From assembly GCA_022614805.1 (NCBI GenBank), contig JAKEHY010000020.1:62001-126000 (forward strand): 64,000 nucleotides of DNA, given 5' to 3'. Below, piece by piece: positions 1-64,000 of this stretch. Source of the stretch: Candidatus Zixiibacteriota bacterium (GTDB lineage Bacteria > Zixibacteria > MSB-5A5 > DSPP01). The position numbers and the translations under genes are program-made. A model generated the notes under the pieces. It searched no databases, was not told the origin of the DNA, and was given only the letters and a program-made list of their open reading frames with translations. Position 1 is the first letter of the stretch; each line of letters begins with the position of its first letter.

Positions 1-1671
1 CTGGGCATTTCCGCCGTCCAGATGTGGCCGGGGGTCAACTACGTCAATAATTATTCCCCCCGGGCCGAAGACCGCGGTTACGAATGGGCCACCTCTTGGT
101 CGATGCACACGGAGGAACTGGTAGGGCAATTTGTTGGCGGCTTTTCGGGGATGATGACCCAAGCCGAGCAAAGCTACTGGGGGCGAAACCCGTTCAAGGA
201 CAATTCCGAATACACCGGGCTGGTCGCCCTGCTTTTGGCTTTGGCCGGCGTGGTTTTGTGGAAAGAGCGGAAGAAGTGGTTTTTCGCCGCCCTGGGGCTT
301 TTCGCCCTCATTTACGCACTCGGCGCCACCACTCCCCTCTTTAAACTTTTTTACTATCTGATTCCACAGGTAAAAAAGATGCGCGCCCCAAGTATGATAA
401 TGTTTCTTTTTTCCTTTTCGGGGGCGCTTTTGGCCGGGTTCGGCATTCAAGCGCTGCTGACGGGTTTGAATGAGCTGAACGAAAGAATGAAAAAACGCCT
501 GTTTGTGACTCTGGGTACGGTCGTCGGCATTGTCCTGCTCCTGACCTTGACGGTCACGTTTGCAGGCAGGGGCCTTTCCGGTTTTTGGAAAGGGATTTTT
601 TATTCCGATATGCCCCCCTTCAAGGAATCCTTCCTGCAGGCCAATTTCTCCAAAATCGCCGGCCGCTGCTGGCTGGCCCTGTTCCTCGGGGGAATATCGC
701 TCGGTCTAATCTGGCTCTATTTCAAAAGAAGTGTAGCCGCCTCCGTCCTGGTTGCGGCCCTGCTTTTCATTGGCATGTTAGATTTATTCCGTATGGATAA
801 AAACTTTATTGAAACTACGAGTTTGGAAACCCACTTCAGCCCTCACCCGTTGGTGGATGCCATTAAATCCGACCCGGTGCCCAGCCGGACATTCGTTCCA
901 CCCCAAACCCTTTCCGGCCTGCCGGGCATCGGCACGGAAGATTACCTCCCCTACTTCGGCATCGAAACCGTCACCGGCTACCACGGCAACCAGCTGCGCT
1001 ATTACGAGGATTTCATTGGCGGAAAATCGTTCGCCAATCTGGGGAACCTGAATTTCCTGAAGTTGCTCAATACCCGCTACTTGGTCAGCCGGGATTCTTT
1101 TTCGATGCCGGGGGTTCTGGAAATGGCCGGCCATTACGGCGGGGTCTATTTGTACAGCAACCTTACCGCCCCCCCCCGCGCCTTCGCCGTGTTCAACTAT
1201 GAGGTCGTGAAAAACTGGAACGAGGCCATTGAGCAAATCCGGCAGCCGGCTTTCAACCCGGCCAAAACGATTTTCGTAGCCGAAGACCCGGCTCCCCCTG
1301 GTTGGCAGCCGGATACCTCGGCGGCCTTGATAGTCGCCGAAATTACCGACCGGCAGATAGAATCCTATAAAACATCAGTAAACCTTCCCAAACCGGGGTT
1401 TTTGTTCTTGAGCGAAAATTTTTACCCGAACTGGAGGGCCTACGCGAACGGTCAGGAATTAAAAGTGTATCAAGCTGACGTAGCATTCAGGGCGGTCTAT
1501 CTGCCGTCTGGCAATCATACCGTTGAATGGCGCTACGTGCCGACGCTCTACAAAAAAGCCCGCCTTGTGACCTGGCTTTCCTCCCTGATTGTGCTTTTGG
1601 CGGCCGGATATTCCCTGGTTCTATGGCGCCGGAAAGAAAAAATCCCAACAGAAACCGCCCCTCCCGCATAG
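1..1671 (+). CDS. YfhO-like multi-pass membrane protein, C-terminal part (5' truncated)
   Basis: The frame is already open at base 1 and ends with TAG at 1669-1671, so about 556 C-terminal residues are present and the N-terminus lies outside the window. Several hydrophobic helices fill the first half. A beta-rich soluble region follows (about residues 290-525, with NLTAPPRAFAVFNYEVV and FLSENFYPNWRAY), and a last membrane helix sits near 530-550 before a basic tail. This arrangement, and the tail matching the FYPNWRA type, is typical of the YfhO family, linked to glycosylation of cell-surface polymers in Firmicutes. It abuts the next glycosyltransferase with no gap, so they are probably co-transcribed. 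The exact substrate is unknown. Confidence 0.7.
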   Translation: MGISAVQMWPGVNYVNNYSPRAEDRGYEWATSWSMHTEELVGQFVGGFSGMMTQAEQSYWGRNPFKDNSEYTGLVALLLALAGVVLWKERKKWFFAALGLFALIYALGATTPLFKLFYYLIPQVKKMRAPSMIMFLFSFSGALLAGFGIQALLTGLNELNERMKKRLFVTLGTVVGIVLLLTLTVTFAGRGLSGFWKGIFYSDMPPFKESFLQANFSKIAGRCWLALFLGGISLGLIWLYFKRSVAASVLVAALLFIGMLDLFRMDKNFIETTSLETHFSPHPLVDAIKSDPVPSRTFVPPQTLSGLPGIGTEDYLPYFGIETVTGYHGNQLRYYEDFIGGKSFANLGNLNFLKLLNTRYLVSRDSFSMPGVLEMAGHYGGVYLYSNLTAPPRAFAVFNYEVVKNWNEAIEQIRQPAFNPAKTIFVAEDPAPPGWQPDTSAALIVAEITDRQIESYKTSVNLPKPGFLFLSENFYPNWRAYANGQELKVYQADVAFRAVYLPSGNHTVEWRYVPTLYKKARLVTWLSSLIVLLAAGYSLVLWRRKEKIPTETAPPA

Positions 1672-2385
1672 ATGAAGGCCTTAGTCATCATCCCGACCTA
1701 CAACGAAAAGGAAAACATTGAAAAAATCGCCCCGGCGGCCTTGGCGGCCGACCCGTCTATTTCGGTTTTGATTGTGGACGACAGCTCCCCCGATGGCACG
1801 GGGGAAATGGCCGACCGGATGGCGGCTCAAAACAACCGGATTTTCGTTTTGCACCGGGAGAAAAAAAACGGGCTGGGGCAGGCCTATCTGGCCGGTTTCA
1901 AATGGGGATTGGAAAAAAATTTCGACTGCCTTTTCGAAATGGACGCCGACTTTTCGCACGACCCCAAATACCTGCCGGATTTTCTAAAAGCGGTTCTCGA
2001 AGCGGATTTGGTCATCGGCAGCCGCTACATTTCGGGCGTCAACGTAATCAACTGGCCGATGGGGCGGCTCTTGCTTTCCTACTACGCCAACGTCTATTCC
2101 CGCATCGTAACCGGTATGCCCGTACGGGACGCCACCGGGGGATTCAAGTGCTACCGCCGGCAGGTTCTGGAGGAGATTGATTTGTCCAAAGTCCGCTCCA
2201 ACGGCTACTCTTTTCAAATCGAAATGAGCTTTCGGGCCTGGAAAAAAGGGTTCCGGTTGAAGGAGATTCCCATCGTGTTTGTGGACCGCCGCGAAGGAAC
2301 CAGCAAGATGTCCAAAAAAATCGTGCGGGAGGCGGTCTGGATGGTCTGGCGGCTGCGAATTTTGTCCATTTTAGGGAAACTGTGA
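1672..2385 (+). CDS. Family 2 glycosyltransferase, polyprenol-phosphate mannose synthase type
   Basis: The 237-residue product starts with ATG directly after the previous stop codon. It has the GT2 layout of dolichol/polyprenol-phosphate mannosyltransferases: VIIPTYNEKENI at the N-terminus, VDDSSPDGTG, the metal-binding EMDADFSHDP near residue 85, IGSRYISG and TGGFKCYRR. There is no C-terminal membrane domain, as in the short soluble DPM1 class. Known members transfer mannose from GDP-mannose to a lipid phosphate on the cytoplasmic face. Its neighbours (YfhO-like protein, second GT2, phospho-sugar transferase) support lipid-linked sugar synthesis. The donor sugar is inferred from the family. 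Confidence 0.85.
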   Translation: MKALVIIPTYNEKENIEKIAPAALAADPSISVLIVDDSSPDGTGEMADRMAAQNNRIFVLHREKKNGLGQAYLAGFKWGLEKNFDCLFEMDADFSHDPKYLPDFLKAVLEADLVIGSRYISGVNVINWPMGRLLLSYYANVYSRIVTGMPVRDATGGFKCYRRQVLEEIDLSKVRSNGYSFQIEMSFRAWKKGFRLKEIPIVFVDRREGTSKMSKKIVREAVWMVWRLRILSILGKL

Positions 2386-2388
2386 GAT

Positions 2389-3225
2389 GTGAGCACCTCC
2401 GTAGTGATGGTGACCTACAACAGTTATCCTTTGACTCGCCGGCTGGTGGAGCCGCTCGCCGGCGGAGTTGGAACGGAAGCGGAAGAAATTATTATCGTGG
2501 ACAGCGCCTCCCCCGATGGAACCGGCGAAAAGCTGAAAGCTGATTTTCCGCTCATCCACTACCTGCCGATGCCCGAAAACCGGGGCTACGGGGCGGCCGT
2601 AAACGCCGGAGCGGCGCAGGCCCGGGGAGAATGGCTGTTGGTTTTAAACGGCGACGTGGAGATTCAACCTGTGCAAGTAAACCGTTTGGAAACACTGGCG
2701 GAAGCCAACGGGGCCGACCTCTTGGCCCCCCTTCAGGAAACTCCGGAAGGCGAACCCATCCCCACGGTGCGCGGCTTTCCAACACCCTGGAATATTCTTT
2801 TTGCCCGCCGCTCCCCGTTGGGAAAATTGCTTGGAAACAAAGGCGGATATCTTAGACCCCTTCCCGTAAAAACGGAACCGGTCGGGGGGGCCGTCGGGGG
2901 GGCCTGTTTTTTAGTTAAGAAAGAAAGTTTTCAAAAAATCGGCGGCTTCGACCCGAATTTCTTTCTTTTCGCCGAAGACACCGACTTTTGTAAAAGGCTG
3001 TCCGCTGTGGGGGGGCGAATTTATTTCACGCCGGAAGTCAAAGTCCGCCACTTCTGGGGGTTTTCCACCGGACCGGCATTTCTTAAAACCCTCCGGTACC
3101 AGCAGGATTCCCTGCTCTATTATTTCAAAAAACACTTTCCCGGGCGCCGGGTTTCGCGGACCCTCCTCGTTTTCCTGTTTTTTCTCCAGAGGGGCTTTTA
3201 CCGGCTGGTTCGATTGAAAAAATGA
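2389..3225 (+). CDS. Family 2 glycosyltransferase, rhamnosyltransferase-like
   Basis: The 278-residue product starts at a GTG three bases after the previous stop. An ATG two bases earlier is out of frame. Seen: VVMVTYNSYP at the N-terminus, IIVDSASPDGT, LNGDVEI as the DxD-like element, and GGACFLVKKESF followed by GGFDPNFFLFAEDTDFCKR, the acceptor-side motif of WbbL/rhamnosyltransferase-type GT2 enzymes. It probably adds a sugar to a lipid-linked or cell-wall glycan at the inner membrane. It overlaps the next gene by four bases (ATGA), which implies translational coupling. Donor and acceptor cannot be read from sequence. Confidence 0.8.
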   Translation: MSTSVVMVTYNSYPLTRRLVEPLAGGVGTEAEEIIIVDSASPDGTGEKLKADFPLIHYLPMPENRGYGAAVNAGAAQARGEWLLVLNGDVEIQPVQVNRLETLAEANGADLLAPLQETPEGEPIPTVRGFPTPWNILFARRSPLGKLLGNKGGYLRPLPVKTEPVGGAVGGACFLVKKESFQKIGGFDPNFFLFAEDTDFCKRLSAVGGRIYFTPEVKVRHFWGFSTGPAFLKTLRYQQDSLLYYFKKHFPGRRVSRTLLVFLFFLQRGFYRLVRLKK

Positions 3226-4250
3226 GCCGCTGGTTAGCTTTTCTTCTGTCCTTCGGGGTGAGCGCAGCTTTGACGCCGCTGGTCATTTTGCTGTGCCGCA
3301 AGAAGGGGATTTTCGACCGGCCCGGCCCCCGCAAAATTCACACCCGGCCGACCCCCCGCCTGGGAGGCATCTCCGTTTTTCTCGGCTTCTGGATAGCCCT
3401 CGCTTCGGTATTTCTTCTAAACGCCCTGCCGCCGATTGAACTGGTTTACGTATTTTGGGGCTCCCTGGCCGTTTTTGCCGTCGGGCTTTTCGACGACTTG
3501 CACACGTCCGACTGGCGGCTCAAGCTCTTGGTGCAAATTCTGGGCGGGGCGATTCTGGTGGCTGGGGGGCTGGCGATAAAGGTGCTCTACGTCCCCTTTG
3601 TGGGGGCTTGGAATCTGGGTTTCTGGTCTTTGCCCGTAACCCTGCTGTGGGTGGTGGTTATAACCAACAGCATCAACCTAATCGACGGGCTGGACGGGCT
3701 GGCGGCCGGCGTTTCGCTCATCGTCGCTTTGACTCTGTTTTTGGCCGGACATTTTCTGCAGATTCCCCTCCTCGCTGTTTTCTCCTTATGCCTGGCCGGG
3801 GCCTTGGCCGGCTTTTTCCCCTTTAATTACTTTCCGGCCCGAATCTTTATGGGGGACTCCGGCTCGCTCGTGGTCGGTTTTCTTTTTGCCTCCCTGGGCC
3901 TCCTTTTCCCCATCAAGGGATTTGCCGCCACGGCCCTGTTTATCCCCCTTTTGACGCTGGGGGTGCCGCTGGTCGAAGCTGTAAGCACCATCTTCCGGCG
4001 GCTGAAAAGCGGACAGGCCTGGCACCAGGCCGACCAAAAACACCTGTTCCACCGGCTTTTGGAGCTGGGGCTTTCCCATACCGTCACGGTCTGGCTCTTT
4101 TACTCCTCCTCCCTGGCCTTTTCATTTCTGGTTTTGTGCTTGGTGACTTTGGACCGGCGCTTTATTTTGTCCGGGCTCGTGCTTTTGTACCTGTTTTTGT
4201 CGGTCGCTTTTATTATCTTGGTGCGGCACGTGGTGGAGCGGAAGAAATGA
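3222..4250 (+). CDS. Undecaprenyl-phosphate phosphosugar transferase (WecA/TagO/MraY family)
   Basis: A 342-residue polytopic membrane protein with about ten hydrophobic helices. Family motifs are visible: the cytoplasmic aspartates in GLFDDLHTSDWRLK (about residue 90), NSINLIDGLDGLAAG (about 150), FFPFNYFPARIFMGDSGSL (about 200), and the histidine-rich HQADQKHLFHRL (about 270). WecA/TagO enzymes move a GlcNAc-1-phosphate (or related sugar) onto undecaprenyl phosphate, the first step of O-antigen or teichoic-like polymers. It overlaps both neighbours by four bases. The HxxDxxHxxHR-like loop fits WecA-type better than MraY, and no mur genes are nearby. Confidence 0.85.
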   Translation: MSRWLAFLLSFGVSAALTPLVILLCRKKGIFDRPGPRKIHTRPTPRLGGISVFLGFWIALASVFLLNALPPIELVYVFWGSLAVFAVGLFDDLHTSDWRLKLLVQILGGAILVAGGLAIKVLYVPFVGAWNLGFWSLPVTLLWVVVITNSINLIDGLDGLAAGVSLIVALTLFLAGHFLQIPLLAVFSLCLAGALAGFFPFNYFPARIFMGDSGSLVVGFLFASLGLLFPIKGFAATALFIPLLTLGVPLVEAVSTIFRRLKSGQAWHQADQKHLFHRLLELGLSHTVTVWLFYSSSLAFSFLVLCLVTLDRRFILSGLVLLYLFLSVAFIILVRHVVERKK

Positions 4251-5254
4251 ACGGTTATCTGGATTTCGAAAAGCCGATTGTCGAGCTGGAGAAAAAAATC
4301 GCCGACATCCGCGACTTCGCCACCGGGGAATCGGTCGAACTCTCCCGGGAAATTGCCGCCCTGGAAAAGAAACTGGAGCGGCTTCAAAAGGAGATTTACT
4401 CCAAGCTCACCCGCTGGCAAAGGGTCCAGCTGGCCCGCCATCCCAAACGCCCCACCGCCTCCGACTACATCAAGGCCTGGATGACCGACTTCGTGGAACT
4501 GCACGGTGACCGCGGCTTTGCCGACGACCACGCCGTCATCACCGGTTTGGGGAAACTGGATAACCTGAAACTATTGGTCGTGGCCCAGGAGAAGGGGAAA
4601 GACACCAAGGAGAAACTCCACCACAATTTTGGAATGATGCATCCGGAAGGGTATCGCAAGGCTCTTCGCACGATGCAGCTGGCGGCCCGCTTCGGGCTTC
4701 CGATTCTGGTGCTCATCGACACCCCCGGGGCTTTTCCCGGAGTCGGCGCCGAAGAGCGCGGACAGGCGGAAGCGATTGCCCGCAACTTGAGGGAAATGGC
4801 GGTCCTGCCGGTGCCGATTGTGGTGGTCATCCTCGGGGAAGGGGCTTCCGGAGGGGCCTTGGGAGTGGGAATCGGCGACCGCATCCTGATGCTGGAAAAC
4901 GCCTGGTACTCGGTCATTTCGCCGGAAGGGTGCGCCGCGATTCTGTGGCGGGACAGCGAGAAAAAAGAGGAGGCCGCCGAGGCCTTGAAACTCGCCTCCT
5001 TCGACCTTCTGGAAATGGGGATAATCGACAAAATCCTGCCCGAACCGCTGGGGGGCGCCCACCGGGACCCGAAAAAAACCTTTGAGACGGCCAAAACCGA
5101 GGTCCTGGCCGCCTTCGGCGAGTTGTCGGTATTGCCGCCCGAAGAGCGGCTTTTGCATCGCATCGAAAAATACCGCTCGATGGGCCGCTATACGGTTGAC
5201 CCGGAGTTGGAAGAGCTGCCCTCACCGGTCGCCGGCCCGGAAGCAAACCAATAG
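4247..5254 (+). CDS. accA: Acetyl-CoA carboxylase carboxyltransferase subunit alpha
   Basis: 335 residues, a usual length for AccA. The frame is open further upstream, but the ATG at 4247 overlaps the preceding stop in an ATGA arrangement and gives the expected N-terminus (NGYLDFEKPIVELE). An N-terminal coiled coil is followed by a crotonase-like carboxyltransferase fold with LPILVLIDTPGAFPGVGAEERGQ, GEGASGGALGVGIGDR and VISPEGCAAILW. With AccD (not in this window) it transfers the carboxyl group from biotin to acetyl-CoA to make malonyl-CoA for fatty acid synthesis. Its place among envelope genes fits a membrane-growth cluster. Confidence 0.97.
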   Translation: MNGYLDFEKPIVELEKKIADIRDFATGESVELSREIAALEKKLERLQKEIYSKLTRWQRVQLARHPKRPTASDYIKAWMTDFVELHGDRGFADDHAVITGLGKLDNLKLLVVAQEKGKDTKEKLHHNFGMMHPEGYRKALRTMQLAARFGLPILVLIDTPGAFPGVGAEERGQAEAIARNLREMAVLPVPIVVVILGEGASGGALGVGIGDRILMLENAWYSVISPEGCAAILWRDSEKKEEAAEALKLASFDLLEMGIIDKILPEPLGGAHRDPKKTFETAKTEVLAAFGELSVLPPEERLLHRIEKYRSMGRYTVDPELEELPSPVAGPEANQ

Positions 5255-5263
5255 GAGGAGGAC

Positions 5264-5428
5264 GTGCTGGATAAAAAGTTGCTGGAGATTCTGGCCTGCC
5301 CGGCCTGCAAGGGAAACCTGGATTACGACGAAAAAAACCAAAGGCTGGTCTGCTTGGCCTGCCGGCTGAAATACAAAATCGAGGAGGACATTCCGATTAT
5401 GCTCGTGGAAGAGGCCGAAAAATTTTAG
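5264..5428 (+). CDS. Trm112-like (YcaR/UPF0434) small zinc-binding protein
   Basis: A 54-residue frame starting at GTG 5264. A long Shine-Dalgarno run (AGGAGGAGG, 5253-5261) overlaps the accA stop and clearly supports this start. The peptide reads LLEILACPACKGNL near the N-terminus and LVCLACRLKYKIEEDIPIM further on, giving four cysteines as two CxxC pairs. The ending around DIPIML is the Trm112/YcaR signature. In eukaryotes and archaea Trm112 activates methyltransferases. Bacterial homologues are small and mostly uncharacterised, and often lie next to lipid or cell-envelope genes. Function here is unknown. Confidence 0.85.
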   Translation: MLDKKLLEILACPACKGNLDYDEKNQRLVCLACRLKYKIEEDIPIMLVEEAEKF

Positions 5429-5436
5429 GAGCGCAG

Positions 5437-5898
5437 ATGAAATTGTCCAAATTTTGCGGTGAAGAATTAATCTCGCTGGAACTGAAGGCCAAAAACAAGG
5501 AAGAGGCCATGCAGGAATTGGTGGCCCTGGCTGCCCGCTCCAAGCTGGTTCGGGACGAAAAGGAGCTTTTGTCCGCCGTTTTGGAACGGGAAAAACTGGT
5601 CACCACCGGCGTGGGATACGGGGTGGGCTTTCCCCACGCCAAAACCAAGGCTACCCGGGGGGTGGTCATCGCCTTCGGCCGCTCCAAAGAAGGCATCGAG
5701 TTCGAAGCGATGGACAAAAAGCCGGTGCATCTTTTCTTTTTGATTGCCGCGCCGGAGGATGCCATCGGCGCCCACCTGAACGTGATGGCCCAGCTTTCCT
5801 TCATAATGAAGGACGAAAAAAACCGAAAACGCTTTATGGACGTGAAAAGCCCGGGGGAAGTGCTGGAAGCTCTGGACAGAGCCGCGGAAACCACGTAG
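5437..5898 (+). CDS. PTS EIIA-2 (PtsN/fructose-type) domain protein
   Basis: 153 residues starting at ATG 5437, with AGGAG eight to ten bases upstream. The whole protein is one EIIA type-2 domain. GVGYGVGFPHAKTK (about residues 50-65) carries the phosphorylatable histidine, and LFFLIAAPEDAIGAHLNVMAQLS is the conserved core. Stand-alone proteins like this usually act as regulatory phosphocarriers (PtsN-like) rather than transporters, receiving phosphate from NPr/HPr. No PTS EI, HPr or permease gene is in the window, which favours a regulatory job. It precedes mreC in the same operon. Confidence 0.85.
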   Translation: MKLSKFCGEELISLELKAKNKEEAMQELVALAARSKLVRDEKELLSAVLEREKLVTTGVGYGVGFPHAKTKATRGVVIAFGRSKEGIEFEAMDKKPVHLFFLIAAPEDAIGAHLNVMAQLSFIMKDEKNRKRFMDVKSPGEVLEALDRAAETT

Positions 5899-5944
5899 AA
5901 AAAATGCTGGTTCTGCCGAATTAACATAGGAGGGGGCATGACCG

Positions 5945-6751
5945 GTGACCGAAATAGCCGTTCCGTTTAAAAACAAGCCGAAGCTCGCCATCGCGCTGAC
6001 CGCCGGTTTTTCGCTGGCGCTTTTGCTTTTGCCCCAGCCCGTCCGGCTCTCTTTTTCAGCAACCCTATCCAACATCATCTACGCCCCCTTTTTCTCCATC
6101 GGAAAAGTCCTCTCCGAACTCCTGGCCGTGCGGCAGGCCAATCAAAGCCTGAAAAACCAGTTGTTGCAGCTAAGCTTGGAAAACCAAGCGTTAAAGGAAA
6201 CGGCCCGGGAAAACGAACGGTTAAGGGGGCTTTTGGGTCTTCCGGCCCCGCCCGGTTTTCTCCCCGTGGCGGCGGAACTCGTCGGGGTGGAATCCACGCA
6301 CCAGCCGACCGAATTGACCGTCAACCGCGGCACCGCGGACGGCATCCGGCGTAACCTTCCGGTCGTTCATCTGAAAGGACTGGTCGGAAAAGTGGTCGAT
6401 GCAACCCGGAATGCGGCCGTAATCCAGATGCTCTTTGACCCGGGCTGCCGGGTGGCTGCCAGAAGCCAGCGCAGCCGGGTATTGGGCATCGTCAAATGGA
6501 AGTCCGGCCCCTACCTGTCGCTGGAGAACGTCTCCCCCGCCGATGACGTGGCCCCGGGCGACACCATCGTTTCCTCCGGTCTGGGAGGAATTTTCCCGGA
6601 AGGGCTGGTGGTCGGCACGGTGCGAAGCGTCAGTTCCGACACGACCTCCATCTTCCGCAAAATCGAACTGGCCCCGGCGGTCGTCTTTTCCGCCCTGGAC
6701 GAAGTGTTCATCCTGGTGCCGCACAAAGCCTCCGAAGGGGAGCGCAAATGA
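5945..6751 (+). CDS. mreC: Rod shape-determining protein MreC
   Basis: 268 residues with one N-terminal membrane helix (about residues 15-33), a leucine/glutamine-rich coiled coil (about 55-100), then the periplasmic double beta-barrel with GTADGIRRNLPVV, GLVGKVVDATRNAAVIQMLFDP and VVSSGLGGIFPEGLVVG-like segments. MreC links the MreB cytoskeleton to PBP2/RodA. Start: the Shine-Dalgarno AGGAGGGGG (5928-5936) is one base from an ATG at 5938 but eight from the GTG at 5945. The ATG frame ends after ten codons, so GTG 5945 is chosen. The stop overlaps the mreD start (ATGA). No mreB is in the window. Confidence 0.95.
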   Translation: MTEIAVPFKNKPKLAIALTAGFSLALLLLPQPVRLSFSATLSNIIYAPFFSIGKVLSELLAVRQANQSLKNQLLQLSLENQALKETARENERLRGLLGLPAPPGFLPVAAELVGVESTHQPTELTVNRGTADGIRRNLPVVHLKGLVGKVVDATRNAAVIQMLFDPGCRVAARSQRSRVLGIVKWKSGPYLSLENVSPADDVAPGDTIVSSGLGGIFPEGLVVGTVRSVSSDTTSIFRKIELAPAVVFSALDEVFILVPHKASEGERK

Positions 6752-7233
6752 AGGCGTTCCTTTTCAGCCTGTTGGGAGTCGTGATTTTCGAATCCATTCT
6801 CCGCCCTTTCTTCTCGGTAGCCGGAGCCGGACCGGACCTCGGCCTGATTTTTACCGCCTACTTCGCGCTCTCCCGCGGGGCGGTGGAAGGTCTTTTCTTC
6901 GGCTTTACCTCGGGCCTCTTAGTCGACGTGCTCCATCCCTCCCTTTTGGGTTGGGGGATGCTCTTGCGGCTTTCGCTCGGCTTCTGGATGGGGGGGTTCA
7001 AGGACAACCTTTTTCTGGAGAGTTTTTATTCCAGAGGCATCGTGGCCGGATTGTCCGTGCTCGTCTATGAACTGGGCTACCACCTGGCCGACACCGGCTT
7101 TTCCGTTTCCGGGACCCTCTACCTTTTGGGCCGCTACTCCCTCTTGGCCGCCCTCTACTCGATGCTTTTGGCCTTTTTGCTGTTTTACTTTTCCGGCAAA
7201 AGGAAACCCAAACAACCGGAATTTACCCTGTGA
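6748..7233 (+). CDS. mreD: Rod shape-determining protein MreD
   Basis: 161 residues, almost entirely hydrophobic with about five membrane helices, and the family-like stretch RGAVEGLFFGFTSGLLVDV near residue 45-60. Sequence similarity among MreD proteins is low, so the call rests on size, topology and position between mreC and the PBP2 gene. Both junctions overlap by four bases (ATGA upstream, GTGA downstream), indicating translational coupling in the classic mreCD-mrdA-rodA order. It acts as an inner-membrane partner of MreC in the elongasome. Confidence 0.93.
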   Translation: MKAFLFSLLGVVIFESILRPFFSVAGAGPDLGLIFTAYFALSRGAVEGLFFGFTSGLLVDVLHPSLLGWGMLLRLSLGFWMGGFKDNLFLESFYSRGIVAGLSVLVYELGYHLADTGFSVSGTLYLLGRYSLLAALYSMLLAFLLFYFSGKRKPKQPEFTL

Positions 7234-9053
7234 ACGAATACTCCCGTTCCGACCGGAAGGAAATTCTTCTGACCGCTCTGGGGATTTTGGCCGCCGCGCT
7301 GGTGGTGCGCCTCCTCTTCCTACAGATTGTTTTCCATCCCTACTACCGCCGGATGGCCGACGTGAACCGGCTGCGGCTGGTGCCGATACCGGCGCCGCGC
7401 GGGGCCATCTTCGACCGGCAGATGCGTCAAATCGTGGCCAACCGCCCCTCGTACTCGGTATCCATTCTTCCGTATGAGGTGCCCGACCTCGAAATCATCA
7501 TCGCGCGGCTGGCCCCCCTCATCGGGCTAACCGTTGCGGAATTGGAGGAGGCGATAAAAAGGGAGCGCACCACCCCGTACGAGCCGATAAAGGTGAAAAA
7601 GGACGTCGATTTCGCCACCATCGCCCGCCTGGAAGAACTGAACGAGGACCTTCCCGGCGTCCTATACCAGGCCGAACAGGCCCGCGATTACCCCCCCAAC
7701 AACTGGGGCAGCCACCTGGTCGGCTACATCTCCGAAATTTCCGAGCAGGAACTGTTGCAACTGGCCGTCAAAGGCTATCGGCAGGGGGGCTACATCGGCA
7801 AGCGGGGGATTGAAAAGCAGTATGACCAGCTTTTGCGCGGAGTCGACGGGGTTTTGTATCTCGAAGTGACCGCCCAGGGAAAAGTTTTGGGGGAAGTGCC
7901 CGACAAACCCCCCATTCGTCCCGTCTCGGGGAGCGAGTTGGTAATCTCCATCGATATGGACGTGCAGGCCGCTGCCGAATCGGCCCTGGCCCACTTCTGC
8001 TGCGCCGGCGCGGTGGCCTTGGACCCCTCCAACGGCGAAATTCTGGCCTTCGTTTCCAAACCGGTTTACAATACGGCCGGCCTTTCGGTGGGGATTTCGT
8101 TTGACGAATGGAACCGGATAGTGAACGACCCCTTCCACCCGCTTTTGAACCGGATTATCCAGTCCCAATACCCCCCCGGCTCCGCGGCCAAGCTTTTGAC
8201 CGCCGGCGCGGCTTTGGAAGAGAACCTAATTTCCTCCCGTTCGCATATGCCCGTCGGCTGCGGCGGCGGTTACCAGTTCGGCAACCGCTTTTTTCGCTGC
8301 TGGAAGCCGGAAGGGCACGGCAGCCTGAATTTAATCGGAGCCATCGAGCAGTCCTGCGACGTTTACTTCTACCAGCTGGGACAGAAGCTGGGGCTGGATA
8401 AATGGTCCGCCTACGCCAGAAAATGCAACTTCGGAAAACGGACCGGCATCGACCTGCCGGACGAAGCCCGCGGGCTGGCCCCGGCCCCCGAATGGTACGA
8501 CCGGCGTTTCGGAAAAGGAAAGTGGTCCCCGGGGGTGATGCTTAATTTGGCCATCGGTCAGGGGGAGATTTTAATCACCCCCCTCCAGCTGGCCAACTTT
8601 TACGCCGCCCTGGGGAATGGCGGAGTTTTGTGGAAACCCCATTTGTTAAAACGGGTGCAGGACCCCGACAGGGCTGCCGAATACCGCCCGGAGATAGTCG
8701 AACGGCTCCCTTTCTCGCAGGAAACACTTGAAATTCTAAAGAAGTCGATGGTGCAGGTGGTACAGGGGGAACGGGGCACGGCCCACCGGGCACAGTTGGA
8801 AGGGATAACCGTGGCCGGCAAAACGGGCACCGCCGAAAACCCCCACGGCAAGCCGCATTCCTGGTTTGCCTGTTTTGCACCCGCTGAGAACCCGAAAATC
8901 GCCATAGCCGTGCTGGTCGAAAACGCCGGCCACGGCAGCGACATTGCGGCGCCGATAGCCCAACAAATGCTGCAGGTCTACCTTTTGAAAAGGAAACCGA
9001 CCGGCCCCTTGGTCGGCCCGGCCGACTCCGCTGCCTTCGAGTATTCCGACTGA
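7230..9053 (+). CDS. mrdA: Penicillin-binding protein 2, elongation transpeptidase
   Basis: 607 residues, GTG start overlapping the mreD stop. One N-terminal membrane helix (about 12-35) is followed by a pedestal domain with PAPRGAIFDR, then a transpeptidase domain. The active-site motifs are all present: SAAK (Ser318-Lys321) after QYPPG, SCD in IEQSCDVYFYQ, and KTG in VAGKTGTAENPHG. The enzyme crosslinks peptidoglycan during side-wall growth and is activated by MreC. It works with the RodA glycosyltransferase encoded one base downstream. It would be the target of mecillinam-type beta-lactams in relatives. Confidence 0.97.
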   Translation: MNEYSRSDRKEILLTALGILAAALVVRLLFLQIVFHPYYRRMADVNRLRLVPIPAPRGAIFDRQMRQIVANRPSYSVSILPYEVPDLEIIIARLAPLIGLTVAELEEAIKRERTTPYEPIKVKKDVDFATIARLEELNEDLPGVLYQAEQARDYPPNNWGSHLVGYISEISEQELLQLAVKGYRQGGYIGKRGIEKQYDQLLRGVDGVLYLEVTAQGKVLGEVPDKPPIRPVSGSELVISIDMDVQAAAESALAHFCCAGAVALDPSNGEILAFVSKPVYNTAGLSVGISFDEWNRIVNDPFHPLLNRIIQSQYPPGSAAKLLTAGAALEENLISSRSHMPVGCGGGYQFGNRFFRCWKPEGHGSLNLIGAIEQSCDVYFYQLGQKLGLDKWSAYARKCNFGKRTGIDLPDEARGLAPAPEWYDRRFGKGKWSPGVMLNLAIGQGEILITPLQLANFYAALGNGGVLWKPHLLKRVQDPDRAAEYRPEIVERLPFSQETLEILKKSMVQVVQGERGTAHRAQLEGITVAGKTGTAENPHGKPHSWFACFAPAENPKIAIAVLVENAGHGSDIAAPIAQQMLQVYLLKRKPTGPLVGPADSAAFEYSD

Positions 9054-9054
9054 T

Positions 9055-10299
9055 ATGCGCAAGATGAGAACGATTTTTTCGGAATTCTGGAACGAGGTGG
9101 ACCGGCGGCTCTGGATGATAGGCCTGTTTCTCTCTTTGGCCAGCGTGGCCTTGATTTACAGCTCCACGCATCAATCCCCGAATCCGGCCGAACAGGACCT
9201 TTATTTGAAACAGCTTTTCTGGATTCTCTTGGGGCTTGTCGCATTCTGGGTGGTGTACACCCTTCCTTTCCGTTTTTTCGAGGCCTTCGCCTACCTCTTT
9301 TATGCAATCACCATTTTAGCTTTAATCGGGGTTTTCTTTCTCGGTTCGACCCGGCTGGGGGCCACCCGCTGGTATGCCTTGGGTCCACTCAACCTGCAGC
9401 CCTCCGAACTGGCGAAAATTGCCACGGTATTTGCGCTGGCCCGCTTTTTGGCCTATTCCTCCAAGTACGAGGCCAACCACGCCAAACGGCTTTTGCCGGC
9501 CCTCCTTTTGGTTTCCGTGCCGACGCTTTTGATTCTGCGCCAGCCGGACCTCGGCACCTCTTTGGTCTTTTTCGCCCTCTTTATGGCCATGCTTTTCTGG
9601 TCTTCCATACCGACCGTTTACCTCCTTTTCATCGTTTCGCCGGTTTTGAGCCTCCTGGCCGCCCTGCACTGGATTTCCTGGGGCCTGTTTTTCGTTTTGC
9701 TCCTGGTGGTTTTGTATCTCGTCCGGCCGGGGGGTCTTTTTACCACCGCCGTTACCACGGTCAATTTGCTCGCCGGAATGGTTATGCCCCTGGTCTGGAA
9801 CCGCCTGCATGACTATCAGAAACTGCGCATCCTTATTTTTTTGGACCCCAACCGCGACCCGCGCGGCGCCGGCTATCAAATCATCCAGTCCAAAATCGCC
9901 GTTGGTTCCGGCGGGCTTTTCGGTAAAGGTTATATGAGCGGCAGCCAGACCAAGCTCGCCTTTCTGCCGGAGCAGCACACGGATTTCATCTTTTCCGTGG
10001 TGGGGGAGGAATTCGGGTTTCTGGGGGTTTTGGTGCTTCTTCTCCTTTTCGGGTATCTCATTTTCCGGGGAATCGACTACGCCCACAAGGCCCGCAACAC
10101 CTTTGCCAGCTTCACCGCTTTGGGAATCACTTCCGTTTTCGTCTTTCAGGTTCTGGTGAACATCGGAATGACCATCGGTTTGATGCCGGTGACCGGTTTG
10201 CCCCTTCCGCTGCTTTCCTACGGCGGGACTTCGATGATTACCTCCTGGATTATGTTGGGGATTCTGGCCGGTATCGGCCGCCGCCGTCAGGAATACTAA
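9055..10299 (+). CDS. rodA: Rod shape-determining SEDS glycosyltransferase RodA
   Basis: 414 residues with about ten membrane helices. SEDS family features are clear: LGATRWYALGPLNLQPSELAKIA (about residues 100-122), RQPDLGTSLV, NRDPRGAGYQIIQSKIAVGSGGLFGKG and the C-terminal TGLPLPLLSYGGTSMI. RodA polymerises lipid II into glycan strands together with PBP2. The gene starts one base after the mrdA stop and is the last of the plus-strand envelope operon. The 174-base gap after it holds REP-like hairpins rather than a clear terminator. An FtsW identity is less likely because of the PBP2 neighbour. Confidence 0.96.
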   Translation: MRKMRTIFSEFWNEVDRRLWMIGLFLSLASVALIYSSTHQSPNPAEQDLYLKQLFWILLGLVAFWVVYTLPFRFFEAFAYLFYAITILALIGVFFLGSTRLGATRWYALGPLNLQPSELAKIATVFALARFLAYSSKYEANHAKRLLPALLLVSVPTLLILRQPDLGTSLVFFALFMAMLFWSSIPTVYLLFIVSPVLSLLAALHWISWGLFFVLLLVVLYLVRPGGLFTTAVTTVNLLAGMVMPLVWNRLHDYQKLRILIFLDPNRDPRGAGYQIIQSKIAVGSGGLFGKGYMSGSQTKLAFLPEQHTDFIFSVVGEEFGFLGVLVLLLLFGYLIFRGIDYAHKARNTFASFTALGITSVFVFQVLVNIGMTIGLMPVTGLPLPLLSYGGTSMITSWIMLGILAGIGRRRQEY

Positions 10300-10332
10300 C
10301 CCGTATCCCAGCACATCATAGCCACACCGTAG

Positions 10333-10374
10333 CCGCGACTTCAGTCGCGGGATATACCCGACGCTGAAGCGTCG
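10333..10374. repeat. Paired REP-like hairpins (ACTTCAGT type)
   Basis: Two adjacent perfect stem-loops lie in the gap after rodA. The first is 10333-10350 (CCGCGACT, loop TC, AGTCGCGG). The second is 10359-10374 (CGACGCT, loop GA, AGCGTCG). The second reads as a diverged inverse of the first, so the pair resembles a BIME. A related hairpin with the same ACTTCAGT centre lies at 52751-52768. It may also slow transcription past rodA, but there is no T-run directly after it. Confidence 0.6.
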
Positions 10375-10388
10375 ACCACCATTGTTTG

Positions 10389-10417
10389 TTGTCATTTCGA
10401 GCATAGCGAGAAATCTC
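10389..10417. repeat. Dispersed 29-base repeat, copy 1 (TTGTCATT...AATCTC)
   Basis: This 29-base unit is 26/29 identical to 17030-17058. Two of the three differences are paired: ATTTC with GAAAT here, ATTCC with GGAAT in the other copy. The stem is therefore preserved. It is followed by a T-run (10419-10426), so a terminator role for the rodA transcript is possible. The motif resembles a hairpin repeat I recall from many bacterial genomes. Confidence 0.65.
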
Positions 10418-10473
10418 ATTTTTTTCCCTCAAAACCAGTTGAAATTCGCTCCCCAAAAATTTAACTTGTCACA

Positions 10474-11520
10474 GTGAATTTGACGCCCGGAAAAATAAAA
10501 GGAATGAAAGCGCTGGCGGACGGGCGGGGGGTGATTGCGGCCGCGGCGATGGACCAGCGCGGCTCGCTCAAGAAAACCATCGCCAAGGAAAAAAGGGTGC
10601 CGCCCGAGCAAGTTACGCCGGAAATGATGGCCGAGTTCAAAGCGGCGGTTTCTCGAATCTTGACCCCTTACGCTTCCGCCATTTTGCTCGACCCCGAATA
10701 CGGGCTCCCCGCAATGAGAGAGAGGGCCAAAGGCAAAGGGGTGCTCCTTGCCTACGAACAGTCGGGCTACGACAATACCCGCCCAGGCAGAATTCCCGAT
10801 TTGCTCATCGATTGGACCGTGCGGAAGCTGAAGGCCGCCGGCGCCGACGCCGTCAAGCTTTTGATTTACTACACCCCTTTCGACGACCCGAAAGTGAACG
10901 CTGAAAAGCACTCCTTTGTCGAGCGCATCGGCGCCGAGTGCGCATTGTACGATATCCCGTACTTTCTTGAATTTGTCGGCTACGACCCCAAGGGCGGCGA
11001 TGAAAAAAGCGCCGAATATGCCAGACAGAAACCGGAAATTGTAACGAAGAGCATCGCCGAGTTCTCCAAGCCGGAATACCGCGTGGATGTTTTGAAAGTG
11101 GAAATCCCCATCAGTTTGGAATTTGTCGAGGGAACCAAAGCGTACAAGGGGGTCAAGGCCTACTCCAAAGCGGAGGCGATGGAGCTTTACAAGAAAGCCG
11201 CCGCGGCCGCCAAAAAGCCGTTCATCTATTTGAGCGCGGGCGTTTCCAACGCCCAGTTTTTGGAGAGTCTGGAACTCGCGGCCGAGGCGAAAACCGACTT
11301 CAACGGCGTTTTGTGCGGGCGGGCCACCTGGAAGGAAGGGATTCCGGTTTACGCCAAACAAGGGTTGAAGGCGCTCGAGGACTGGCTGGCGGATGTCGGC
11401 GTGAAAAACATTCAGGCCCTAAACGAACGGCTGAAACCCGCCACCCCCTGGTTCAAAAAATTCGGCGTCTCCTCTATTGAAGAATTAGAGAAACATACCA
11501 AACCAGTAATGGTTGGATAG
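10474..11520 (+). CDS. LacD-like tagatose-1,6-bisphosphate aldolase family protein
   Basis: 348 residues. GTG 10474 is preferred over ATG 10504 because it gives LTPGKIKGMKALADGRG, the conserved N-terminus of this family, although no good Shine-Dalgarno is seen. Family signatures are AAAMDQRGSLKK, DPEYGLP, LLAYEQSGYD, AVKLLIYYTPFD and VDVLKVEIPI, the last carrying the expected Schiff-base lysine. LacD cleaves tagatose 1,6-bisphosphate to dihydroxyacetone phosphate and glyceraldehyde 3-phosphate. Homologues outside lactose pathways often act on other ketose bisphosphates, and no tagatose genes are nearby. The physiological substrate is therefore uncertain. Confidence 0.85.
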   Translation: MNLTPGKIKGMKALADGRGVIAAAAMDQRGSLKKTIAKEKRVPPEQVTPEMMAEFKAAVSRILTPYASAILLDPEYGLPAMRERAKGKGVLLAYEQSGYDNTRPGRIPDLLIDWTVRKLKAAGADAVKLLIYYTPFDDPKVNAEKHSFVERIGAECALYDIPYFLEFVGYDPKGGDEKSAEYARQKPEIVTKSIAEFSKPEYRVDVLKVEIPISLEFVEGTKAYKGVKAYSKAEAMELYKKAAAAAKKPFIYLSAGVSNAQFLESLELAAEAKTDFNGVLCGRATWKEGIPVYAKQGLKALEDWLADVGVKNIQALNERLKPATPWFKKFGVSSIEELEKHTKPVMVG

Positions 11521-11543
11521 TTAACTTAGGGAGGGATTTAGAA

Positions 11544-11891
11544 ATGTTTTTCTGGCTTAAAGGGAAAACGGGTTGGCTCATAGCATTATTTATTTTAATT
11601 GTTATCTGTATTTTCTTATTCTATTCACTGATTGATCAAAGTGTTTCACTAGATTATGCCCACCAAGATCAGATATATAAGAGCCAAGAAATAAAAGTGC
11701 TTCGAAGCTTACTTTTGGAGACGGGCAAGGGGATGAGCCGTTCGGATATAGAAGCGCTTGTAACAAGGAAAATAGGAAAAGACAAAGTAAAAAAGGAAGA
11801 ACAGGATGAACTTTGGATTGAAGGTGGTATTGTTCTGAAGTTTAAAGGCGACTCTCTTGTTGAGGTTAGATCCCTCAATGAAGATCCTTAG
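11544..11891 (+). CDS. Small membrane-anchored protein of unknown function, AT-rich
   Basis: 115 residues starting at ATG 11544 with GGGAGG ten to fifteen bases upstream. A single hydrophobic helix (about residues 10-29) is followed by a charged soluble domain with SVSLDYAHQDQ, GMSRSDIEALV and VLKFKGDSLVEV. Base composition is clearly AT-rich compared with both neighbours, suggesting separate acquisition. From memory the helix-plus-small-domain pattern recalls predicted immunity proteins (Imm58-like), but no toxin gene is adjacent and I cannot confirm this. It is convergent with the sufT end of the SUF operon. Confidence 0.6.
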   Translation: MFFWLKGKTGWLIALFILIVICIFLFYSLIDQSVSLDYAHQDQIYKSQEIKVLRSLLLETGKGMSRSDIEALVTRKIGKDKVKKEEQDELWIEGGIVLKFKGDSLVEVRSLNEDP

Positions 11892-11908
11892 GTTGTTCTG
11901 CCTACGCC

Positions 11909-12235
11909 TTACAAAAGCCCCAATGCCAGCTTGGCCGACTCCGACATTTTGCTCATATCCCAGGGGGGATCCCAGACCAGTTCCAACTTCACGTCCTTGA
12001 CGCCGGGAACTGCTTTGACCCTTTCCTGAACTTCTCCCGGTAGTGAACCGGCTACGGGACAATGGGGCGTGGTCAAAGTCATTTTGATTTCGACTTCGCC
12101 TTCCGGGCTGACTTTCAAATCGTAAATCAGCCCCAGCTCGTAGATGTTGACCGGAATTTCCGGGTCGTAACAGGTCTGAATGGCCTCGATGACCTGGGCC
12201 TCTAGGGGCAGGGCGGTAAGCGGCGTTTCTTCCAT
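11909..12235 (-). CDS. sufT: SufT-like MIP18/DUF59 iron-sulfur assembly protein
   Basis: 108 residues from ATG 12235 (a TTG three codons earlier is possible). The single DUF59 domain shows IQTCYDPEIPVNIYELGLIYDL and the conserved cysteine in LTTPHCPVAGSLP, then LVWDPPWDMSKMSE at the end. DUF59 proteins (SufT, Cia2/MIP18, PaaD) help mature iron-sulfur proteins. As the last gene of a minus-strand series behind sufB-C-D-S-U-A it fits SufT, known in other phyla to support Fe-S delivery when demand is high. PaaD is less likely because no phenylacetate genes are nearby. Confidence 0.88.
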   Translation of the reverse strand: MEETPLTALPLEAQVIEAIQTCYDPEIPVNIYELGLIYDLKVSPEGEVEIKMTLTTPHCPVAGSLPGEVQERVKAVPGVKDVKLELVWDPPWDMSKMSESAKLALGLL

Positions 12236-12305
12236 TTTCAGCAATTAACTTGAGCGGAGCGGGTGGCCCCTGACCCGTCCTTCCCGTGCATATTGATAGC
12301 TATCA

Positions 12306-12671
12306 TTATTTTTTCGCCTCAAATAGTTCAATGGGATTGCCCGATGGATCTTCGCACAGCACCTGCCGCCCGCCGGGGCCGGCAATCGGCTCGGAACGGA
12401 AGTGTGCCCCCTTCGACAAGAGTTCTCTCATCGCAGCTTCAATGTCGGAAACTTCTATGACGAACCGGTTCCAGCCGCCCGGCCGCGGCTCCGACCCGTC
12501 CGGAAGTGTTCTTGAAGCCGACGCGCCGGGACCGCTGACCCACAGGGTCAGGTCGGCCTTCTTCATCACGGCAAAAGGAGGCCCCGGCCGGTCGGCAAGC
12601 TCGAATCCGAGCGCCGAATAGAAGGAAATGGCGCTATCCACGTCCTTCACGAGATAGCGAACCGTAGCCAC
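12306..12671 (-). CDS. VOC-fold (glyoxalase/bleomycin resistance-like) protein
   Basis: 121 residues from a GTG preceded by AAAGGAG at good distance. One vicinal oxygen chelate domain: YLVKDVDSAISFYSALGFEL at the N-terminus, FVIEVSDIEAAMREL in the second half, and the closing PSGNPIELFE carrying the usual metal-binding glutamate. VOC proteins range from glyoxalase I and ring-cleaving dioxygenases to antibiotic-binding proteins, so the substrate cannot be named. It lies within the SUF operon between sufA and sufT. That position could be chance insertion or a role in protecting Fe-S biogenesis from reactive carbonyls (inference only). Confidence 0.85.
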   Translation of the reverse strand: MATVRYLVKDVDSAISFYSALGFELADRPGPPFAVMKKADLTLWVSGPGASASRTLPDGSEPRPGGWNRFVIEVSDIEAAMRELLSKGAHFRSEPIAGPGGRQVLCEDPSGNPIELFEAKK

Positions 12672-12687
12672 GATTTCTCCTTTCTGA

Positions 12688-13056
12688 CTATCCGTGATGC
12701 GTACCGGGCGATTCCTCTTCGGAAAAAGTGTGCCCGCAGCCGCAGGAATGACGCGCCCGGGGATTGCGGAAAACGAACTGCACGCCCCCCATTTGCTGGC
12801 GCGCGTCCAGCTGCAGACCGGAAAGGTGCGGCAGGCTTTCGGTATCGACCAGAATTTTCATCCCTTCGGACTCGAAAACGGAGTCGTTCTCCCGCGCCGG
12901 TTCCGAATCAAAATCGAGCACGTAGCGGAACTGGGTGCCGCTCCCCTCGCAGCCTTCTTTGGTGACCCCCAGCCGCAAGGCCGTGGTTTGAGGCAACTTT
13001 TCCTGTTCTATGATTCCCCGCACGGCCTGTCCCGCCACGGGCGTCAGCGTTACCAT
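12688..13056 (-). CDS. sufA: A-type iron-sulfur carrier protein (SufA/IscA/ErpA)
   Basis: 122 residues. The frame is open for 61 codons further upstream, but ATG 13056 follows AGGAG correctly and gives the usual N-terminus VTLTPVAGQAVRGII. The upstream part would run through an intergenic repeat. The HesB/IscA domain shows LRLGVTKEGCEGSGTQF with the first cluster cysteine, FVFRNPRA and the terminal SCGCGHTF with the last two. This last pair and the upstream cysteine bind and pass on Fe-S clusters. It follows sufU on the same strand across a 110-base gap filled by palindromes. Confidence 0.92.
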   Translation of the reverse strand: MVTLTPVAGQAVRGIIEQEKLPQTTALRLGVTKEGCEGSGTQFRYVLDFDSEPARENDSVFESEGMKILVDTESLPHLSGLQLDARQQMGGVQFVFRNPRARHSCGCGHTFSEEESPGTHHG

Positions 13057-13104
13057 TTTTCTGTCTCCTTTCCTTATTGATACAATTTCTTTTTCGTTTT
13101 GTAG

Positions 13105-13124
13105 GGGCACAATATATTGTGCCC
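13105..13124. repeat. Perfect 20-base REP palindrome (GGGCACAAT family)
   Basis: GGGCACAATATATTGTGCCC is a perfect palindrome preceded by TTTTGTAG. A copy differing by one base lies at 23333-23352 in the opposite orientation, where CTACAAAT follows instead. It sits between sufU and sufA, so it would be transcribed inside the SUF mRNA and could fold there. Confidence 0.75.
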
Positions 13125-13126
13125 TT

Positions 13127-13153
13127 TTCCCTCTCCACTTAGTGGAGAGGGAA
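13127..13153. repeat. 27-base palindrome with 13-base arms (CCCTCTCC family)
   Basis: Arms TTCCCTCTCCACT (13127-13139) and AGTGGAGAGGGAA (13141-13153) flank one T. The flank ACCAAAGGGTGAGGT continues to the sufU stop codon. The same unit in reverse (CACCTCACCC, then CCCCTCTCC, loop, GAGAGGGG) occurs at 26526-26572. This is a second dispersed family nested against the first, and it ends exactly at the sufU coding end. Confidence 0.7.
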
Positions 13154-13166
13154 CCAAAGGGTGAGG

Positions 13167-13619
13167 TCACTCGGTCGAAACGGTTTCCTTTTTCTCTTCC
13201 AGGGCGGCCTTCAAGGTGTGCCAGCACAGGCTGGCGCATTTGACCCGCACCGGAAACTGCGACACGCCGGAAAAAGCCGCCAGCTTTCCGAGTCTCATTT
13301 CCCAGTCCCCATTCGGCGTTCCGGTGACCATTTGATGAAACTTTTCAAAAATCTCCTTCGCTTCCTTTACGGTCTTGCCCTTAAGTTCGGCGGTCATTAT
13401 CGAAGCCGAGGCGGTCGAAATGGCGCAGCCGGAGCCCTGAAAGGCGATTTCGGCAATCCGGTCGCCGTCCATTTTTAAGAACAAAACGAGCCGGTCGCCG
13501 CAGAGCGGGTTGTACCCTTCCGCCTTCCGGTCGGCCCCTTCCAGCACCCGGAAGTTGCGCGGCCTTTTGCTGTGGTCGATGATGACTTCCTGGTACAAAA
13601 GGCTGATTTCCGAAATCAT
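13167..13619 (-). CDS. sufU: SufU/IscU-family iron-sulfur cluster assembly protein
   Basis: 150 residues starting [17 protein letters not shown], the SufU N-terminal signature. The three conserved cysteines are in [21 protein letters not shown] and [12 protein letters not shown]. The insertion between the second and third cysteine (about residues 75-110) is typical of SufU rather than IscU. SufU is a zinc-dependent sulfur-transfer partner that takes persulfide from SufS. The start overlaps the sufS stop by four bases. Pairing of SufS with SufU rather than SufE is the Gram-positive-style arrangement, also found in several candidate phyla. Confidence 0.95.
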
Positions 13620-14878
13620 CCAAAAACCTTTCCCGCTTCCAAAAGCCCAGCTACCAAAGCGTCGATTTCCTCTTTTGTATTGTAAAAAGCCAAAGACGCC
13701 CGCACCGTGGCGGGAACACCGAAGCGCTGCATCACCGGTTGAGCACAGTGGTGCCCGGTGCGGACGGCAATCCCTTCCCGGTCTAAAATCGTGCCGATGT
13801 CGTGCGGATGAATGCCATCCATCACGAACGAAAGAATGCTCGCCTTCTTTTTTGCGGTGCCGATTAGCCGTAAGCCGGGGATGGACGAAAGTTTCTCTGT
13901 CCCATATTCCAAAAGTTCCTGTTCGTAGGCGGCGATATTTTCCATTCCAATGCCGGCCAGATAATCAATGGTCGCCCCCAGCCCGATGGTGCCGGCTATG
14001 TTCGGCGTCCCGGCTTCAAACTTGTGCGGAATGACGTTGTAGGTCGTTTTTTCAAGAGTGACCGAAAGAATCATATCCCCGCCTCCTTGGTACGGCGGCA
14101 TTGCTTCCAAAAGATGGGCCTTGCCGTAAGCCACACCGATGCCGGTCGGCCCGAACATCTTGTGCCCGGAGAAAAGGTAAAAATCGCAGTCCAGCTGCTG
14201 TACATCGATTTTCAAATGCGGCGCCGCCTGCGCGCCGTCGATAACCACCGGAATTTTGCGGCGATGCGCCGTTTCGATAATCTGCTCCACCGGATTAATG
14301 GTCCCCAGCGCATTGGAAATGTGGGCAACCGAAACCAGCCTGGTTTTCGGGTTCAAAAGTTTCTCGAACTCGGGAAGCAACAACTCCCCGGCGTCGTTGA
14401 TGGGGGCAACCCGTAAAACGGCGCCGGTTTGCTCGCACAAAATCTGCCAGGGGACGATGTTGGAATGATGTTCCATCGCCGTGATGAGAATCTCGTCGCC
14501 CGGTTTCACCAGCCTGCGCGCAAAGCTCTGGGCCACCAGGTTGACTCCTTCCGTCGTGCTGCGGCAGAAGATGACCTCCCGCGCCTCGCGGGCGTTGATA
14601 AATTCTTTCACCTTCACCCGCGCCTCCTCATAGGCCCGGGTGGCCTGCTCGCTCAAGTAGTGAACCCCGCGGTGAATGTTGGAATTTTCTATGGTAAAAA
14701 ACCGGGTGATGGCGTCGATGACCGCCTGCGGTTTCTGGCTGGTGGCGGCATTATCCAGATAGACCAGCGGCTTGCCGTAAACTTTCTGATGCAGGGCCGG
14801 AAAGTCCCGGCGGATTTTTTCCACGTCGAGATGCGAACGCACCCCAACCACAACTTCGGGAGTCATTGTAGTCGTCAT
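13616..14878 (-). CDS. sufS: Cysteine desulfurase SufS
   Basis: 420 residues, class V aminotransferase fold, group II desulfurase. Seen: [28 protein letters not shown] near the N-terminus, the PLP-binding lysine in [15 protein letters not shown] (about residue 235), and the catalytic cysteine in [12 protein letters not shown] (about 370). It removes sulfur from cysteine to give alanine and an enzyme persulfide that SufU accepts. It lies between sufD and sufU, overlapping sufU by four bases. Length and motifs are normal for the family. Confidence 0.97.
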
Positions 14879-14884
14879 AAAAAC

Positions 14885-16243
14885 CTACTTTGCAACCGAG
14901 CTTGCTTCCAGCCGGGCCAGAAGTTCTGCTTCCAGTTCAACTCGCATCGGCTCAAGCTCTATGTGGTTCAGGACGTCGTTGGCAAAACCGAAGGTCAAAA
15001 GCCGGGCCGCGTTTGGCCGGCTGATGCCGCGCGCCGTCAAGTAGAAAATGGCGCTTTCGTCCAACTGCCCCACCGTCGCCCCGTGCGTGCATTTGACGTC
15101 GTCGGCAAAAATCTCCAGTTGGGGCTTGGTGTCCACGGTGGCCAAGTCCGACAGTATCAAATTCTTGTTGGTCTGCTTGGAATCGGTTTTCTGCGCCGCC
15201 TGGCGCACGAACACTTTTCCGTTATAAACCGCCCGCGCTCGGCCGTCCACGATTCCCTTGTAGACTTCAAAGCTTTTGCCGTTCGGAAATCGGTGCTCGA
15301 TGGCCGTATGGTTGTCGATATGCTGCTTGCCGGCGGCGAAATAGAGCCCGTTCAGCCGACAGTCCACCTCGGGGCCATCCAGCACTACCCGATGGGTGTT
15401 GCGTCCCAGCTGCGCTCCCGCATCCAGCGTAAATCCGGCGTATCGGCTCGCCCGCTTTTGAAAAACTTCCGTGGTGGCGATATGAAAACCGTTTTCATCC
15501 TCCCGTTGCAACTTGTAATGCTCAACGGACGCTTCCTCGCCGACGACGATTTCCGTGACCACGTTGCTGAAATATGGCTGGCCGGACTTTCCAAAGTGGT
15601 TTTCAATAACCGTTCCCCGGCTCCCCGCTTCCGCCACCACCAGAATACGCGGATGGACAACCGTGGCCTCCTTCTCCGCCGTTGAAACAAACAAAAGATG
15701 GGCGGGCTTTTCCAAAACCACGCCGGTTGGGAGATAAACGAAGGCGCCGTCTTGCAAAAAAGCCGTACCGAGGGCGGCAAAAATGCTATCGTCCAAACGG
15801 GCGTATTTTCCGAGATAGGGCTCCACCAATTCCGGATTTTCCTTCAACGCCTCCCCCAAGCTTTTGACCAAAACTCCTTTGGGCAACCCGGAAATAGAAG
15901 AAAGCTCTCTGGAAAATATTCCGTTCACGAACACCAGCCGCGGCCAGCCCGGCTGGCCGAAAAAGCGGCCTTCGATTTCCGTTTTCGCCAAAACGCCCGA
16001 AGGATACTCCACCGCGAGACGGAACGGAACTTTGACGATGGGAGCGACGCTGGTGTATTTCCATTCTTCATCCTTCATCGTGGGAAAATTCATTTCCGCA
16101 AAACGGGCAAATCCCTTTTGCCGAAGCTGCCGCACCCAAGCCGGGGCGACCGTTGCTCCGTTTTTGTTGAAAAGCTCGAAATCAGCGATGTAGTGCGCCT
16201 TTTCGGGAACGGTCAAATTTGGAGAAACCAAAGTCGTAGTCAT
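14885..16243 (-). CDS. sufD: Fe-S cluster assembly scaffold subunit SufD
   Basis: 452 residues. The SufBD beta-helix core is recognisable by VVTEIVVGEEASVEHYKLQ, TKNRYVLDGPEVDC-like turns, NHTAIEHRFPNGKSFEVYKGIVDGRARAVYNGKVFV and the C-terminal DVKCTHGATVGQLDESAIFYLTARGI, which carries the histidine used by the SufB-SufD interface. SufD forms the SufBC2D scaffold and is needed for iron acquisition. Its stop is a few bases before sufS, and its ATG directly follows the sufC stop. Weak N-terminal similarity to SufB is expected for the paralogous pair. Confidence 0.95.
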   Translation of the reverse strand: MTTTLVSPNLTVPEKAHYIADFELFNKNGATVAPAWVRQLRQKGFARFAEMNFPTMKDEEWKYTSVAPIVKVPFRLAVEYPSGVLAKTEIEGRFFGQPGWPRLVFVNGIFSRELSSISGLPKGVLVKSLGEALKENPELVEPYLGKYARLDDSIFAALGTAFLQDGAFVYLPTGVVLEKPAHLLFVSTAEKEATVVHPRILVVAEAGSRGTVIENHFGKSGQPYFSNVVTEIVVGEEASVEHYKLQREDENGFHIATTEVFQKRASRYAGFTLDAGAQLGRNTHRVVLDGPEVDCRLNGLYFAAGKQHIDNHTAIEHRFPNGKSFEVYKGIVDGRARAVYNGKVFVRQAAQKTDSKQTNKNLILSDLATVDTKPQLEIFADDVKCTHGATVGQLDESAIFYLTARGISRPNAARLLTFGFANDVLNHIELEPMRVELEAELLARLEASSVAK

Positions 16244-17008
16244 TTATGCGCCTGCCGGAACGGCTTCTTTTTCCCGCACCCAGTCATAACCTTTCTCTTC
16301 CAGTTCCAAGGCCAGCTCCTTGCCGCCGGAGCGGACGATTTTGCCGTCCACCAAAACGTGCACGTAATCCGGCGTGATATAGTTCAAAATCCGCTGGTAG
16401 TGGGTGATTAAAACGGTGGCGCGCTCCGGCCGCCGAAGCTGGTTCACCCCTTCGGCGACGACTTTCAAGGCGTCGATATCCAGCCCGGAGTCCGTCTCGT
16501 CCAAAATGGCTAACTTCGGCTCGAGAACCGCCATCTGGAAAACTTCGTTTTTCTTTTTCTCCCCGCCCGAAAACCCTTCGTTCACCGGCCGGTTCAAGAG
16601 ACTTTCGTCTATGTTCATCAGCTTGGCACGCTGCCGCAAAAGCTTCAGAAACTCCATCGCATCCAGTTCTTCTTCCCCGCGGTGCTTGCGGATTTCGTTG
16701 TAAGCCGAGCGCAAAAAGTAGGCGTTGGAGACCCCCGGAATTTCCACCGGGTACTGGAAGGCCATAAAAACCCCCTCCTTGGCCCGGTCCTCCGGCATCA
16801 TTTCCAGAAGATTCCTCCCTTCGTAGGTGACCTCGCCTTCTATCACCTGAAAAGTCGGATGCCCCGCCAGAACCTGCGCGAGAGTGCTTTTGCCGGAGCC
16901 GTTCGGCCCCATCACGGCGTGTACTTCGCCGGCATTTACCGAGAGGTTAATCCCTTTCAGGATTTCCTTCCCTCCCACCGCCACTCTTAAATTCTTTATC
17001 TCCAGCAT
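16244..17008 (-). CDS. sufC: Fe-S cluster assembly ATPase SufC
   Basis: 254 residues from ATG 17008. The frame extends to a TTG at 17029, but AAAGGAG lies inside that extension at the right distance for ATG 17008. ABC ATPase motifs: GPNGSGKSTLAQ (Walker A, about residue 34), FSGGEKKKNEVFQM (signature), and LAILDETDSGLDIDAL (Walker B and D-loop), with the SufC-specific spelling of the signature. It powers the SufBC2D scaffold in the cytoplasm. A dispersed 29-base repeat separates it from sufB. Confidence 0.96.
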   Translation of the reverse strand: MLEIKNLRVAVGGKEILKGINLSVNAGEVHAVMGPNGSGKSTLAQVLAGHPTFQVIEGEVTYEGRNLLEMMPEDRAKEGVFMAFQYPVEIPGVSNAYFLRSAYNEIRKHRGEEELDAMEFLKLLRQRAKLMNIDESLLNRPVNEGFSGGEKKKNEVFQMAVLEPKLAILDETDSGLDIDALKVVAEGVNQLRRPERATVLITHYQRILNYITPDYVHVLVDGKIVRSGGKELALELEEKGYDWVREKEAVPAGA

Positions 17009-17029
17009 TCCGTTATTCTCCTTTATCAA

Positions 17030-17058
17030 TTGTCATTCCGAGCAGAGCGAGGAATCTC
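17030..17058. repeat. Dispersed 29-base repeat, copy 2, between sufB and sufC
   Basis: TTGTCATTCCGAGCAGAGCG and the following nine bases match 10389-10417 at 26/29 positions. Paired changes preserve the ATTCC/GGAAT stem. The copy occupies almost the whole sufB-sufC gap, so it will be present in the SUF transcript and might influence the ratio of SufB to SufC. Confidence 0.65.
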
Positions 17059-17062
17059 GTTT

Positions 17063-18553
17063 TTATCCCACGCTTCCGTCGAGGCTGACGGACAATAATT
17101 TTGTCGCCTCCACGGCGAACTCCATCGGCAGCTCGCGAAAAACTTCCTTGCAGAATCCGTTCACCACCATCGAAATGGCGTTTTCGGTATTCAAGCCGCG
17201 CTGCTTGCAGTAAAAAATCTGGTCTTCGCTGATGCGCGAAGTCGAGGCCTCATGCTCGGCGGAGGAGGAACTGTTCTGCACCTCGATGTACGGGAAAGTA
17301 TTGGCGCTGCATTTATCTCCGATGAGCAGCGAATCGCACTGGGTGTAGTTGCGCGCACCCTTGGCCCGCGGCTGCATTTTCACCAGCCCGCGGTAAGTGT
17401 TGTTCCCGTGCCCGGCCGAAATCCCCTTGGAAACGATGGTGCTTTTGGTGTTTTTGCCGAAATGAATCATCTTCGTGCCGGTATCCGCCTGCTGGTAGTT
17501 GTTGGTCACCGCGACGGAGTAGAATTCGCCGATGGAATTCTCCCCTTCCAGAATTACCCCGGGATACTTCCAGGTAATCGCCGCGCCGGTTTCCACCTGC
17601 GTCCAGGAAATTTTCGAGTTCTTTCCCAAACACTTCCCCCGCTTGGTGACGAAGTTGAAAATTCCCCCCTTCCCTTCCTTGTCCCCGGCATACCAGTTCT
17701 GGATGGTGGAATATTTTACCGTGGCACCCTCGAGGGCGATAAGCTCAACGACCGCTGCATGCAGCTGGTTGGTATCCCGCATCGGTGCCGTGCACCCTTC
17801 CATATAGGAAACGTAGGCCCCCTCATCGGCGACAATCAGCGTGCGCTCGAATTGGCCGGTGTCGGCGGCGTTGATGCGGAAATAGGTGGAAAGCTCCATC
17901 GGACAGCGCACCCCTTTTGGAACGTAGCAGAAGGAGCCGTCGGTAAATACCGCCGAATTCAAGGCGGCAAAAAAGTTGTCGTTGGGCGGCACCACCGTGC
18001 CTAAATATTTTTTGACCAGCTCCGGATGGTTCTGCACCGCCTCGGAAAAAGAGCAAAAGATAATCCCCAGTTCGGCCAACTTCGCCTTGAAGGTGGTGGC
18101 GACCGAAACCGAGTCGAAAACGGCATCCACCGCCACACCGGTGAGCATTTTTTGCTCTTCGAGCGGTATCCCCAGCTTCTCGAAGGTTTTCAAAAGCTCC
18201 GGGTCCACCTGGTCCAAGCTGTCCAGCTTCGGTTTCTTTTTCGGCGCGGCGTAGTAAATGATATCCTGGTAGTTGATTTCCGGATAGTGGATGTTGGCCC
18301 ACTTCGGCTGGCCCTCTTCCTTGGCCATTTTTAGCCAGTGCGAAAACGCTTTCAGCCGCCATTCCAGCATAAACTCCGGCTCCTCCTTCTTGGCCGAAAT
18401 CAGCCGGATGATATCCTCATTCAAGCCCTTGGGGGCCTTGTCCTGCTCGATGTCGGTATAGAAGCCGTACTTGTATTCGCGGCTGACCAGTTCCTCAACC
18501 CCCGGTTCGGGGGTAGGGTTATGGAGCTTTATATTCTCATCCGTAATGGCCAT
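17063..18553 (-). CDS. sufB: Fe-S cluster assembly scaffold subunit SufB
   Basis: 496 residues, the usual length of about 480. Signatures include [20 protein letters not shown] at the N-terminus, [76 protein letters not shown] and [23 protein letters not shown] with the C-terminal cysteine implicated in cluster assembly. SufB builds the nascent cluster in SufBC2D. First gene of the operon. AGGGAAGGA lies shortly before the ATG, and an untranslated leader of about 70 bases follows the predicted transcription start. Confidence 0.97.
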
Positions 18554-18577
18554 CTTTATCCTTCCCTATGCCTTTGC

Positions 18578-18602
18578 AGGGGTGGGTTTTGTGCCCATCC
18601 CT
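18578..18602. repeat. REP-like hairpin in the sufB leader
   Basis: AGGGGTGGG (18578-18586) and CCCATCCCT (18594-18602) form a nine-pair stem with one G-T wobble around a seven-base loop. On the coding (minus) strand it falls in the sufB untranslated leader, just after the predicted start site. It resembles the other GGG...CCC intergenic units of this window. Confidence 0.5.
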
Positions 18603-18606
18603 ATTC

Positions 18607-18623
18607 CCGACTATAATAGTCGG
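18607..18623. promoter_or_regulatory. IscR type 1-like operator of the SUF operon
   Basis: CCGACTATAATAGTCGG is a palindrome that fits all 17 positions of the published IscR type 1 core YYGACTRWWWYAGTCRR as I recall it. It begins six bases downstream of the predicted -10 box, so it covers the transcription start, where a bound Rrf2-family repressor would block initiation. No iscR-like gene lies in the window, so the regulator must be encoded elsewhere. Agreement of motif, position and target operon makes this a strong prediction. Confidence 0.85.
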
Positions 18624-18629
18624 CATTTA

Positions 18630-18659
18630 ATTATACGAACTTTATGGCTGAATTGTCAA
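18630..18659 (-). promoter_or_regulatory. Consensus sigma-70 promoter of sufB
   Basis: Read on the minus strand, TTGACA (18659-18654) and TATAAT (18635-18630) are separated by 18 bases. Both hexamers match the E. coli consensus exactly. Transcription would start near 18623, inside the IscR-like palindrome, about 70 bases before the sufB ATG. Such a strong promoter is expected for an operon held down by a repressor. Confidence 0.85.
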
Positions 18660-18740
18660 GCGTTTTTCAAACTTTTTTAGGCCTGGCTAAGCTCTTGTGG
18701 GGGTTAGGGATTCGGGCTTGTGAAATATCTAACAAGATTT

Positions 18741-18761
18741 GGGCGGGCACAAGATCCGCCC
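18741..18761. repeat. REP-like hairpin GGGCGG...CCGCCC
   Basis: GGGCGG (18741-18746) and CCGCCC (18756-18761) flank a nine-base loop GCACAAGAT, followed by CTACAAAAT. The CTACAAA tail matches that of the palindromes at 23333-23352 and 23375-23396, so this is probably another member of the same family. It lies between two minus-strand genes, downstream of the di-iron oxygenase gene. Confidence 0.5.
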
Positions 18762-18809
18762 TACAAAATCCAATCAAAAAATGATTCAATGACTCAATGA
18801 TTCAATCTC

Positions 18810-20471
18810 TCAATTCCCCACTATGTCATCATGCAAATCCCAAAGGGTTTGCGCCCCGTCGGAGCCGGAGATGGCGGAGGGCTTTTGCGAGGGACGTTCC
18901 GATTCGAATTTTGACATCGCCTGCGGGAAGGTGAAAAGCACCTTGAAGCGCGAAACGGGCTTGCCGACTTTGAACTCGTACAAAACGATGTCATCCTTGT
19001 CCGGCTGCACCTGCCCGTCTTTATAGACGTCATACCGGCTCCCCGGCTCGAACTCCACCATCCATCCCTTCGTGCGGGAAAGCTCCAGAATTTTTTCCCG
19101 GTCGGCCGGCGTAATGTCCACCAATTTGCGGTATTCAAGGTATTCCCGCTCCGAGGGAATCGGATAGCCGAAAACGTCCGTGTAATACCCGCGCAAGTGG
19201 GGCCAGGGGTCTTCGATGAAGGCCAAATGATATGGCCGCCAGGAAATCTCCGCCGTCGGAATTTTGCCGGAATTCAAAATTTCCCTCCGAACCGGTTCCG
19301 GCATATACATCGTAACTTTTTCCAAAAACGCCCGCATCTCCTTGCGCTGGGATTCGGACAAAAGCCCGCTCCGCTTGCCGTCATTCTGCCCCATAATGCG
19401 CTTGCGTACGGTGGTGGCCTCGTAGCCATTCAAATGCCCCGGGTCCATCTCCGGCGTGATGGCGACGGTGATGAACCCGTTCTTCCCCTTCGGATGGGGC
19501 ATCGTGAAAGTTAAAACCTCCCCGGCCGGCCCCTTCCGGTCCCAGGGTAAAATCGGATTTTTTGCGCCGATTTGGAAATTCCGCCGCGCCCCGTCCGAAT
19601 TGTACGGGTTGCCGTGCAGGCGGTAGGCCCGCGCCGACCATTCCCACTCCATTTTCAGATGCAAATCCATGGGGATTCTGCCCGCTTGCAGATAAAGCTC
19701 GATAATCTGCTGCCCGCTGCCCAAGTGTTTGGCTTCCTGCTTCAAGAAATAGCGCATCATCCCGGCGTAGAGGGCGTCCGCCGTGTCGCTGGAGGAGACC
19801 AATTTCGACCAGCCGTCCCGGTCCTGCTTGTCGAAGTAATGCCCCATTTCGGGAAGCGTCTCCACCGGCGGGTTGAACTCGATTAGGGGCTGCTGCAAAT
19901 TCGGGTCGTCGGAGTTGGCGTTGCGCGCCAGCAAATCCTCCACCAAAAGCCATTCGAAATCGCCGCCGGTCATCCCCAGCCAGTATCCCATCTGCGTGCC
20001 GTGTTCCCCCTCTTCGCCGATGACGTTGCGGGCGTATTTTTCAAAAATCGGCGGCATATAGCCCAGTTTGCGGAGCTGGTTTTGCTGCTGGCTGGAGCCG
20101 AATTCGGAGGAGCCCTGGTGATAGGCGATGATGTTTTGCGTCTGGCGGATGGTGCCTCCCGCCAGCCAGGATAGTTTGTCCTCGGGATAGCCCACCGGGT
20201 TGATTCCCAAAAGCTTGGCGATGTGGGGATGGAGGAAGCGCTCCTTCCCCTTGAAAAGCCCGTAATGCACCGGCTCCTTGGTCAAAAGGTGCATATCGGT
20301 GGCGACGGCCCGCAGCGTGGTTCCCTCCACCCAGTCGAAAACGCCGGAGTCGATGGCCCAGCGGGTGTAGGCCTCGGCATAATCGTCCATCGAGCGGATG
20401 TTCGGGCGGGGGAAGGCCTCGGCGTAAAAATTCGGCTTGTGCGGGTCGTAGGTTTTGAACGGAATCGCCAT
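18810..20471 (-). CDS. BoxB-like ferritin-fold di-iron oxygenase
   Basis: 553 residues. Two ExxH motifs, EGEH (154-157, in VIGEEGEHGTQ) and EAKH (246-249, in YFLKQEAKHL), lie 92 residues apart with Glu123 upstream and Asp214/Asp217 between. This is nearly the ligand spacing I recall for the benzoyl-CoA 2,3-epoxidase subunit BoxB. The segments around EFNPPVETLPEMGHYFDKQDRDGW also resemble BoxB. The C-terminal 300 residues are longer than in BoxB (about 473 residues) and show no motif I can name. No boxA, boxC or CoA-ligase genes are near, so the substrate is unknown. It may be a distinct di-iron monooxygenase. Confidence 0.6.
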   Translation of the reverse strand: MAIPFKTYDPHKPNFYAEAFPRPNIRSMDDYAEAYTRWAIDSGVFDWVEGTTLRAVATDMHLLTKEPVHYGLFKGKERFLHPHIAKLLGINPVGYPEDKLSWLAGGTIRQTQNIIAYHQGSSEFGSSQQQNQLRKLGYMPPIFEKYARNVIGEEGEHGTQMGYWLGMTGGDFEWLLVEDLLARNANSDDPNLQQPLIEFNPPVETLPEMGHYFDKQDRDGWSKLVSSSDTADALYAGMMRYFLKQEAKHLGSGQQIIELYLQAGRIPMDLHLKMEWEWSARAYRLHGNPYNSDGARRNFQIGAKNPILPWDRKGPAGEVLTFTMPHPKGKNGFITVAITPEMDPGHLNGYEATTVRKRIMGQNDGKRSGLLSESQRKEMRAFLEKVTMYMPEPVRREILNSGKIPTAEISWRPYHLAFIEDPWPHLRGYYTDVFGYPIPSEREYLEYRKLVDITPADREKILELSRTKGWMVEFEPGSRYDVYKDGQVQPDKDDIVLYEFKVGKPVSRFKVLFTFPQAMSKFESERPSQKPSAISGSDGAQTLWDLHDDIVGN

Positions 20472-20959
20472 CCTTCATAAGTTAAAAAATCCTGCCTGAT
20501 TGGCAAGCGTTACAAAAACGATGGGGAAAGAGGGAGGAAATTAAGGATTGGCGGTTCGACCCTTCGGTTATGCGCCCTTCGACTACGCTCAGGGTCTTCG
20601 ACAAAAACGGTGGGGAAAGAGGGGTGAAATTGAGGATTTTTTTGGAAAATCGAAAAGCAAAAACCGTTGGAAAGTTGTTGTGATTTTAGGGGAAAGTGCA
20701 ATTTAATACACATCCTTAAACGCAATGTCCGGGAGCGGGTTGGAAAAAGTGACAAATTATTATTCGGTCATCGGTTCGAATTTCTTGGCTGGCAGGAGCT
20801 TGCGCCGGGCATTTTTTTCGGGGTTTTTGGGCTGGTAAAAGCGGAAGTGAAAATTCATTGAATTTTTTTTGATTCTAAAATACCTCTTGACTTCCGCTCA
20901 ATTTGGGCTTGATTTTATATGGACAGGAAATCCCAAGTCCCTGCCTTGAAGGAGAACTC
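20472..20959. other. 488-base non-coding region with direct repeat and REP-like motif
   Basis: No gene is convincing here. A 38-base imperfect direct repeat occurs at 20512-20549 and 20601-20638 (34 of 38 identical; shared core ACAAAAACG, TGGGGAAAGAGGG, GAAATT). Between the copies, 20575-20594 carries CCCTTCGACTACGCTCAGGG, a sequence type I recall as a dispersed repeat in many bacteria. The right third is AT-rich and must hold the promoter of the downstream secreted-protein gene. TTGACT at 20887 has no well-spaced -10 partner. Confidence 0.6.
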
Positions 20960-23287
20960 TTGAGGCCCAAAAACCTCCTCTTTACAGCCCTGCTGACCCT
21001 CCTCCCCACCCTTGCACCCGCTTTCCAGCCTCTTTTTGATTCCTGGGTAAGCTATGACGTGACGAAATTGCCAACTTCTGTTTCTGCCGCAGATCTCGAT
21101 GGGGATGGAGACCTCGATTTAGCTGTAACAAATCAAGGCAGTGCCACCGTTTCTATTCTTAAGAATAATGGTAACGGAACTTTTAACCCCAAAGTTGACT
21201 TTGGGACTGGACATTTTCCATCCTCTGTTTTCGCTGCCGATTTTGACGGGGATGGAGATTCAGATTTGGCTGTGGCGAATTGGACCGAGGGCACCGTTTC
21301 CATTCTAAAAAACAACGGCGATGGAACCTTCGCTTTAAAAGTTGACTATTATTCAGGACAGAACCCCCAATGTGTTACTGCTTCCGATCTGGATAGGGAC
21401 GGTGATCTGGATTTAGCTGTGGTAAATTCCAATAGCAACACGGTTTCTACTCTCAGAAACAATGGCAATGGAACCTTTGCCTCCAAAACTGATTATGGGA
21501 CAGGAACTCCACCTTATTCAGTTTTTGCTGCTGATTTAGACGGAGATGAATACCCGGATTTAGCTGTCGTAGATAGTGGCATCTCGATATTCAAGAACAA
21601 TGCGAATGGAACTTTTAGCGCCAAAGTCGATTACGGCACCGGCAACTGGCCACAGTCAGTTTCTGCAGCCGACTTAGATGCGGACGGAGATGCGGATTTG
21701 GTTGTAGCAAATCTATCAGACGACAATGTTTCCGTGCTCAAAAACAACGGCGATGGAACGTTTGACACAAAAATTGATTATCAAGTAGGAGTCCAACCGG
21801 TATATGTTGTTGCAGTCGATTTAGATAGTGATGGAGACAAGGATCTGGCGGTGGCGAATGTATATGGTTTCACGGTTTCCATTCTCAGGAATAATGGCGA
21901 TGGAACTTTCGCACCGAATATAGAATATGGAACTGGAAATTTTCCTCTCGCCGTTTTTGCTGCTGACTTAGACGGAGACGGAGATTCAGACCTGGCTGTA
22001 ACAAATTATAGTATTAATACCATTGGCGTTCTCAAGAACAACGGAGACGGAACATTTGATACCAAAGATGACTACAAGACAGGTAATTATCCCATTTCAG
22101 TTTTTGCTACTGACGCAGACGTAGATGGATATCCTGATCTGGCCGTGGCAAATTACAATAGCAATACCCTTTCTATTCTCAAAAACAAGGGCGATGGGAC
22201 ATTTTCCACCAAAGTTGACTATTTAACCGGTGTTCAACCGCAATCCGTCTACGGAGGAGATTTGGATCAAAATGGGTATCCAGATTTGGCTGTAGTAAAT
22301 TATGGTAGTAACACGCTTTCTATTTTCAAGAATAACGCCGACGGAACCTTTGCCCCCAAGGTGGATTATGGAACAGGTACCAGTCCTTATTTTGTTGTTG
22401 CCTCAGACGTGGACAATGATAGATATCTAGACTTAATTGTGGTAAGTAGTGTCGACAACACCGTTTCCATTTTCAGAAATTATGGTGACGCTACTTTTGC
22501 CGACAAAGTTGACTATCTGACCGGGATTCAACCACAATCTGTTTTTGCGGAAGATTTGGATCAAGACGAATACCCGGATTTGGCAGTCACCAATTTTAAC
22601 AGCAATACTGTTTCCATCCTTAAAAATAATGGCGATGGAACTTTTGCCTCCAAAAACGATTATGCAACGGGAAACGGCCCTTACGCTGTCTTTGCTCTCG
22701 ATCTGGACGGCGATTCAGACTTGGATTTGGCTGTGCTAAATTATAGTAGCTACACTCTTTCCGTATTCAAGAACATCAGTGATGGAACCTTTTCTCCAAA
22801 AGTTGATTACAAAACGGGAGATTCTCCAGTATCAGTTTTTGCTGCTGATCTTGATGGCGATTCGTATGCGGATTTAACTGTGGCAAATCATCGTAGTGCC
22901 ACGATTTCCATTCTCAAGAATAATGGTAACGGAACTTTTACCACTAAAACGGACTATGGTACAGGCCGTGGAGCCCGCTCAGTTATCGCGGTGGATTTAA
23001 ATGGAGATGGGAGTCGGGATCTGGTCGAAACAAATGCTGGAGATGCTACCGTTTCTGTATTAAAAAACCTCCCCAACACGGGGTGCGCGAACACACTCGG
23101 CGATTTAGACCATGATTGTATTTTGGCGGTCAATGATGTCATTCTCCAATTAAACTGTGTTTTCTTGGACTTTGGCGACTGCCGGTTAAGTTTGACGGAC
23201 GTCAATTGCAGTGGTAATTTGAGCGCGGCGGACATTGTGCTGCTTTTGCGTGCCGTTTTTGCAAACCAGCCGCTGCAGTGCCCATAG
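20960..23287 (+). CDS. Secreted FG-GAP/VCBS beta-propeller protein with dockerin-like C-terminus
   Basis: 775 residues from TTG 20960, chosen because AAGGAG (20949-20954) sits five bases upstream and the product then opens with a signal peptide (MRPKNLLFTALL to APAFQ). Fourteen repeats of about 49 residues follow, each with a calcium loop of the DLDGDGDLDLAV type and a SILKNNGDGTF turn, enough for two seven-bladed propellers. The last 65 residues hold two EF-hand-like loops (DLDHDCILAVND and DVNCSGNLSAAD), as in dockerin-like tails. Probably a secreted or surface adhesion protein. Base composition is more AT-rich than its neighbours. Confidence 0.85.
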   Translation: MRPKNLLFTALLTLLPTLAPAFQPLFDSWVSYDVTKLPTSVSAADLDGDGDLDLAVTNQGSATVSILKNNGNGTFNPKVDFGTGHFPSSVFAADFDGDGDSDLAVANWTEGTVSILKNNGDGTFALKVDYYSGQNPQCVTASDLDRDGDLDLAVVNSNSNTVSTLRNNGNGTFASKTDYGTGTPPYSVFAADLDGDEYPDLAVVDSGISIFKNNANGTFSAKVDYGTGNWPQSVSAADLDADGDADLVVANLSDDNVSVLKNNGDGTFDTKIDYQVGVQPVYVVAVDLDSDGDKDLAVANVYGFTVSILRNNGDGTFAPNIEYGTGNFPLAVFAADLDGDGDSDLAVTNYSINTIGVLKNNGDGTFDTKDDYKTGNYPISVFATDADVDGYPDLAVANYNSNTLSILKNKGDGTFSTKVDYLTGVQPQSVYGGDLDQNGYPDLAVVNYGSNTLSIFKNNADGTFAPKVDYGTGTSPYFVVASDVDNDRYLDLIVVSSVDNTVSIFRNYGDATFADKVDYLTGIQPQSVFAEDLDQDEYPDLAVTNFNSNTVSILKNNGDGTFASKNDYATGNGPYAVFALDLDGDSDLDLAVLNYSSYTLSVFKNISDGTFSPKVDYKTGDSPVSVFAADLDGDSYADLTVANHRSATISILKNNGNGTFTTKTDYGTGRGARSVIAVDLNGDGSRDLVETNAGDATVSVLKNLPNTGCANTLGDLDHDCILAVNDVILQLNCVFLDFGDCRLSLTDVNCSGNLSAADIVLLLRAVFANQPLQCP

Positions 23288-23332
23288 GGACGGCAGGCCA
23301 CCCAACGGAGATCTAAAGACCTCGCCACCGGT

Positions 23333-23396
23333 GGGCACAATTTATTGTGCCCCTACAAATGCAAAGGCAAAGACGGGCAGACACGCGGGCCTGCCC
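23333..23396. repeat. REP-like pair (GGGCACAAT and GGGCAG units)
   Basis: GGGCACAATTTATTGTGCCC (23333-23352) is a near-perfect copy of 13105-13124 in the opposite orientation, followed by CTACAAAT. A second hairpin has GGGCAG (23375-23380) and CTGCCC (23391-23396), again followed by CTACAAAT. Two units in tandem sharing the CTACAAAT tail form a BIME-like cluster between convergent genes, where it could also end transcription from both sides. Confidence 0.7.
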
Positions 23397-23444
23397 CTAC
23401 AAATACAAAGAAAATGGGCGGGGAAACAGGGCAGGTTCGAGACG

Positions 23445-24467
23445 CTATTCGCTTAAAAGGTAGGCGAACATCAGGGGGGCGACGATGGTGGCGTCTGATT
23501 CGATGATGAAGCTGGGAGTCTCCTTGGCGATTTTCCCCCAGGTGATTTTTTCGTTGGGGGTGGCGCCCGAGTAGGAGCCGTACGAGGTGATGCTGTCCGA
23601 TATCTGGCAGAAGTAGGCCCATTTTTTGACGTTTTCGCGGAACAAATCCTGCTCCAAAAGAGGCACCACGCAGATGGGAAAATCACCGGCGATGCCGCCG
23701 CCAATCTGGAAAAAACCGATGGGGGACTTGGCCGAAGTTTGCTCGTACCAATCGATGAGCGCATCCATGTACTCGAGGCCCGATTTGACGATGGAGATTT
23801 TTTTGATGTTCCCTTTTTTGAAATCCGCCACGAACTTGTTGCCGAGGGTAGAGTCCTCCCAGCCGCCGACGAAGATGGGGAGGTTTTTTTCGGCCGCCGC
23901 CACCATCCAGGAATCGCGCGGGTCGATTTCGTACAGCTTTTCCAGGGCGCCGTCGTTTATCATCTGGTACATATATTCGTGGGGGAAATAGCGCTCCCCC
24001 TTCTCTTCGGCTTTCTTCCAGTATTCAAAGATAATCCGTTCAATCCGGCGCATCGCCTCTTCTTCCGGGATGCAGGTATCGGTGACGCGGTTCAAATGCC
24101 GGTTCAGAAGTTTTTCCTCGTCATCCTTGGTCAGATGGCGGTAGCCGGGGATTCGCTCGTAAAAATTATGCGCCACCAAGTTAAAAATGTCCTCTTCCAG
24201 GTTGGCACCGGTGGTGGAGATGGCGTGGATTTTTCCCTTGCGAATCATCTCCGCCAGCGTGATGCCGAGCTCGCCCGTGCTCATCGCTCCCGCCATCGCC
24301 AGAAACATTTTGCCCCCGCCCGCGAGAAGCTGTTCGTAGGCGCGGCAGGCGTCTTTTAACACGGCGGCATTGAAATGCTGAAAGTTCCGGTCGATGAAGG
24401 CGCGGACGGCGGCAAACTGGCCGACTGCTTCGGCCGGTTTTACTTCTTTTTCCAAAACCCGTTTCAT
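23445..24467 (-). CDS. Deoxyhypusine synthase-family protein (probable homospermidine-type synthase)
   Basis: 340 residues. DHS-family features are seen along the length: AMAGAMSTGELGITLAEMI, ISTTGANLEEDIFNLV, LPIFVGGWEDSTLGNKFV, GGGIAGDFPICVVPLL and SGATPNEKITWGKI, whose WGK lysine is the residue that carries the butylamine intermediate. Bacteria lack eIF5A. Characterised bacterial DHS-like enzymes instead make homospermidine or related polyamines from spermidine and putrescine with NAD. A weak promoter (TTGCAA, 17 bases, TAAACT) places the start only a few bases before the ATG, and no Shine-Dalgarno is seen. The transcript may be nearly leaderless. Confidence 0.82.
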   Translation of the reverse strand: MKRVLEKEVKPAEAVGQFAAVRAFIDRNFQHFNAAVLKDACRAYEQLLAGGGKMFLAMAGAMSTGELGITLAEMIRKGKIHAISTTGANLEEDIFNLVAHNFYERIPGYRHLTKDDEEKLLNRHLNRVTDTCIPEEEAMRRIERIIFEYWKKAEEKGERYFPHEYMYQMINDGALEKLYEIDPRDSWMVAAAEKNLPIFVGGWEDSTLGNKFVADFKKGNIKKISIVKSGLEYMDALIDWYEQTSAKSPIGFFQIGGGIAGDFPICVVPLLEQDLFRENVKKWAYFCQISDSITSYGSYSGATPNEKITWGKIAKETPSFIIESDATIVAPLMFAYLLSE

Positions 24468-24540
24468 CGTTGATATAGTTTAACACCACTTCCCGGTTTT
24501 TGCAACAATTTTGAGGCAATAGAAGACCGCTCAAACTGAA

Positions 24541-24569
24541 TTGACAGAAACAATCTTCCGATGTAGTAT
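24541..24569 (+). promoter_or_regulatory. Sigma-70 promoter of aconitase gene
   Basis: TTGACA (24541-24546) and TAGTAT (24564-24569) are separated by exactly 17 bases. Transcription would begin near 24576, which coincides with an in-frame ATG. This argues that the true translation start is the ATG at 24597, which has its own Shine-Dalgarno inside the transcript. Confidence 0.6.
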
Positions 24570-24596
24570 AGAGATATGCAGTCGAAAGGAAAGAAA

Positions 24597-26528
24597 ATGA
24601 AACGGAATTTAGTCCAAAAAATTATTGCCGCCCATTTGGTCGAAGGGGAAATGGTCCCCGGCAAGGAAGTGGCCATTAAAATCGACCAGACCTTGACCCA
24701 GGACGCCACCGGCACGATGGCCTATCTGCAGTTCGAGGCGATGGAGATTCCCAAGGTGAAAACCCGGCTTTCGGTTTCTTACGTGGACCACAATATGCTC
24801 CAGACCGGCTTTGAAAACGCCGACGACCACCGCTATTTGCAGAGCGTGGCGGCCCGCTACGGAATTTATTTTTCCAAGCCGGGCAACGGAATTTGCCATC
24901 AGGTGCATCTGGAACGCTTCGGCGCGCCGGGCGCGACCTTGCTCGGCTCCGATTCGCACACGCCCACTTCCGGCGGCATCGGCTCTTTGGCCATCGGCGC
25001 GGGGGGGCTGGACGTGGCGGTGGCGATGGCGGGCGGGCCGTTTTATATGACGATGCCAAAAATCGTGCGGGTGCAACTTTTGGGAAAACTGCGCCCCTGG
25101 GTGACCGCCAAGGATATAATTTTAGAGATGCTCCGCCGTTTGACGGTGAAGGGCGGGGTTGGCAAGATTTTTGAATATTCCGGGCCGGGGGTAAAATCCC
25201 TGACCGTGCCGGAGCGCGGAACGATTACCAATATGGGAGCCGAGCTGGGGGCGACGACTTCGATTTTCCCCGCCGACGAAAACACACTAACTTATCTCAA
25301 AGCCCAAAAACGTCCCAAGGGATTCAAGCCGCTCGCACCGGACGAGGGTGCGGAGTACGATGACGAAGTCGTCATCGATTTGAACCAGTTGGAACCGCTG
25401 ATTGCCCGGCCCCATTCGCCGGACAACGTGGTGCCGGTGAAGGAGGTGGAGGGAACCAAGGTGGACCAGGTCTGCATCGGCTCCTGCACCAATTCCTCCT
25501 TCCACGATTTGTCCGTGGCGGCCAAAATTTTGAAGGGTAAACGGATTTATCCCGGGCTGGATATGACCGTCACCCCCGGCTCCAAGCAGGTTTTTTACAA
25601 CGTCGACAAGTCCGGCGCGCTCTCCCTCTTGATTGCCGCCGGCGCGCGCATCTTGGAATCGGCCTGCGGCCCCTGCATCGGAATGGGCCAGGCACCCCCC
25701 TCCGGCGGGGTTTCGGTGCGCAGCTTCAACCGGAATTTTGAAGGCCGCTCCGGGACGAAAGACGCACAAGTCTATCTCTCCAGCCCGGAAACGGCGGTCG
25801 CCTGCGCCTTGAAAGGTGTGATTACCGACCCGCGCCGTTTGGGGAAGGGCTTCCGCACGCCTACCCCCAAAACGTTTGTGGTGGATGACCGGATGATTCT
25901 GCCGCGGGTCAAAAAACCGGACGGGGTGGAAATTTTGCGCGGGCCGAACATCAAGCCCTTGCCGACGCGCGGCCCGATGGAGGAAACGATAACGGGGGAG
26001 GTTTTAATCAAACTCGGGGACAACGTCACCACCGACCATATTATGCCGGCGGGGGCCAAGATTCTGCCTCTGCGCTCGAACATTCCCGCGATTTCAAAGT
26101 TTGTCTTTTTCCGCGTGGATGAAAAGTTTGTCGAGCGGGCCCAGCAAAAAGGGGGCGGGATGATTATCGGCGGCGACAACTACGGGCAGGGAAGCTCCCG
26201 CGAGCATGCCGCGCTGGCGCCGATGTATTTGGGCATCAAGCTGGTATTGGCCAAGTCGTTTGCCCGGATTCACTGGACGAACCTGATTAATTTCGGCATA
26301 CTTCCCCTGACCTTCGCCGACCCCGCCGACTACGATTGGCAAGAGCAGGGGGACAAGCTCGAAGTTTCCGGCCTGACCGAGTTTTTGTCCGACTCAACCG
26401 ACGTCATCGAAATCCGCAACGCCACCAAGCACAAAAATTTCAAAGCCAAGCACGGCTTTACCGGGCGGCAGAAAAAGATTCTTTTGGCCGGCGGGTTGTT
26501 GAATTTCACGAAGAGCCAGGCGGCGTAG
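24597..26528 (+). CDS. Aconitate hydratase, short (Aquifex-type) aconitase
   Basis: 643 residues from ATG 24597, preceded by AAAGGA at 24585-24590. The ATG at 24576 would lie at the predicted transcription start. Fe-S ligands appear in VCIGSCTNSS and SACGPCIGMGQ. GSDSHTPTSGGIGSLAIGAGG and the C-terminal swivel domain with GGDNYGQGSSREHAALAP and KSFARIHWTNLINFGILPL complete the active site. It interconverts citrate and isocitrate in the TCA cycle. The length is shorter than AcnA (about 890), matching the compact bacterial/mitochondrial-like group. Homoaconitase activity cannot be excluded. Confidence 0.9.
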   Translation: MKRNLVQKIIAAHLVEGEMVPGKEVAIKIDQTLTQDATGTMAYLQFEAMEIPKVKTRLSVSYVDHNMLQTGFENADDHRYLQSVAARYGIYFSKPGNGICHQVHLERFGAPGATLLGSDSHTPTSGGIGSLAIGAGGLDVAVAMAGGPFYMTMPKIVRVQLLGKLRPWVTAKDIILEMLRRLTVKGGVGKIFEYSGPGVKSLTVPERGTITNMGAELGATTSIFPADENTLTYLKAQKRPKGFKPLAPDEGAEYDDEVVIDLNQLEPLIARPHSPDNVVPVKEVEGTKVDQVCIGSCTNSSFHDLSVAAKILKGKRIYPGLDMTVTPGSKQVFYNVDKSGALSLLIAAGARILESACGPCIGMGQAPPSGGVSVRSFNRNFEGRSGTKDAQVYLSSPETAVACALKGVITDPRRLGKGFRTPTPKTFVVDDRMILPRVKKPDGVEILRGPNIKPLPTRGPMEETITGEVLIKLGDNVTTDHIMPAGAKILPLRSNIPAISKFVFFRVDEKFVERAQQKGGGMIIGGDNYGQGSSREHAALAPMYLGIKLVLAKSFARIHWTNLINFGILPLTFADPADYDWQEQGDKLEVSGLTEFLSDSTDVIEIRNATKHKNFKAKHGFTGRQKKILLAGGLLNFTKSQAA

Positions 26529-26636
26529 GGGAACACCTCACCCCTGACCCCTCTCCGCAAGGCAGAGAGGGGGATTGGCACATTGTAAGGGCGAGGCATG
26601 CCTCGCCCCTACGGGCAGGCACGGGGACCTGCCTCC
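26526..26636. repeat. REP-like cluster between aconitase and marR genes
   Basis: Three palindromic units lie in a row. The first (26526-26572) has CCCCTCTCC, a short loop and GAGAGGGG, with the flank CACCTCACCC, and is the inverse of the unit at 13127-13167. The second (26589-26608) is the perfect palindrome GGGCGAGGCATGCCTCGCCC followed by CTAC. The third has GGCAGG (26614-26619) and CCTGCC (26628-26633), followed by an A-run. The cluster starts at the aconitase stop codon. Confidence 0.7.
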
Positions 26637-26713
26637 GCAAAAAAATATGGAATTTGCCGGGCCGTCCCGCGCTCCACGCCATCGCAAAAGCCGTTGGTAA
26701 AAGGAACAAACAG

Positions 26714-26733
26714 GTGTATATTCACATTATAAC
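26714..26733 (+). promoter_or_regulatory. Putative MarR operator and -10 box of the marR gene
   Basis: GTGTATATTCAC (26714-26725) differs by one base from the perfect palindrome GTGTATATACAC at 27204-27215. Two bases later TATAAC (26728-26733) forms a -10 box. The same order and spacing recurs before the exporter gene. This suggests one dimeric regulator, most simply the MarR protein encoded here, controls both promoters. No clear -35 box is visible. Confidence 0.65.
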
Positions 26734-26747
26734 GTTCAGGAACCGGT

Positions 26748-27185
26748 ATGGATCGTAAAACCGCGAAAAAGCTCTCGGAGTGCACCTGCTTCAATTTGCG
26801 CAAGGCCTCGCGCGCCGTAACCCAAATGTATGAGGCGGCGCTGGAGCCGGCGGGGCTGCGAGCCCCCCAGTTCGGGATTCTTGCGGCCGTGGCCGCGACC
26901 AAGTCCGTGACCATAACCCGGCTGGCAGAAATCCTCGTGATGGACCGAACCACCCTGACCCGCAACCTGAAACCCTTGACCTCCCGGCGGCTGGTGAAAG
27001 TGCTTCCCGGCGCCGACCGGCGCTCGAAAAAAGTGGAGTTGACGAAAAAAGGCAGCGAGACACTTTTGCGGGCCGTCCCCCTGCACAAGGGGGCTCAAGC
27101 CCGGATTGAGTCCGGACTTGACGGACAGTGGCCGAATATGTTATCCGACCTCACCCGGCTCATCCGCGTGGCCCAAAAAAGCTGA
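26748..27185 (+). CDS. MarR-family transcriptional regulator
   Basis: 145 residues. The winged helix-turn-helix is plain: AALEPAGLRAPQFGILAAVA, ITRLAEILVMDRTTLTRNLKPLTSRRLVKVLPGADRRSKKVELTKKG, with the DRR wing. Two cysteines near the N-terminus (SECTCFNLRK) could be redox or ligand sensitive, as in OhrR-like proteins (inference). MarR dimers bind palindromes and release DNA on ligand binding or oxidation. Near-identical palindromes in its own promoter and before the exporter gene indicate autoregulation plus control of the RND-LolA fusion and barrel genes downstream. Confidence 0.93.
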   Translation: MDRKTAKKLSECTCFNLRKASRAVTQMYEAALEPAGLRAPQFGILAAVAATKSVTITRLAEILVMDRTTLTRNLKPLTSRRLVKVLPGADRRSKKVELTKKGSETLLRAVPLHKGAQARIESGLDGQWPNMLSDLTRLIRVAQKS

Positions 27186-27203
27186 AATTTTTTGGAACGA
27201 TAA

Positions 27204-27224
27204 GTGTATATACACGTATATAAT
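27204..27224 (+). promoter_or_regulatory. Putative MarR operator and -10 box of the exporter operon
   Basis: GTGTATATACAC (27204-27215) is a perfect 12-base palindrome. TATAAT (27219-27224) follows three bases later as a perfect -10 box. A -35 box is not evident. The operator lies in the promoter spacer, a classical position for steric repression. The element matches 11 of 12 bases of the site before marR. Confidence 0.7.
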
Positions 27225-27277
27225 CGATGAGCGGGGCGGCGGGCAAACGGCAAACCGCAGGAAAAAAGGAGAACGAA

Positions 27278-30200
27278 ATGCGGAAATATATTGAGTGGAT
27301 TATCAAACACCGAAAGCTGGTGATAGCCCTGACCGCCATCGTTACGGCCGGCCTGGTTTCCCAATTGAGAAATCTCACCGTCATAATCGACCCGGACAAA
27401 ACCCTTCCGCAAAACCATCCCAACGTGGCCACATCGCTGCGGATAGACACCTTGTTCGGCTCAAAATACACGGTTGTGGCGGGTGTGACGGCCAAGGAAG
27501 GGACGGTTTTCCAACCGGCCATTCTGGGAAAGGCCCTGCGCATCACAAAGAAGATTGTCAACTCCAAAGGCGTCATCAAAAACAACGTGGTGAGCATCGC
27601 CGCCCGAAAAGCCAAAAACATCGCCGGCAACGAGGAAGGCCTGGAAGTCAGGCCCTTGATGGAACGCGTTCCTGAAACGCCGGAGGAGATGGAGCGTCTG
27701 CGCGCCGCCATCCGTGCCAACCCGGTCTATTCAAACCTGATTATCTCCAAGGATGAAAAAACCCTGGTCATCGTGGCCGACTACACGACCGGCAGGGGCG
27801 GCTTCCGGTCGATTAATGAGACGGTGCGGGCGATTGCCGAGCCGGAGCAGGACCCTTCCGTCGAGATTACCTTCGGCGGCCAGCCCATGTTCTTGACCAT
27901 GCTCGAACGCTACTCGGACCGGATGCGCTTTCTCCTCCCGCTGGCCGTTTTGCTCATCGGACTCATTCACTTCGAAGCGTTTCGAACCCTGCAGGGGCTG
28001 GTCCTTCCCCTTGTCACGGCGCTTTTGGCCGTTTTTTGGGGATTGGGGCTGATGAGTTCGGCCGGCGTTCCCCTGGACGTCTTCAACGCCACCACCCCTA
28101 TTCTCATTTTGGCCATCGCTGCCGGCCACGCCGTGCAGATTTTAAAACGCTACTACGAGGAGTTTCACCGCATCCGCGCGGAGGGCGTTCTTAGCCCGAA
28201 GGAGGCCAACCGGGCGGCGGTGGTCGATTCCCTGGCAAAAATCGGCCCGGTGATGCTCGTCGCCGGACTGGTGGCGGCCTTGAGTTTCTTTTCGCTCGTG
28301 ATTTTTGAAATAAAAACCATTCAGACCTTCGGAATCTTTACCGGCTTCGGAATCTTGAGCGCCCTGGTATTGGAAATGACCTTCATTCCGGCCCTCCGGT
28401 CGCTTTTGAAACCCCCGGGAATTCGGGAGAGCGCCCGTGAGAAGGAAACCACGGTTTGGGACCGCATCTCGGGGGCTTTTGGAAGCTGGGTCGCGGGCGG
28501 CCGCCGCAAGGCCATCTACGGGGCCACCGTCGTCGTTCTTGCCCTTTTGGGCTTGGGCATCGGAAACGTCGTCGTGGACAACCGGCTTAAGGGATATTTT
28601 TCCCCCAATTTAAGCGTAAATGTCGATGACGACAAGCTGAACGACCGTATGGCCGGAACAAAATCCCTGTATGTTTTGGTCGAGGGCAGGCAAGAGGATG
28701 CCATCAAGGACCCAAAAGTACTCTCCGCGATGGAAGAAACGCAACAATTTTTGGAAAAAGATTCACTGGTGGGAAAGACCGTCTCCATCGTCGATTTTCT
28801 CAAACGCATCAACCAGTCGATGCACGCCGACCGGCCCGAGTATTACCGGCTCCCGGAGACGAAAGAGCTCACCGCCCAATACCTTTTGCTCTATTCCACT
28901 TCGGGGGAGCCCGGGGATTTTGACACCTACGTGGACTACGGATACCAAAACGCCGCCATCCGGGCCTTTCTCAAGTCCACGGGAACGGCTTACGCGACTA
29001 ACCTTGCGGAAAAGTTGCGTTCCTTTATGGCCAGGCGTTTCGGGGATGAAGTGGAAGTCAAAATCGGTGGACAGGCGATGAGCGAAGCCGCCTTGAACGA
29101 GGTTATGATTAAGGAGAAACTTTTGAACATCGTCCAGATTGCCGGCGTGGTTTTCCTCTTAAGCTCCCTTTTGTTCCGCTCGTTTTTGGCCGGGGCCCTG
29201 GTTTTGGTGCCCCTCGTGATGACGGTTTTGGCGAACTTCGGGATGATGGGCCTCTTGGGCATACCCCTGCAAATTTCGAACGCCGTCACCTCGGCTATGG
29301 CCATCGGCATCGGCGCCGACTACGCCATCTATCTGACCTACCGGATACGGGAGGAAATAAAAAAGGGCGGAGAGGAGAGGCAGGCCGTGCTGCGGGCTTT
29401 CGGCTCGGCCGGCAAAGCCATTCTTTTTGTCGCTTCGGCCGTCGCCGGCGGCTATGCCGTGCTGATGCTCTCCTTCGGATTCAAACTTCACTTCTGGCTG
29501 GGACTCCTCATCTGTTTGTCCATGGTGACCAGCGCGCTCTCGGCCCTCACGGTTTTTCCGAGTCTGCTTTTATCACTCCGGCCAAAGTTCATCTTTGGCA
29601 GCCAGGCGGCCCGCATCCCCAAAACGGTGGCCGAAGTAACCGCGGCGCTGCTTCTTTTCGCTTTCCTCCCCTTGCGGCAGGCGGGTGCCCAGACGGCCGC
29701 ACCTTCCGCCGAGGAAATCATGCAGAAAAATTTCGTGGCCACCAAACTGGACGACTCCTTTTCCGACGGCACCTTCCGGCTGATTAACAGCAAAGGGCAG
29801 GAACGGGTGCGGAAGACCATCGGCGCCACCAAGCTGCAAGCCAACGGCATCGACAATATGCGAATGACCCGGTTTATCTCCCCGCCCGACGTCAAGGGGA
29901 CCGTCTCGCTTTTGGTCGAACACTCCGAAAAGGACGACGACATCTGGATTTATCTTCCGGCCTTGAAGAAGGTGCGGCGGCTGGTCTCCTCCAACAAAAA
30001 AGACAGCTTCGTGGGGACCGATTTCTCCTACGGCGACGTCATCGGACACAAGGTGCGCGAGTGGAACCATAAAATCATCAAGGAGGAAACGGTCGATGGC
30101 CAGCCCTGCTACGTGATTGAATCCACCCCGAAAAACGACGATGTTCGCTCGAACAGCGGCTATTCGAAAAGAATCGGCTGGATCGGCAAGGAGAGCTTCG

Positions 30201-30430
30201 TGACCTTGAAATTTGAGTACTTCGACGAATCGGGAGACCTCTTGAAACAGGCCCGCTTCACCGACGTCCGGTTGATGGACCCGGTCAAAAAGCGTTACCA
30301 GCCGATGCGCCTCGAAGCCAAAAATGTCCAGACCGGCCACACCACCGTCATCCAGTTGGAGAACTTCAAACCGAATCAGGGAATCAAGGAGACCTATTTC
30401 ACGACCCGTTATATGGAAAAAGACCAATGA
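27278..30430 (+). CDS. RND/MMPL-family exporter fused to a LolA-like lipoprotein-sorting domain
   Basis: 1050 residues from ATG 27278, with AAGGAG at 27266-27271. An upstream in-frame ATG at 27227 lacks such a site. Residues 1-780 form a two-half RND permease: a membrane helix at 10-30, periplasmic loops, helix bundles around 220-390 and 620-770, and the second-half motif IGIGADYAIYLTYR. Residues 784-806 form a hydrophobic segment ending AGAQ that looks like a signal peptide. Residues 811-1050 are an outer-membrane lipoprotein-sorting (LolA-like) domain with MTRFISPPDVKGTVSLLVEH, DDIWIYLPALKKVRRL and FVGTDFSYGD. In relatives these are usually separate neighbouring genes. Probable role: moving lipids or lipoproteins across the envelope. 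Confidence 0.88.
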   Translation: MRKYIEWIIKHRKLVIALTAIVTAGLVSQLRNLTVIIDPDKTLPQNHPNVATSLRIDTLFGSKYTVVAGVTAKEGTVFQPAILGKALRITKKIVNSKGVIKNNVVSIAARKAKNIAGNEEGLEVRPLMERVPETPEEMERLRAAIRANPVYSNLIISKDEKTLVIVADYTTGRGGFRSINETVRAIAEPEQDPSVEITFGGQPMFLTMLERYSDRMRFLLPLAVLLIGLIHFEAFRTLQGLVLPLVTALLAVFWGLGLMSSAGVPLDVFNATTPILILAIAAGHAVQILKRYYEEFHRIRAEGVLSPKEANRAAVVDSLAKIGPVMLVAGLVAALSFFSLVIFEIKTIQTFGIFTGFGILSALVLEMTFIPALRSLLKPPGIRESAREKETTVWDRISGAFGSWVAGGRRKAIYGATVVVLALLGLGIGNVVVDNRLKGYFSPNLSVNVDDDKLNDRMAGTKSLYVLVEGRQEDAIKDPKVLSAMEETQQFLEKDSLVGKTVSIVDFLKRINQSMHADRPEYYRLPETKELTAQYLLLYSTSGEPGDFDTYVDYGYQNAAIRAFLKSTGTAYATNLAEKLRSFMARRFGDEVEVKIGGQAMSEAALNEVMIKEKLLNIVQIAGVVFLLSSLLFRSFLAGALVLVPLVMTVLANFGMMGLLGIPLQISNAVTSAMAIGIGADYAIYLTYRIREEIKKGGEERQAVLRAFGSAGKAILFVASAVAGGYAVLMLSFGFKLHFWLGLLICLSMVTSALSALTVFPSLLLSLRPKFIFGSQAARIPKTVAEVTAALLLFAFLPLRQAGAQTAAPSAEEIMQKNFVATKLDDSFSDGTFRLINSKGQERVRKTIGATKLQANGIDNMRMTRFISPPDVKGTVSLLVEHSEKDDDIWIYLPALKKVRRLVSSNKKDSFVGTDFSYGDVIGHKVREWNHKIIKEETVDGQPCYVIESTPKNDDVRSNSGYSKRIGWIGKESFVTLKFEYFDESGDLLKQARFTDVRLMDPVKKRYQPMRLEAKNVQTGHTTVIQLENFKPNQGIKETYFTTRYMEKDQ

Positions 30431-31742
30431 AAAAATTGGGGGCCTTCTTGATTGGGGTTTTTTTTTGGCCGGGGCCTCTTCGGCGCTTGCTCAAGAGCGT
30501 CCGATTGTCGATACGGACAGCTCCAAGCGCGACTCTTTGGGATTTGTCCGGCGCATGCTGAAAAACACGAGCGCCAACGCCTCCTTTCGCGGCGAGTTTT
30601 GGAGCTCCTCGAAGTCGCTGGACGACAAGGATGGTTTCGGCGTCGGCGCCGTCTGGTTGAAGGGGCAATCCACCTTCCCCGCCACCCCCCTTTCCCTTAA
30701 ATGGGAAGGCTGGGTGCAAAACCAGTCCCTCATCCGTTCCGGAACTATTGAAGCGGAGCTACGCGAAGGATACGTAAACCTGGATTTTGACAAGTTCAGC
30801 TACCGGGTGGGCCGACAAATAACGGTGTGGGGAAGGGCGGATGCCATCAACCCGACCGACAACGTCAGCAGCCGGGATTATTCGCTTATGGTGCCGGACG
30901 AAAACGACCAGCGCCGGGGAAATTTTTCCGCCAAGGCGGCCTATGCCTTCGGCGATTTTAATCTGATCGGTTTCTGGCTCCCCGAATTCAGGGAAAATGT
31001 GTTTCCCCTTCCGGCGCTGCCGGCTCCGATTGTTCTGACAAAACGGAAACCAAAAACGGAATGGAGCCAATGGGCCTTCAAAATTGAGCGGACGGGAGGG
31101 GCGGCGGACTGGTCTTTATCCTATTTTGACGGGCTGGATCGAAATCCCGACCTCACCGTGGAAGGAATAAGCAACTCCGCCGTCAAGTTGGCCCTGACCC
31201 ACCATCGAATCCGGGTAATAGGCGCGGATGCCGCCGCCCCGGCCGGCCGTTTTGGGCTGCGGGCGGAAGCGGCCTACGCGTTCACGGAGGATAACGAAGG
31301 CACGGACCCGCAAATCAAAAACCCATTCCTGTTTGTCGTTCTCGGGGGGGACCGAAGTTTTTTCCAATATCTCAACTTCAACCTTCAATACGTCTCCCGC
31401 ATCGTGATGAAGTATCAAGACCCGCGCCAGATTTCGGACCCGGCTACACGCGCGTTGGCGGTACAGGAAGCGCAGCTCACCCAGCAGCTGGACCAATTTC
31501 AGCACGGACTTTCAAACCGGGTGGGATACAAGTGGCTCCACGAGACTTTGGAAGCGGACCTATCCAGCCTGCTCTGGCTGGACGAAGGGGATTTCCTGCT
31601 TCGCCCCAAACTTATCTATGCCCTTACGGACCACTGGAAAGCGACCCTCGGCGCAGAACTGTACCGCGGGCCGGCGGAGGGTGTTTTCGGAAGACTGAAG
31701 CAAAACTCGACCGGCTTCGCCGCGCTCCGGTACGATTTGTGA
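30427..31742 (+). CDS. Outer-membrane beta-barrel protein, frameshifted in its signal peptide
   Basis: The natural start is ATG 30427, which overlaps the exporter stop (ATGA). It reads MKKLGAFLIGVFF and then runs into a nine-T tract (30458-30466), after which the frame is wrong. Adding one T, or removing two, joins it to LAGASSALAQ and the remaining barrel sequence, about 430 residues. The mature part has alternating strands (YRVGRQITVWGRADAINPTDN, GRFGLRAEAAYAFT) and ends in YDL without its usual final phenylalanine. The DUF1302/alginate-export-like layout fits the outer-membrane partner of the upstream fusion. Either phase variation or a homopolymer sequencing error explains the break. Confidence 0.75.
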
Positions 31743-32033
31743 CGGACATCCCACAACCGCCGAAACAGGACGATTGGTTTAAGTTTTTTGTGAAAATTAT
31801 TATTTTACAGCCGCTCCGTTCGCCATTGGAGCCGGGCCGCTGCTCGACAAAGAATAAATGCCGGGGCGGCATCCACGAAAAGGCCCAATCCCTCCTCACC
31901 AATCCCTGTCTTAAAACGGGTCCCTCAGGGGTTAATAAATAGAACCTTTCACGTACACTTTTCAACGTAAGTATCCGGACAAGGATGGAAGCGTTGTCTC
32001 CAAGCGACAACTGAATAGTTCCACCCTCAATTT
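31743..32033. other. Non-coding stretch with no recognisable gene
   Basis: This follows the barrel gene and precedes the ComM remnant. No frame has a plausible start, Shine-Dalgarno or family motif. It may contain further eroded ComM sequence, since VSKRQLNSS (about 31995-32020, another frame) is weakly reminiscent of the region before the preserved fragment. I cannot support more than that. Confidence 0.4.
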
Positions 32034-32254
32034 GCACTCAGACCGACTCAACTCGCCTGCAAGGAATCCGCCGCCGGGCAGGAGCTCTTGCGGGCGGCGA
32101 TGTCCTGCTTGTGGCTTTCGGCCCGGGCCTATGACCGTATTTTCAAAGTCGCCCGCACGATAGCCGATTTTGAAGGCAGCCCGAACATCAAAGATTCCCA
32201 TCTCTCTGAAGCGATACAATTTACCTCATGCTGGATCGAAATATCTGGATGTAA
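32034..32254 (+). pseudogene. Decayed C-terminal fragment of a ComM/YifB Mg-chelatase-like ATPase
   Basis: Reading from 32034 gives LRPTQLACKESAAGQELLRAAM, then LSARAYDRIFKVARTIADFEG, then SPNIKDSHLSEAIQ. This is the very conserved C-terminal domain of ComM/YifB. After AIQ the frame must shift: the continuation TAC at 32222 reads YLMLDRNIWM and stop at 32252-32254, matching the usual YRSLDR ending. No ATPase domain precedes it. ComM helps branch migration of incoming DNA in natural transformation. The fragment is convergent with the dockerin-protein gene starting 22 bases away. A gene remnant with at least one frameshift is the best reading. Confidence 0.75.
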
Positions 32255-32276
32255 GAAAAAGCTCATCCGGTCCGGT

Positions 32277-34670
32277 CTAACACGGAAAACTGCCTTGATT
32301 GAAAACGGCGGTTATCAAGATAACTATGTCGGCACCAGAGGCCGAACCGTTGCAATTCAAGTCGCAGGCGCCAAAGCCGGCCGGCGGTTCGGACTGCGAG
32401 AAGGTACAGCCGATCAGAAACACAATGTCCGCGGCGCTCAAGTTTCCGTCTAGGTTCAAGTCCCCCTTCCGGACGGTGGACGGATCTATGACAGCTATGG
32501 TTATCGGCTCACTGTCGGTAAGGGAGCCGTCCGAGGCGGTGAACGTGACATCATGGTTGCCGACTTGGGATAACGTTGGCGTCCAACTGAAGCGACCCCG
32601 TCCGTTCAAACTATCGAAAAAGATGGCCCCACTGGGCAGTCCCGTGATGGAAAAGCTTGGGGTAGTTCCATCCGGGTCGCTGGCAGAAACGTTGAAGGCT
32701 AACTCTCGACCCGCCAAAACAAATTTGTTTCCAATCGAAGCTAAAACCGGCGGGTGCGGACCAAAGCTAACCTCCACTACGGTGTCAATCCGCATGGTCA
32801 CGCCGGAAAGCACCACCGAGTCGAGACCGGAAGAAAGAACATAGCGTAACTGATAGGTTCCGGGCACGAGAATTCCCGCATACTGCCCCAAATCGTCGGT
32901 CATCCCTTTGGCCAGAGGCGCCTCCGGCGAGCCGAAGGCCCGCACCTTTACACCGGCCAGAGGATTTCCATCGGAACCGCGCACAGTGCCGGAAAGCTGA
33001 ACTCCATGGCGCAGGGTCAGATTGATGGTCGTGTCCTTTGTTATCGAAGCTCCCGTAAAAGAGGCTCCCGTAAAGCGGGAAGCCAAAGGCGGGGTATAGG
33101 CCAAATCAAACGTTCTGGGCGGAATAACGGCCTCATAGTATCCGGCCGAATCGGTATTGTCCGAGGGCGTGAAGACCTCTGTCCCGGAAGGCGGGATAAA
33201 TGCATCAAAATCAACTTCGAAGAGGGGATTATTAAGGGAGTCTTTGATAAATCCCGAAACCGAACGCCCGGAATCGAGAGTGACATTCAAGGTCAAATTA
33301 GCATTTAGAGAGAAGTTCGGAAACTCTTTGGCCACGCGGCGAATGGCCTTGGGCGGTTCAAACTCGACCGTATAGCTGCCAGGAACAGCCACCACGGCAT
33401 AATTCCCCAAAGCATTGGTAAAGTGGTTGGCCAGAGGTATCTTAGCTCCCGTAGCGGGATTTTCGAAGCGGATATCTACATTGGCCAATCCGCCCCCTCC
33501 GGTTCTTTGAGCCGTGCCGGACAGGGTGACACCGTTGGGCAGATTCGCATCTAAAGTTCGGTCGGTGCTGACCGTTACGCGCAAGCTCTCCACGGAGGCC
33601 AGCCCTGTGGCGGCCGGGGGTTGAAAGACGACATTAAAGCCGCCGGCCGGAACCACGGTTTGATAGAAGCCGGCAGCATCGGTGGCATCTCCGGGAGTGG
33701 GGATTTTTAGGCCTGTTATAGTGTCTTCCACGTCGATGTCCACGCCGGCAACCACCGTCATATTGCTGGCGCGGCGAACCGTGCCGGAAAGAAAGAACCC
33801 GGGCTGAAGGGTAAAGTTCACGTTATTGATGTCGTTGCTCACCACAAAGGAAAATATTTTGCCAGCCACCAGCTTGTCGGATACCTGTGGCTCGACGGTT
33901 ATGTTGTAGGTGCCGGCAGGAACCACCACCTGATAGTCGCCCCCCTCGTTAGTGTTGTCGTTAGGGGTGGGAACCCGCTCGCCGGTTGAAGAGATGTCAA
34001 AGTCTAAATCGGCATCCACCACCGGCTGGCCGTTATTATCCTGAACGCGGCCGGAAACAAAAAAGCCTGGCTGAAGGATAACATCGCGCGTCTGGGTGGA
34101 GTTGAAAACCACCCCTTTGAACTCCGCCGCTACCAGCTTTTCCCCGCTGACGGGACGGTAGGTTAAAGTATAAAGGCCGCTTTGGAGTACCAAAGAATAG
34201 AAGCCGGTGAAATCAGTTTTGTCGCCAGGCGTAAAGACCCGCTGCCCGGTCAATTCGTCATCCACGTTCAGGTCAATGTTTGCCAAGCCGTTACCGTTTA
34301 TGTCCCGCACAAAACCAGAAAGGGTGAAACCGAAAGGCACCGTGTCGTTTAAGACCTGGTTGCCGGAAAACACGTAACCTCGGTTGATGACCGGTGCCAG
34401 CCCGCTGCCAGCCGGCGGTTTGAAGGCTATATCGTACGTCCCGGCTGGCAGGCCAAAAGGTGGGTCTAAATTGTAATTCCCCATCGAATCGGTGGAATCG
34501 GCCAAAAGCCCAATCGGGTCACCCGTGTTGCTGTCGAACATATCGATGTCCACGTTGAATACCCCCACCCCGTTCGGATTGCTGATTTTGCCGGAGAGGA
34601 AAAACTGGGCCGACACGCTTCCATAAAGCCCCATGCTTAGGAAAAGGATTGCGATTAAGCGACTACGCAT
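32277..34670 (-). CDS. Large secreted protein: carboxypeptidase-regulatory-like repeats, Ig-like domain, dockerin-like tail
   Basis: 797 residues with a signal peptide (RLIAILFLSMGLYGSVSAQ). About seven repeats of roughly 95 residues follow, each of the type LSGFVRDINGNGLANIDLNV, TPGDKTDFTGFYSLVL and a basic PP-containing turn. This is a CarboxypepD_reg/CnaB-like beta-sandwich pattern. Residues about 645-730 are a cadherin/Ig-like domain (FSWTPTLSQVGNHDVTFTASD). The last 65 residues have two calcium loops, DLNLDGNLSAAD and DLNCNGSASGAD, as in dockerin-like tails. Probably a surface or secreted stalk protein. It is the last gene of the minus-strand glycan locus, 82 bases after its paralogue. 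Confidence 0.8.
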   Translation of the reverse strand: MRSRLIAILFLSMGLYGSVSAQFFLSGKISNPNGVGVFNVDIDMFDSNTGDPIGLLADSTDSMGNYNLDPPFGLPAGTYDIAFKPPAGSGLAPVINRGYVFSGNQVLNDTVPFGFTLSGFVRDINGNGLANIDLNVDDELTGQRVFTPGDKTDFTGFYSLVLQSGLYTLTYRPVSGEKLVAAEFKGVVFNSTQTRDVILQPGFFVSGRVQDNNGQPVVDADLDFDISSTGERVPTPNDNTNEGGDYQVVVPAGTYNITVEPQVSDKLVAGKIFSFVVSNDINNVNFTLQPGFFLSGTVRRASNMTVVAGVDIDVEDTITGLKIPTPGDATDAAGFYQTVVPAGGFNVVFQPPAATGLASVESLRVTVSTDRTLDANLPNGVTLSGTAQRTGGGGLANVDIRFENPATGAKIPLANHFTNALGNYAVVAVPGSYTVEFEPPKAIRRVAKEFPNFSLNANLTLNVTLDSGRSVSGFIKDSLNNPLFEVDFDAFIPPSGTEVFTPSDNTDSAGYYEAVIPPRTFDLAYTPPLASRFTGASFTGASITKDTTINLTLRHGVQLSGTVRGSDGNPLAGVKVRAFGSPEAPLAKGMTDDLGQYAGILVPGTYQLRYVLSSGLDSVVLSGVTMRIDTVVEVSFGPHPPVLASIGNKFVLAGRELAFNVSASDPDGTTPSFSITGLPSGAIFFDSLNGRGRFSWTPTLSQVGNHDVTFTASDGSLTDSEPITIAVIDPSTVRKGDLNLDGNLSAADIVFLIGCTFSQSEPPAGFGACDLNCNGSASGADIVILITAVFNQGSFPC

Positions 34671-34752
34671 AGAACACCTCCAGACTGCTCAACGGCTTTC
34701 GGCCCGGTTAAACTCCCTTTTGGGCATCCCCTCGCCCCGAACTTTCTCCAAT

Positions 34753-36243
34753 TTAACGAATAACCGCCACTTTCAAAACTTTTTCCGTCTTTCTTGAATT
34801 TCCCGGTTTTTCCAAAACAATCTTGCAGAAATAGACCCCGGAGGCCACCGGCTGGTCGCTTTGGTTTAAGCCGTCCCATTCCAGCACCTGCCGGCCTCCT
34901 CCTGAGAATTCGGTTCGACTTCGATAGATGATTTCCCCCACCGGTGAAAAGATGGTCAGCGATATTTTCCAAACGCCGGAGACAACATCCAGGTCGACCG
35001 GAAATTTTATCCGATTACCCCCTTCAGGGCGGAACGGGTTGGGGCGAGCTTCGAGGATTCGGGTTTCAACGGATACCGGCGTGTGCAAAGGTTCACCGGT
35101 GAGAACCACGGCGGTGTCGAAGTCGCTTAAAACCTTAACCCCCGTAATCATCAAGGTGTCAAAGCCGGCGGTTCCTAAAGGAGGACTTATCACCAGGGTA
35201 TAGCTGTCTGGCGGAACGGCTACTTTAATCACCCCAAGAGAATCGGCATTGTCCGTAGGAGTGAAAAGCTCGTTCCGGCTGGGAAATTCCCGAATGACAT
35301 CCAAATCGCAATTTTGAATTGGATTTCCCAGCGAGTCTTTCACCGTGACGCTTAGCAAGACTCCCACCCGAAACGTTTCTAAAATGGAGGTATCCGCAAA
35401 AATGGAAAAGGGTTCGATTTCTTTTGGAATCAAGCGGTTGCCGCGGGGCGGAATCAAAAGCAAACTAAAAGTTCCGGGCGGTGTTATCACTCGGAAATTC
35501 CCTAAGCTGTCGCTGCGGTTATTGGAAAGGAAAATCTCTTTACCAGCTGTGTCCTCGAGGTCAACGGAGAGGCTGGGAACTCCCGTGTCCAATGAATCAA
35601 CCGCCCGCCCAGAGAGAACCAAGCCGGTAACGAGAAGGGCATCCATGACCGTGTCTTTGCTAACAGGGACGGTGTCTTTCTGCAAACCTCGAAAGCGGCT
35701 GCCGGGAGGAGAATCAAAGCGGACCCGAAATATACCCGGTGGCACCACGACCCGATAAAAGCCAACTGAATCGGTGTTGTCCCTGGGGGTAAAAATCCTT
35801 TCCTTGTTCGGAAGCTGGGTGAAATCCAAATCCACCCCTAAAATGGGGGCACCCACGCTGTCGGTTACCGTGCCGGAAACGAAAAAACCAATTGGCAAAA
35901 ACACGGTATCCATCAACCGGTGAGTGGATAAATCAACAAAAAATCGTTTTCCGACTAAGCGAGCACCGACAGGTGGTTTGAAGGATACGAAATAAATCCC
36001 GTCCGGAAGAATAACCTGATAGAAACCTCCTGTTATAGTCTTATCACCGGTGATAAGGGATTCTGGGACTTCCGTTCCGGTGGCCGTGTCCTCAAAATCT
36101 AAGTTGACTTCCACTACCGGTTGTCGGTTACCATCAAATACATATCCCCTCATAATGACTTGTGTTTGGGCTGAAAGCTTAAGGTAAGATGTTAATAAAA
36201 AAACAATAATGAATAATACAAAGCGGGTGAAAAAAGAATGCAT
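34753..36243 (-). CDS. Secreted repeat protein with FlgD-like/type A C-terminal domain
   Basis: 496 residues with a signal peptide (FVLFIIVFLLTSYLKLSAQ). Four repeats of about 90 residues, each with FVSGTVTDSVGAPILGVDLDF-type strands, FTPRDNTDSVGFY turns and a PPG step, make it a paralogue of the downstream 797-residue protein. The ending differs: EARPNPFRPEGG, IFSPVGEIIYRS, LEWDGLNQSDQPVASGVYFCKIVL, which is the FlgD-Ig/type A secretion-domain pattern of FCB bacteria. It starts three bases after the porin stop, so it belongs to that operon. Its role may be surface display beside the exported glycan (inference). Confidence 0.8.
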   Translation of the reverse strand: MHSFFTRFVLFIIVFLLTSYLKLSAQTQVIMRGYVFDGNRQPVVEVNLDFEDTATGTEVPESLITGDKTITGGFYQVILPDGIYFVSFKPPVGARLVGKRFFVDLSTHRLMDTVFLPIGFFVSGTVTDSVGAPILGVDLDFTQLPNKERIFTPRDNTDSVGFYRVVVPPGIFRVRFDSPPGSRFRGLQKDTVPVSKDTVMDALLVTGLVLSGRAVDSLDTGVPSLSVDLEDTAGKEIFLSNNRSDSLGNFRVITPPGTFSLLLIPPRGNRLIPKEIEPFSIFADTSILETFRVGVLLSVTVKDSLGNPIQNCDLDVIREFPSRNELFTPTDNADSLGVIKVAVPPDSYTLVISPPLGTAGFDTLMITGVKVLSDFDTAVVLTGEPLHTPVSVETRILEARPNPFRPEGGNRIKFPVDLDVVSGVWKISLTIFSPVGEIIYRSRTEFSGGGRQVLEWDGLNQSDQPVASGVYFCKIVLEKPGNSRKTEKVLKVAVIR

Positions 36244-36246
36244 AGC

Positions 36247-38046
36247 TTAAAATTCAATCCGTAAGTTAATCCGGTTCAAAATAGCGTTGTCGGGTGAAAA
36301 AGGCATAAAGGCCTCTCCGGGATTAAACAATCCAAAACTATAAGCCAGATTAACACGCTGTAAGATTCTTTGAATGCCCAAAATGAAGTCCAGTTCCCAT
36401 CCCAAATCTTTGGATAGTCCGGTGGGAATGGCGGGCGGCGCGATTAACTCGGAACGCACATCGTTATCCAGCTGGTTTTGCCGGTAGGTGTGAAAGATGG
36501 CATCGAAGGAAACCTGCCGGTGCGGTCGAAAACCGGCACCTGCCGTTAGAATTTGAAGGTTGGCCAGCTCCGGGTCCAGCACCTCGCCGTAGTACTGGAA
36601 ATTGGCAAAACCGCCAAACCGACCGGAGTTATCCTCGTAACCGGTCTGCCGAAACTCCTGCGAAATCGAATCTCCGCTTACCTTATCCCCAGAGCCGAGG
36701 GAATAGCCCAGGGTTAAGCTGGGCCGCAAGTGATGATCGGTAGCTGCAAAGGTTGCCCCAAAATCAAGTGCGTATGCCTCCTGGTCGCGCTGTTTGTCGG
36801 TACCCCGCAGCAAGCCGGCTTGCAGCCAGCCTGTTATAAACCTTTTTGGGCGGCCGTAATAGGAAAGGCCCCAGTACACTGGTTCGCGGTTGCGGGCATC
36901 GGAGTCCCGGCGTTTCAGCATATAAACGTTGGCTTCGTTTTTGCCATCCGGGATAAAGCGAACCCGGAAAAGGAAATCATCCCAGGTACGGTATTTCTCA
37001 TCCTGAAAGGGGAAAAGGGAGGGAAGAAAAGAAGCCTCCAGCACCACCGGTTGGGTTTCATAGAAGTAAAGCCGGACGGCGTCGAGGTATTCGTCGAATA
37101 GCCACTCCCGTTGATCCCGCACCCGCTGTTTGCCGACCATTAAAGCCGCCTTTCGTCCCGCCGGGGCGCGCAAAAGCAAGTATGCCTGGATGGCCTGAAA
37201 TTCAAAGCGGGTCGACTCCGCCGTGGAGGGGCGGTTCGGGAACGTGCCAAAGGTGTACTTTTTCCGCAGCCGCAGTTGCAAAAAGCTCTGCACCTCCGGC
37301 GCCCAGTTGCCAGCCGCCTCCAGCCTTAGGGCCGGCTCGGTATCCTGATAGTCGTCCTTCTGAACTTCAGATAAAGTGTAGCGTTTCTCCAGACGAGTCG
37401 TCTGACGGTAGTCGCCGGAAAGAAGCAATTGGTCACCGACTCGGAGATGGGGAAAGTTGATTCCGCCCTCGTCGGCGGTCAGGTTGCCGAAAAGCTCGTT
37501 TTCCAAATAGCGCGCCGAGCCGTACAAATCGGTCTCCTCCGTCACCAAAATCTTCAAGCCGGATATTTCAATGGTGTCCGGCGGCTTGCTGTCAAAGATC
37601 AGCCGGGTAATCGTTCCTTTGATTTTGTCCGACGCTTTGATTTCGTTCCAGTCGATTTTATCAGCCGTCCAAGTGCCTTGTTCACTCACATTACAGGTGA
37701 TTTCCAGCCGCATTCCGTCTTTTAACGCTTGAATTCCTACGGTACCCTCCCCTCGGGCCGGGAAAAGGGTTCTGGCTTCCACTTTTATTTTGAGGCCGAA
37801 AAGGACGAAAGAAGAATCCTTGCGGTCCAGCTTATCGATTGTCCCCCGCAGCTTGGGCCGGCGGGCCTTCGCCAGTTTTTCTACCGAGCGGGCGATGAAT
37901 ATTCCTTCCCCGCTCCAGCTACCGGAGACCTCCACCCCGTCCCCTTCTTTCAGCTTGGTGTACGGCCCGGCCTCCGTGCTTTTGCTCAGCCCAAGCGTTA
38001 GGGCGAAAACGGAAAACCACAGTATCGTCCGGTTTCTGTTCAACAT
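36247..38046 (-). CDS. DUF5666-like domains fused to an AlgE-like outer-membrane porin
   Basis: 599 residues from ATG 38046. An upstream extension is possible but AAGGAGGG directly before 38046 decides the start. A signal peptide (NRTILWFSVFALTLGLSKSTEA) leads to a region of about 170 residues repeating the upstream neighbour (EGDGVEVSGSW, LRGTIDKLDRKDSSFVLFGLKIKVE, DKIKGTITRLIF). From about residue 230 an alginate-export-type barrel follows (AYLLLRAPAGRKAALMVGKQRVRDQREWLFDEYLDAVRLYF), closing in a terminal phenylalanine (INLRIEF). AlgE-type porins let acidic polysaccharide leave the cell. Its operon with glycosyltransferases and an exporter supports this. Confidence 0.85.
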   Translation of the reverse strand: MLNRNRTILWFSVFALTLGLSKSTEAGPYTKLKEGDGVEVSGSWSGEGIFIARSVEKLAKARRPKLRGTIDKLDRKDSSFVLFGLKIKVEARTLFPARGEGTVGIQALKDGMRLEITCNVSEQGTWTADKIDWNEIKASDKIKGTITRLIFDSKPPDTIEISGLKILVTEETDLYGSARYLENELFGNLTADEGGINFPHLRVGDQLLLSGDYRQTTRLEKRYTLSEVQKDDYQDTEPALRLEAAGNWAPEVQSFLQLRLRKKYTFGTFPNRPSTAESTRFEFQAIQAYLLLRAPAGRKAALMVGKQRVRDQREWLFDEYLDAVRLYFYETQPVVLEASFLPSLFPFQDEKYRTWDDFLFRVRFIPDGKNEANVYMLKRRDSDARNREPVYWGLSYYGRPKRFITGWLQAGLLRGTDKQRDQEAYALDFGATFAATDHHLRPSLTLGYSLGSGDKVSGDSISQEFRQTGYEDNSGRFGGFANFQYYGEVLDPELANLQILTAGAGFRPHRQVSFDAIFHTYRQNQLDNDVRSELIAPPAIPTGLSKDLGWELDFILGIQRILQRVNLAYSFGLFNPGEAFMPFSPDNAILNRINLRIEF

Positions 38047-38681
38047 CAATCCCTCCTTGTGCTGGTTTTTGTAAGCCGCAGTTCCATTATAGGAGAAACA
38101 GCAGCGGCGCTTTGCTGTGACCCGGGCGTTAAGGCTGGTGTCTCCGTCCCCCACGGCCCAAAGAGGTCGGTGCCTTCCACCACCAGTATCTTGAGCCCGG
38201 AGATTTCAAAGGTATCCGGCGGGGTCCCGTCGAAGGCCAAGCGGGTGACCGTCCCTTTGATTTTATCCGAGGGCTTCAGTTTGCCGGTTTCAATTTTCCT
38301 GGCTATCCAGTTTCCGAACTCATCCACGCGCGAAGTCACCTCCACACGCATTTTAGCTTTGAAGTTTTCAAAGCGCACGGCCTGCCCGCCGTTGTCCATA
38401 AATTCGGTTTTGTCGTCCACCTTGATTTTCACCCCGAACAGAACAAAGCTTTTCTCCGGCGTCAAAATTTTGACGATGGCCCCGCGCAGCTTGGGGCGGC
38501 GGGGGTCCGGCAGCTTTTCGATGTCGTCGGCCACAAAAACGCCGGCTTTTTTGTCCCATTCGCCGTCTACCTCCACGGCGTCGCCGATTTTCAGCTTCAT
38601 ATACTCCGGTTTAGGAGAGGCAGACGCCGGCACGCTTGAAAAAAGCAGGAACGGCAGTACAGAAAACAGCATTTTACGCAT
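38046..38681 (-). CDS. Periplasmic DUF5666-like protein
   Basis: 211 residues with a signal peptide (FSVLPFLLFSSVPASA). Two short beta-barrel-like repeats follow: IGDAVEVDGEWDKKAGVFVADDIEKL, PKLRGAIVKILTPEKSFVLFGVKIKVD, then DKIKGTVTRLAF and FEISGLKILVVEGTDLF. This is the DUF5666 style (small OB-like domains of unknown function). The protein aligns over its full length with the N-terminal half of the porin next door, so one arose from the other by duplication. Overlaps with both neighbours show coupling. It may be a periplasmic partner of the porin. Confidence 0.8.
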   Translation of the reverse strand: MRKMLFSVLPFLLFSSVPASASPKPEYMKLKIGDAVEVDGEWDKKAGVFVADDIEKLPDPRRPKLRGAIVKILTPEKSFVLFGVKIKVDDKTEFMDNGGQAVRFENFKAKMRVEVTSRVDEFGNWIARKIETGKLKPSDKIKGTVTRLAFDGTPPDTFEISGLKILVVEGTDLFGPWGTETPALTPGSQQSAAAVSPIMELRLTKTSTRRD

Positions 38682-39981
38682 TAGATTCTCCTCTTGGGGT
38701 TTTCTTCGATTGTTCCAAAAGTGGAATGGCCAGCTTTTTCCAGCGCGGGCGGAGGGAATACAGACAGGCCAGCCGCAAAAGACTTGCGGCCTCCCACCAG
38801 GTGGTCCTTTTTTGAAAATTTTTTCCGGTCATCGGGCTTTTGCTTGGATGATAAGCTTCAAGAAAATTCGTTCGAGCTTGCCCTACGATTTTTTCCGGAA
38901 GCGAATGCTGCTTGCCGCGCAAAATAAGGTGGGCCAAAAAATTCCCCACATCCTGGGCCGGGTCCCCCCGCGACAGGGCGTCTGTGTCCAAAAGGGTCGT
39001 TCGATTTGAACCGGCCAAAAGCTGTTTGTCGTAAAAGTCGCGATGCAACGGCGCAAATTCTTTTTCTTCCATGGCCGGACGGCTGCTTTCAAGTTTTTTC
39101 CAAACTTCGTGAACGTTTTCCTGCAACGCCGGATAAATTCGGGCGGTTTCAAAGGCAAGGTCTTTAAGCTCGGACAGGGCTTCCTCGATAGTGTAGAGCG
39201 AAAGGTTTTGGAGTTTTGCCGAATGGAGCTTTTGCAGCGCCAACCCGGCCGAGCGGCAGCCGGGAATGAAACGCTCCGTTTCAATTAAATCGTGCAGGGA
39301 GGAGTCGGCAATCGCTTCCAGCCACAAAACCCCTTCCGAAGTGGCGGTAACCGGATGGGGTACGCGGATATTCTCTTTACTTGAGGCGCCAAAGCCGTTT
39401 TCTTCGAGGGTTCGGAGCTGCTCAAAAAGCCCGGCGGCTTTTTCCGACCGCACCAACTTGGCTACTAAAGAAAGGGTGCGTCCGTGTTCGCTTACGCTTA
39501 TGTTCAAAATTCCCCGCCGTTCAAGCCGGTATCCCAAAACGTCCACTTTCACTACCTGCGCTGTGCCGTTTAAGCCAAGGGTTTGGGTCAGGGGCTGCAA
39601 AAGACCGGGGCCGGGCGCCGGATCGAAGAATTGCGCCAGCGTCTTGATCTTCGGATCGAAGGGAAAAACCGGAACTACCAGCCGGATGTTGGCAACAAAA
39701 AAGGCGTTCGGCTCCTTGGCGTAGGCCGGAATCATTTCGGAAGGGGATAGAAGCCGTCCGAAGAAAATCCGGGGTTGGTGGCCGTGCTCGTCCACCGTCG
39801 AAAAGCGGTACTGAATGAGAAATTTTCCTTCACCCTTGGGAATGACTCTTGGAATGTGAAAGTTTGCAATTTCCACCGTACGGCCCCAGAGACGGGAGAG
39901 CGGGGCCTGAAAAATCGGCGGCATTACGGCTTCGTCCGTAGCCGCCGCCAGGTGGGAATAGGCCGGGCTCGGTTTCAGCAT
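38674..39981 (-). CDS. APH-fold kinase-like protein, second of a tandem pair
   Basis: 435 residues from ATG 39981, which overlaps the previous gene in an ATGCTGA arrangement. A longer upstream reading is unlikely. The C-terminal part has the aminoglycoside-phosphotransferase catalytic elements: LHRDFYDKQLLAG (His-x-Asp) and TTLLDTDALSRGDPAQDVGNFLAHL (metal-binding DxD). The N-terminal 200 residues are divergent (VVKVDVLGYRLERRG, LSLVAKLVRSEKAAGLFEQL). Substrates of APH-fold enzymes range from antibiotics to sugars. Within a glycan operon a sugar or lipid-carrier kinase role is plausible but unproven. Confidence 0.75.
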   Translation of the reverse strand: MLKPSPAYSHLAAATDEAVMPPIFQAPLSRLWGRTVEIANFHIPRVIPKGEGKFLIQYRFSTVDEHGHQPRIFFGRLLSPSEMIPAYAKEPNAFFVANIRLVVPVFPFDPKIKTLAQFFDPAPGPGLLQPLTQTLGLNGTAQVVKVDVLGYRLERRGILNISVSEHGRTLSLVAKLVRSEKAAGLFEQLRTLEENGFGASSKENIRVPHPVTATSEGVLWLEAIADSSLHDLIETERFIPGCRSAGLALQKLHSAKLQNLSLYTIEEALSELKDLAFETARIYPALQENVHEVWKKLESSRPAMEEKEFAPLHRDFYDKQLLAGSNRTTLLDTDALSRGDPAQDVGNFLAHLILRGKQHSLPEKIVGQARTNFLEAYHPSKSPMTGKNFQKRTTWWEAASLLRLACLYSLRPRWKKLAIPLLEQSKKTPRGESNA

Positions 39982-41345
39982 AAGATTTCCTCGACGGCCT
40001 GCAAAATTTCTCTCGTCTTTTCCGGCCAGCCGGCATCCAAACGGCGAAAGGGGGAAACCGACAGAAAGAAAAGCGAAAGGGCCGTCCACCACTTGAGCTC
40101 TTCCATTTCGACTTCTACTTTCGCCCAGTCCGCGTACGCTTCCGCCCAGCGCTGGGCCAACTCTCCAGTTTTAGGTAGTCGGTTTTCAAGTTCGAGCAAT
40201 CGGAGGTGGGCGGCAAAATTCCCCACGTCGGCCAACGAGTTTCCCGTGTGGCTGCGGTCGAAATCGAGAAAGCCGACTTTCTCCCCGTCGATGAGCACCT
40301 GCCCGTAGTAGAAATCTCCGTGTACAAAACTTAATTCAAGTTTGCTTTCCGGTATTTGATTTTCCAACCTTTCACGGACTTTTGTAATCTGGCCGGCGTC
40401 CTCCGGCAAAAGCGCGCCAAGCATTTTTTCGGTTTCGCTGGCTTCAACCAAAAAATCCCGGGGACGCCAGACGGAGAGCTTTTCATCAAACTGCCTGTGC
40501 AAACCGGCCAAAGCCGCGGCCGTGCGCTCGATGACGGAAGCGGCCGCCTCTGTTGTAAGCAATTCCAAAAGGGGTTTGCCGGCCAGAGCTTCCATAAGTA
40601 ATATCCGGCGTTCCGGCTCATAGCTGTAAGGTGTGGGAACGACCGGAAGGCCTTGGTTGGATACGTTTTTCTTCAAAACTTGCATTCGGCGGAACACCTC
40701 TTCTCCCTGATTTTCTCCATACACCCGCCAGTACACTTCCACGTTCCGTTTTTCTTCCGTTTGGTGATGAATGGCCTTCGTTTCCGAACGGAAAACCGCC
40801 CGACGCTCCGGCTTGTAGCGTATCAACTCTGTATTCAAACGCTTGTCCGACAGTCGCCATTGGTCAGACGGATAAGCAGAAAGATTTTCGTAGAGAAACC
40901 GCTGCAGTTTTTTCGGCTCCTCCAAAATACGCAGCACGTCCAAAACGGCGTCGTTGGGAAAGGCGAAAAGCAAAGCGCATGCTTCGTCCCAGCGTGCAAC
41001 CGAAGGGCCAAACGGCACATCCACCCAGCGGTGGTTTTCGGCCTTGGTGGCCGATAAAAGATATCCGTTGGTGGTCGTCCCCTTGGCGTAAAAGATGACG
41101 GGCTCCCGCTCTCCTGTTTCGGAATTTTTCCTCGCGAACTCGTAGGCCACAATACAGCTCGTTTTCGGCTTGTAACGCAAATAGAAGATGCGGCCCTCCT
41201 CCACTTCGGCGCCAGCGGCACAAAGCGCCTCCCGGGCTTTGGCCGCGTCCAAAAGCAGCGGCAGGCCGGTTAAAACTTCATCCGGCGGCAGGGGGATGCT
41301 ACTCACCGGCGACGGAAGCGGACTCGAATAAATTTCGCTTTTCAT
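39975..41345 (-). CDS. APH-fold kinase-like protein, first of a tandem pair
   Basis: 456 residues from ATG 41345. An earlier in-frame ATG at 41375 lies deeper inside the upstream transporter gene. Catalytic motifs: LSFVHGDFYYGQVLIDGEKVGFLDFDRSHTGNSLADVGNFAAHL (HGD and DFD, about residues 355-395), and LLMEALAGKPLLELL as hinge. The N-terminal half holds RIFYLRYKPKTSCIVAYEF and KRLNTELIRYKPERRAVFRSET, a duplicated strand pattern of nucleotide-binding lobes. It is a distant paralogue of the next gene. It overlaps the ABC exporter gene by 47 bases, so it is tightly coupled to it. Substrate unknown. Confidence 0.75.
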   Translation of the reverse strand: MKSEIYSSPLPSPVSSIPLPPDEVLTGLPLLLDAAKAREALCAAGAEVEEGRIFYLRYKPKTSCIVAYEFARKNSETGEREPVIFYAKGTTTNGYLLSATKAENHRWVDVPFGPSVARWDEACALLFAFPNDAVLDVLRILEEPKKLQRFLYENLSAYPSDQWRLSDKRLNTELIRYKPERRAVFRSETKAIHHQTEEKRNVEVYWRVYGENQGEEVFRRMQVLKKNVSNQGLPVVPTPYSYEPERRILLMEALAGKPLLELLTTEAAASVIERTAAALAGLHRQFDEKLSVWRPRDFLVEASETEKMLGALLPEDAGQITKVRERLENQIPESKLELSFVHGDFYYGQVLIDGEKVGFLDFDRSHTGNSLADVGNFAAHLRLLELENRLPKTGELAQRWAEAYADWAKVEVEMEELKWWTALSLFFLSVSPFRRLDAGWPEKTREILQAVEEILC

Positions 41346-43164
41346 TCTGGGTAAGCCACTCCTCGTAGAAAACAAAAAATCTCCCCTTTTTATTCAACAA
41401 TTCCTGCACCGTTCCTTTTTCCACTACCCGTCCCTCCTCCAGGTAAACCACCCGGTCGGCCAGATTCAAAAAGTTCAGCCGGTGGGTTATCAAAAGCAGC
41501 GTCCGGCCTTCTTTTAACGCGGCCAAAGCATCCTCGGCCACTTTTTCGGCCTGGGGGTCGAGCCCCGTGGCCGGTTCGTCAAAAATCATGATTTTTGAAT
41601 CGCGTAACGCGGCCCGGGCAAAGGTGATACGCTGGCGCTGGCCACCGGAGAGGGTCTGGCCCCCTTCTCCCACCAACGTGTTATACCCTTCCGGCAGATT
41701 GCGGATAAATTCGTCGGCTCCAACCTTGCGGGCGGCTGCGGCTATTTCCTCAAAACCCGCCATGGGATTGCCAAAAGCGATGTTTTCCAGAATCGACGTG
41801 CGGAATAGAAACGCCTCCTGTGAAAGGGAGGTGATCCGCTTGCGCAGCGATTTGATTCGGTAGTCTCCTATCGGTGTCCCATCGATGTAAATAGTTCCCG
41901 AAGCCGGTTCATAAAGCCGCAAAATCAGCTTGGCTATTGTCGATTTTCCTGCGCCGCTCGGGCCGATGATAGCGGTGGTTTTTCCGGCCGGCAAAGAGAA
42001 GCTCACCTCCTCGAGCGCTGGCTGTCCGGGCTGGTAGGCAAAGCGGACCTTATCGAACCGAATTTCCCCTTTTATATCCCGGGCGGAAATCGCTTCCGGC
42101 TTGTCGGTGACCTCCGGCTGGATGTGCAAAATCTCCAGAATCCGCTCCCCGCAAACGGTGGCCTTGGCCGTGCGGGAGGAAAGCTGTGCCACGTCCCGCA
42201 GCGGTCTGTAGGCGGTACGCAGATAGGAAAGAAAAATCAAAAGATTGCCGGCGGTAAGCTGCCCCGCCAAAACCTCCTTTACGCCGAAAAATAAAACCAG
42301 AACCGTTCCCAGAGCGGTCAAAACATCCACCCAGCGGGAATAGGCGGCTTCCAAGCGAGTGGCTTTGAGACCGGCCTTGACATCGGAAGAAACTGATTTC
42401 CCCAAAAGTTTTTCGTGCCATTTTTCCCGGCCAAAGACCTTGGTCACGCTGATGCCGGAAACCCCTTCATAGGCGGCGGCAGAAAGCTGCCCCTCCTTTT
42501 TGCGCGCCCGGCGGGAGGCCTCCTTCAACTTGGTGGAAAAACGCAGGGTGGTCAAAAACAGAAAAGGCATTACAGCAAAAGCCAGCAAAGTCAGCTTCCA
42601 GTTCATATAGAACATCAAGCCGAGCATTCCAAAAACGATGAAAATCCGGCTCCCCAGAGTGATGAAAATCGAAGTTAAAAGTTCCTTCAGGAGGTTGATG
42701 TCTCCCGTCAGGCGCATCATCAGCTCGCCGGTCTGGCGGTAGTCGTGGTAGCTCTGGGGGAGGCGCTGAATGTGGGAAAAAAGCTCCAGCCGGATGGCGC
42801 CGGTCACCTTTTGACCGGCCGAGGCAAAAAGCACGTTCTGGGCGTAAGAAAATAAAGCTCCAAAAACTGCGAGCAGAATTACCCCTCCGGCGGCCAGAAG
42901 TAAAACGGTTATCGGGTCCCATTGGGTCAGGGGTACCAGAAAGTTCCAGTCCCGCTGGGCCCGGGATGGAATCAGGATGTAATCAAAGACAATCTTGAGA
43001 GGCCAGGGCCGAGCCAGCTCCACCAATGCCAGACCCAAAAGGGAGGCTCCGCCCAAAGCCAGGTTTTTTTTATGAGACCTTAAGTGTTTTCCAAAATGGT
43101 GGAAGATCCGGGACAAGCCGGCCCAATCAATACGGGCAAACGGAGATTTGAATTTTACGGCCAT
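41299..43164 (-). CDS. ABC exporter, fused permease and ATPase (MsbA-like)
   Basis: 621 residues. Six membrane helices in residues about 30-330 (type-I exporter fold, with SYHDYRQTGELMMRLTGDINLL and GVSGISVTKVFGREKWHEK coupling segments) precede an ATPase domain: IIGPSGAGKSTIAKL (Walker A), TLSGGQRQRITFARAAL (signature), KIMIFDEPATGLD (Walker B), ITHRLNFLNLADRVVYLE (H-loop). It works as a homodimer flipping lipid-linked or amphipathic substrates across the inner membrane. Position between glycosyltransferases and the porin suggests export of the glycan or its lipid precursor. It stops near the kinase genes, with a 47-base overlap. Confidence 0.9.
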   Translation of the reverse strand: MAVKFKSPFARIDWAGLSRIFHHFGKHLRSHKKNLALGGASLLGLALVELARPWPLKIVFDYILIPSRAQRDWNFLVPLTQWDPITVLLLAAGGVILLAVFGALFSYAQNVLFASAGQKVTGAIRLELFSHIQRLPQSYHDYRQTGELMMRLTGDINLLKELLTSIFITLGSRIFIVFGMLGLMFYMNWKLTLLAFAVMPFLFLTTLRFSTKLKEASRRARKKEGQLSAAAYEGVSGISVTKVFGREKWHEKLLGKSVSSDVKAGLKATRLEAAYSRWVDVLTALGTVLVLFFGVKEVLAGQLTAGNLLIFLSYLRTAYRPLRDVAQLSSRTAKATVCGERILEILHIQPEVTDKPEAISARDIKGEIRFDKVRFAYQPGQPALEEVSFSLPAGKTTAIIGPSGAGKSTIAKLILRLYEPASGTIYIDGTPIGDYRIKSLRKRITSLSQEAFLFRTSILENIAFGNPMAGFEEIAAAARKVGADEFIRNLPEGYNTLVGEGGQTLSGGQRQRITFARAALRDSKIMIFDEPATGLDPQAEKVAEDALAALKEGRTLLLITHRLNFLNLADRVVYLEEGRVVEKGTVQELLNKKGRFFVFYEEWLTQNEKRNLFESASVAGE

Positions 43165-43165
43165 A

Positions 43166-44359
43166 TTATTTTTTATCCATCAACGATTCGAAAATTTCCT
43201 GGATGGTGTGCAGACGGTTTTTCCAGGTATGTTTCACTTTGACCATCTTCTGCGCCTGCTTTCCCAACTTTTCGCCCAACGTACGGTCGGATTTTAATCG
43301 GAACAGGGCGGAGGCCAACGCCTCGGGGTCTTCCGGCGGAACCAAAAGGGCGTTCTTTTCATTTTCCAGAATTTCCGCCACCTGCCCGATTCGGGAAGCC
43401 ACAATCGGGCGCCCGGCGGCCATATACTCAAAAATCTTAAGCGGCGAGAAGTAAAAGCCGTCCATATGGGGATAAGGGGCCACCAAAGCGTCCAAGGTTC
43501 TCAAAGTTCTTGGAATTTCCTCGAAATCGATGACGCCGGTAAAGGCGACCCGGCTATGAATTCCCAGCTTATGGGCCAGTTTCTCCAAGGAAGGGCGCAG
43601 GGGCCCGTCCCCCACAATTTTCAGTTCGAAATTCTGGTCTTCCGGCAAGCGGCGAAACGCTTCCAGCAAGAATTCCAGCCCGTGCCAAGGTTTCAAGCTG
43701 CCTACAAACCCGACTGTAAATTTACCTTCTCCATGTTTTCCCGGCGCTCCATTGGCGGCGCGCACGGCAAGGAAAGGCCGAATGTCCACCCCGTTGGGTA
43801 CTACCGTAACGGATGCGCTCGGCGCAACGGAGTGAATGTATTCCTTGACCGCCTCAGAGACCGCCACGAGGTGACCGGCGTTGGAAAAAAGATATCCTTC
43901 CACGGCCTTCGCCAACGGCTCCAGCATCAACTGCCGGTGGGTCTTCGCCTCTTCCACCATCGGCGAGTTAACTTCCAAAACGAAGGGAAATTTGTTATCT
44001 TTCGCCCAGGAAAGTCCAGCTATCCCAAAAAGTGAATAGCGTTCATAAATTAAGTCAAACTTTTTAGCCGGGATTTTCTTCAAAAGCTTTTTCAACCCAA
44101 AGTTTCGGGCAAACGCCCTGGTTTCAGCCAGAAGATGGAACTGTTCCGGAATCTCCTGATGGAAGAAGTCGATTCCCATTTTCGGCAGTTCATACACATC
44201 CTTTGTCTTACGGCGCGAATCCCCCAGCCGCGCCACCGCTGTCGTTACTTTATGCCCGGCCTCTTTGAGCGCTTTGGTAAACTCCCGGATGTGGATGGAA
44301 GCTCCTTTCATTCCCCAAAAAGGAATACCGGAGTCAAACGATAGATACAGAATTCTCAT
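43166..44359 (-). CDS. Family 4 glycosyltransferase (GT-B), first subfamily
   Basis: 397 residues. N-terminal Rossmann half: GIPFWGMKGASIHIREFTKALKEAGH. C-terminal half: VTVVPNGVDIRPF, TVGFVGSLKPWHGLEFLLEAFRRLP, LKIVGDGPLRPSLEKLA and the nucleotide-sugar E-x7-E motif in SPLKIFEYMAAGRPIVASRIG. GT4 enzymes are retaining transferases of mannose, glucose or galactosamine to lipid-linked acceptors on the cytoplasmic face. It overlaps the preceding transferase gene by four bases and stops one base before the ABC exporter start. The sugar specificity cannot be read. Confidence 0.9.
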   Translation of the reverse strand: MRILYLSFDSGIPFWGMKGASIHIREFTKALKEAGHKVTTAVARLGDSRRKTKDVYELPKMGIDFFHQEIPEQFHLLAETRAFARNFGLKKLLKKIPAKKFDLIYERYSLFGIAGLSWAKDNKFPFVLEVNSPMVEEAKTHRQLMLEPLAKAVEGYLFSNAGHLVAVSEAVKEYIHSVAPSASVTVVPNGVDIRPFLAVRAANGAPGKHGEGKFTVGFVGSLKPWHGLEFLLEAFRRLPEDQNFELKIVGDGPLRPSLEKLAHKLGIHSRVAFTGVIDFEEIPRTLRTLDALVAPYPHMDGFYFSPLKIFEYMAAGRPIVASRIGQVAEILENEKNALLVPPEDPEALASALFRLKSDRTLGEKLGKQAQKMVKVKHTWKNRLHTIQEIFESLMDKK

Positions 44360-45636
44360 ATCGTTTTTCCCGCCAGAGACGACGGTATGGTTGCTTCCGT
44401 CGGTTTGTTTCCCACTTCAACGGATTGCCGGTAAAAACTTTCCAAAGTTGCCACACTCTTTTTCAGATCAAACTTTTCTTCTACTTTTTTTCTTCCTTCC
44501 CGCGCAAAGCGGGCCGCCAATTCGGGAGAATCAAGAACTTTCTCAATGGCCTCGGCCAAAGCGGGCGGGTTATCCGGCGGAACTAGAAGGCCGTTTTTGC
44601 CTTCGTCAACTATTTCCGGTATCCCCGATACGGTGGTGGAAACTACCGGACAGCCGGTACCGAGAGCCTCCAGAAGCACGGTCGGCAGGGCATCCTGATT
44701 GCCGTCCGTATCCACCGTGCAGGGCAGGGCCAAAACGGAAGCCCGCTTGAGACAGGGCAGCACTTCGACCTGGGTTTTGGGACCCGCAAAGGTTACAATA
44801 TCGGCAAGCCCCAACGCCTGCCTTCTGGCTTCCAGTACTTCCGCCTCTTCCCCCTGGCCGATGATGATGCAGCGGAAGGGGATTTTCTTTTCCTTCAAAA
44901 TGGCGCAGGCCTTCAGCAAATCCGGAAACCCTTTTTTGGGAACCAATCTCCCAATGGATAAAATAAGATCCTGCTCACGCGGCAGTTGGGGTTCGAAGTT
45001 GAAAAAATCCAGACGGATGCCGTTGTATAAGACTTTAATTTTTTCCGCCGGAACCGTTGGATACGTGGAAGTCAGAAATCGGCGATTAAACTCCGTGACT
45101 GTGATCACAAAACGGGCGGCCAGCAATTTTTCTTGCAGCATTTTTTGATTGACGGAATCCCGGAAAATATCTTTGGCGTGGGCGGTGAAGCTGAAGGGCA
45201 GCCCGGAAATCCGGCTGACAAAATAGGCCGCCGTGGAAGGAAGGCTGGCAAAGTGAGCGTGCAGGTGCATAACCCCGTGACTCAAGGCCAAGGCGGCCGC
45301 CCAGGCGGAGCCGAAAAAAAGTTCCATAAGCGAAGGTTCGTTCTGTGGCACCAGTTCTTCGAGAAGCTTCCAGAGCTCGGCCCGGCGGGGAGAAAGGGTG
45401 GGCCAGTTTTCGGCCAAAACGGCCCACCCTTTTTTGGGCTCAAGCTCGTCCAGGTAGTAAACTGGAGCCTTGATTTCGGCCACCTGCGGATGAAAACGCC
45501 CCTCGTTCGGCTTTTTCAGGGAAAAAATCGTGACCTCCAAACCCCGCCGTTCCAGTTCCAAAATCTCGTTCAGAATGAAAGTCTCCGAAAGCCGGGGATA
45601 CATTTTGACGAAATAGCCGACTCTTAAGGGACTCAT
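44356..45636 (-). CDS. Family 4 glycosyltransferase (GT-B), second subfamily
   Basis: 426 residues with MYPRLSETFILNEILELERRGLEVTIFSLKKPNEG at the N-terminus, the colanic-acid WcaL/AmsK-like signature. The C-terminal domain has VTVTEFNRRFL, KVLYNGIRLDFF, ILSIGRLVPKKGFPDLLKA, IIGQGEEAEVLE, SVLALPCTVDTDGNQDALPTVLLEALGTGCPVVST. Members add hexoses to exopolysaccharide repeat units. Four-base overlaps on both sides tie it to the neighbouring transferase genes. Confidence 0.9.
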   Translation of the reverse strand: MSPLRVGYFVKMYPRLSETFILNEILELERRGLEVTIFSLKKPNEGRFHPQVAEIKAPVYYLDELEPKKGWAVLAENWPTLSPRRAELWKLLEELVPQNEPSLMELFFGSAWAAALALSHGVMHLHAHFASLPSTAAYFVSRISGLPFSFTAHAKDIFRDSVNQKMLQEKLLAARFVITVTEFNRRFLTSTYPTVPAEKIKVLYNGIRLDFFNFEPQLPREQDLILSIGRLVPKKGFPDLLKACAILKEKKIPFRCIIIGQGEEAEVLEARRQALGLADIVTFAGPKTQVEVLPCLKRASVLALPCTVDTDGNQDALPTVLLEALGTGCPVVSTTVSGIPEIVDEGKNGLLVPPDNPPALAEAIEKVLDSPELAARFAREGRKKVEEKFDLKKSVATLESFYRQSVEVGNKPTEATIPSSLAGKTI

Positions 45637-46886
45637 TTCAACACCCCTCGGCTTGTTAAAAGCGGATGGCAGAGCTCGGCCAGCTTGGCGGCTCCATCCA
45701 AGGGCAGGGGATTTTTCTTACGTGCCTGAAAAAGCTTGTTGGTGGGGTCATTTATCATCGAATAGACCACGTCGAATAGTTTTCCGGGTGATAAATCCAC
45801 GGGAGAAATATAATTCACCAGCCCCAACTCCGACAGCCGCTGGGCTCGAAGCAGTTGCTCCTTGCGAGGGTAAATCCTTGGAATAATTAAGGCCTTTCTT
45901 GCCGATGATAGAATTTCTACCACGGTATTATACCCTCCCATGGAAATGACCAAATCCGCTTTTTCAAAATGGGGAGCAAGTTCCGGCAGAAATTCTTCAA
46001 ATCGGACGGGTAATCCGATCGCTTCTGCAATCAACATTCTTCTCCATTTTTCCTGCATAAAGGGGCCGAGAACAATGGTTGTTGCGGCGTTGATTTCATC
46101 ACCCAACTCTTTCAGCATAACCAAGTAGTTGTACACGATTTCCATCCCATCTTCGCCACCTCCGATGGTCAAAAGAATTTTTTGCCGAGCGGAACGCCCG
46201 ACTTTTTTAGCGGGCGAACTTGATGAGGGGTTACCGTCGCTAATAAATCCTGTAAAGTCGGTTTTTTCCCGGGCCTTACAGCCAAAACGGTATTCACTGA
46301 CCGGATCAAAGAACTTGGAAGTCCCGTATATGAAAATCCGGTCGTACACTTCGTCCAGAACGGGATAAACCCCTTCCGTCTCCCAGGCCGCGCAAACCTT
46401 TTCCGGTTCGTCCAAAATGTCCCGCAGCCCCAAAACCAGCGCGGGAGAACTGTTTTTGGCTTTCAGTTCCTGAAGGGTTTTCTTGATTTCCCCCTTCATT
46501 CCCAGCGGGGCGTGGTCCACTAGAAAAATGTGGGGCTGGAACGTGCGAATCGCTTCGGAAATCAAGTTCTGACGCAATTCAAAAATCTTTTCAAAAGAGC
46601 TCCCCAGCGAACGGGGCTGGTAGCGGCTTTCTCCGACTTTCACCACCGCCGGCAGCTTGATGAAATCGGTCCCCTCCGGCAGGCGGTATCGCTCCGCCTG
46701 CTGCTGGCCGGTCACAATTAAAATGGCGCTTTGCGGATAGGCGGAGTTAAACGCTTTGGCAATTTTCAAACAGCGCCGGAAATGCCCCAATCCAAAAGTG
46801 TCGTGGGAATAGATTAAAAGTCGAGGGGGCTCGGCTGCCTTCTCGGTGACCGCGCGTGGGACAACTGGTGCGGGCTCAAGCTTCAT
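45633..46886 (-). CDS. GT-B glycosyltransferase of the COG4671/MurG-like type
   Basis: 417 residues from ATG 46886, which overlaps the upstream dehydrogenase stop (ATGA). The longer upstream frame runs inside that gene. LLIYSHDTFGLGHFRRCLKIAKAF is the N-terminal signature of the predicted transferase family COG4671. ILLTIGGGEDGMEIV and LVISMGGYNTVVEILSSARKALIIPR follow the MurG-like C-terminal pattern that binds the nucleotide sugar. It probably uses a UDP-sugar, perhaps the product of the dehydrogenase encoded just upstream. Confidence 0.82.
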   Translation of the reverse strand: MKLEPAPVVPRAVTEKAAEPPRLLIYSHDTFGLGHFRRCLKIAKAFNSAYPQSAILIVTGQQQAERYRLPEGTDFIKLPAVVKVGESRYQPRSLGSSFEKIFELRQNLISEAIRTFQPHIFLVDHAPLGMKGEIKKTLQELKAKNSSPALVLGLRDILDEPEKVCAAWETEGVYPVLDEVYDRIFIYGTSKFFDPVSEYRFGCKAREKTDFTGFISDGNPSSSSPAKKVGRSARQKILLTIGGGEDGMEIVYNYLVMLKELGDEINAATTIVLGPFMQEKWRRMLIAEAIGLPVRFEEFLPELAPHFEKADLVISMGGYNTVVEILSSARKALIIPRIYPRKEQLLRAQRLSELGLVNYISPVDLSPGKLFDVVYSMINDPTNKLFQARKKNPLPLDGAAKLAELCHPLLTSRGVLK

Positions 46887-48289
46887 GCTTCTCCCGGTTT
46901 CTGACCCATTCCGAGATAATTGAAGCCGAGGCGAGCCAAGATTTCCGGCACCAGCAGGTTGCGGGCGTCCACAATGTTTTTGGATTTCATCTTTTGGCCG
47001 ATTTCCTCCCAGTTCAGGGCCATAAACTCCGGCCATTCCGTCAGAACAACCAAAGCATCCGCTTTTTCGGCAACCTCTTCCGGATTGGGGGCCAGCTTCA
47101 GCTCCGGCCAGAGTGCACGGGCCTCCCCCTCTGCTACCGGGTCGTAGGCCTGCAGCAAGGCCCCCTTTTCTTCAAGCCGTTTCATCACGGCCAAAGCCGG
47201 CGAACTGCGCAAGTCGTTGGTATGGGCTTTGAAGGTCAGCCCCAGAACGCCGATGGTTTTTCCTTTCAATGTTCCGACCAGCTTCTCCAGTTTCCCCACC
47301 ACCAGCCGGGGCTGGCGGGCGTTGGCCTCCTTTACCGCCTCGGCGATGGAGAGGCGCACCCCTTGTTTTCGGGCCAGGTTTAAGATGGCGTCCAAGTCCT
47401 TCGGCAAACAGGAGCCGCCGAAGCCGGGGCCGGGGTTTAGAAACTCCGGGCTGATGCGGGAATCCAGTCCCATTCCACGGGTCACCTCGGTGACGTTTAG
47501 GCCCGCCGCATCGCACAGGTTGGCCAGCTCGTTGACAAAGGCCACCTTGGTGGCCAGAAAAAGATTGGAGGCGTATTTAATCATTTCGGCCGTTTCGTTG
47601 TTGGTGACCACGATGGGGCAGGCATCCATCATCCCGACTCGGTAGAGCTGGGCAATCGTTTCAATTGCCTCCGGCTGGTCGCCGCCGATGACAATCCGCT
47701 GGGGCCGAAAGAAGTCCATCACCGCGGTCCCTTCGCGCAAAAACTCCGGATTGGAAACGACTGCCACCTGTTTTTTGGCGGCGCCGTTTTTGGACAACCG
47801 ATTTCGCACCTGCAAAGCGGTGCCCACCGGCACGGTCGATTTCAAAACGAGAATCTGTTTCGGTGTCAAAAGCGGCCCCAAGGTTTCCACCACTTCAAAA
47901 ACGGCGGAAAGGTCCGCCTCGCCGGAGGGGAGGGAAGGGGTGCCCACAGCTAAAAAAATCGCATGCGCGCCTTTTATCGCTTCGGCCAGTTCGGAAAAAA
48001 CACCCAGTCGGTGGCGGCGGAGGTTGGCTCCAAACAGTTCGGGCAAGCCGCGCTCGTGTATTCGAATTCGTCCGGCACGCAGTTCTTTCGATTTATCGGG
48101 GTCTTTTTCCACCAACGCGACCGTGTGGCCAAACTGGGCAAATCCGGCGGCCGCCACCAGCCCCACAAACCCGCCCCCCAGAACGGCCACCCGAAGCCCG
48201 GTGGAAGGATAGACCGGAAGCCCGGCTTCGGTGGCCAGCCCGTGCGACAGTTCCCTCTTCTTTAGCTTGTTGTCGGTATCAGTCCGCAA
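46883..48289 (-). CDS. UDP-glucose/GDP-mannose 6-dehydrogenase family enzyme
   Basis: 468 residues if it starts at TTG 48289. A GTG just before VAVLGGGFVGL is a weaker option and no clear Shine-Dalgarno decides. The Rossmann motif is GGGFVGLVAAAGFAQFGHTV. KSTVPVGTA, SNPEFLREGTA and the catalytic cysteine in GPGFGGSCLPKDLDAIL (about residue 290) follow, then VLGLTFKAHTNDLRSSPAL. The enzyme oxidises a nucleotide sugar to its uronic acid with two NAD. UDP-glucuronate as product would make the glycan acidic, fitting the AlgE-like porin downstream (inference). It is the first gene after the predicted sigma-54 promoter. Confidence 0.9.
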   Translation of the reverse strand: MRTDTDNKLKKRELSHGLATEAGLPVYPSTGLRVAVLGGGFVGLVAAAGFAQFGHTVALVEKDPDKSKELRAGRIRIHERGLPELFGANLRRHRLGVFSELAEAIKGAHAIFLAVGTPSLPSGEADLSAVFEVVETLGPLLTPKQILVLKSTVPVGTALQVRNRLSKNGAAKKQVAVVSNPEFLREGTAVMDFFRPQRIVIGGDQPEAIETIAQLYRVGMMDACPIVVTNNETAEMIKYASNLFLATKVAFVNELANLCDAAGLNVTEVTRGMGLDSRISPEFLNPGPGFGGSCLPKDLDAILNLARKQGVRLSIAEAVKEANARQPRLVVGKLEKLVGTLKGKTIGVLGLTFKAHTNDLRSSPALAVMKRLEEKGALLQAYDPVAEGEARALWPELKLAPNPEEVAEKADALVVLTEWPEFMALNWEEIGQKMKSKNIVDARNLLVPEILARLGFNYLGMGQKPGEA

Positions 48290-48321
48290 GAGTCGGTCTC
48301 ATTTCTTGCTTAATAACAAAT

Positions 48322-48335
48322 GCAATAATCCCTCC
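48322..48335 (-). promoter_or_regulatory. Putative sigma-54 (-24/-12) promoter of the glycan operon
   Basis: Read on the minus strand, GGAGGGATTATTGCA has GG at the -24 position (48335-48334) and GC at -12 (48323-48322) with exactly ten bases between, the spacing sigma-54 needs, and TTGCA around -12. Other -24 flanking bases do not fit the consensus. Transcription would start near 48310, about 20 bases before the dehydrogenase start. The sigma-54 activator gene lies immediately upstream. Confidence 0.6.
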
Positions 48336-48440
48336 CCCAAAACTACATCAATATATATGCCGAAAGCAGTGGTTGTGACTAACTGATTGCCGTGCGGGAT
48401 GTTACGGTTTTGCGAAGGCGTCAATTAGGCAAGGTGGATT

Positions 48441-48472
48441 GGTTGATTTCAACCAAACGGTTTCTTTCAACC
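48441..48472. promoter_or_regulatory. Tandem activator-binding sites (putative UAS)
   Basis: Two sites of the form GGTTGAAA-N2-AACC (minus strand) lie 18 bases apart. The one at 48441-48454 extends to a palindrome TTGGTTGATTTCAACCAA (48439-48456), and the other is 48459-48472. They fall about 130-160 bases upstream of the predicted sigma-54 start and just after the NtrC-type activator gene, the usual place for its enhancer sites. Confidence 0.65.
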
Positions 48473-48480
48473 AGCTAATA

Positions 48481-49872
48481 CTATAGCCCAAATTTCTGAA
48501 CCCGATAGCGCAACGCTTCCCGGCTCAACTTCAATTTTCGAGCGGCTTCGGAAACGTTACCCTCTGACTCTTCAAGGGCGCGGACAATCAATTGCTTTTC
48601 CACTTCTACTATATCTATGCCGTCCGGGCCGAATTCCACCTTTACGGCCGTGTTCGGGCCAACTGCCACCAAGGGGGGCTTTCCGGCCTGCAACCGCAAA
48701 TCGGCCGGCTCGATTTCCCCGCCGGATGAAAACAGGAGGGCCCGCTCCAAAAGCTGCCGCAGCTCCCGCACGTTGCCGGGCCAAGCGTAGTCCTGAAGCA
48801 TCTTTTTCGACGGTTCGCTTAGTTTTTTGAAGCCCGGCCCGCCGGGCCTTTTGTTGGCCGCTTTTTGCAAAAAATGCTCGGCCAGAAGCAGAATGTCCTT
48901 TTTTCTTTCCCGCAGGGGGGGCAGAGTGAGGGTGACGTGATTCAACCGGAAAAAAAGGTCCTGTCGGAACTGGCCGGTCTTTACGGCCTGGCCCAAATCC
49001 CGGTTGGTGGCGGCGATGATGCGCACGTCTATGGATAAATCCCGCAAGCCGCCCACGTGGCGCAGCTTTTTCTGTTCAATCAGGCGCAAGAGTTTGGCCT
49101 GGGATTCCGATGACAGATCGCCGATTTCATTTAAAAACAAAGTCCCCCCTTCGGCCACCTCCGCCAGCCCCCGCTTGGATTGACGGGCATCGGTGAAAGC
49201 CCCCTTTTCATAGCCGAACAACTCCCCTTCCTCCAGCCCGCGCGGCAGGGTGGGACAGTTTACTTCGATGAAAGGGGCGGCGGAAAAAGCGCTTTTGAAG
49301 TGCAAAAGCCGGGCAACCAGGTCCTTCCCCGTCCCGGTTTCCCCCAAAACCAAAACCGGCGGCAGTTCTGAAACTTTCACCATGACCAACTCGGAAAGTT
49401 TCTTGATGAAAGCCCGTACCTCGCGCGCTCTTGAGCTTTCTCCCAAGAATTCCTCTTCCGCAAGCCGCTCGGCCTCCCGCTTTTGATAAAAGGAAACCGT
49501 GCGCGCCAGCCGGGCGTGCGCAAGGGCCCGCTCGATGGCGATCGCCACCTCGTCGGTGTCCAGGGGCTTGCGCAAAAAATCGATTGCCCCCAGCTTCATC
49601 GCCTCCACGGCCGAGGCGATGGTGCCGTAAGCGGTCACGATGATGACTAGGATGTTGGGGTCGGTTTCCCGGATTTTTTTCAGGGCCTCCAGCCCGGAAA
49701 GCCCGGGCAGCTGCATATCCAAAAGCACTATATCGGGCAAAAGTTTGTCCAGAAGCGAAAGCCCCTCCTCCGCCGTCCCCACCGCCGAGGCCTCATGGCT
49801 CTTTTGGGAAAGCGCCCGGGAAAGGGAACGCCCCAAAAGAATTTCGTCGTCGATGATTAAAATCTGCGCCAT
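48481..49872 (-). CDS. NtrC-family sigma-54-dependent response regulator
   Basis: 463 residues in three parts. A receiver domain (1-120) has acidic DDE at 8-10 and phospho-acceptor Asp52 in VLLDMQLPG. An AAA+ domain (about 142-370) has Walker A GETGTGKD (177-184), the sigma-54 contact loop GAFTDA (224-229) and GGTLFLNEIGDL. A Fis-type helix-turn-helix closes the protein (GNVSEAARKLKLSREALRYRVQK). It activates sigma-54 promoters on phosphorylation by the kinase encoded directly upstream. The likely target is the glycan operon downstream, where a -24/-12 element and two repeated sites are seen. Confidence 0.96.
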   Translation of the reverse strand: MAQILIIDDEILLGRSLSRALSQKSHEASAVGTAEEGLSLLDKLLPDIVLLDMQLPGLSGLEALKKIRETDPNILVIIVTAYGTIASAVEAMKLGAIDFLRKPLDTDEVAIAIERALAHARLARTVSFYQKREAERLAEEEFLGESSRAREVRAFIKKLSELVMVKVSELPPVLVLGETGTGKDLVARLLHFKSAFSAAPFIEVNCPTLPRGLEEGELFGYEKGAFTDARQSKRGLAEVAEGGTLFLNEIGDLSSESQAKLLRLIEQKKLRHVGGLRDLSIDVRIIAATNRDLGQAVKTGQFRQDLFFRLNHVTLTLPPLRERKKDILLLAEHFLQKAANKRPGGPGFKKLSEPSKKMLQDYAWPGNVRELRQLLERALLFSSGGEIEPADLRLQAGKPPLVAVGPNTAVKVEFGPDGIDIVEVEKQLIVRALEESEGNVSEAARKLKLSREALRYRVQKFGL

Positions 49873-51309
49873 TTAACTTTCCTCCCGCCAGAGGGGTAAG
49901 GTGAGGGTCATCGTCGTGCCCGCTCCCGGACGGCTTTCCACTTTAATGGAGCCGCCGTGCAAATCGACGATTTTTTTGGCCTGCGCTAACCCCAAGCCGG
50001 TGCCGCCCGGCTTGTCGGTCACAAACGGCTTGAAGACCCGCTCGATAAAAACCGGGGGGATTCCCTTGCCGGTGTCGCTAACGCGCAGGACCGCTTCTTT
50101 GCTGTCAGCGGCGGCTTCGATAGTAAGGGATCCTCCTTTGTCCATTGCTTCGACGGCGTTTACGATTAAGGCCGAAAGCACCTGCTCCATCAAAACCAGG
50201 TCGACCAAAACGGGAGGCAACGCAGCCAGATGGGTGGTCACGCCGATTTTCTTGGACTCCAGTAACGCTTCGTTCAATCCGAGGGTCTCGTAAACCAGTT
50301 GCGGCAACTCGGTTTTGGTTGGCTGGAGATCCAAGGGCTTGGCAAATCCGAGAAGCCTTTGTATCCAGACATCCAGCTTGTCCACGGACTGAATGATGTC
50401 CGCCAGCGACTCTTTAATGGCCGGCTGGCTTTGGCACTCCGCCAGCATCACCTGCGAAGCGGCCCGAATCCCAGCCAAGGGATTGCGGATGTTGTGGGTG
50501 GCAAAGGCGGCCAGCTCCCCCAAAGCTGCCAACCGTTCCTGCGCGCGCATCTTTTGCTCGTACTCTTTCAGCGCTTTGGCCATCCGGTTGATGGCTCCAG
50601 CAAGTGCACCCCATTCGTCCTGACTTTGCACGACCACTTTGGCTTCGAAGTCCCCCCGGCTGATTTTGGCGGTCACACGCCCCACTTCTGCTATTGGGCC
50701 GGCCAGCCAGCGCTGCAGAAGAAAAACGGTAGCGAGTAGTTGGGCCAAAGCGAGAAGGGCTGCTCCGCCCACCAGATAGGTAATGAGATTGCCGGAGCTG
50801 GCCGCCGCCGAAAGGGCGGCTTTTTCCAGCCCCTGATAGTACTGGTTCAAAACCGCCACGTCGGAGGTCACCTCGTTGCCGATTTCGTCCAATCTTTCAG
50901 CCCGCCGCTCCTTCGGGTTTCGTGCCCCAGCAGCGGAGGGCTTGAATATGTTTTGCGCAACATAAACCAATTCCCGCTGGGTCTCCTCCAGGGCTTCCAG
51001 ATGGTCAGTCTCCTCCTCCGTTTCGGCGGCCGACTTCAGTTGTCCCATCTGCTGGACGACCCGTTCCTGAATGCTCCAGAAATCGGGCTCGGCACTCCGG
51101 TCACCGGAAAGAAAATCGCTGCCGGCCGAAATCTGGCGGTATATGTCGGCCCGCAACCGCTCGGCGGCTACTCCCTGATTGTAGGCCCGGGAAAGGTCTG
51201 CGGCCGAACGCCGCCAGCGCCTCGAAGCCCAGAGAGCAGCTGTGCCGATGGCCAGTACGACCAAGAACAAAAGCACATAACTTAAAGTCAGCCGGGAGCG
51301 GATACTCAT
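49873..51309 (-). CDS. Membrane sensor histidine kinase with HAMP domain
   Basis: 478 residues. Helix 1 (about 8-28), a periplasmic sensing domain (30-172) of mostly helical, charged sequence, helix 2 (about 175-199), then HAMP (200-250). HisKA has His272 in FATHNIRNPLAGIRAASQVM, and the HATPase has VNAVEAMDKGG, VSDTGKGIPPVFIERVF and GTGLGLAQAKKIVDLHGG. It phosphorylates the partner response regulator encoded right after it (one base before its start). The NtrB-like HNIRNPL box, in place of HELRTPL, marks it as a partner of sigma-54 activators. The start overlaps the epimerase stop (ATGA). The signal is unknown. Confidence 0.95.
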   Translation of the reverse strand: MSIRSRLTLSYVLLFLVVLAIGTAALWASRRWRRSAADLSRAYNQGVAAERLRADIYRQISAGSDFLSGDRSAEPDFWSIQERVVQQMGQLKSAAETEEETDHLEALEETQRELVYVAQNIFKPSAAGARNPKERRAERLDEIGNEVTSDVAVLNQYYQGLEKAALSAAASSGNLITYLVGGAALLALAQLLATVFLLQRWLAGPIAEVGRVTAKISRGDFEAKVVVQSQDEWGALAGAINRMAKALKEYEQKMRAQERLAALGELAAFATHNIRNPLAGIRAASQVMLAECQSQPAIKESLADIIQSVDKLDVWIQRLLGFAKPLDLQPTKTELPQLVYETLGLNEALLESKKIGVTTHLAALPPVLVDLVLMEQVLSALIVNAVEAMDKGGSLTIEAAADSKEAVLRVSDTGKGIPPVFIERVFKPFVTDKPGGTGLGLAQAKKIVDLHGGSIKVESRPGAGTTMTLTLPLWREES

Positions 51310-52235
51310 TGGGAAAAGATGCCGGAGTTTTTAAACCAGAGCACGGTTTTCCGCAGGGAGCGGGCAAAGTTGGCCTTTGGCAAAAAGCCCAAAACTTTCC
51401 GGGCCAGCTTGATATCCGCCCAGGTATGCAGAACGTCCCCCTGTTTGCGGGGAGAAAACTCCGGCTGGGAATTAGTTTGCAAAATCTTCTGCAATCCAGA
51501 AAAAAGCTTGTTGACCGAAATCCGCTTTCCGGAGCCGACGTTAAAAACTCCTCCCACTGCTTTTTTCGACCGGGCTGCCAGTTCCGCCGCGTGGACCACA
51601 TCCTCGACATAAACGAAATCGCGGGTCTGATTGCCGTCCCCGTAAATAGTGGGGGGATGCCCGGTCGAAAGCTTTCGGGTGAAGTTGGGAATGGCGTTGG
51701 CATACTGGGAAAAAGGATTTTGCCGTGGGCCGTACACGTTGAAAAGCCGCAGGGCCACCGTTTCCAGCCCGTACAGCCGCCAATACAGAGAACAGAGTTG
51801 CTCTCCCGCCAGTTTGGATAGGGCATACGGGGATTCCGGGTGGGGAGGAAAACTCTCCTTGAACGGCAGTTTGGGATACTCCCCGTAAACAGCGGAAGAG
51901 GAAGTGTACACCACCCGTTTTACTTTGGCCCGCCGCGCCGCCTCCAGCACGTTATACGTCCCCTTTAAATTCACCTCCCAGGTGGTTAGCGGGTCTTCAA
52001 GTGAGGTTAAAACGGACACCACGGCCGCCAAATGAAAAACCGCATCCGCCCCTTCCGTCAAACGGCAAAGCAAATCAAAATCCCGCACATCCCCTTCCAC
52101 CAACTCCGCGCGTTCAAGCCCGGACAGATTCTCTTTGCGCCCAGAGGAAAAGTTGTCCAGAATGACGACCAAATGCCTCTTTTTAAGGAGAGAGACAGCC
52201 AGATGGGAGCCGATGAAACCCGCTCCGCCGGTCAC
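51306..52235 (-). CDS. NAD-dependent sugar epimerase/dehydratase (UDP-glucose 4-epimerase-like)
   Basis: 309 residues from GTG 52235, or 313 from an ATC at 52247. GTG would remove the first beta strand, whereas IRALVTGGAGFIGSHLA needs the ATC codon, preceded by GGAG at nine bases. Extended SDR features: TGGAGFIGSHLA, VFHLAAVVSV, SSSAVYGEYPKLPFKE, the catalytic Tyr and Lys in SPYALSKLAGEQL, and VYGPRQNPFSQYANAIP. It converts nucleotide sugars, as a GalE-like epimerase or dehydratase. It heads the operon that also carries the histidine kinase and the sigma-54 activator, and likely feeds the glycan pathway. Confidence 0.9.
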   Translation of the reverse strand: MTGGAGFIGSHLAVSLLKKRHLVVILDNFSSGRKENLSGLERAELVEGDVRDFDLLCRLTEGADAVFHLAAVVSVLTSLEDPLTTWEVNLKGTYNVLEAARRAKVKRVVYTSSSAVYGEYPKLPFKESFPPHPESPYALSKLAGEQLCSLYWRLYGLETVALRLFNVYGPRQNPFSQYANAIPNFTRKLSTGHPPTIYGDGNQTRDFVYVEDVVHAAELAARSKKAVGGVFNVGSGKRISVNKLFSGLQKILQTNSQPEFSPRKQGDVLHTWADIKLARKVLGFLPKANFARSLRKTVLWFKNSGIFSQ

Positions 52236-52247
52236 TAATGCGCGGAT

Positions 52248-52573
52248 TGTTTAATTCTCCTCAAAAAATTCTCAAACTCATTCGTGGCCCGCAAAAAATG
52301 GCATATCTAAAAATATGCCTCTCTAAAGCAATAAGCAAATGTTTTGACTCGATTGGGGTGTAGCTACTACAAGTTGTATTAAAATACTTTGGAGGGCGGG
52401 TTCTTATCCGAGATGGGAGAATAAGCCGTAACGTGCCATATACTAAGAAGTTGCGACCCCTGTTTGAAGTGACCAATTAGGTTTTCTTTAGAAAGATTTC
52501 TATTTATGAAGAAGTGTATGTCCCCATCTCTTTCCGTAGATAGAACCTCTGTTGTGCGAAGTTCTTAAATTAG
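52248..52573. other. 326-base AT-rich non-coding region upstream of the epimerase operon
   Basis: No gene is supported. The right half contains CGTGCCA (52432-52438), read TGGCACG on the minus strand, the sigma-54 -24 consensus. Its -12 GC is one base too close. Around 52510 there is AAGTGTATGTCCCC, a fragment like the ends of some REP-associated elements. Promoter elements for the epimerase operon must lie here, but I cannot place them with confidence. Confidence 0.45.
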
Positions 52574-52648
52574 GGTGGGCAATGGGATTTGAACCCACGA
52601 CCCCCAGGGCCACAACCTGGTGCTCTAACCAGCTGAGCTATGCCCACC
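52574..52648 (-). tRNA. tRNA-His (anticodon GTG)
   Basis: Minus-strand cloverleaf. The acceptor GTGGGCA/TGCCCAC has an extra 5' G (position -1) opposite C73, the hallmark of tRNA-His. The D arm is AGCTCAGCTGGTTAGAGC, the anticodon loop TTGTGGC gives GTG, and the T arm GTGGGTTCAAATCCCAT is complete. CCA is not encoded. A poor TATTAT-like -10 lies about 40 bases upstream. It stands between two minus-strand operons. Confidence 0.95.
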
Positions 52649-52750
52649 GTAATGAATGGGGGCTTACGAGAAGCCCTTGCCATTAGGATAATAGGAAAAA
52701 ACCTTCCGCGCAAATGGACGGCGTGAACGGCCCGGCCTTCTTTGCGTAGC

Positions 52751-52795
52751 GGAGAACTTCAGTCCTCCATGTAGGGGTTTGATTAATCAAACCCC
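52751..52795. repeat. REP-like pair upstream of tRNA-His
   Basis: GGAG-A-ACT, loop TC, AGT-C-CTCC (52751-52768) shares the ACTTCAGT centre with the hairpin at 10333-10350. Next to it, 52774-52795 is a perfect 22-base palindrome with arms GGGGTTTGATT and AATCAAACCCC, framed by GTA and CAC, which fits the GTAGGGG...CCCCTAC style of the other units. Confidence 0.65.
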
Positions 52796-52832
52796 CACGA
52801 GAGAATTTGTAGGCGCGGGTTTAAACTTGCGG

Positions 52833-53615
52833 TTACAACAAATATATCGTCGTGAACAAAAACACCCAGACGATATCGACGAAATGCCAGTACCAAAGGG
52901 AAGCCAGAAAGCCGAAATGCCTTCCGGCCGAAAAATGACCGAGCGCAAGCCGCACCCACACGGAGGCCAGCAAAACCAGCCCGACGGAGACGTGCAGCCC
53001 GTGGAAGCCGGTCATCGAGTAAAACTGGCTGCCGAAAACCCCTTTGTTGTGGACGAATTTGTCGAACTCGTGCAAATGCCCCCACTCGTAACCCTGGATG
53101 GAAAGAAAGACGGCCCCTAAAAGTATCGAAAACAAGACCCAGCGCTGGGAAGCCAGCCGCTTCCCTTTGACCAGGGCCTTGTGCCCCCATTCCATCGTAA
53201 AGGAGGAAAAAACTAAAAGCAACGTGGCCATCGCCGGCAGCCGGGTGTCCAAATGCGGGGCGCCGGTGGGCGGCCAGACGTCAAAGTGGACCCGGGTGTA
53301 AAAATGGTGGGCAAAAAAGGCTCCGAAAATCATCGCCTCCGAAATCAAAAAAAGCTTCATCCCGTTTTTCAACCAGTCGTATTCGCCGACGTCGTAGGCG
53401 ATGGCATACTTTTCCCGGATGACCGAATGCACCCAGCCGCTCATCGCAAAAAGACAAATCAACGAGCCGGTGGCCAGAAGGATGATGCCGGCTTCCTTCG
53501 AACCCCAGGTCAAAACGACAAATCCGAACGGCAAAAATCCGGCGCCCAAACCCAGAATCGGCGGCCACCAGCTGCCGTGCCCGGCGTGGGCCGCTTCCGA
53601 ATATGCTTGTTGCAT
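52833..53615 (-). CDS. ctaE: Cytochrome c oxidase subunit III
   Basis: 260 residues with about seven membrane helices. Family markers: LISEAMIFGAFFAHHFYTRV, YEWGHLHEFDKFVHNKGVFGSQFYSMTGFHGLHVSVGLVLLASVWVRL and WHFVDIVWVFLFTTIYL at the end. Subunit III stabilises the oxidase and its proton uptake. The ATG has GGAG upstream. It is the last gene of the respiratory operon, 33 bases after the small membrane protein. Confidence 0.95.
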   Translation of the reverse strand: MQQAYSEAAHAGHGSWWPPILGLGAGFLPFGFVVLTWGSKEAGIILLATGSLICLFAMSGWVHSVIREKYAIAYDVGEYDWLKNGMKLFLISEAMIFGAFFAHHFYTRVHFDVWPPTGAPHLDTRLPAMATLLLVFSSFTMEWGHKALVKGKRLASQRWVLFSILLGAVFLSIQGYEWGHLHEFDKFVHNKGVFGSQFYSMTGFHGLHVSVGLVLLASVWVRLALGHFSAGRHFGFLASLWYWHFVDIVWVFLFTTIYLL

Positions 53616-53648
53616 ACGCTCCTTCTCCGTTGTGCCCGGCCGGTTCGC

Positions 53649-53801
53649 CTATTTCGGCGGCGTCGGGATGAAATGGAAAATCTTCATCAAAACAAAACTA
53701 ACCGTCATCAAAGCCAAAGCGAAAAGCATCAAAACCACACCCAGCCGGCGGTTCTTCCGCTCGATTTTAAGTTCCCGTTCTTCCATGGCGGCGGTTCTCA
53801 T
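53649..53801 (-). CDS. 50-residue single-helix membrane protein of the oxidase operon
   Basis: A short frame overlapping the cox11 stop by four bases (ATGA) with GGAG just before its ATG at 53801, so expression is likely. The product has a charged N-terminus (EERELKIERKNRRLG), one hydrophobic helix (about residues 20-42) and a short tail FHFIPTPPK. This looks like the small accessory or assembly subunits found in cytochrome oxidase operons. Exact identity (subunit IV-like or assembly factor) is not decidable by eye. Confidence 0.7.
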   Translation of the reverse strand: MRTAAMEERELKIERKNRRLGVVLMLFALALMTVSFVLMKIFHFIPTPPK

Positions 53802-54325
53802 TTCTCCTCATGCAGGGGCTTCTGGAAAAGCGTGTAGTTCAACGTCACCCGCTCCACATTCGAGTCCAAATCCGGGGCGATGGAAAAAACCACCGGCATC
53901 GCCACCTCCTGCCTGGGCAAAAGGGTCTGGTCCTCGAAGCAAAAGCATTTTTTAAGCGAAAAGCGGGTCGCCGCCCCTTCCGGCAGAATGGAATGCACCG
54001 GGCGGAAGCGGATGGTATCCTTGGACAAATTCACGAACCGGTAAGCCGTCTCGGTCTGCTGCCCAAGCCGGACTTCCTTGGTGGCCTCGACCGCCTCGAA
54101 GACAATCGGCGCCCCGCCCGCGACCACTCCCATAAAGAGGACCTCCACCTCGCGGTTGCTCGCAAGGGCGGCGCCGGACACTTTCGCCTCGGTATTGTTG
54201 GGGGAAAGCCCGAACCCCAACTTCCGGCAAAACATTTTGAAAGCCGGCACGTTGGCAAAGGCAAAACCGAACATCAAAATTCCGAAAGCACCGAATGCCA
54301 GCCCCAGCTTTTTATTTTTGCTCAT
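53798..54325 (-). CDS. ctaG: Cytochrome c oxidase assembly protein Cox11/CtaG
   Basis: 175 residues. One N-terminal membrane helix (about 9-26) precedes a periplasmic Ig-like domain. The copper-binding CFCFEDQTLLPRQEVAMPVVF motif (about residues 127-147) is exact. FRPVHSILPEGAATRF and FANVPAFKMFCRKLGFGL are also conserved. Cox11 delivers copper to the CuB centre of subunit I. It follows the heme O synthase gene by about two dozen bases in the respiratory operon. Confidence 0.95.
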   Translation of the reverse strand: MSKNKKLGLAFGAFGILMFGFAFANVPAFKMFCRKLGFGLSPNNTEAKVSGAALASNREVEVLFMGVVAGGAPIVFEAVEATKEVRLGQQTETAYRFVNLSKDTIRFRPVHSILPEGAATRFSLKKCFCFEDQTLLPRQEVAMPVVFSIAPDLDSNVERVTLNYTLFQKPLHEEK

Positions 54326-54349
54326 CTCGAAAAGCTCCTTAACCGCCCC

Positions 54350-55222
54350 CTACAAATTCTTATGCCAGACCGCATCCGCCATTATTCCCAGAAACAGAAT
54401 CAAAAGATAAACGATGGAATATCCGAAAAGTCCCCGCGCCTCGCCAAAGGCCCCCCGCCGCCAGATGCGGTAGGCCTTGTAAAGAAAAACCCCGTTCAAA
54501 ATCAAGGCCAAAAGCAAATAAACCAGCCCGGCCCGCACGAAAAGCAAAGCCAGACTGAAGGCCACCATCCAGAGGGTATAAACCAGAATCTGCCGGGCCG
54601 TCTCCCTATCCCCCTTCACCACCGGCAGCATCGGGATTTTTGCTTTCTCATAATCCTTCTTGATGCACAAGGCCAAAGCCCAGAAATGAGGCGGCGTCCA
54701 GAAAAAGATGATGAGGAACAAAATCCAGGGAGTCAGGTTCAAGCTTCCGGTAGCCGCCCCCCAGGCAATCACCGGCGCCATCGAGCCGGCCGCCCCGCCG
54801 ATGACGATGTTTTGATAAATCCGCGGTTTCAAATAGAGGGTGTAGAAAAAAGCATAATAGAGAATGGTTCCCAAAGCCAGAACGGCCGAGAAAACATTGA
54901 AAAGGACGGCGAAAAGCAAAACCGCGGCGGCGCCAAGCGAGCAGGCGAAACCCAGGGCCGCTTTCGGAGAAAGATTCCCCAAAGGCAGGGGGCGCTTTCT
55001 TTTGGTCCGCTCCATTACGGCGTCCAAGTCCCGCTCAAAATACTGGTTCAAAGCGTTGGCCGCCCCGCCGGTTAAAGTCAGGCCGAAAAGCACCGCCCCG
55101 AAGCGAATCGGGTCGGCCAAAAGCGAACCTTCCATCACCAAAGCCGCCGCACCCGTCAAAACCACCAAAAGCAGGATGGTCGGCTTGGTCAATTGGACGA
55201 AATTACGGAACCGGGGCTTCAC
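54350..55222 (-). CDS. ctaB: Heme O synthase (protoheme IX farnesyltransferase)
   Basis: 290 residues, GTG start, about nine membrane helices. UbiA-family motifs: FVQLTKPTILLLV at the N-terminus, NALNQYFERDLDAVMERTKRKRPLP (first Asp-rich site), and FFWTPPHFWALALCIKKDYEKAKIPMLPVVKG (second site). It farnesylates heme b to heme O, the first step to heme A. Its start overlaps the end of ctaA by 20 bases, showing translational coupling of the two heme-modifying steps. Confidence 0.96.
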   Translation of the reverse strand: MKPRFRNFVQLTKPTILLLVVLTGAAALVMEGSLLADPIRFGAVLFGLTLTGGAANALNQYFERDLDAVMERTKRKRPLPLGNLSPKAALGFACSLGAAAVLLFAVLFNVFSAVLALGTILYYAFFYTLYLKPRIYQNIVIGGAAGSMAPVIAWGAATGSLNLTPWILFLIIFFWTPPHFWALALCIKKDYEKAKIPMLPVVKGDRETARQILVYTLWMVAFSLALLFVRAGLVYLLLALILNGVFLYKAYRIWRRGAFGEARGLFGYSIVYLLILFLGIMADAVWHKNL

Positions 55223-56303
55223 GCGGAAGGGTCTGGGTTTCGTAGCGGAAACGAAGCTCGTAGGTCAAAATAACCAGAAGCGCAAACAGGCTTAAACCGG
55301 TCACCAGATGGGCCAGACTCATCCCCAAGGGGGCTTTCATCATCAGATTGCCGATTCCCAGAATAATCTGCAAGAAGACGAAAACCGCCGCCCCTCGCGC
55401 CGCCAATCGGGCCCGCGGCGTGGTGGAAACTTTGAGCGCCATAATGTGGGCCCAGATGACGAAACCGGCGGCGATAAAGGCCCACCAGCGGTGAAAAAAC
55501 TGAATCAAAATCTGGTTCTGAAAAAGATTGTTCCAGCCCGGCTGATAAACGGGCGACCACAAAACGTTCCCCGGCGGAATCCAGAAATCCCCCATTTTTG
55601 GAAAGGTGTTGAAAACCAGCCCGGCCCGGCTTCCCGCCGCCAGTCCGCCGGAGACGACCTGGACGAAAACGAGAAAAGTCGCCGCCCAAGCCAAAAGTAT
55701 CAGCCACCGGCGGCCGGAGCGCTCGATAATAGCCCCTGCCATCCGCGAAAGCTTCAAGGTCGTCCACAAAAGCACGCCGAAAAACCAGAAGGCCGTCCCC
55801 AGATGGGCCGCCACCAGCTCCCCTTTCAATTCCTGCTTGACGACCAAGCCCCCCAACAGTGCCTGCCCGATTAAAAGCATCGCGGCGAAAATGAGGTGTG
55901 CCCCCACCTGCCGGCGCAGGAAAATGTTTTTGAAACCCCGCACGAAAACGGCCAGAAAAACGATTCCCACCAGGGCCGCCAAAAACCGGTGCGCGTATTC
56001 AATCCAGAAAAGCGTTTTGAACTCCTCCAGGGAAAGGGGCACCAGTCCGAGCTCCGAGCTGGCTTGAAATTTCGTAAAAACCGCCTGCCATTCCGCGTCC
56101 GACATCGGCGGAAGCAGGCTGCCGTTGATTAAGGGCCAGTCCGGAATGGAAAGCCCCGAGCCGGAAAGCCGCACCACCCCGCCCCAGAGGATTAAGACGA
56201 AAACCAAAAGGGTCAAAAACAAAAGCCAGCCGGCGATGCGGACTTCCCCTTTCGGGGCCGCCTCCGAAGCTCGGATGGTCTCCGTCTTTTCGAACGTTGG
56301 CAT
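55203..56303 (-). CDS. ctaA: Heme A synthase
   Basis: 366 residues from ATG 56303. A longer reading frame runs into the upstream oxidase gene and is not credible. AAGGAG is directly before the ATG, with no spacer, which is unusual. COX15-like motifs: LWGGVVRLSGSGLSIPDWPLINGSL, FWIEYAHRFLAALVGIVFLAVF and FFHRWWAFIAAGFVIW, with heme-binding histidines in the AHR and HRW pairs. Eight membrane helices are expected. It oxidises heme O to heme A. It begins four bases after the ctaD stop. Confidence 0.95.
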   Translation of the reverse strand: MPTFEKTETIRASEAAPKGEVRIAGWLLFLTLLVFVLILWGGVVRLSGSGLSIPDWPLINGSLLPPMSDAEWQAVFTKFQASSELGLVPLSLEEFKTLFWIEYAHRFLAALVGIVFLAVFVRGFKNIFLRRQVGAHLIFAAMLLIGQALLGGLVVKQELKGELVAAHLGTAFWFFGVLLWTTLKLSRMAGAIIERSGRRWLILLAWAATFLVFVQVVSGGLAAGSRAGLVFNTFPKMGDFWIPPGNVLWSPVYQPGWNNLFQNQILIQFFHRWWAFIAAGFVIWAHIMALKVSTTPRARLAARGAAVFVFLQIILGIGNLMMKAPLGMSLAHLVTGLSLFALLVILTYELRFRYETQTLPREAPVP

Positions 56304-56307
56304 CTCC

Positions 56308-57870
56308 TTATACAATTTCGGGTATTTTGGCGAAATTCTCCACCGGGGGCGGGCTGGAAACCGACCAGTCCAGAGTCCGCTGCAGAGGATAGACACCCCA
56401 GGGGTCTTCGGCGGCCCGTTCCCCTTTGCGCACGGCTTTGAACATATTGTAGAGCAACAGCATCCCGCCGGCAAAAAGCAGGATGTAGCCGAAGGAGGCC
56501 ACCTGGTTCCAGAACTCAAACTCCGGCCGGTAGGTGTAGACCCGCCGGGCCATCCCCACGATTCCGAGCCAGTGCATCGGCAAAAAGGTGATGTTCATCC
56601 CCAGAAAAACGAGCCAGAAAATGACGTTCCCCAGTTTTTCGTCCAGAATCCGCCCGGACATCTTCGGAAACCAGAAGAAAGTCCCGGCTAAAAGCGCCAT
56701 TACCGACCCGCCGAACAAAACGTAGTGCAGGTGCGCCACCACGTAATAGCTGTCGTGCACCTGCACGTCGAAGGGGACCACGGCCAAAGTCAAACCGGAA
56801 ATCCCCCCCATCACGAAAAGGGCGATAAACCCGAGGGCGAATTTCATCGCCGTGCTGAAGCGGATTTGTCCCCCCCAGATGGTGGCGAGCCAGGAGAAGA
56901 TTTTTACCCCCGTCGGCACGGCGATGACCATCGTCATAAAGGCGAAAAAGGCCCGCAGGGCCGGGCTGATTCCGGAGGTGAACATATGGTGGGCCCAGAC
57001 CATAAAGCCGATGATGCCGATGGCCGCCGTCGCCACTGCAATCCCCTTATACCCGAATATTTTTTTGTTCGAAAACGCGGGCAAAACGTGAGAGACGATT
57101 CCCATTCCGGGCAAAACCATGATGTACACCGCCGGGTGGGAGTAAAACCAGAACAAATGCTGCCACAGAAGCGGGTCTCCTCCCTCGGATGGGCGGAAAA
57201 AGCCGGTGCCGAAGGCCCGGTCGGTCAAAGCCATCGTCAAGGCCCCCGCCAGAACCGGCGTGGCGAACAAAATCAAGGTGGCGTTGACGAACCAGGTCCA
57301 AACAAATAGCGGCATTTTGAAATACCCCATCCCCGGGGCGCGCATATTGATGATGGTGACCAGAAAGTTGATGGCCCCCAAAATGCTGGAAAGCCCCACC
57401 AGATGCAGCCCCAGAATCCACATATCCACCCCCGGGGTACCGGAAAACTGGCGCGAGGCCAGAGGGACGTAACCGGTCCAGCCCGTCTGGGCCGTGCCTC
57501 CCTGAACGAAAAAGCTACCGAACATCAAACCGGCGGCCGGAATGACCAGCCAATAGGACAAAGCGTTCAATTTCGGGAAGGCCATATCCCGAGCCCCGAT
57601 TAAAAGCGGCACGAAGTAGTTGCCGAACCCCGCCATCGCCGGGATGATGACGAAGAAAATCATCAAGGTCCCGTGCATCGACAGAAACTGGTTGTACAGG
57701 TCGGGGTTTAAAAGCTTCAAATCGGCGGCCGAAAGCTGGGCCCGCAAAAGCCCGGCAAAAGCCCCGCCGAAGACCGCCATAAAAAGGGAGGTGACCAGGT
57801 ACAGGATGCCGATGTCCTTGTGGTCGGTGGTGGTCAGCCAGCGTTTGAGTCCGGCGGCCCGTTCGCTCAT
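56308..57870 (-). CDS. ctaD: Cytochrome c oxidase subunit I, A2-type heme-copper oxidase
   Basis: 520 residues, about twelve membrane helices. Metal ligands are visible: His66 (HGTLMIFFVIIP, heme a), His245 and Tyr249 (YSHPAVYIMVLPGMGIVS), His294 and His295 (VWAHHMFTSG, CuB), His380 and His382 (VAHLHYVLFG, hemes). Where A1 oxidases have the proton-channel glutamate (HPEVY), this enzyme has HPAVY preceded by YS, the mark of A2-type oxidases such as those of Rhodothermus and Thermus. It reduces oxygen to water and pumps protons. It is translated next to subunit II, with one base between them. Confidence 0.97.
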   Translation of the reverse strand: MSERAAGLKRWLTTTDHKDIGILYLVTSLFMAVFGGAFAGLLRAQLSAADLKLLNPDLYNQFLSMHGTLMIFFVIIPAMAGFGNYFVPLLIGARDMAFPKLNALSYWLVIPAAGLMFGSFFVQGGTAQTGWTGYVPLASRQFSGTPGVDMWILGLHLVGLSSILGAINFLVTIINMRAPGMGYFKMPLFVWTWFVNATLILFATPVLAGALTMALTDRAFGTGFFRPSEGGDPLLWQHLFWFYSHPAVYIMVLPGMGIVSHVLPAFSNKKIFGYKGIAVATAAIGIIGFMVWAHHMFTSGISPALRAFFAFMTMVIAVPTGVKIFSWLATIWGGQIRFSTAMKFALGFIALFVMGGISGLTLAVVPFDVQVHDSYYVVAHLHYVLFGGSVMALLAGTFFWFPKMSGRILDEKLGNVIFWLVFLGMNITFLPMHWLGIVGMARRVYTYRPEFEFWNQVASFGYILLFAGGMLLLYNMFKAVRKGERAAEDPWGVYPLQRTLDWSVSSPPPVENFAKIPEIV

Positions 57871-57871
57871 T

Positions 57872-58612
57872 TCAGCTTTTCCTCGTGGTATCGGGCGGAA
57901 GCGAAACGCCCTTCTTCTTCAAAATCCACTGCTCGAATTCCTCCGGCGTAACCACTTGCACATCGATAAACATCTTGGCGTGCAGCTTGCCGCACAGCTC
58001 GGCGCACTGCCCTTTGTAATGTCCCGGCCGCTCCGCCTGGAACCAGGCGTGCGTGATGCGCCCCGGGTTGGCATCCTGTTTCACACCGAAGGCCGGCACC
58101 CACCAGGAGTGCACCACATCCACGCTCGAGAGGTTCAAGGTGACGACCTTGCCGGCCGGAACCACCAGCGCCTCCTCGGCAAACTGAACACCCTGTTTCG
58201 GGTAGCGGTACTCCCAGAAGAATTGGTGCCCGATGACTCCCACCACCAAATCGCTTTTGGGGGGCACCTCCATCGCCCGCATGGTCTGGTAGGTGGGGAC
58301 GGCGGTGATGGCCAAGGTCAAAGCCGGAATCACGGTCCACAAAACTTCCAACCGTAAATTTTCATGGAAGGCAGCCGCCCGCCCCCCCGGTTTGGCTTTG
58401 AAGCGGATGATGGCGTACAAAAGAAGCCCTTCAGCCAGAAACAAAAAGGGCATAATCATGACCATGGCAAAGAAAAAATTGGAGCGGACCTGCCGGGCCA
58501 GGGGCCCTTCCGGGTTGACCAGCCAGTTGGTAATCGGCTCGTCGGCCCAGCCCAGTGAGGCCAGACCAACCAATGTCAGCCCGGTCATAAGAAAAACTCG
58601 GATTTTCTTCAT
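57872..58612 (-). CDS. ctaC: Cytochrome c oxidase subunit II
   Basis: 246 residues from ATG 58612 with GGAAAGG upstream. A signal peptide or first helix (LMTGLTLVGLASLGWA), two membrane helices (about 50-85 and 95-115), then the CuA domain: IGHQFFWEYRYP, VDVVHSWWVPAFGVKQDANPG and GQCAELCGKLHAKMFIDV with the full CuA ligand set. Unlike caa3-type subunits II, no heme c domain is fused at the C-terminus. A separate diheme cytochrome gene lies directly upstream and could supply it. Confidence 0.96.
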   Translation of the reverse strand: MKKIRVFLMTGLTLVGLASLGWADEPITNWLVNPEGPLARQVRSNFFFAMVMIMPFLFLAEGLLLYAIIRFKAKPGGRAAAFHENLRLEVLWTVIPALTLAITAVPTYQTMRAMEVPPKSDLVVGVIGHQFFWEYRYPKQGVQFAEEALVVPAGKVVTLNLSSVDVVHSWWVPAFGVKQDANPGRITHAWFQAERPGHYKGQCAELCGKLHAKMFIDVQVVTPEEFEQWILKKKGVSLPPDTTRKS

Positions 58613-58613
58613 A

Positions 58614-59561
58614 CTACCTTTCCTTGGCCAGTTCGACAACGAAACGATATAAAGCATCCAGTTCGGGCTCTGTCAAGAGCTCCCCCGGCATCAGCTTTCC
58701 CGGCAGCCCCCCTACGACAATCTTTTCGAACTCCTTTTTGTTCCTCACCCAGACGGCGTTCGGATTTTGAAGCGTCGGGGCTTTGGCGTAACGGTAGGGA
58801 AAAACCGCCAGCTTTTGCACCGGCTCCCCTCCTTCGCCCGAGGCACCGTGGCAGGAGGCGCAGCGTTGGACATAAGTCTCTCTGCCAAGGCCGGGTGGCA
58901 GGCGGGACAGCTTCCTTCCGACCGGCCCTTCGGGACGGGCCGAGGCCCGCAGGGCCAAAACAATCGGAATTCTGGGCCCTGCCTTGGCCGTGTCGGCGGC
59001 CGTCGCCGTTGCGCCGCCCGAAGTCGGGGCGGCCCCGCCGCCGGTCAGTTGGGCCGCCACTTCCTTCGTATCGTTGGCCGGATTGGGAATCAAGGTGCGG
59101 ATGTAATGAATAATGGCGATGCGGTCTTTGGCGGGCAAAAGCTCAAACGGGGCCATCGCCGTTCCCGGTGAGCCGACTCTCAAAGTGTTCCAGAGCTGAC
59201 TGGGGGAGTTGCCGAACTTGAACTTTTCCGTCGCGTAGTTGCGCGGCCGGGGATTCAATTCCGGCGCCCTATCCCCGTCCCCCTTGCCCGTCGGCCCGTG
59301 GCAGGAGGCGCAGTTGACCGCGTACAACATTTTCCCTTCCGCAGCGAGTTCCGGCGTCGGGTTATACAAGAGCGATAAATCGACGGCCTGCGCCCCGGCT
59401 TGCTCGCCGGCCGGCTTGGGCGGCTCTTTTTTCGCTTCCTCCCTTCCCAGCTTAAAAAAGCTGACGAACGCCCAGAAAACCAGAGCGGCCGAAAGGGCAA
59501 AAAGCGGCAGGTATATGAACGGATTCGATTTTTCTATTTTCTCTTCCATTCTTGTTTCCAC
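58614..59561 (-). CDS. Membrane-anchored diheme cytochrome c
   Basis: 315 residues from GTG 59561 (an ATG four codons later is possible). A membrane helix (about 16-36) is followed by two cytochrome c domains: CASCH at 84-88 and CASCH at 234-238, each with a likely axial Met (TAMAPFELLP, then PGKLMPGEL). A proline/alanine/glycine linker (about 168-195) separates them. The gene stands between actF and ctaC, so it may be the electron wire from alternative complex III to the CuA centre. It could equally be an extra ACIII subunit. Confidence 0.88.
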   Translation of the reverse strand: METRMEEKIEKSNPFIYLPLFALSAALVFWAFVSFFKLGREEAKKEPPKPAGEQAGAQAVDLSLLYNPTPELAAEGKMLYAVNCASCHGPTGKGDGDRAPELNPRPRNYATEKFKFGNSPSQLWNTLRVGSPGTAMAPFELLPAKDRIAIIHYIRTLIPNPANDTKEVAAQLTGGGAAPTSGGATATAADTAKAGPRIPIVLALRASARPEGPVGRKLSRLPPGLGRETYVQRCASCHGASGEGGEPVQKLAVFPYRYAKAPTLQNPNAVWVRNKKEFEKIVVGGLPGKLMPGELLTEPELDALYRFVVELAKER

Positions 59562-59572
59562 TCTTTTTTCCT

Positions 59573-59615
59573 GTCCCCCTTACCAAGGGGGACGCCGGCC
59601 CCAATTCATCGGGGC
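59573..59615. repeat. REP-like hairpins upstream of the diheme cytochrome gene
   Basis: GTCCCCCTT, loop ACC, AAGGGGGAC (59573-59593) is a perfect nine-pair stem. A second stem has GCCCC (59598-59602) and GGGGC (59611-59615). They lie in the only notable gap of the respiratory operon, just before the diheme cytochrome start, and could separate expression of the ACIII genes from the oxidase genes. Confidence 0.55.
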
Positions 59616-59664
59616 AGGCAGGGGGTGCTTTTCACAATCCCGTTATGTGTGCGGCTCGGCCTCA

Positions 59665-60864
59665 TCATTGTTTCCAGTTCACGCTGGCCAAAAGATGGGG
59701 GTCCCGGTGGGCCAGCACCGAATGCTTTCCCAAAAAGCGGAAGACGGTCCAACCGAAGACTCCGGCAAACCCCAAAAAAGTCCCCAGTTCCATCCAGCCG
59801 AAAACCGGCTTCTGCGGGCTTATTACCGGACCGATTAACAAATACAAATCCAGAAACTCGCCGAGGATGATGATGGCCGCCGCCGTCAGCATCACTTTTT
59901 CGCTCCGCTTTCCGTCCCGTCCCATCAGCATAAAGAAGGGAATGAAAAAGCGCAGGAAAACCACGGAAAGGAAAATATATCCCCACGGCCAGACCTTCCG
60001 CTTAATCAAATAAAACGTCTCTTCCGGCATATTCCCGTACCAGATGAGCATATACTGCGAAAAACCGATGTAGGCCGAAAAGACGGCAAAGGCGAACATA
60101 AAGTTGCCGATGTCCTGCAGGTGGTTGGCGTTGAAGATTCCTTCCAGCGCCCCCCGGCGCTTGAGCCAGATGGCCAGAATTGCGAGAAAGGCCATCCCGC
60201 TCTGGAAAAGCCCGGCGAAGCAGTACACGCCGAAGATGGTGGAATACCAGTGCGGCTCCAGGGACATAATCGTATCGAACACCGCCAAGGTAAACGTGAT
60301 GCCAAAAACCGGGAAAAAGACCACGGAAAGTTTGGCCGACTTTTGCGAAAGCCGGGCGTCGCCGGTTTCGTCCTGCTTCAACGAATTTTTAATTAAAATC
60401 AGGGCGAAAAGCACCCAAATGCCCAGAAGGATGAGATTCCGAACCGAAAAGAAAACGATATTCAAATATCCCAGCTTGCCCGTTCCCAGAGGCGGCTCGA
60501 TATGCGCCGTCTCCGGATGCGCCCAGGCGTACAATTTTCCCGACCCCATTAGCAGTACCAGAAACAAAACGGCGGCAACGGGAAGATAGGAGGCCATCCC
60601 TTCCGAGATTCTCCGGACAACCGTTGACCACATCGCCCCGGTGGCGTGGTGCAGGGCGGTGAAAAAAAGCCCGCACAAACCCCAGAAAAGAAAAAAGGCA
60701 TACCCCAAAAGCCAGGCCGACCAGGCCCGGGGGGCGTCCACTCTCAACCCGGCGAGGAAGGCGATTATCCCGACGGCCCCCAATCCGAAAAGAATCTGAT
60801 TGGTTCGGGCCGGAACTTTCAAAGGCCCCGGATTTTTGACCGACGTAATATGAATTTCGCTCAT
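59665..60864 (-). CDS. actF: Alternative complex III membrane subunit ActF
   Basis: 399 residues, about ten membrane helices: FFLFWGLCGLFFTALHHATGAMWSTVVRRISEGMASYLPV, YLNIVFFSVRNLILLGIWVLF, FDTIMSLEPHWYSTIFGVYCFAGLF, DIGNFMFAFAVFSAYIGFSQYMLIWYGNMPEET and WGYIFLSVVFLRFFIPFFMLM. This combination is the ActF (quinol:cytochrome c oxidoreductase, NrfD-like) pattern. ActF mirrors ActC and forms part of the proton-translocating membrane core. It is followed by the diheme cytochrome and oxidase genes. Confidence 0.93.
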   Translation of the reverse strand: MSEIHITSVKNPGPLKVPARTNQILFGLGAVGIIAFLAGLRVDAPRAWSAWLLGYAFFLFWGLCGLFFTALHHATGAMWSTVVRRISEGMASYLPVAAVLFLVLLMGSGKLYAWAHPETAHIEPPLGTGKLGYLNIVFFSVRNLILLGIWVLFALILIKNSLKQDETGDARLSQKSAKLSVVFFPVFGITFTLAVFDTIMSLEPHWYSTIFGVYCFAGLFQSGMAFLAILAIWLKRRGALEGIFNANHLQDIGNFMFAFAVFSAYIGFSQYMLIWYGNMPEETFYLIKRKVWPWGYIFLSVVFLRFFIPFFMLMGRDGKRSEKVMLTAAAIIILGEFLDLYLLIGPVISPQKPVFGWMELGTFLGFAGVFGWTVFRFLGKHSVLAHRDPHLLASVNWKQ

Positions 60865-60865
60865 A

Positions 60866-61486
60866 CTATCTTTCCGGCCAGAGTTTAGGCGTCGAGGTGT
60901 CCGGCTCGTCTTCGGAGAAATCGATTCCCAGTCTCTTCATCAAGGCCAAATCCGCCGCCGTCGGTCGGGCCGCCCGCTGCAGAACCCGGACGTAGTTCAC
61001 CACGGCCCAACGCTGGGCCGGGTCCAATTGAAAGGCATAATCGGGCATCGTCTGCTGCCCGCGGGAAATGTTGTGGAAGATTCTCCCGTCCGGCCAGTTC
61101 CGCACCCGGTCGGTCAAAAGGGACGGCGGCTGCGGAAACTTCGGAATGATGTAGCCCCGGCCGTCGCCTTTGGGCCCATGGCAAACGATGCAGAAGGTGT
61201 TGAACGACTTCCGGCCGGCCTCCAAAACTTCCAGGGTGGGAGGCAGCGGGTTGACCAGCTCCGCCGCCGCTTTCAGCGTGTCGCCGGGCCCGTACGGATA
61301 CGCCTCCCAGTCCCGCGGCACGGTGCCCGTGGCCGGCAGAAACATCGGCCGCTCCTGGGCTTTCACCGCCGGCGAGTGGGCCATATTCGGCATATACTCC
61401 AACATCGGCTTCGACTTTTGCCGCGAGCAGCCCGCCGTCAGAAGCAAAAGTCCGAAAAGAACGGCTGCCCTAAACTTTTTTGACAT
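60866..61486 (-). CDS. actE: Alternative complex III monoheme cytochrome c lipoprotein ActE
   Basis: 206 residues. A lipoprotein signal (LLFGLLLLTAGCS) anchors the mature protein at Cys. One heme c site is seen, CIVCHGPKGDG (about residues 98-108), with a likely axial Met in QQTMPDYAFQL. FNTFCIVCHGP and DGRIFHNISRGQQTMPDY are typical of ActE. The subunit is the periplasmic exit of electrons from complex III. It overlaps the preceding actD gene by 17 bases. Confidence 0.93.
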   Translation of the reverse strand: MSKKFRAAVLFGLLLLTAGCSRQKSKPMLEYMPNMAHSPAVKAQERPMFLPATGTVPRDWEAYPYGPGDTLKAAAELVNPLPPTLEVLEAGRKSFNTFCIVCHGPKGDGRGYIIPKFPQPPSLLTDRVRNWPDGRIFHNISRGQQTMPDYAFQLDPAQRWAVVNYVRVLQRAARPTAADLALMKRLGIDFSEDEPDTSTPKLWPER

Positions 61487-61979
61487 CCAAAGCTCCCGCG
61501 TCCTTCAAAAATCGTTCTTCTTCGGCTCCCGTTCCGGTGATGGGAACGACCAGGGCGAAATGGTCGTCCGTAACCCGTGAGTCCAAAATTTTCGGATTCC
61601 GCTGGGGCAGCCGGCAGGCGGCAAAAAGGGCCAGCAAAGTTGTAACGCCGGCAAAAAGTACGGTGGTCTCGAAGGTAATCGGAATAAAAGCCGGCCAGGA
61701 GACAAACGGCTTTCCCCCCACGTTCAAGGGCCAGTCCACCGCCGAAGTCCAGGCTTGGAACAAAAATCCGAGACTGCCTCCGGTCACCCCGGCCAGCAGG
61801 GTGGCCCACGGCACCCAGGAACGCTTGAGGCCCAAAGCCTCGTTTATCCCGTGCACGAAATACGGCATATAGGCGTCCAGATTTTTGAAGCCCCGCTCGC
61901 GAGCGGCCTTCCCGGCTTTAAGCAGGGTCTGCGGGTCGTCAAAGATTCCGACCACCGCGCCCGTTACCGCCTTAGCCAT
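61470..61979 (-). CDS. actD: Alternative complex III subunit ActD (DUF3341)
   Basis: 169 residues. A soluble N-terminus ([43 protein letters not shown]) is followed by two helices (around 58-80 and 95-120). [33 protein letters not shown] is the DUF3341 signature. ActD is a small membrane subunit of ACIII. It overlaps actC by eight bases and actE by 17, so stoichiometric translation is likely. Confidence 0.93.
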
Positions 61980-63356
61980 GCACGGCCTCGGCTGGTTGAT
62001 GGGCTTTCTTGCCGGAAGGATTGACCAGAACTCCCTTCACTTCCGCCAACGAAAGTGAAGGCAGAAACCGGGCGAATAAAAAGAAGAAAGTCATAAAAAA
62101 CCCGAACGAGCCCACGGTCATCCCGATTTCGTAAATCGTCGGGGCGTAGGTATCCCAGCTGGCGGGCAGAAAATCCCGGTGCAGCGAGGTGACGATGATG
62201 GTGAAGCGCTCGAACCACATCCCGATGTTGACGAAAATCGAGACGATAAACATCGTCAAAATGTGCCGCCGCGCCCGTTGGAACCAGAAAAGCTGCGGGA
62301 TGAAAAAGTTGCAGGTGACCATAATCCAGTAAGCCCAGGCAAACGGTCCGAAGGCCCGGTTCCAGAAAGTGAAGCGCTCGTACGGGTTTTCCGAATACCA
62401 GGCCGTGAAGGCCTCGGTCATATAGGCGTACCCCACCATCCAGGAGGTAACTAAAATGATTTTGTTCATCATCTCCAAGTGGTAGATGCCGATGTATTCC
62501 TCCAGCCGGAACACACGGCGCAAAACCACGAGCAAAGTCATCGCCATCGCAAAGCCGGAAAAAATCGCCCCCGCCACGAAGTACGGCGGGAAAATGGTGG
62601 TGTGCCAGCCCGGCAAAAGCGAAACGGCGAAATCGAACGAGACGATGGAGTGAACGGAAAGCACGAGCGGGGTGGACAAGGCCGCCAGAAGCAGATACGC
62701 CTTTTCGTAATGGTTCCAATCCCGGGCCGAGCCGGTCCAGCCCAGCGAAAAGATTCCAAAAATCAATTTCTTAAGCTTGGAGGTGGTCCTATCCCGCACG
62801 CTGGCCAGGTCCGGAACCAGCCCCTGATACCAGAAGCAAAGGGAGATGGTCAAATAGGTGGAAACGGCGAAAACGTCCCAGAGCAAAGGGGAGCGGAAAT
62901 TCACCCACAAAAGCCGCTCATTCGGGTATGGAATGAGCCAGTAGGCGTACCAGGTGCGCCCCAGATGGATGAGCGGGAAAAGCCCGGCGGTCATCACGGC
63001 AAAAATGGTCATCGCTTCCGCCGACCGGTTGATGGAAGTCCGCCAGCGCTGGCGCAAAAGAAACAAAATGGCCGAAATCAAAGTCCCGGCGTGGCCGATG
63101 CCGATCCAGAAAACGAAATTGGTGATGTCAAAAGCCCACATCACCGGGTTGCGCAGCCCCCAGACGCCGACACCGTGTATCTGTTGCATCGCCACTGCCC
63201 AGACGCCAAATAGCAGGGCCGCCAAGGAAATGCTCATCCCCAGATACCAGAGCTTTCCCGGCTTCTCGATGGGGCGCAAAACGTCGGCGGTCACGTCCGC
63301 CATCGTGATGCGGGGCGGAATCAGGGGGGGGTTGGAAAGGACGTCCGCTTCCACGC

Positions 63357-63360
<4 letters not shown>
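61972..63360 (-). CDS. actC: Alternative complex III membrane subunit ActC (NrfD-like)
   Basis: 462 residues, ten membrane helices of the NrfD/PsrC type. Recognisable stretches: [101 protein letters not shown] and [10 protein letters not shown] at the end. The His-containing GHAGTLIS and LPGWH segments are conserved in quinol-binding NrfD subunits. It binds the quinol side and takes part in proton translocation. Four-base overlap with actB. Confidence 0.95.

Positions 63361-64000
<640 letters not shown>

Follow-up and report, generated by a model that had tools for sequence, protein, structure and literature searches.

A widespread, apparently undescribed gene cassette, probably for a cell-envelope glycan, with an MsbA-like exporter and APH-fold kinases

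Bacterial routes of glycan export are commonly divided into three kinds, the Wzx/Wzy-, ABC- and synthase-dependent ones. The O antigen of H. pylori and the N-glycan of Campylobacter are assembled by glycosyltransferases in the cytoplasm and moved by an MsbA/PglK-like half-transporter, with no Wzx/Wzy involved. A further point of reference is WbdD, which caps the O-antigen chain by phosphorylation, and among kinases maltokinase and glucosamine kinase, both of which have a Gln in the metal-binding loop. Wzk has been described as an O-antigen flippase (PMC4990322).

The locus considered here lies in a window of 64,000 nucleotides, the whole stretch of DNA that was analysed, from a Zixibacteria-class genome (contig JAKEHY010000020.1). 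Its fourteen minus-strand genes (32277-52235), in which the original prediction had seen a system for synthesis and display of a surface glycan, were confirmed by Pfam and curated-model searches in the order and with the domains that had been named, namely epimerase, histidine kinase, sigma-54 regulator, UDP-sugar dehydrogenase (UGD), GT28, GT4, GT4, MsbA-like ABC exporter, two APH-fold kinases (K1 and K2), a DUF5666 protein and a DUF5666/AlgE-like porin, and two repeat proteins. The overlaps of a few bases between most neighbours hold as well once likely starts are taken, as for GT28, K1, K2 and the porin the longest frame starts too far upstream: GT28 then overlaps UGD at 46883, K2 overlaps K1 at 39975, and the free DUF5666 gene and the porin gene meet at 38046. 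The single longer gap is one of 191 bases, between regulator and UGD. In further Zixibacteria genomes, the full block recurs in the same order.

The original prediction held that the paired kinases and the DUF5666 module do not belong to known Wzx/Wzy, ABC-type or synthase capsule systems, and those hallmark genes of the Wzx/Wzy, KpsMT-type and synthase pathways that were looked for are indeed absent from the locus. The initiating phosphoglycosyltransferase (PF02397) of this genome sits on another contig (C31), and tblastn with this protein found no counterpart in the window, the Zixibacteria loci or the broad loci; the genes of the block gave no Pfam match to a Wzx flippase or a Wzy polymerase; and genes for a Wza-type exporter (PF02563) are present in the genome on C31 and C38 only, and none of the cassette loci has a homologue of the protein from C31. 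A hidden Wzx/Wzy cluster was rejected, given that its marker genes are on another contig. In place of the separate ABC-2 membrane and ATPase subunits of KpsMT or Wzm-Wzt, the exporter is a single chain. With regard to synthase-dependent secretion, an AlgE-like outer-membrane barrel is present, and no GT2 or TPR match was found among the 14 genes, whose glycosyltransferases are GT4 and GT28. As in PglK/Wzk, the exporter is a half-transporter of type IV, and it scores 185 bits with the curated PglK model NF050066, far under the threshold of 1000.

An NAD-dependent sugar-nucleotide epimerase (51306-52235; Pfam Epimerase, 232 bits) is the first gene of the block in Zixibacteria and takes the same place in loci L033 and L039. 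It is followed by a membrane histidine kinase (49873-51309; HAMP, HisKA, HATPase_c), which adjoins the regulator in relatives too, and by an NtrC-type response regulator and sigma-54 activator (48481-49872; Response_reg, Sigma54_activat, HTH_8), likewise conserved in relatives. A strong -24/-12 match precedes UGD in five of the eleven gaps compared; in the window (gap at 48290-48480) there is only a weak match (GG-N10-GC, about 48321-48336), as in its same-genus relative, and the claim of a sigma-54 promoter is consequently limited to the relatives. UGD itself (46883-48289) shows three Pfam domains of the UDP-glucose/GDP-mannose dehydrogenase family (UDPG_MGDP_dh) and probably supplies uronate.

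The MurG-like GT28 (45633-46886; PF04101, GT28_C), whose profile matches MurG at 3e-8, shares 30-46% identity with its GT28 counterparts in the cassettes of other families and phyla. Domain and curated-model matches identify the next two genes as GT4 glycosyltransferases, an EpsE/WcaL-like GT4a (44356-45636) and GT4b (43166-44359), and the fourth gene of the core encodes the MsbA-like half-transporter (41299-43164; PF00664, ABC_membrane, with PF00005, ABC_tran; MsbA_rel, 403 bits), with profile matches to P-gp, Sav1866 and MsbA. The kinases K1, the fifth core gene (39975-41345), and K2 (38674-39981) come next. Beyond them lie a secreted DUF5666 protein (38046-38681; PF18914, 56 bits, cut-off 27), which repeats in tandem the module at the N-terminus of the porin (52% identity over 172 aa), and the porin itself (36247-38046; PF18914, 50 bits, cut-off 27; PF13372, Alginate_exp, 94.4 bits, cut-off 25), the barrel of which matches AlgE at 3e-14. 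Two secreted CarboxypepD_reg repeat proteins, conserved in position in relatives, close the block, one with a C-terminal FlgD_ig-like domain (34753-36243) and one with He_PIG and dockerin-type domains (32277-34670).

That these genes form a defined system, as originally proposed, was borne out when the kinase pair and the porin fusion proved to occur together: K1 and the fusion share one set of 17 genomes out of 146 (Fisher p 3e-21, a value that ignores kinship), and K2, among 132 genomes of the phylum, in those same 17. Homologues scattered without conserved order, which would have spoken against a system, were not encountered, and the conserved order in relatives together with the strict co-occurrence rules out a chance neighbourhood. 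At the level of sequence, a conserved core of GT28-GT4-GT4-ABC-kinase(s) can be defined, joined in part of the relatives by the AlgE-like porin and the UDP-sugar dehydrogenase. This core recurs far beyond the phylum, in Cyanobacteria, Planctomycetota, Acidobacteriota, Chloroflexota, Proteobacteria, Actinomycetota and one archaeon. Near the kinase, the 53 loci outside the phylum with more than 5.5 kb upstream of it contain the ABC exporter in 49 cases, GT4a in 50, GT4b in 49 and GT28 in 46. On E. coli plasmids, GT28-GT4-GT4-ABC-K1-K2-AlgE-like-UGD form one block of 10.2 kb; among 5,426 complete E. coli genomes, 18 have this block whole on plasmids (at least 99.3% identity); the nucleotide-sugar dehydrogenase is part of the core there, the epimerase is not. 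The DUF5666 module and the repeat proteins are lineage add-ons and not parts of the core; by protein comparison, DUF5666 was not seen as a cassette part in 51 non-Zixibacteria loci with enough sequence. In one such locus (L068), the domain is found on a sulfatase, so that the module may have joined the cassette twice.

Taken as a whole, the original interpretation of the locus is partly supported. We consider it reasonably probable (roughly 60%) that the block encodes an envelope-glycan pathway, in which an acidic glycan made by the glycosyltransferases would be phosphorylated by the kinases and exported first by an MsbA/Wzk-like transporter and then through an AlgE-like barrel. UGD together with the epimerase would supply an acidic nucleotide sugar. 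Assembly by GT28 and the two GT4 enzymes would take place in the cytoplasm, with a lipid as the probable carrier. The APH-fold kinases may phosphorylate the glycan or its lipid-linked precursor, be it as decoration, cap or export mark, before the exporter would carry it through the inner membrane; where a diderm possesses the barrel, the latter would release it, with the DUF5666 periplasmic module presumably replacing a TPR scaffold here. In this lineage, the two-component system with its sigma-54 activator probably switches the operon, and the layer of glycan is the probable site, or binding target, of the two repeat proteins. In the original hypothesis, the product would be a polymer that the kinases phosphorylate and that leaves through the porin; as the locus has neither an initiating phosphoglycosyltransferase nor a recognised polymerase, the product may instead be an oligosaccharide or a glycolipid. 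In Planctomycetota and in one acidobacterium the cassette includes sulfotransferases, and in other carriers it has sulfatases as neighbours, as would be expected for a modified extracellular glycan.

Both kinases match PF01636 (APH; 65.4 and 30.2 bits for the pair, cut-off 23.2) and compare well in structure with APH-fold enzymes (Z 22.6 for K1, 23.4 for K2). K1 has a duplicated N-lobe and the motifs HGDxxxxQ and DFD, K2 the signature HRDFYxxQ with DxD. The N-terminal domains of both are related (E 3e-12); an N-lobe duplication in K2 like that of K1 is unsupported by sequence (E 0.008-0.12). The K2 type was found in every cassette examined, while K1 is optional and sometimes duplicated or fused to K2, in several lineages as one chain of 688-955 aa. 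K1 and K2 fall into separate groups, each of which extends across phyla (UFBoot/SH-aLRT 100/93), so their duplication is old. To our knowledge, no chemistry is known for any cassette member, and the kinases could also act on a free sugar, on a lipid or on a protein. N-acetylhexosamine kinase, glucosamine kinase and maltokinase make sugar phosphates from free sugars. One could hence imagine that the cassette kinases, whose sequence and structure matches include maltokinase and glucosamine kinase, serve precursor supply in the manner of such known APH-fold sugar kinases, with the cassette using the resulting nucleotide sugars. This appears unlikely to us, as neither the block of the window nor that of E. 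coli has a nucleotidyltransferase alongside the kinases, a salvage role would fit poorly with the fusion of two paralogues into a single chain, and the kinase adjoins the exporter in nearly all cassettes, a coupling that spans phyla whereas that with UGD does not.

An AlgE-like porin is nearby in only 10 of 51 cassettes outside Zixibacteria, and cassettes without one nearby occur in Chloroflexota, Actinomycetota and Methanoperedens. MurG and MGDG synthases, as GT28 enzymes, glycosylate lipids. The cassette could make a membrane glycolipid rather than an exported polymer, GT28 glycosylating a lipid that the two GT4 enzymes extend, the kinases phosphorylate and the MsbA-like protein flips, and the presence of exactly three glycosyltransferases, one of them MurG-like, a lipid-flippase-type exporter and no recognised polymerase would agree with this. 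Nevertheless, we regard it as improbable, because the AlgE-like barrel in all 17 Zixibacteria, E. coli plasmids, Gammaproteobacteria, Acidobacteriota and one sphingomonad implies a soluble product that crosses the outer membrane, and because sulfatases adjoin the cassette, as does a gene of the alginate-lyase family in one variant.

Across phyla, HxD and DxD are near-invariant in both kinases and the beta-3 Lys (Lys175 in the window) is almost invariant in K2, indicating that catalysis is under selection in both; in about 40% of K1 rows, including the K1 of the window, this Lys is replaced by Arg. LxmK, a class V lanthionine synthetase kinase, is a subunit in the service of another enzyme in LxmK/LxmY. 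Among the structures compared, K2 matches it best (Z 23.4, rmsd 3.5, 293 residues), and its model NF038156 is matched at 35.4 bits by K2 and 26.5 by K1, under the threshold of 315. That the kinases would likewise be regulators or a structural pair of pseudo-kinase and kinase, controlling chain length or exporter activity and leaving no phosphate on the product, is very doubtful given this selection and given that many APH-fold enzymes have Z values close to that of LxmK, even if K1 is optional, carries Arg at the Lys position in some family members and could use its extra N-lobe for pairing.

A role in antibiotic resistance was rejected, as the scores are far under those of curated APH models (K1 28.6 against 205 bits for the APH(3') NCBIfam model APH_3p, K2 without such a match) and the kinases nearly always lie beside glycan genes. 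Since annotation pipelines label them aminoglycoside phosphotransferases, a false resistance label is invited.

No paper describing the cassette was found among the open-access papers searched, and the glycan terms looked for are absent from the paper on a cassette-carrying E. coli strain. It thus appears to be a widespread cell-envelope glycan system that is so far undescribed. One could speculate, albeit tentatively and with the odds somewhat against it, that the core, with an AlgE-like barrel in some diderms, represents a class of its own among the glycan secretion systems of bacteria and archaea, one that moves horizontally and in which cytoplasmic phosphorylation of the assembled glycan by a dedicated kinase or pair of kinases marks it for MsbA-like export. 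As carriers include named, culturable organisms (Nostoc, Picosynechococcus, Motiliproteus, Lacipirellula, Paracoccus), the product and the kinase reaction are directly testable.

With the Wzk/PglK systems, the cassette shares cytoplasmic glycosyltransferases and one MsbA/PglK-like half-transporter without Wzx/Wzy, but its locus lacks phosphoglycosyltransferase, ligase and oligosaccharyltransferase and adds two kinases and an AlgE-like barrel. Its likeness to the alginate pathway consists in this barrel, which matches AlgE across the C-terminal half, including the QTG..N and ELSN motifs, and in a UGD-family enzyme for uronate supply, whereas the block contains neither a GT2 membrane synthase nor a TPR scaffold, DUF5666 standing in place of AlgK or of the TPR of PgaA/BcsC. 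An ABC exporter plus a kinase in a biosynthetic cluster is reminiscent of ABC capsules and WbdD-capped O antigens; however, the exporter is of type IV, with TMD and NBD in one chain, and not of the KpsM/KpsT or Wzm/Wzt kind, the kinases are APH-fold and often paired, and no Wza/KpsD-like gene is present. With maltokinase and glucosamine kinase, finally, the kinases have in common the fold and the Gln for Asn in the metal-binding loop, but the sequence similarity is weak and confined to the catalytic part, the N-terminal part is another one, and the cassette kinases are nearly always found beside an exporter. Overall, the cassette unites an MsbA/Wzk-type exporter with an AlgE-type barrel, and to these come conserved kinases, one or two in number.

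From family membership and conserved context, the cassette is predicted to be an envelope-glycan system, to which we assign a probability of about 0.9; the product is likely an envelope glycan, for which sequence does not separate a polymer, an oligosaccharide and a glycolipid. Every gene of the minus-strand series that the original prediction had placed at 32277-52247 was confirmed with the domains claimed, in a genome of 2.56 Mb that is 93% complete; among named loci, those closest to the window's belong to Candidatus Zixiibacteriota. For several of these genes the longest frame begins too far upstream, and the probable starts (all on the minus strand) are 46886 for the glycosyltransferase GT28, 41345 and 39981 for the two APH-fold kinases K1 (39975-41345) and K2 (38674-39981), and 38046 for the porin, which combines DUF5666 with an AlgE-like barrel. 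The free DUF5666 protein duplicates the N-terminal module of the porin (52% identity over 172 residues), and the genome has no DUF5666 match outside these two genes.

Within Zixibacteria, the co-occurrence of kinase pair and porin fusion, which the original prediction had named as support for a defined system, holds in the same 17 genomes. Among 146 genomes searched, namely the window's own and its relatives, K1 is present in 17 including the window's genome; a second kinase match adjoins it in nearly all of them, K2 is detected in all (17 of 132 genomes of the phylum), and the porin profile finds the same 17 plus one further, marginal hit (E 3.5e-4 over 89 residues), which gives a Fisher p of 3e-21 for K1 and porin when relatedness is ignored. 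The distribution is patchy (12 of 85 genera). On contigs that are long enough, the order runs epimerase, histidine kinase, sigma-54 regulator, UDP-sugar dehydrogenase (UGD), GT28, the glycosyltransferases GT4a and GT4b, MsbA-like exporter, K1 (sometimes two), K2, porin and one or two CarboxypepD repeat proteins, with DUF5666 either fused to the porin or encoded separately. Exceptions are L046 and L047, where UGD is undetected at its usual place, and L043, where the epimerase lies on the opposite strand; in two genomes the porin frame is interrupted by stops.

Between regulator and UGD, a -24/-12 site scoring at least 17.7 of a maximum of 19.4 occurs in five of the 11 genomes compared, against a background of about 0.006 per 300 bases in these loci; two more genomes score 16-16.7. 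Since these strong sites lie in relatives and the match is weak both in the window and in its relative of the same genus, control of the operon by the regulator is supported in the former and inferred for the window.

Both kinases exceed the Pfam APH cut-off; they score far below every curated APH model matched. AlphaFold2 models built on family alignments of 31 (K1) and 35 (K2) members reach a mean pLDDT of 93.5 and 94.6, and among APH-fold kinases Rv3168 aligns with K1 residues 133-456 (Z 22.6, rmsd 3.5 over 296 residues) and LxmK with K2 residues 109-434 (Z 23.4, rmsd 3.5 over 293), other such kinases being tied. K1 appears to have two N-lobes, because residues ~50-130 repeat the N-lobe at 171-252 both in the modelled order of strands and helix and in sequence (profile E 2.6e-10). 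The catalytic His and Asp of the HxD motif, like the first Asp of DxD, never vary in either alignment, and the second Asp of DxD hardly does; Gln fills the metal-binding position in 29 of 31 K1 and 34 of 35 K2 rows, and the beta-3 Lys is kept in 34/35 K2 rows, K1 having Lys in 18/31 and Arg in 12/31. In a tree of 112 kinase domains, one branch (support 100/93) splits all K1 from all K2 and both groups span phyla, which points to a single old duplication carried along by the cassette. The two kinases are fused into one protein in Vibrio, Rhodobacteraceae, a sphingomonad, Planctomycetota and one Zixibacterium. In L124:5830-8565, a tandem pair of near-identical K1 genes, a recent duplication, is followed by K2 and the porin. 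Given that the kinases keep a fixed place next to the exporter and have conserved active sites, phosphorylation of the glycan would be the simplest reading, to which we give even odds.

The K2 profile, scanned against GTDB genomes, found 172 relatives, the best 80 of which were fetched; outside Zixibacteria these derive from Cyanobacteria, Planctomycetota, Acidobacteriota, Proteobacteria, Myxococcota, Chloroflexota, Actinomycetota, Nitrospirota and the archaeon Candidatus Methanoperedens. Near the kinase in 53 extra-phylum loci with >5.5 kb upstream of it (three on plasmids), we found the exporter in 49, GT4a in 50, GT4b in 49 and GT28 in 46, the commonest order being GT28-GT4a-GT4b-exporter-kinase. 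Both kinases are present in 29 loci, K2 alone in 39 and K1 alone in none, a class that would be under-counted because the scan pattern came from K2. With enough downstream sequence (51 loci), an AlgE-like barrel was seen in 10 and CarboxypepD repeats in three (L088, L107, L126).

A Sulfotransfer_3 gene lies between exporter and kinase in the planctomycetal L080 and L122 and between the kinases in the acidobacterial L073, and in L068, L088 and L107 the cassette is followed by sulfatase-family genes, which fits an extracellular, modified glycan. The L068 sulfatase (8516-10435) bears its own DUF5666 domain, a second link of this domain with the cassette, and together with the adjoining modification genes this suggests that DUF5666 may bind or guide the glycan. 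Elsewhere in the window, an apparent lipid-export set with fused transporter and carrier (27227-31742, plus strand) comprises a 1067-aa MMPL-family transporter with a C-terminal LolA-like/DUF1329-like domain, then a DUF1302-like barrel; at 20001-24000, G+C falls to 0.48, below the 0.51-0.60 of the remaining window.

Both kinases also occur on ten Escherichia plasmids in PLSDB, and the one read fully carries GT28, GT4, GT4, exporter, K1, K2, an alginate-export-family protein and a nucleotide-sugar dehydrogenase in a single run. This 10.2 kb block is found in 18 of 5,426 complete E. coli genomes, always on a plasmid, always complete and with at least 99.3% identity. As it keeps these eight genes without DUF5666, repeat-protein or two-component genes, they are likely the functional core. 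The carriers, p1RM9088 (L136:10614-20792) and 17 further plasmids, are large, and conjugative wherever PLSDB gives the type; a kinase is annotated there as aminoglycoside phosphotransferase, and on p1RM9088 the cassette adjoins an S6-family peptidase gene, F4-like fimbrial genes and a formate dehydrogenase operon. Strain RM9088 stems from a study of Shiga-toxin-producing strains from wild birds, in which the glycan terms looked for do not appear. Relatives are also present on Paracoccus and Pseudorhodobacter plasmids, that of Paracoccus aestuarii with a fused kinase. A variant cluster on a Candidatus Manganitrophus plasmid (L138) contains two APH kinases, an alginate-lyase-family protein, a radical SAM protein, a histidine phosphatase, two ABC genes and an alginate-export barrel.

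Another contig of the window's genome (C31) holds a phosphoglycosyltransferase and a Wza-type exporter, homologues of which were found in no cassette locus, so that the cassette would represent a second glycan route alongside the Wza-type one. A search of the locus for hallmark genes of the Wzx/Wzy, KpsMT and synthase classes found none; the cassette is therefore not filed under any of them, in line with the original prediction, which had set the paired kinases and the DUF5666 module outside known Wzx/Wzy, ABC-type and synthase capsule systems. Searches of open-access papers gave no description of the cassette, and one in a subscription journal is possible. Its exporter is a type IV half-transporter whose nearest PDB matches are P-glycoprotein, Sav1866 and MsbA, and the C-terminal half of the barrel matches AlgE (3e-14) and shares its conserved QTG..N and ELSN motifs. 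The cassette may join a Wzk-type step at the inner membrane to an AlgE-type step at the outer membrane, and it is these two systems, in combination, that its putative function most resembles.
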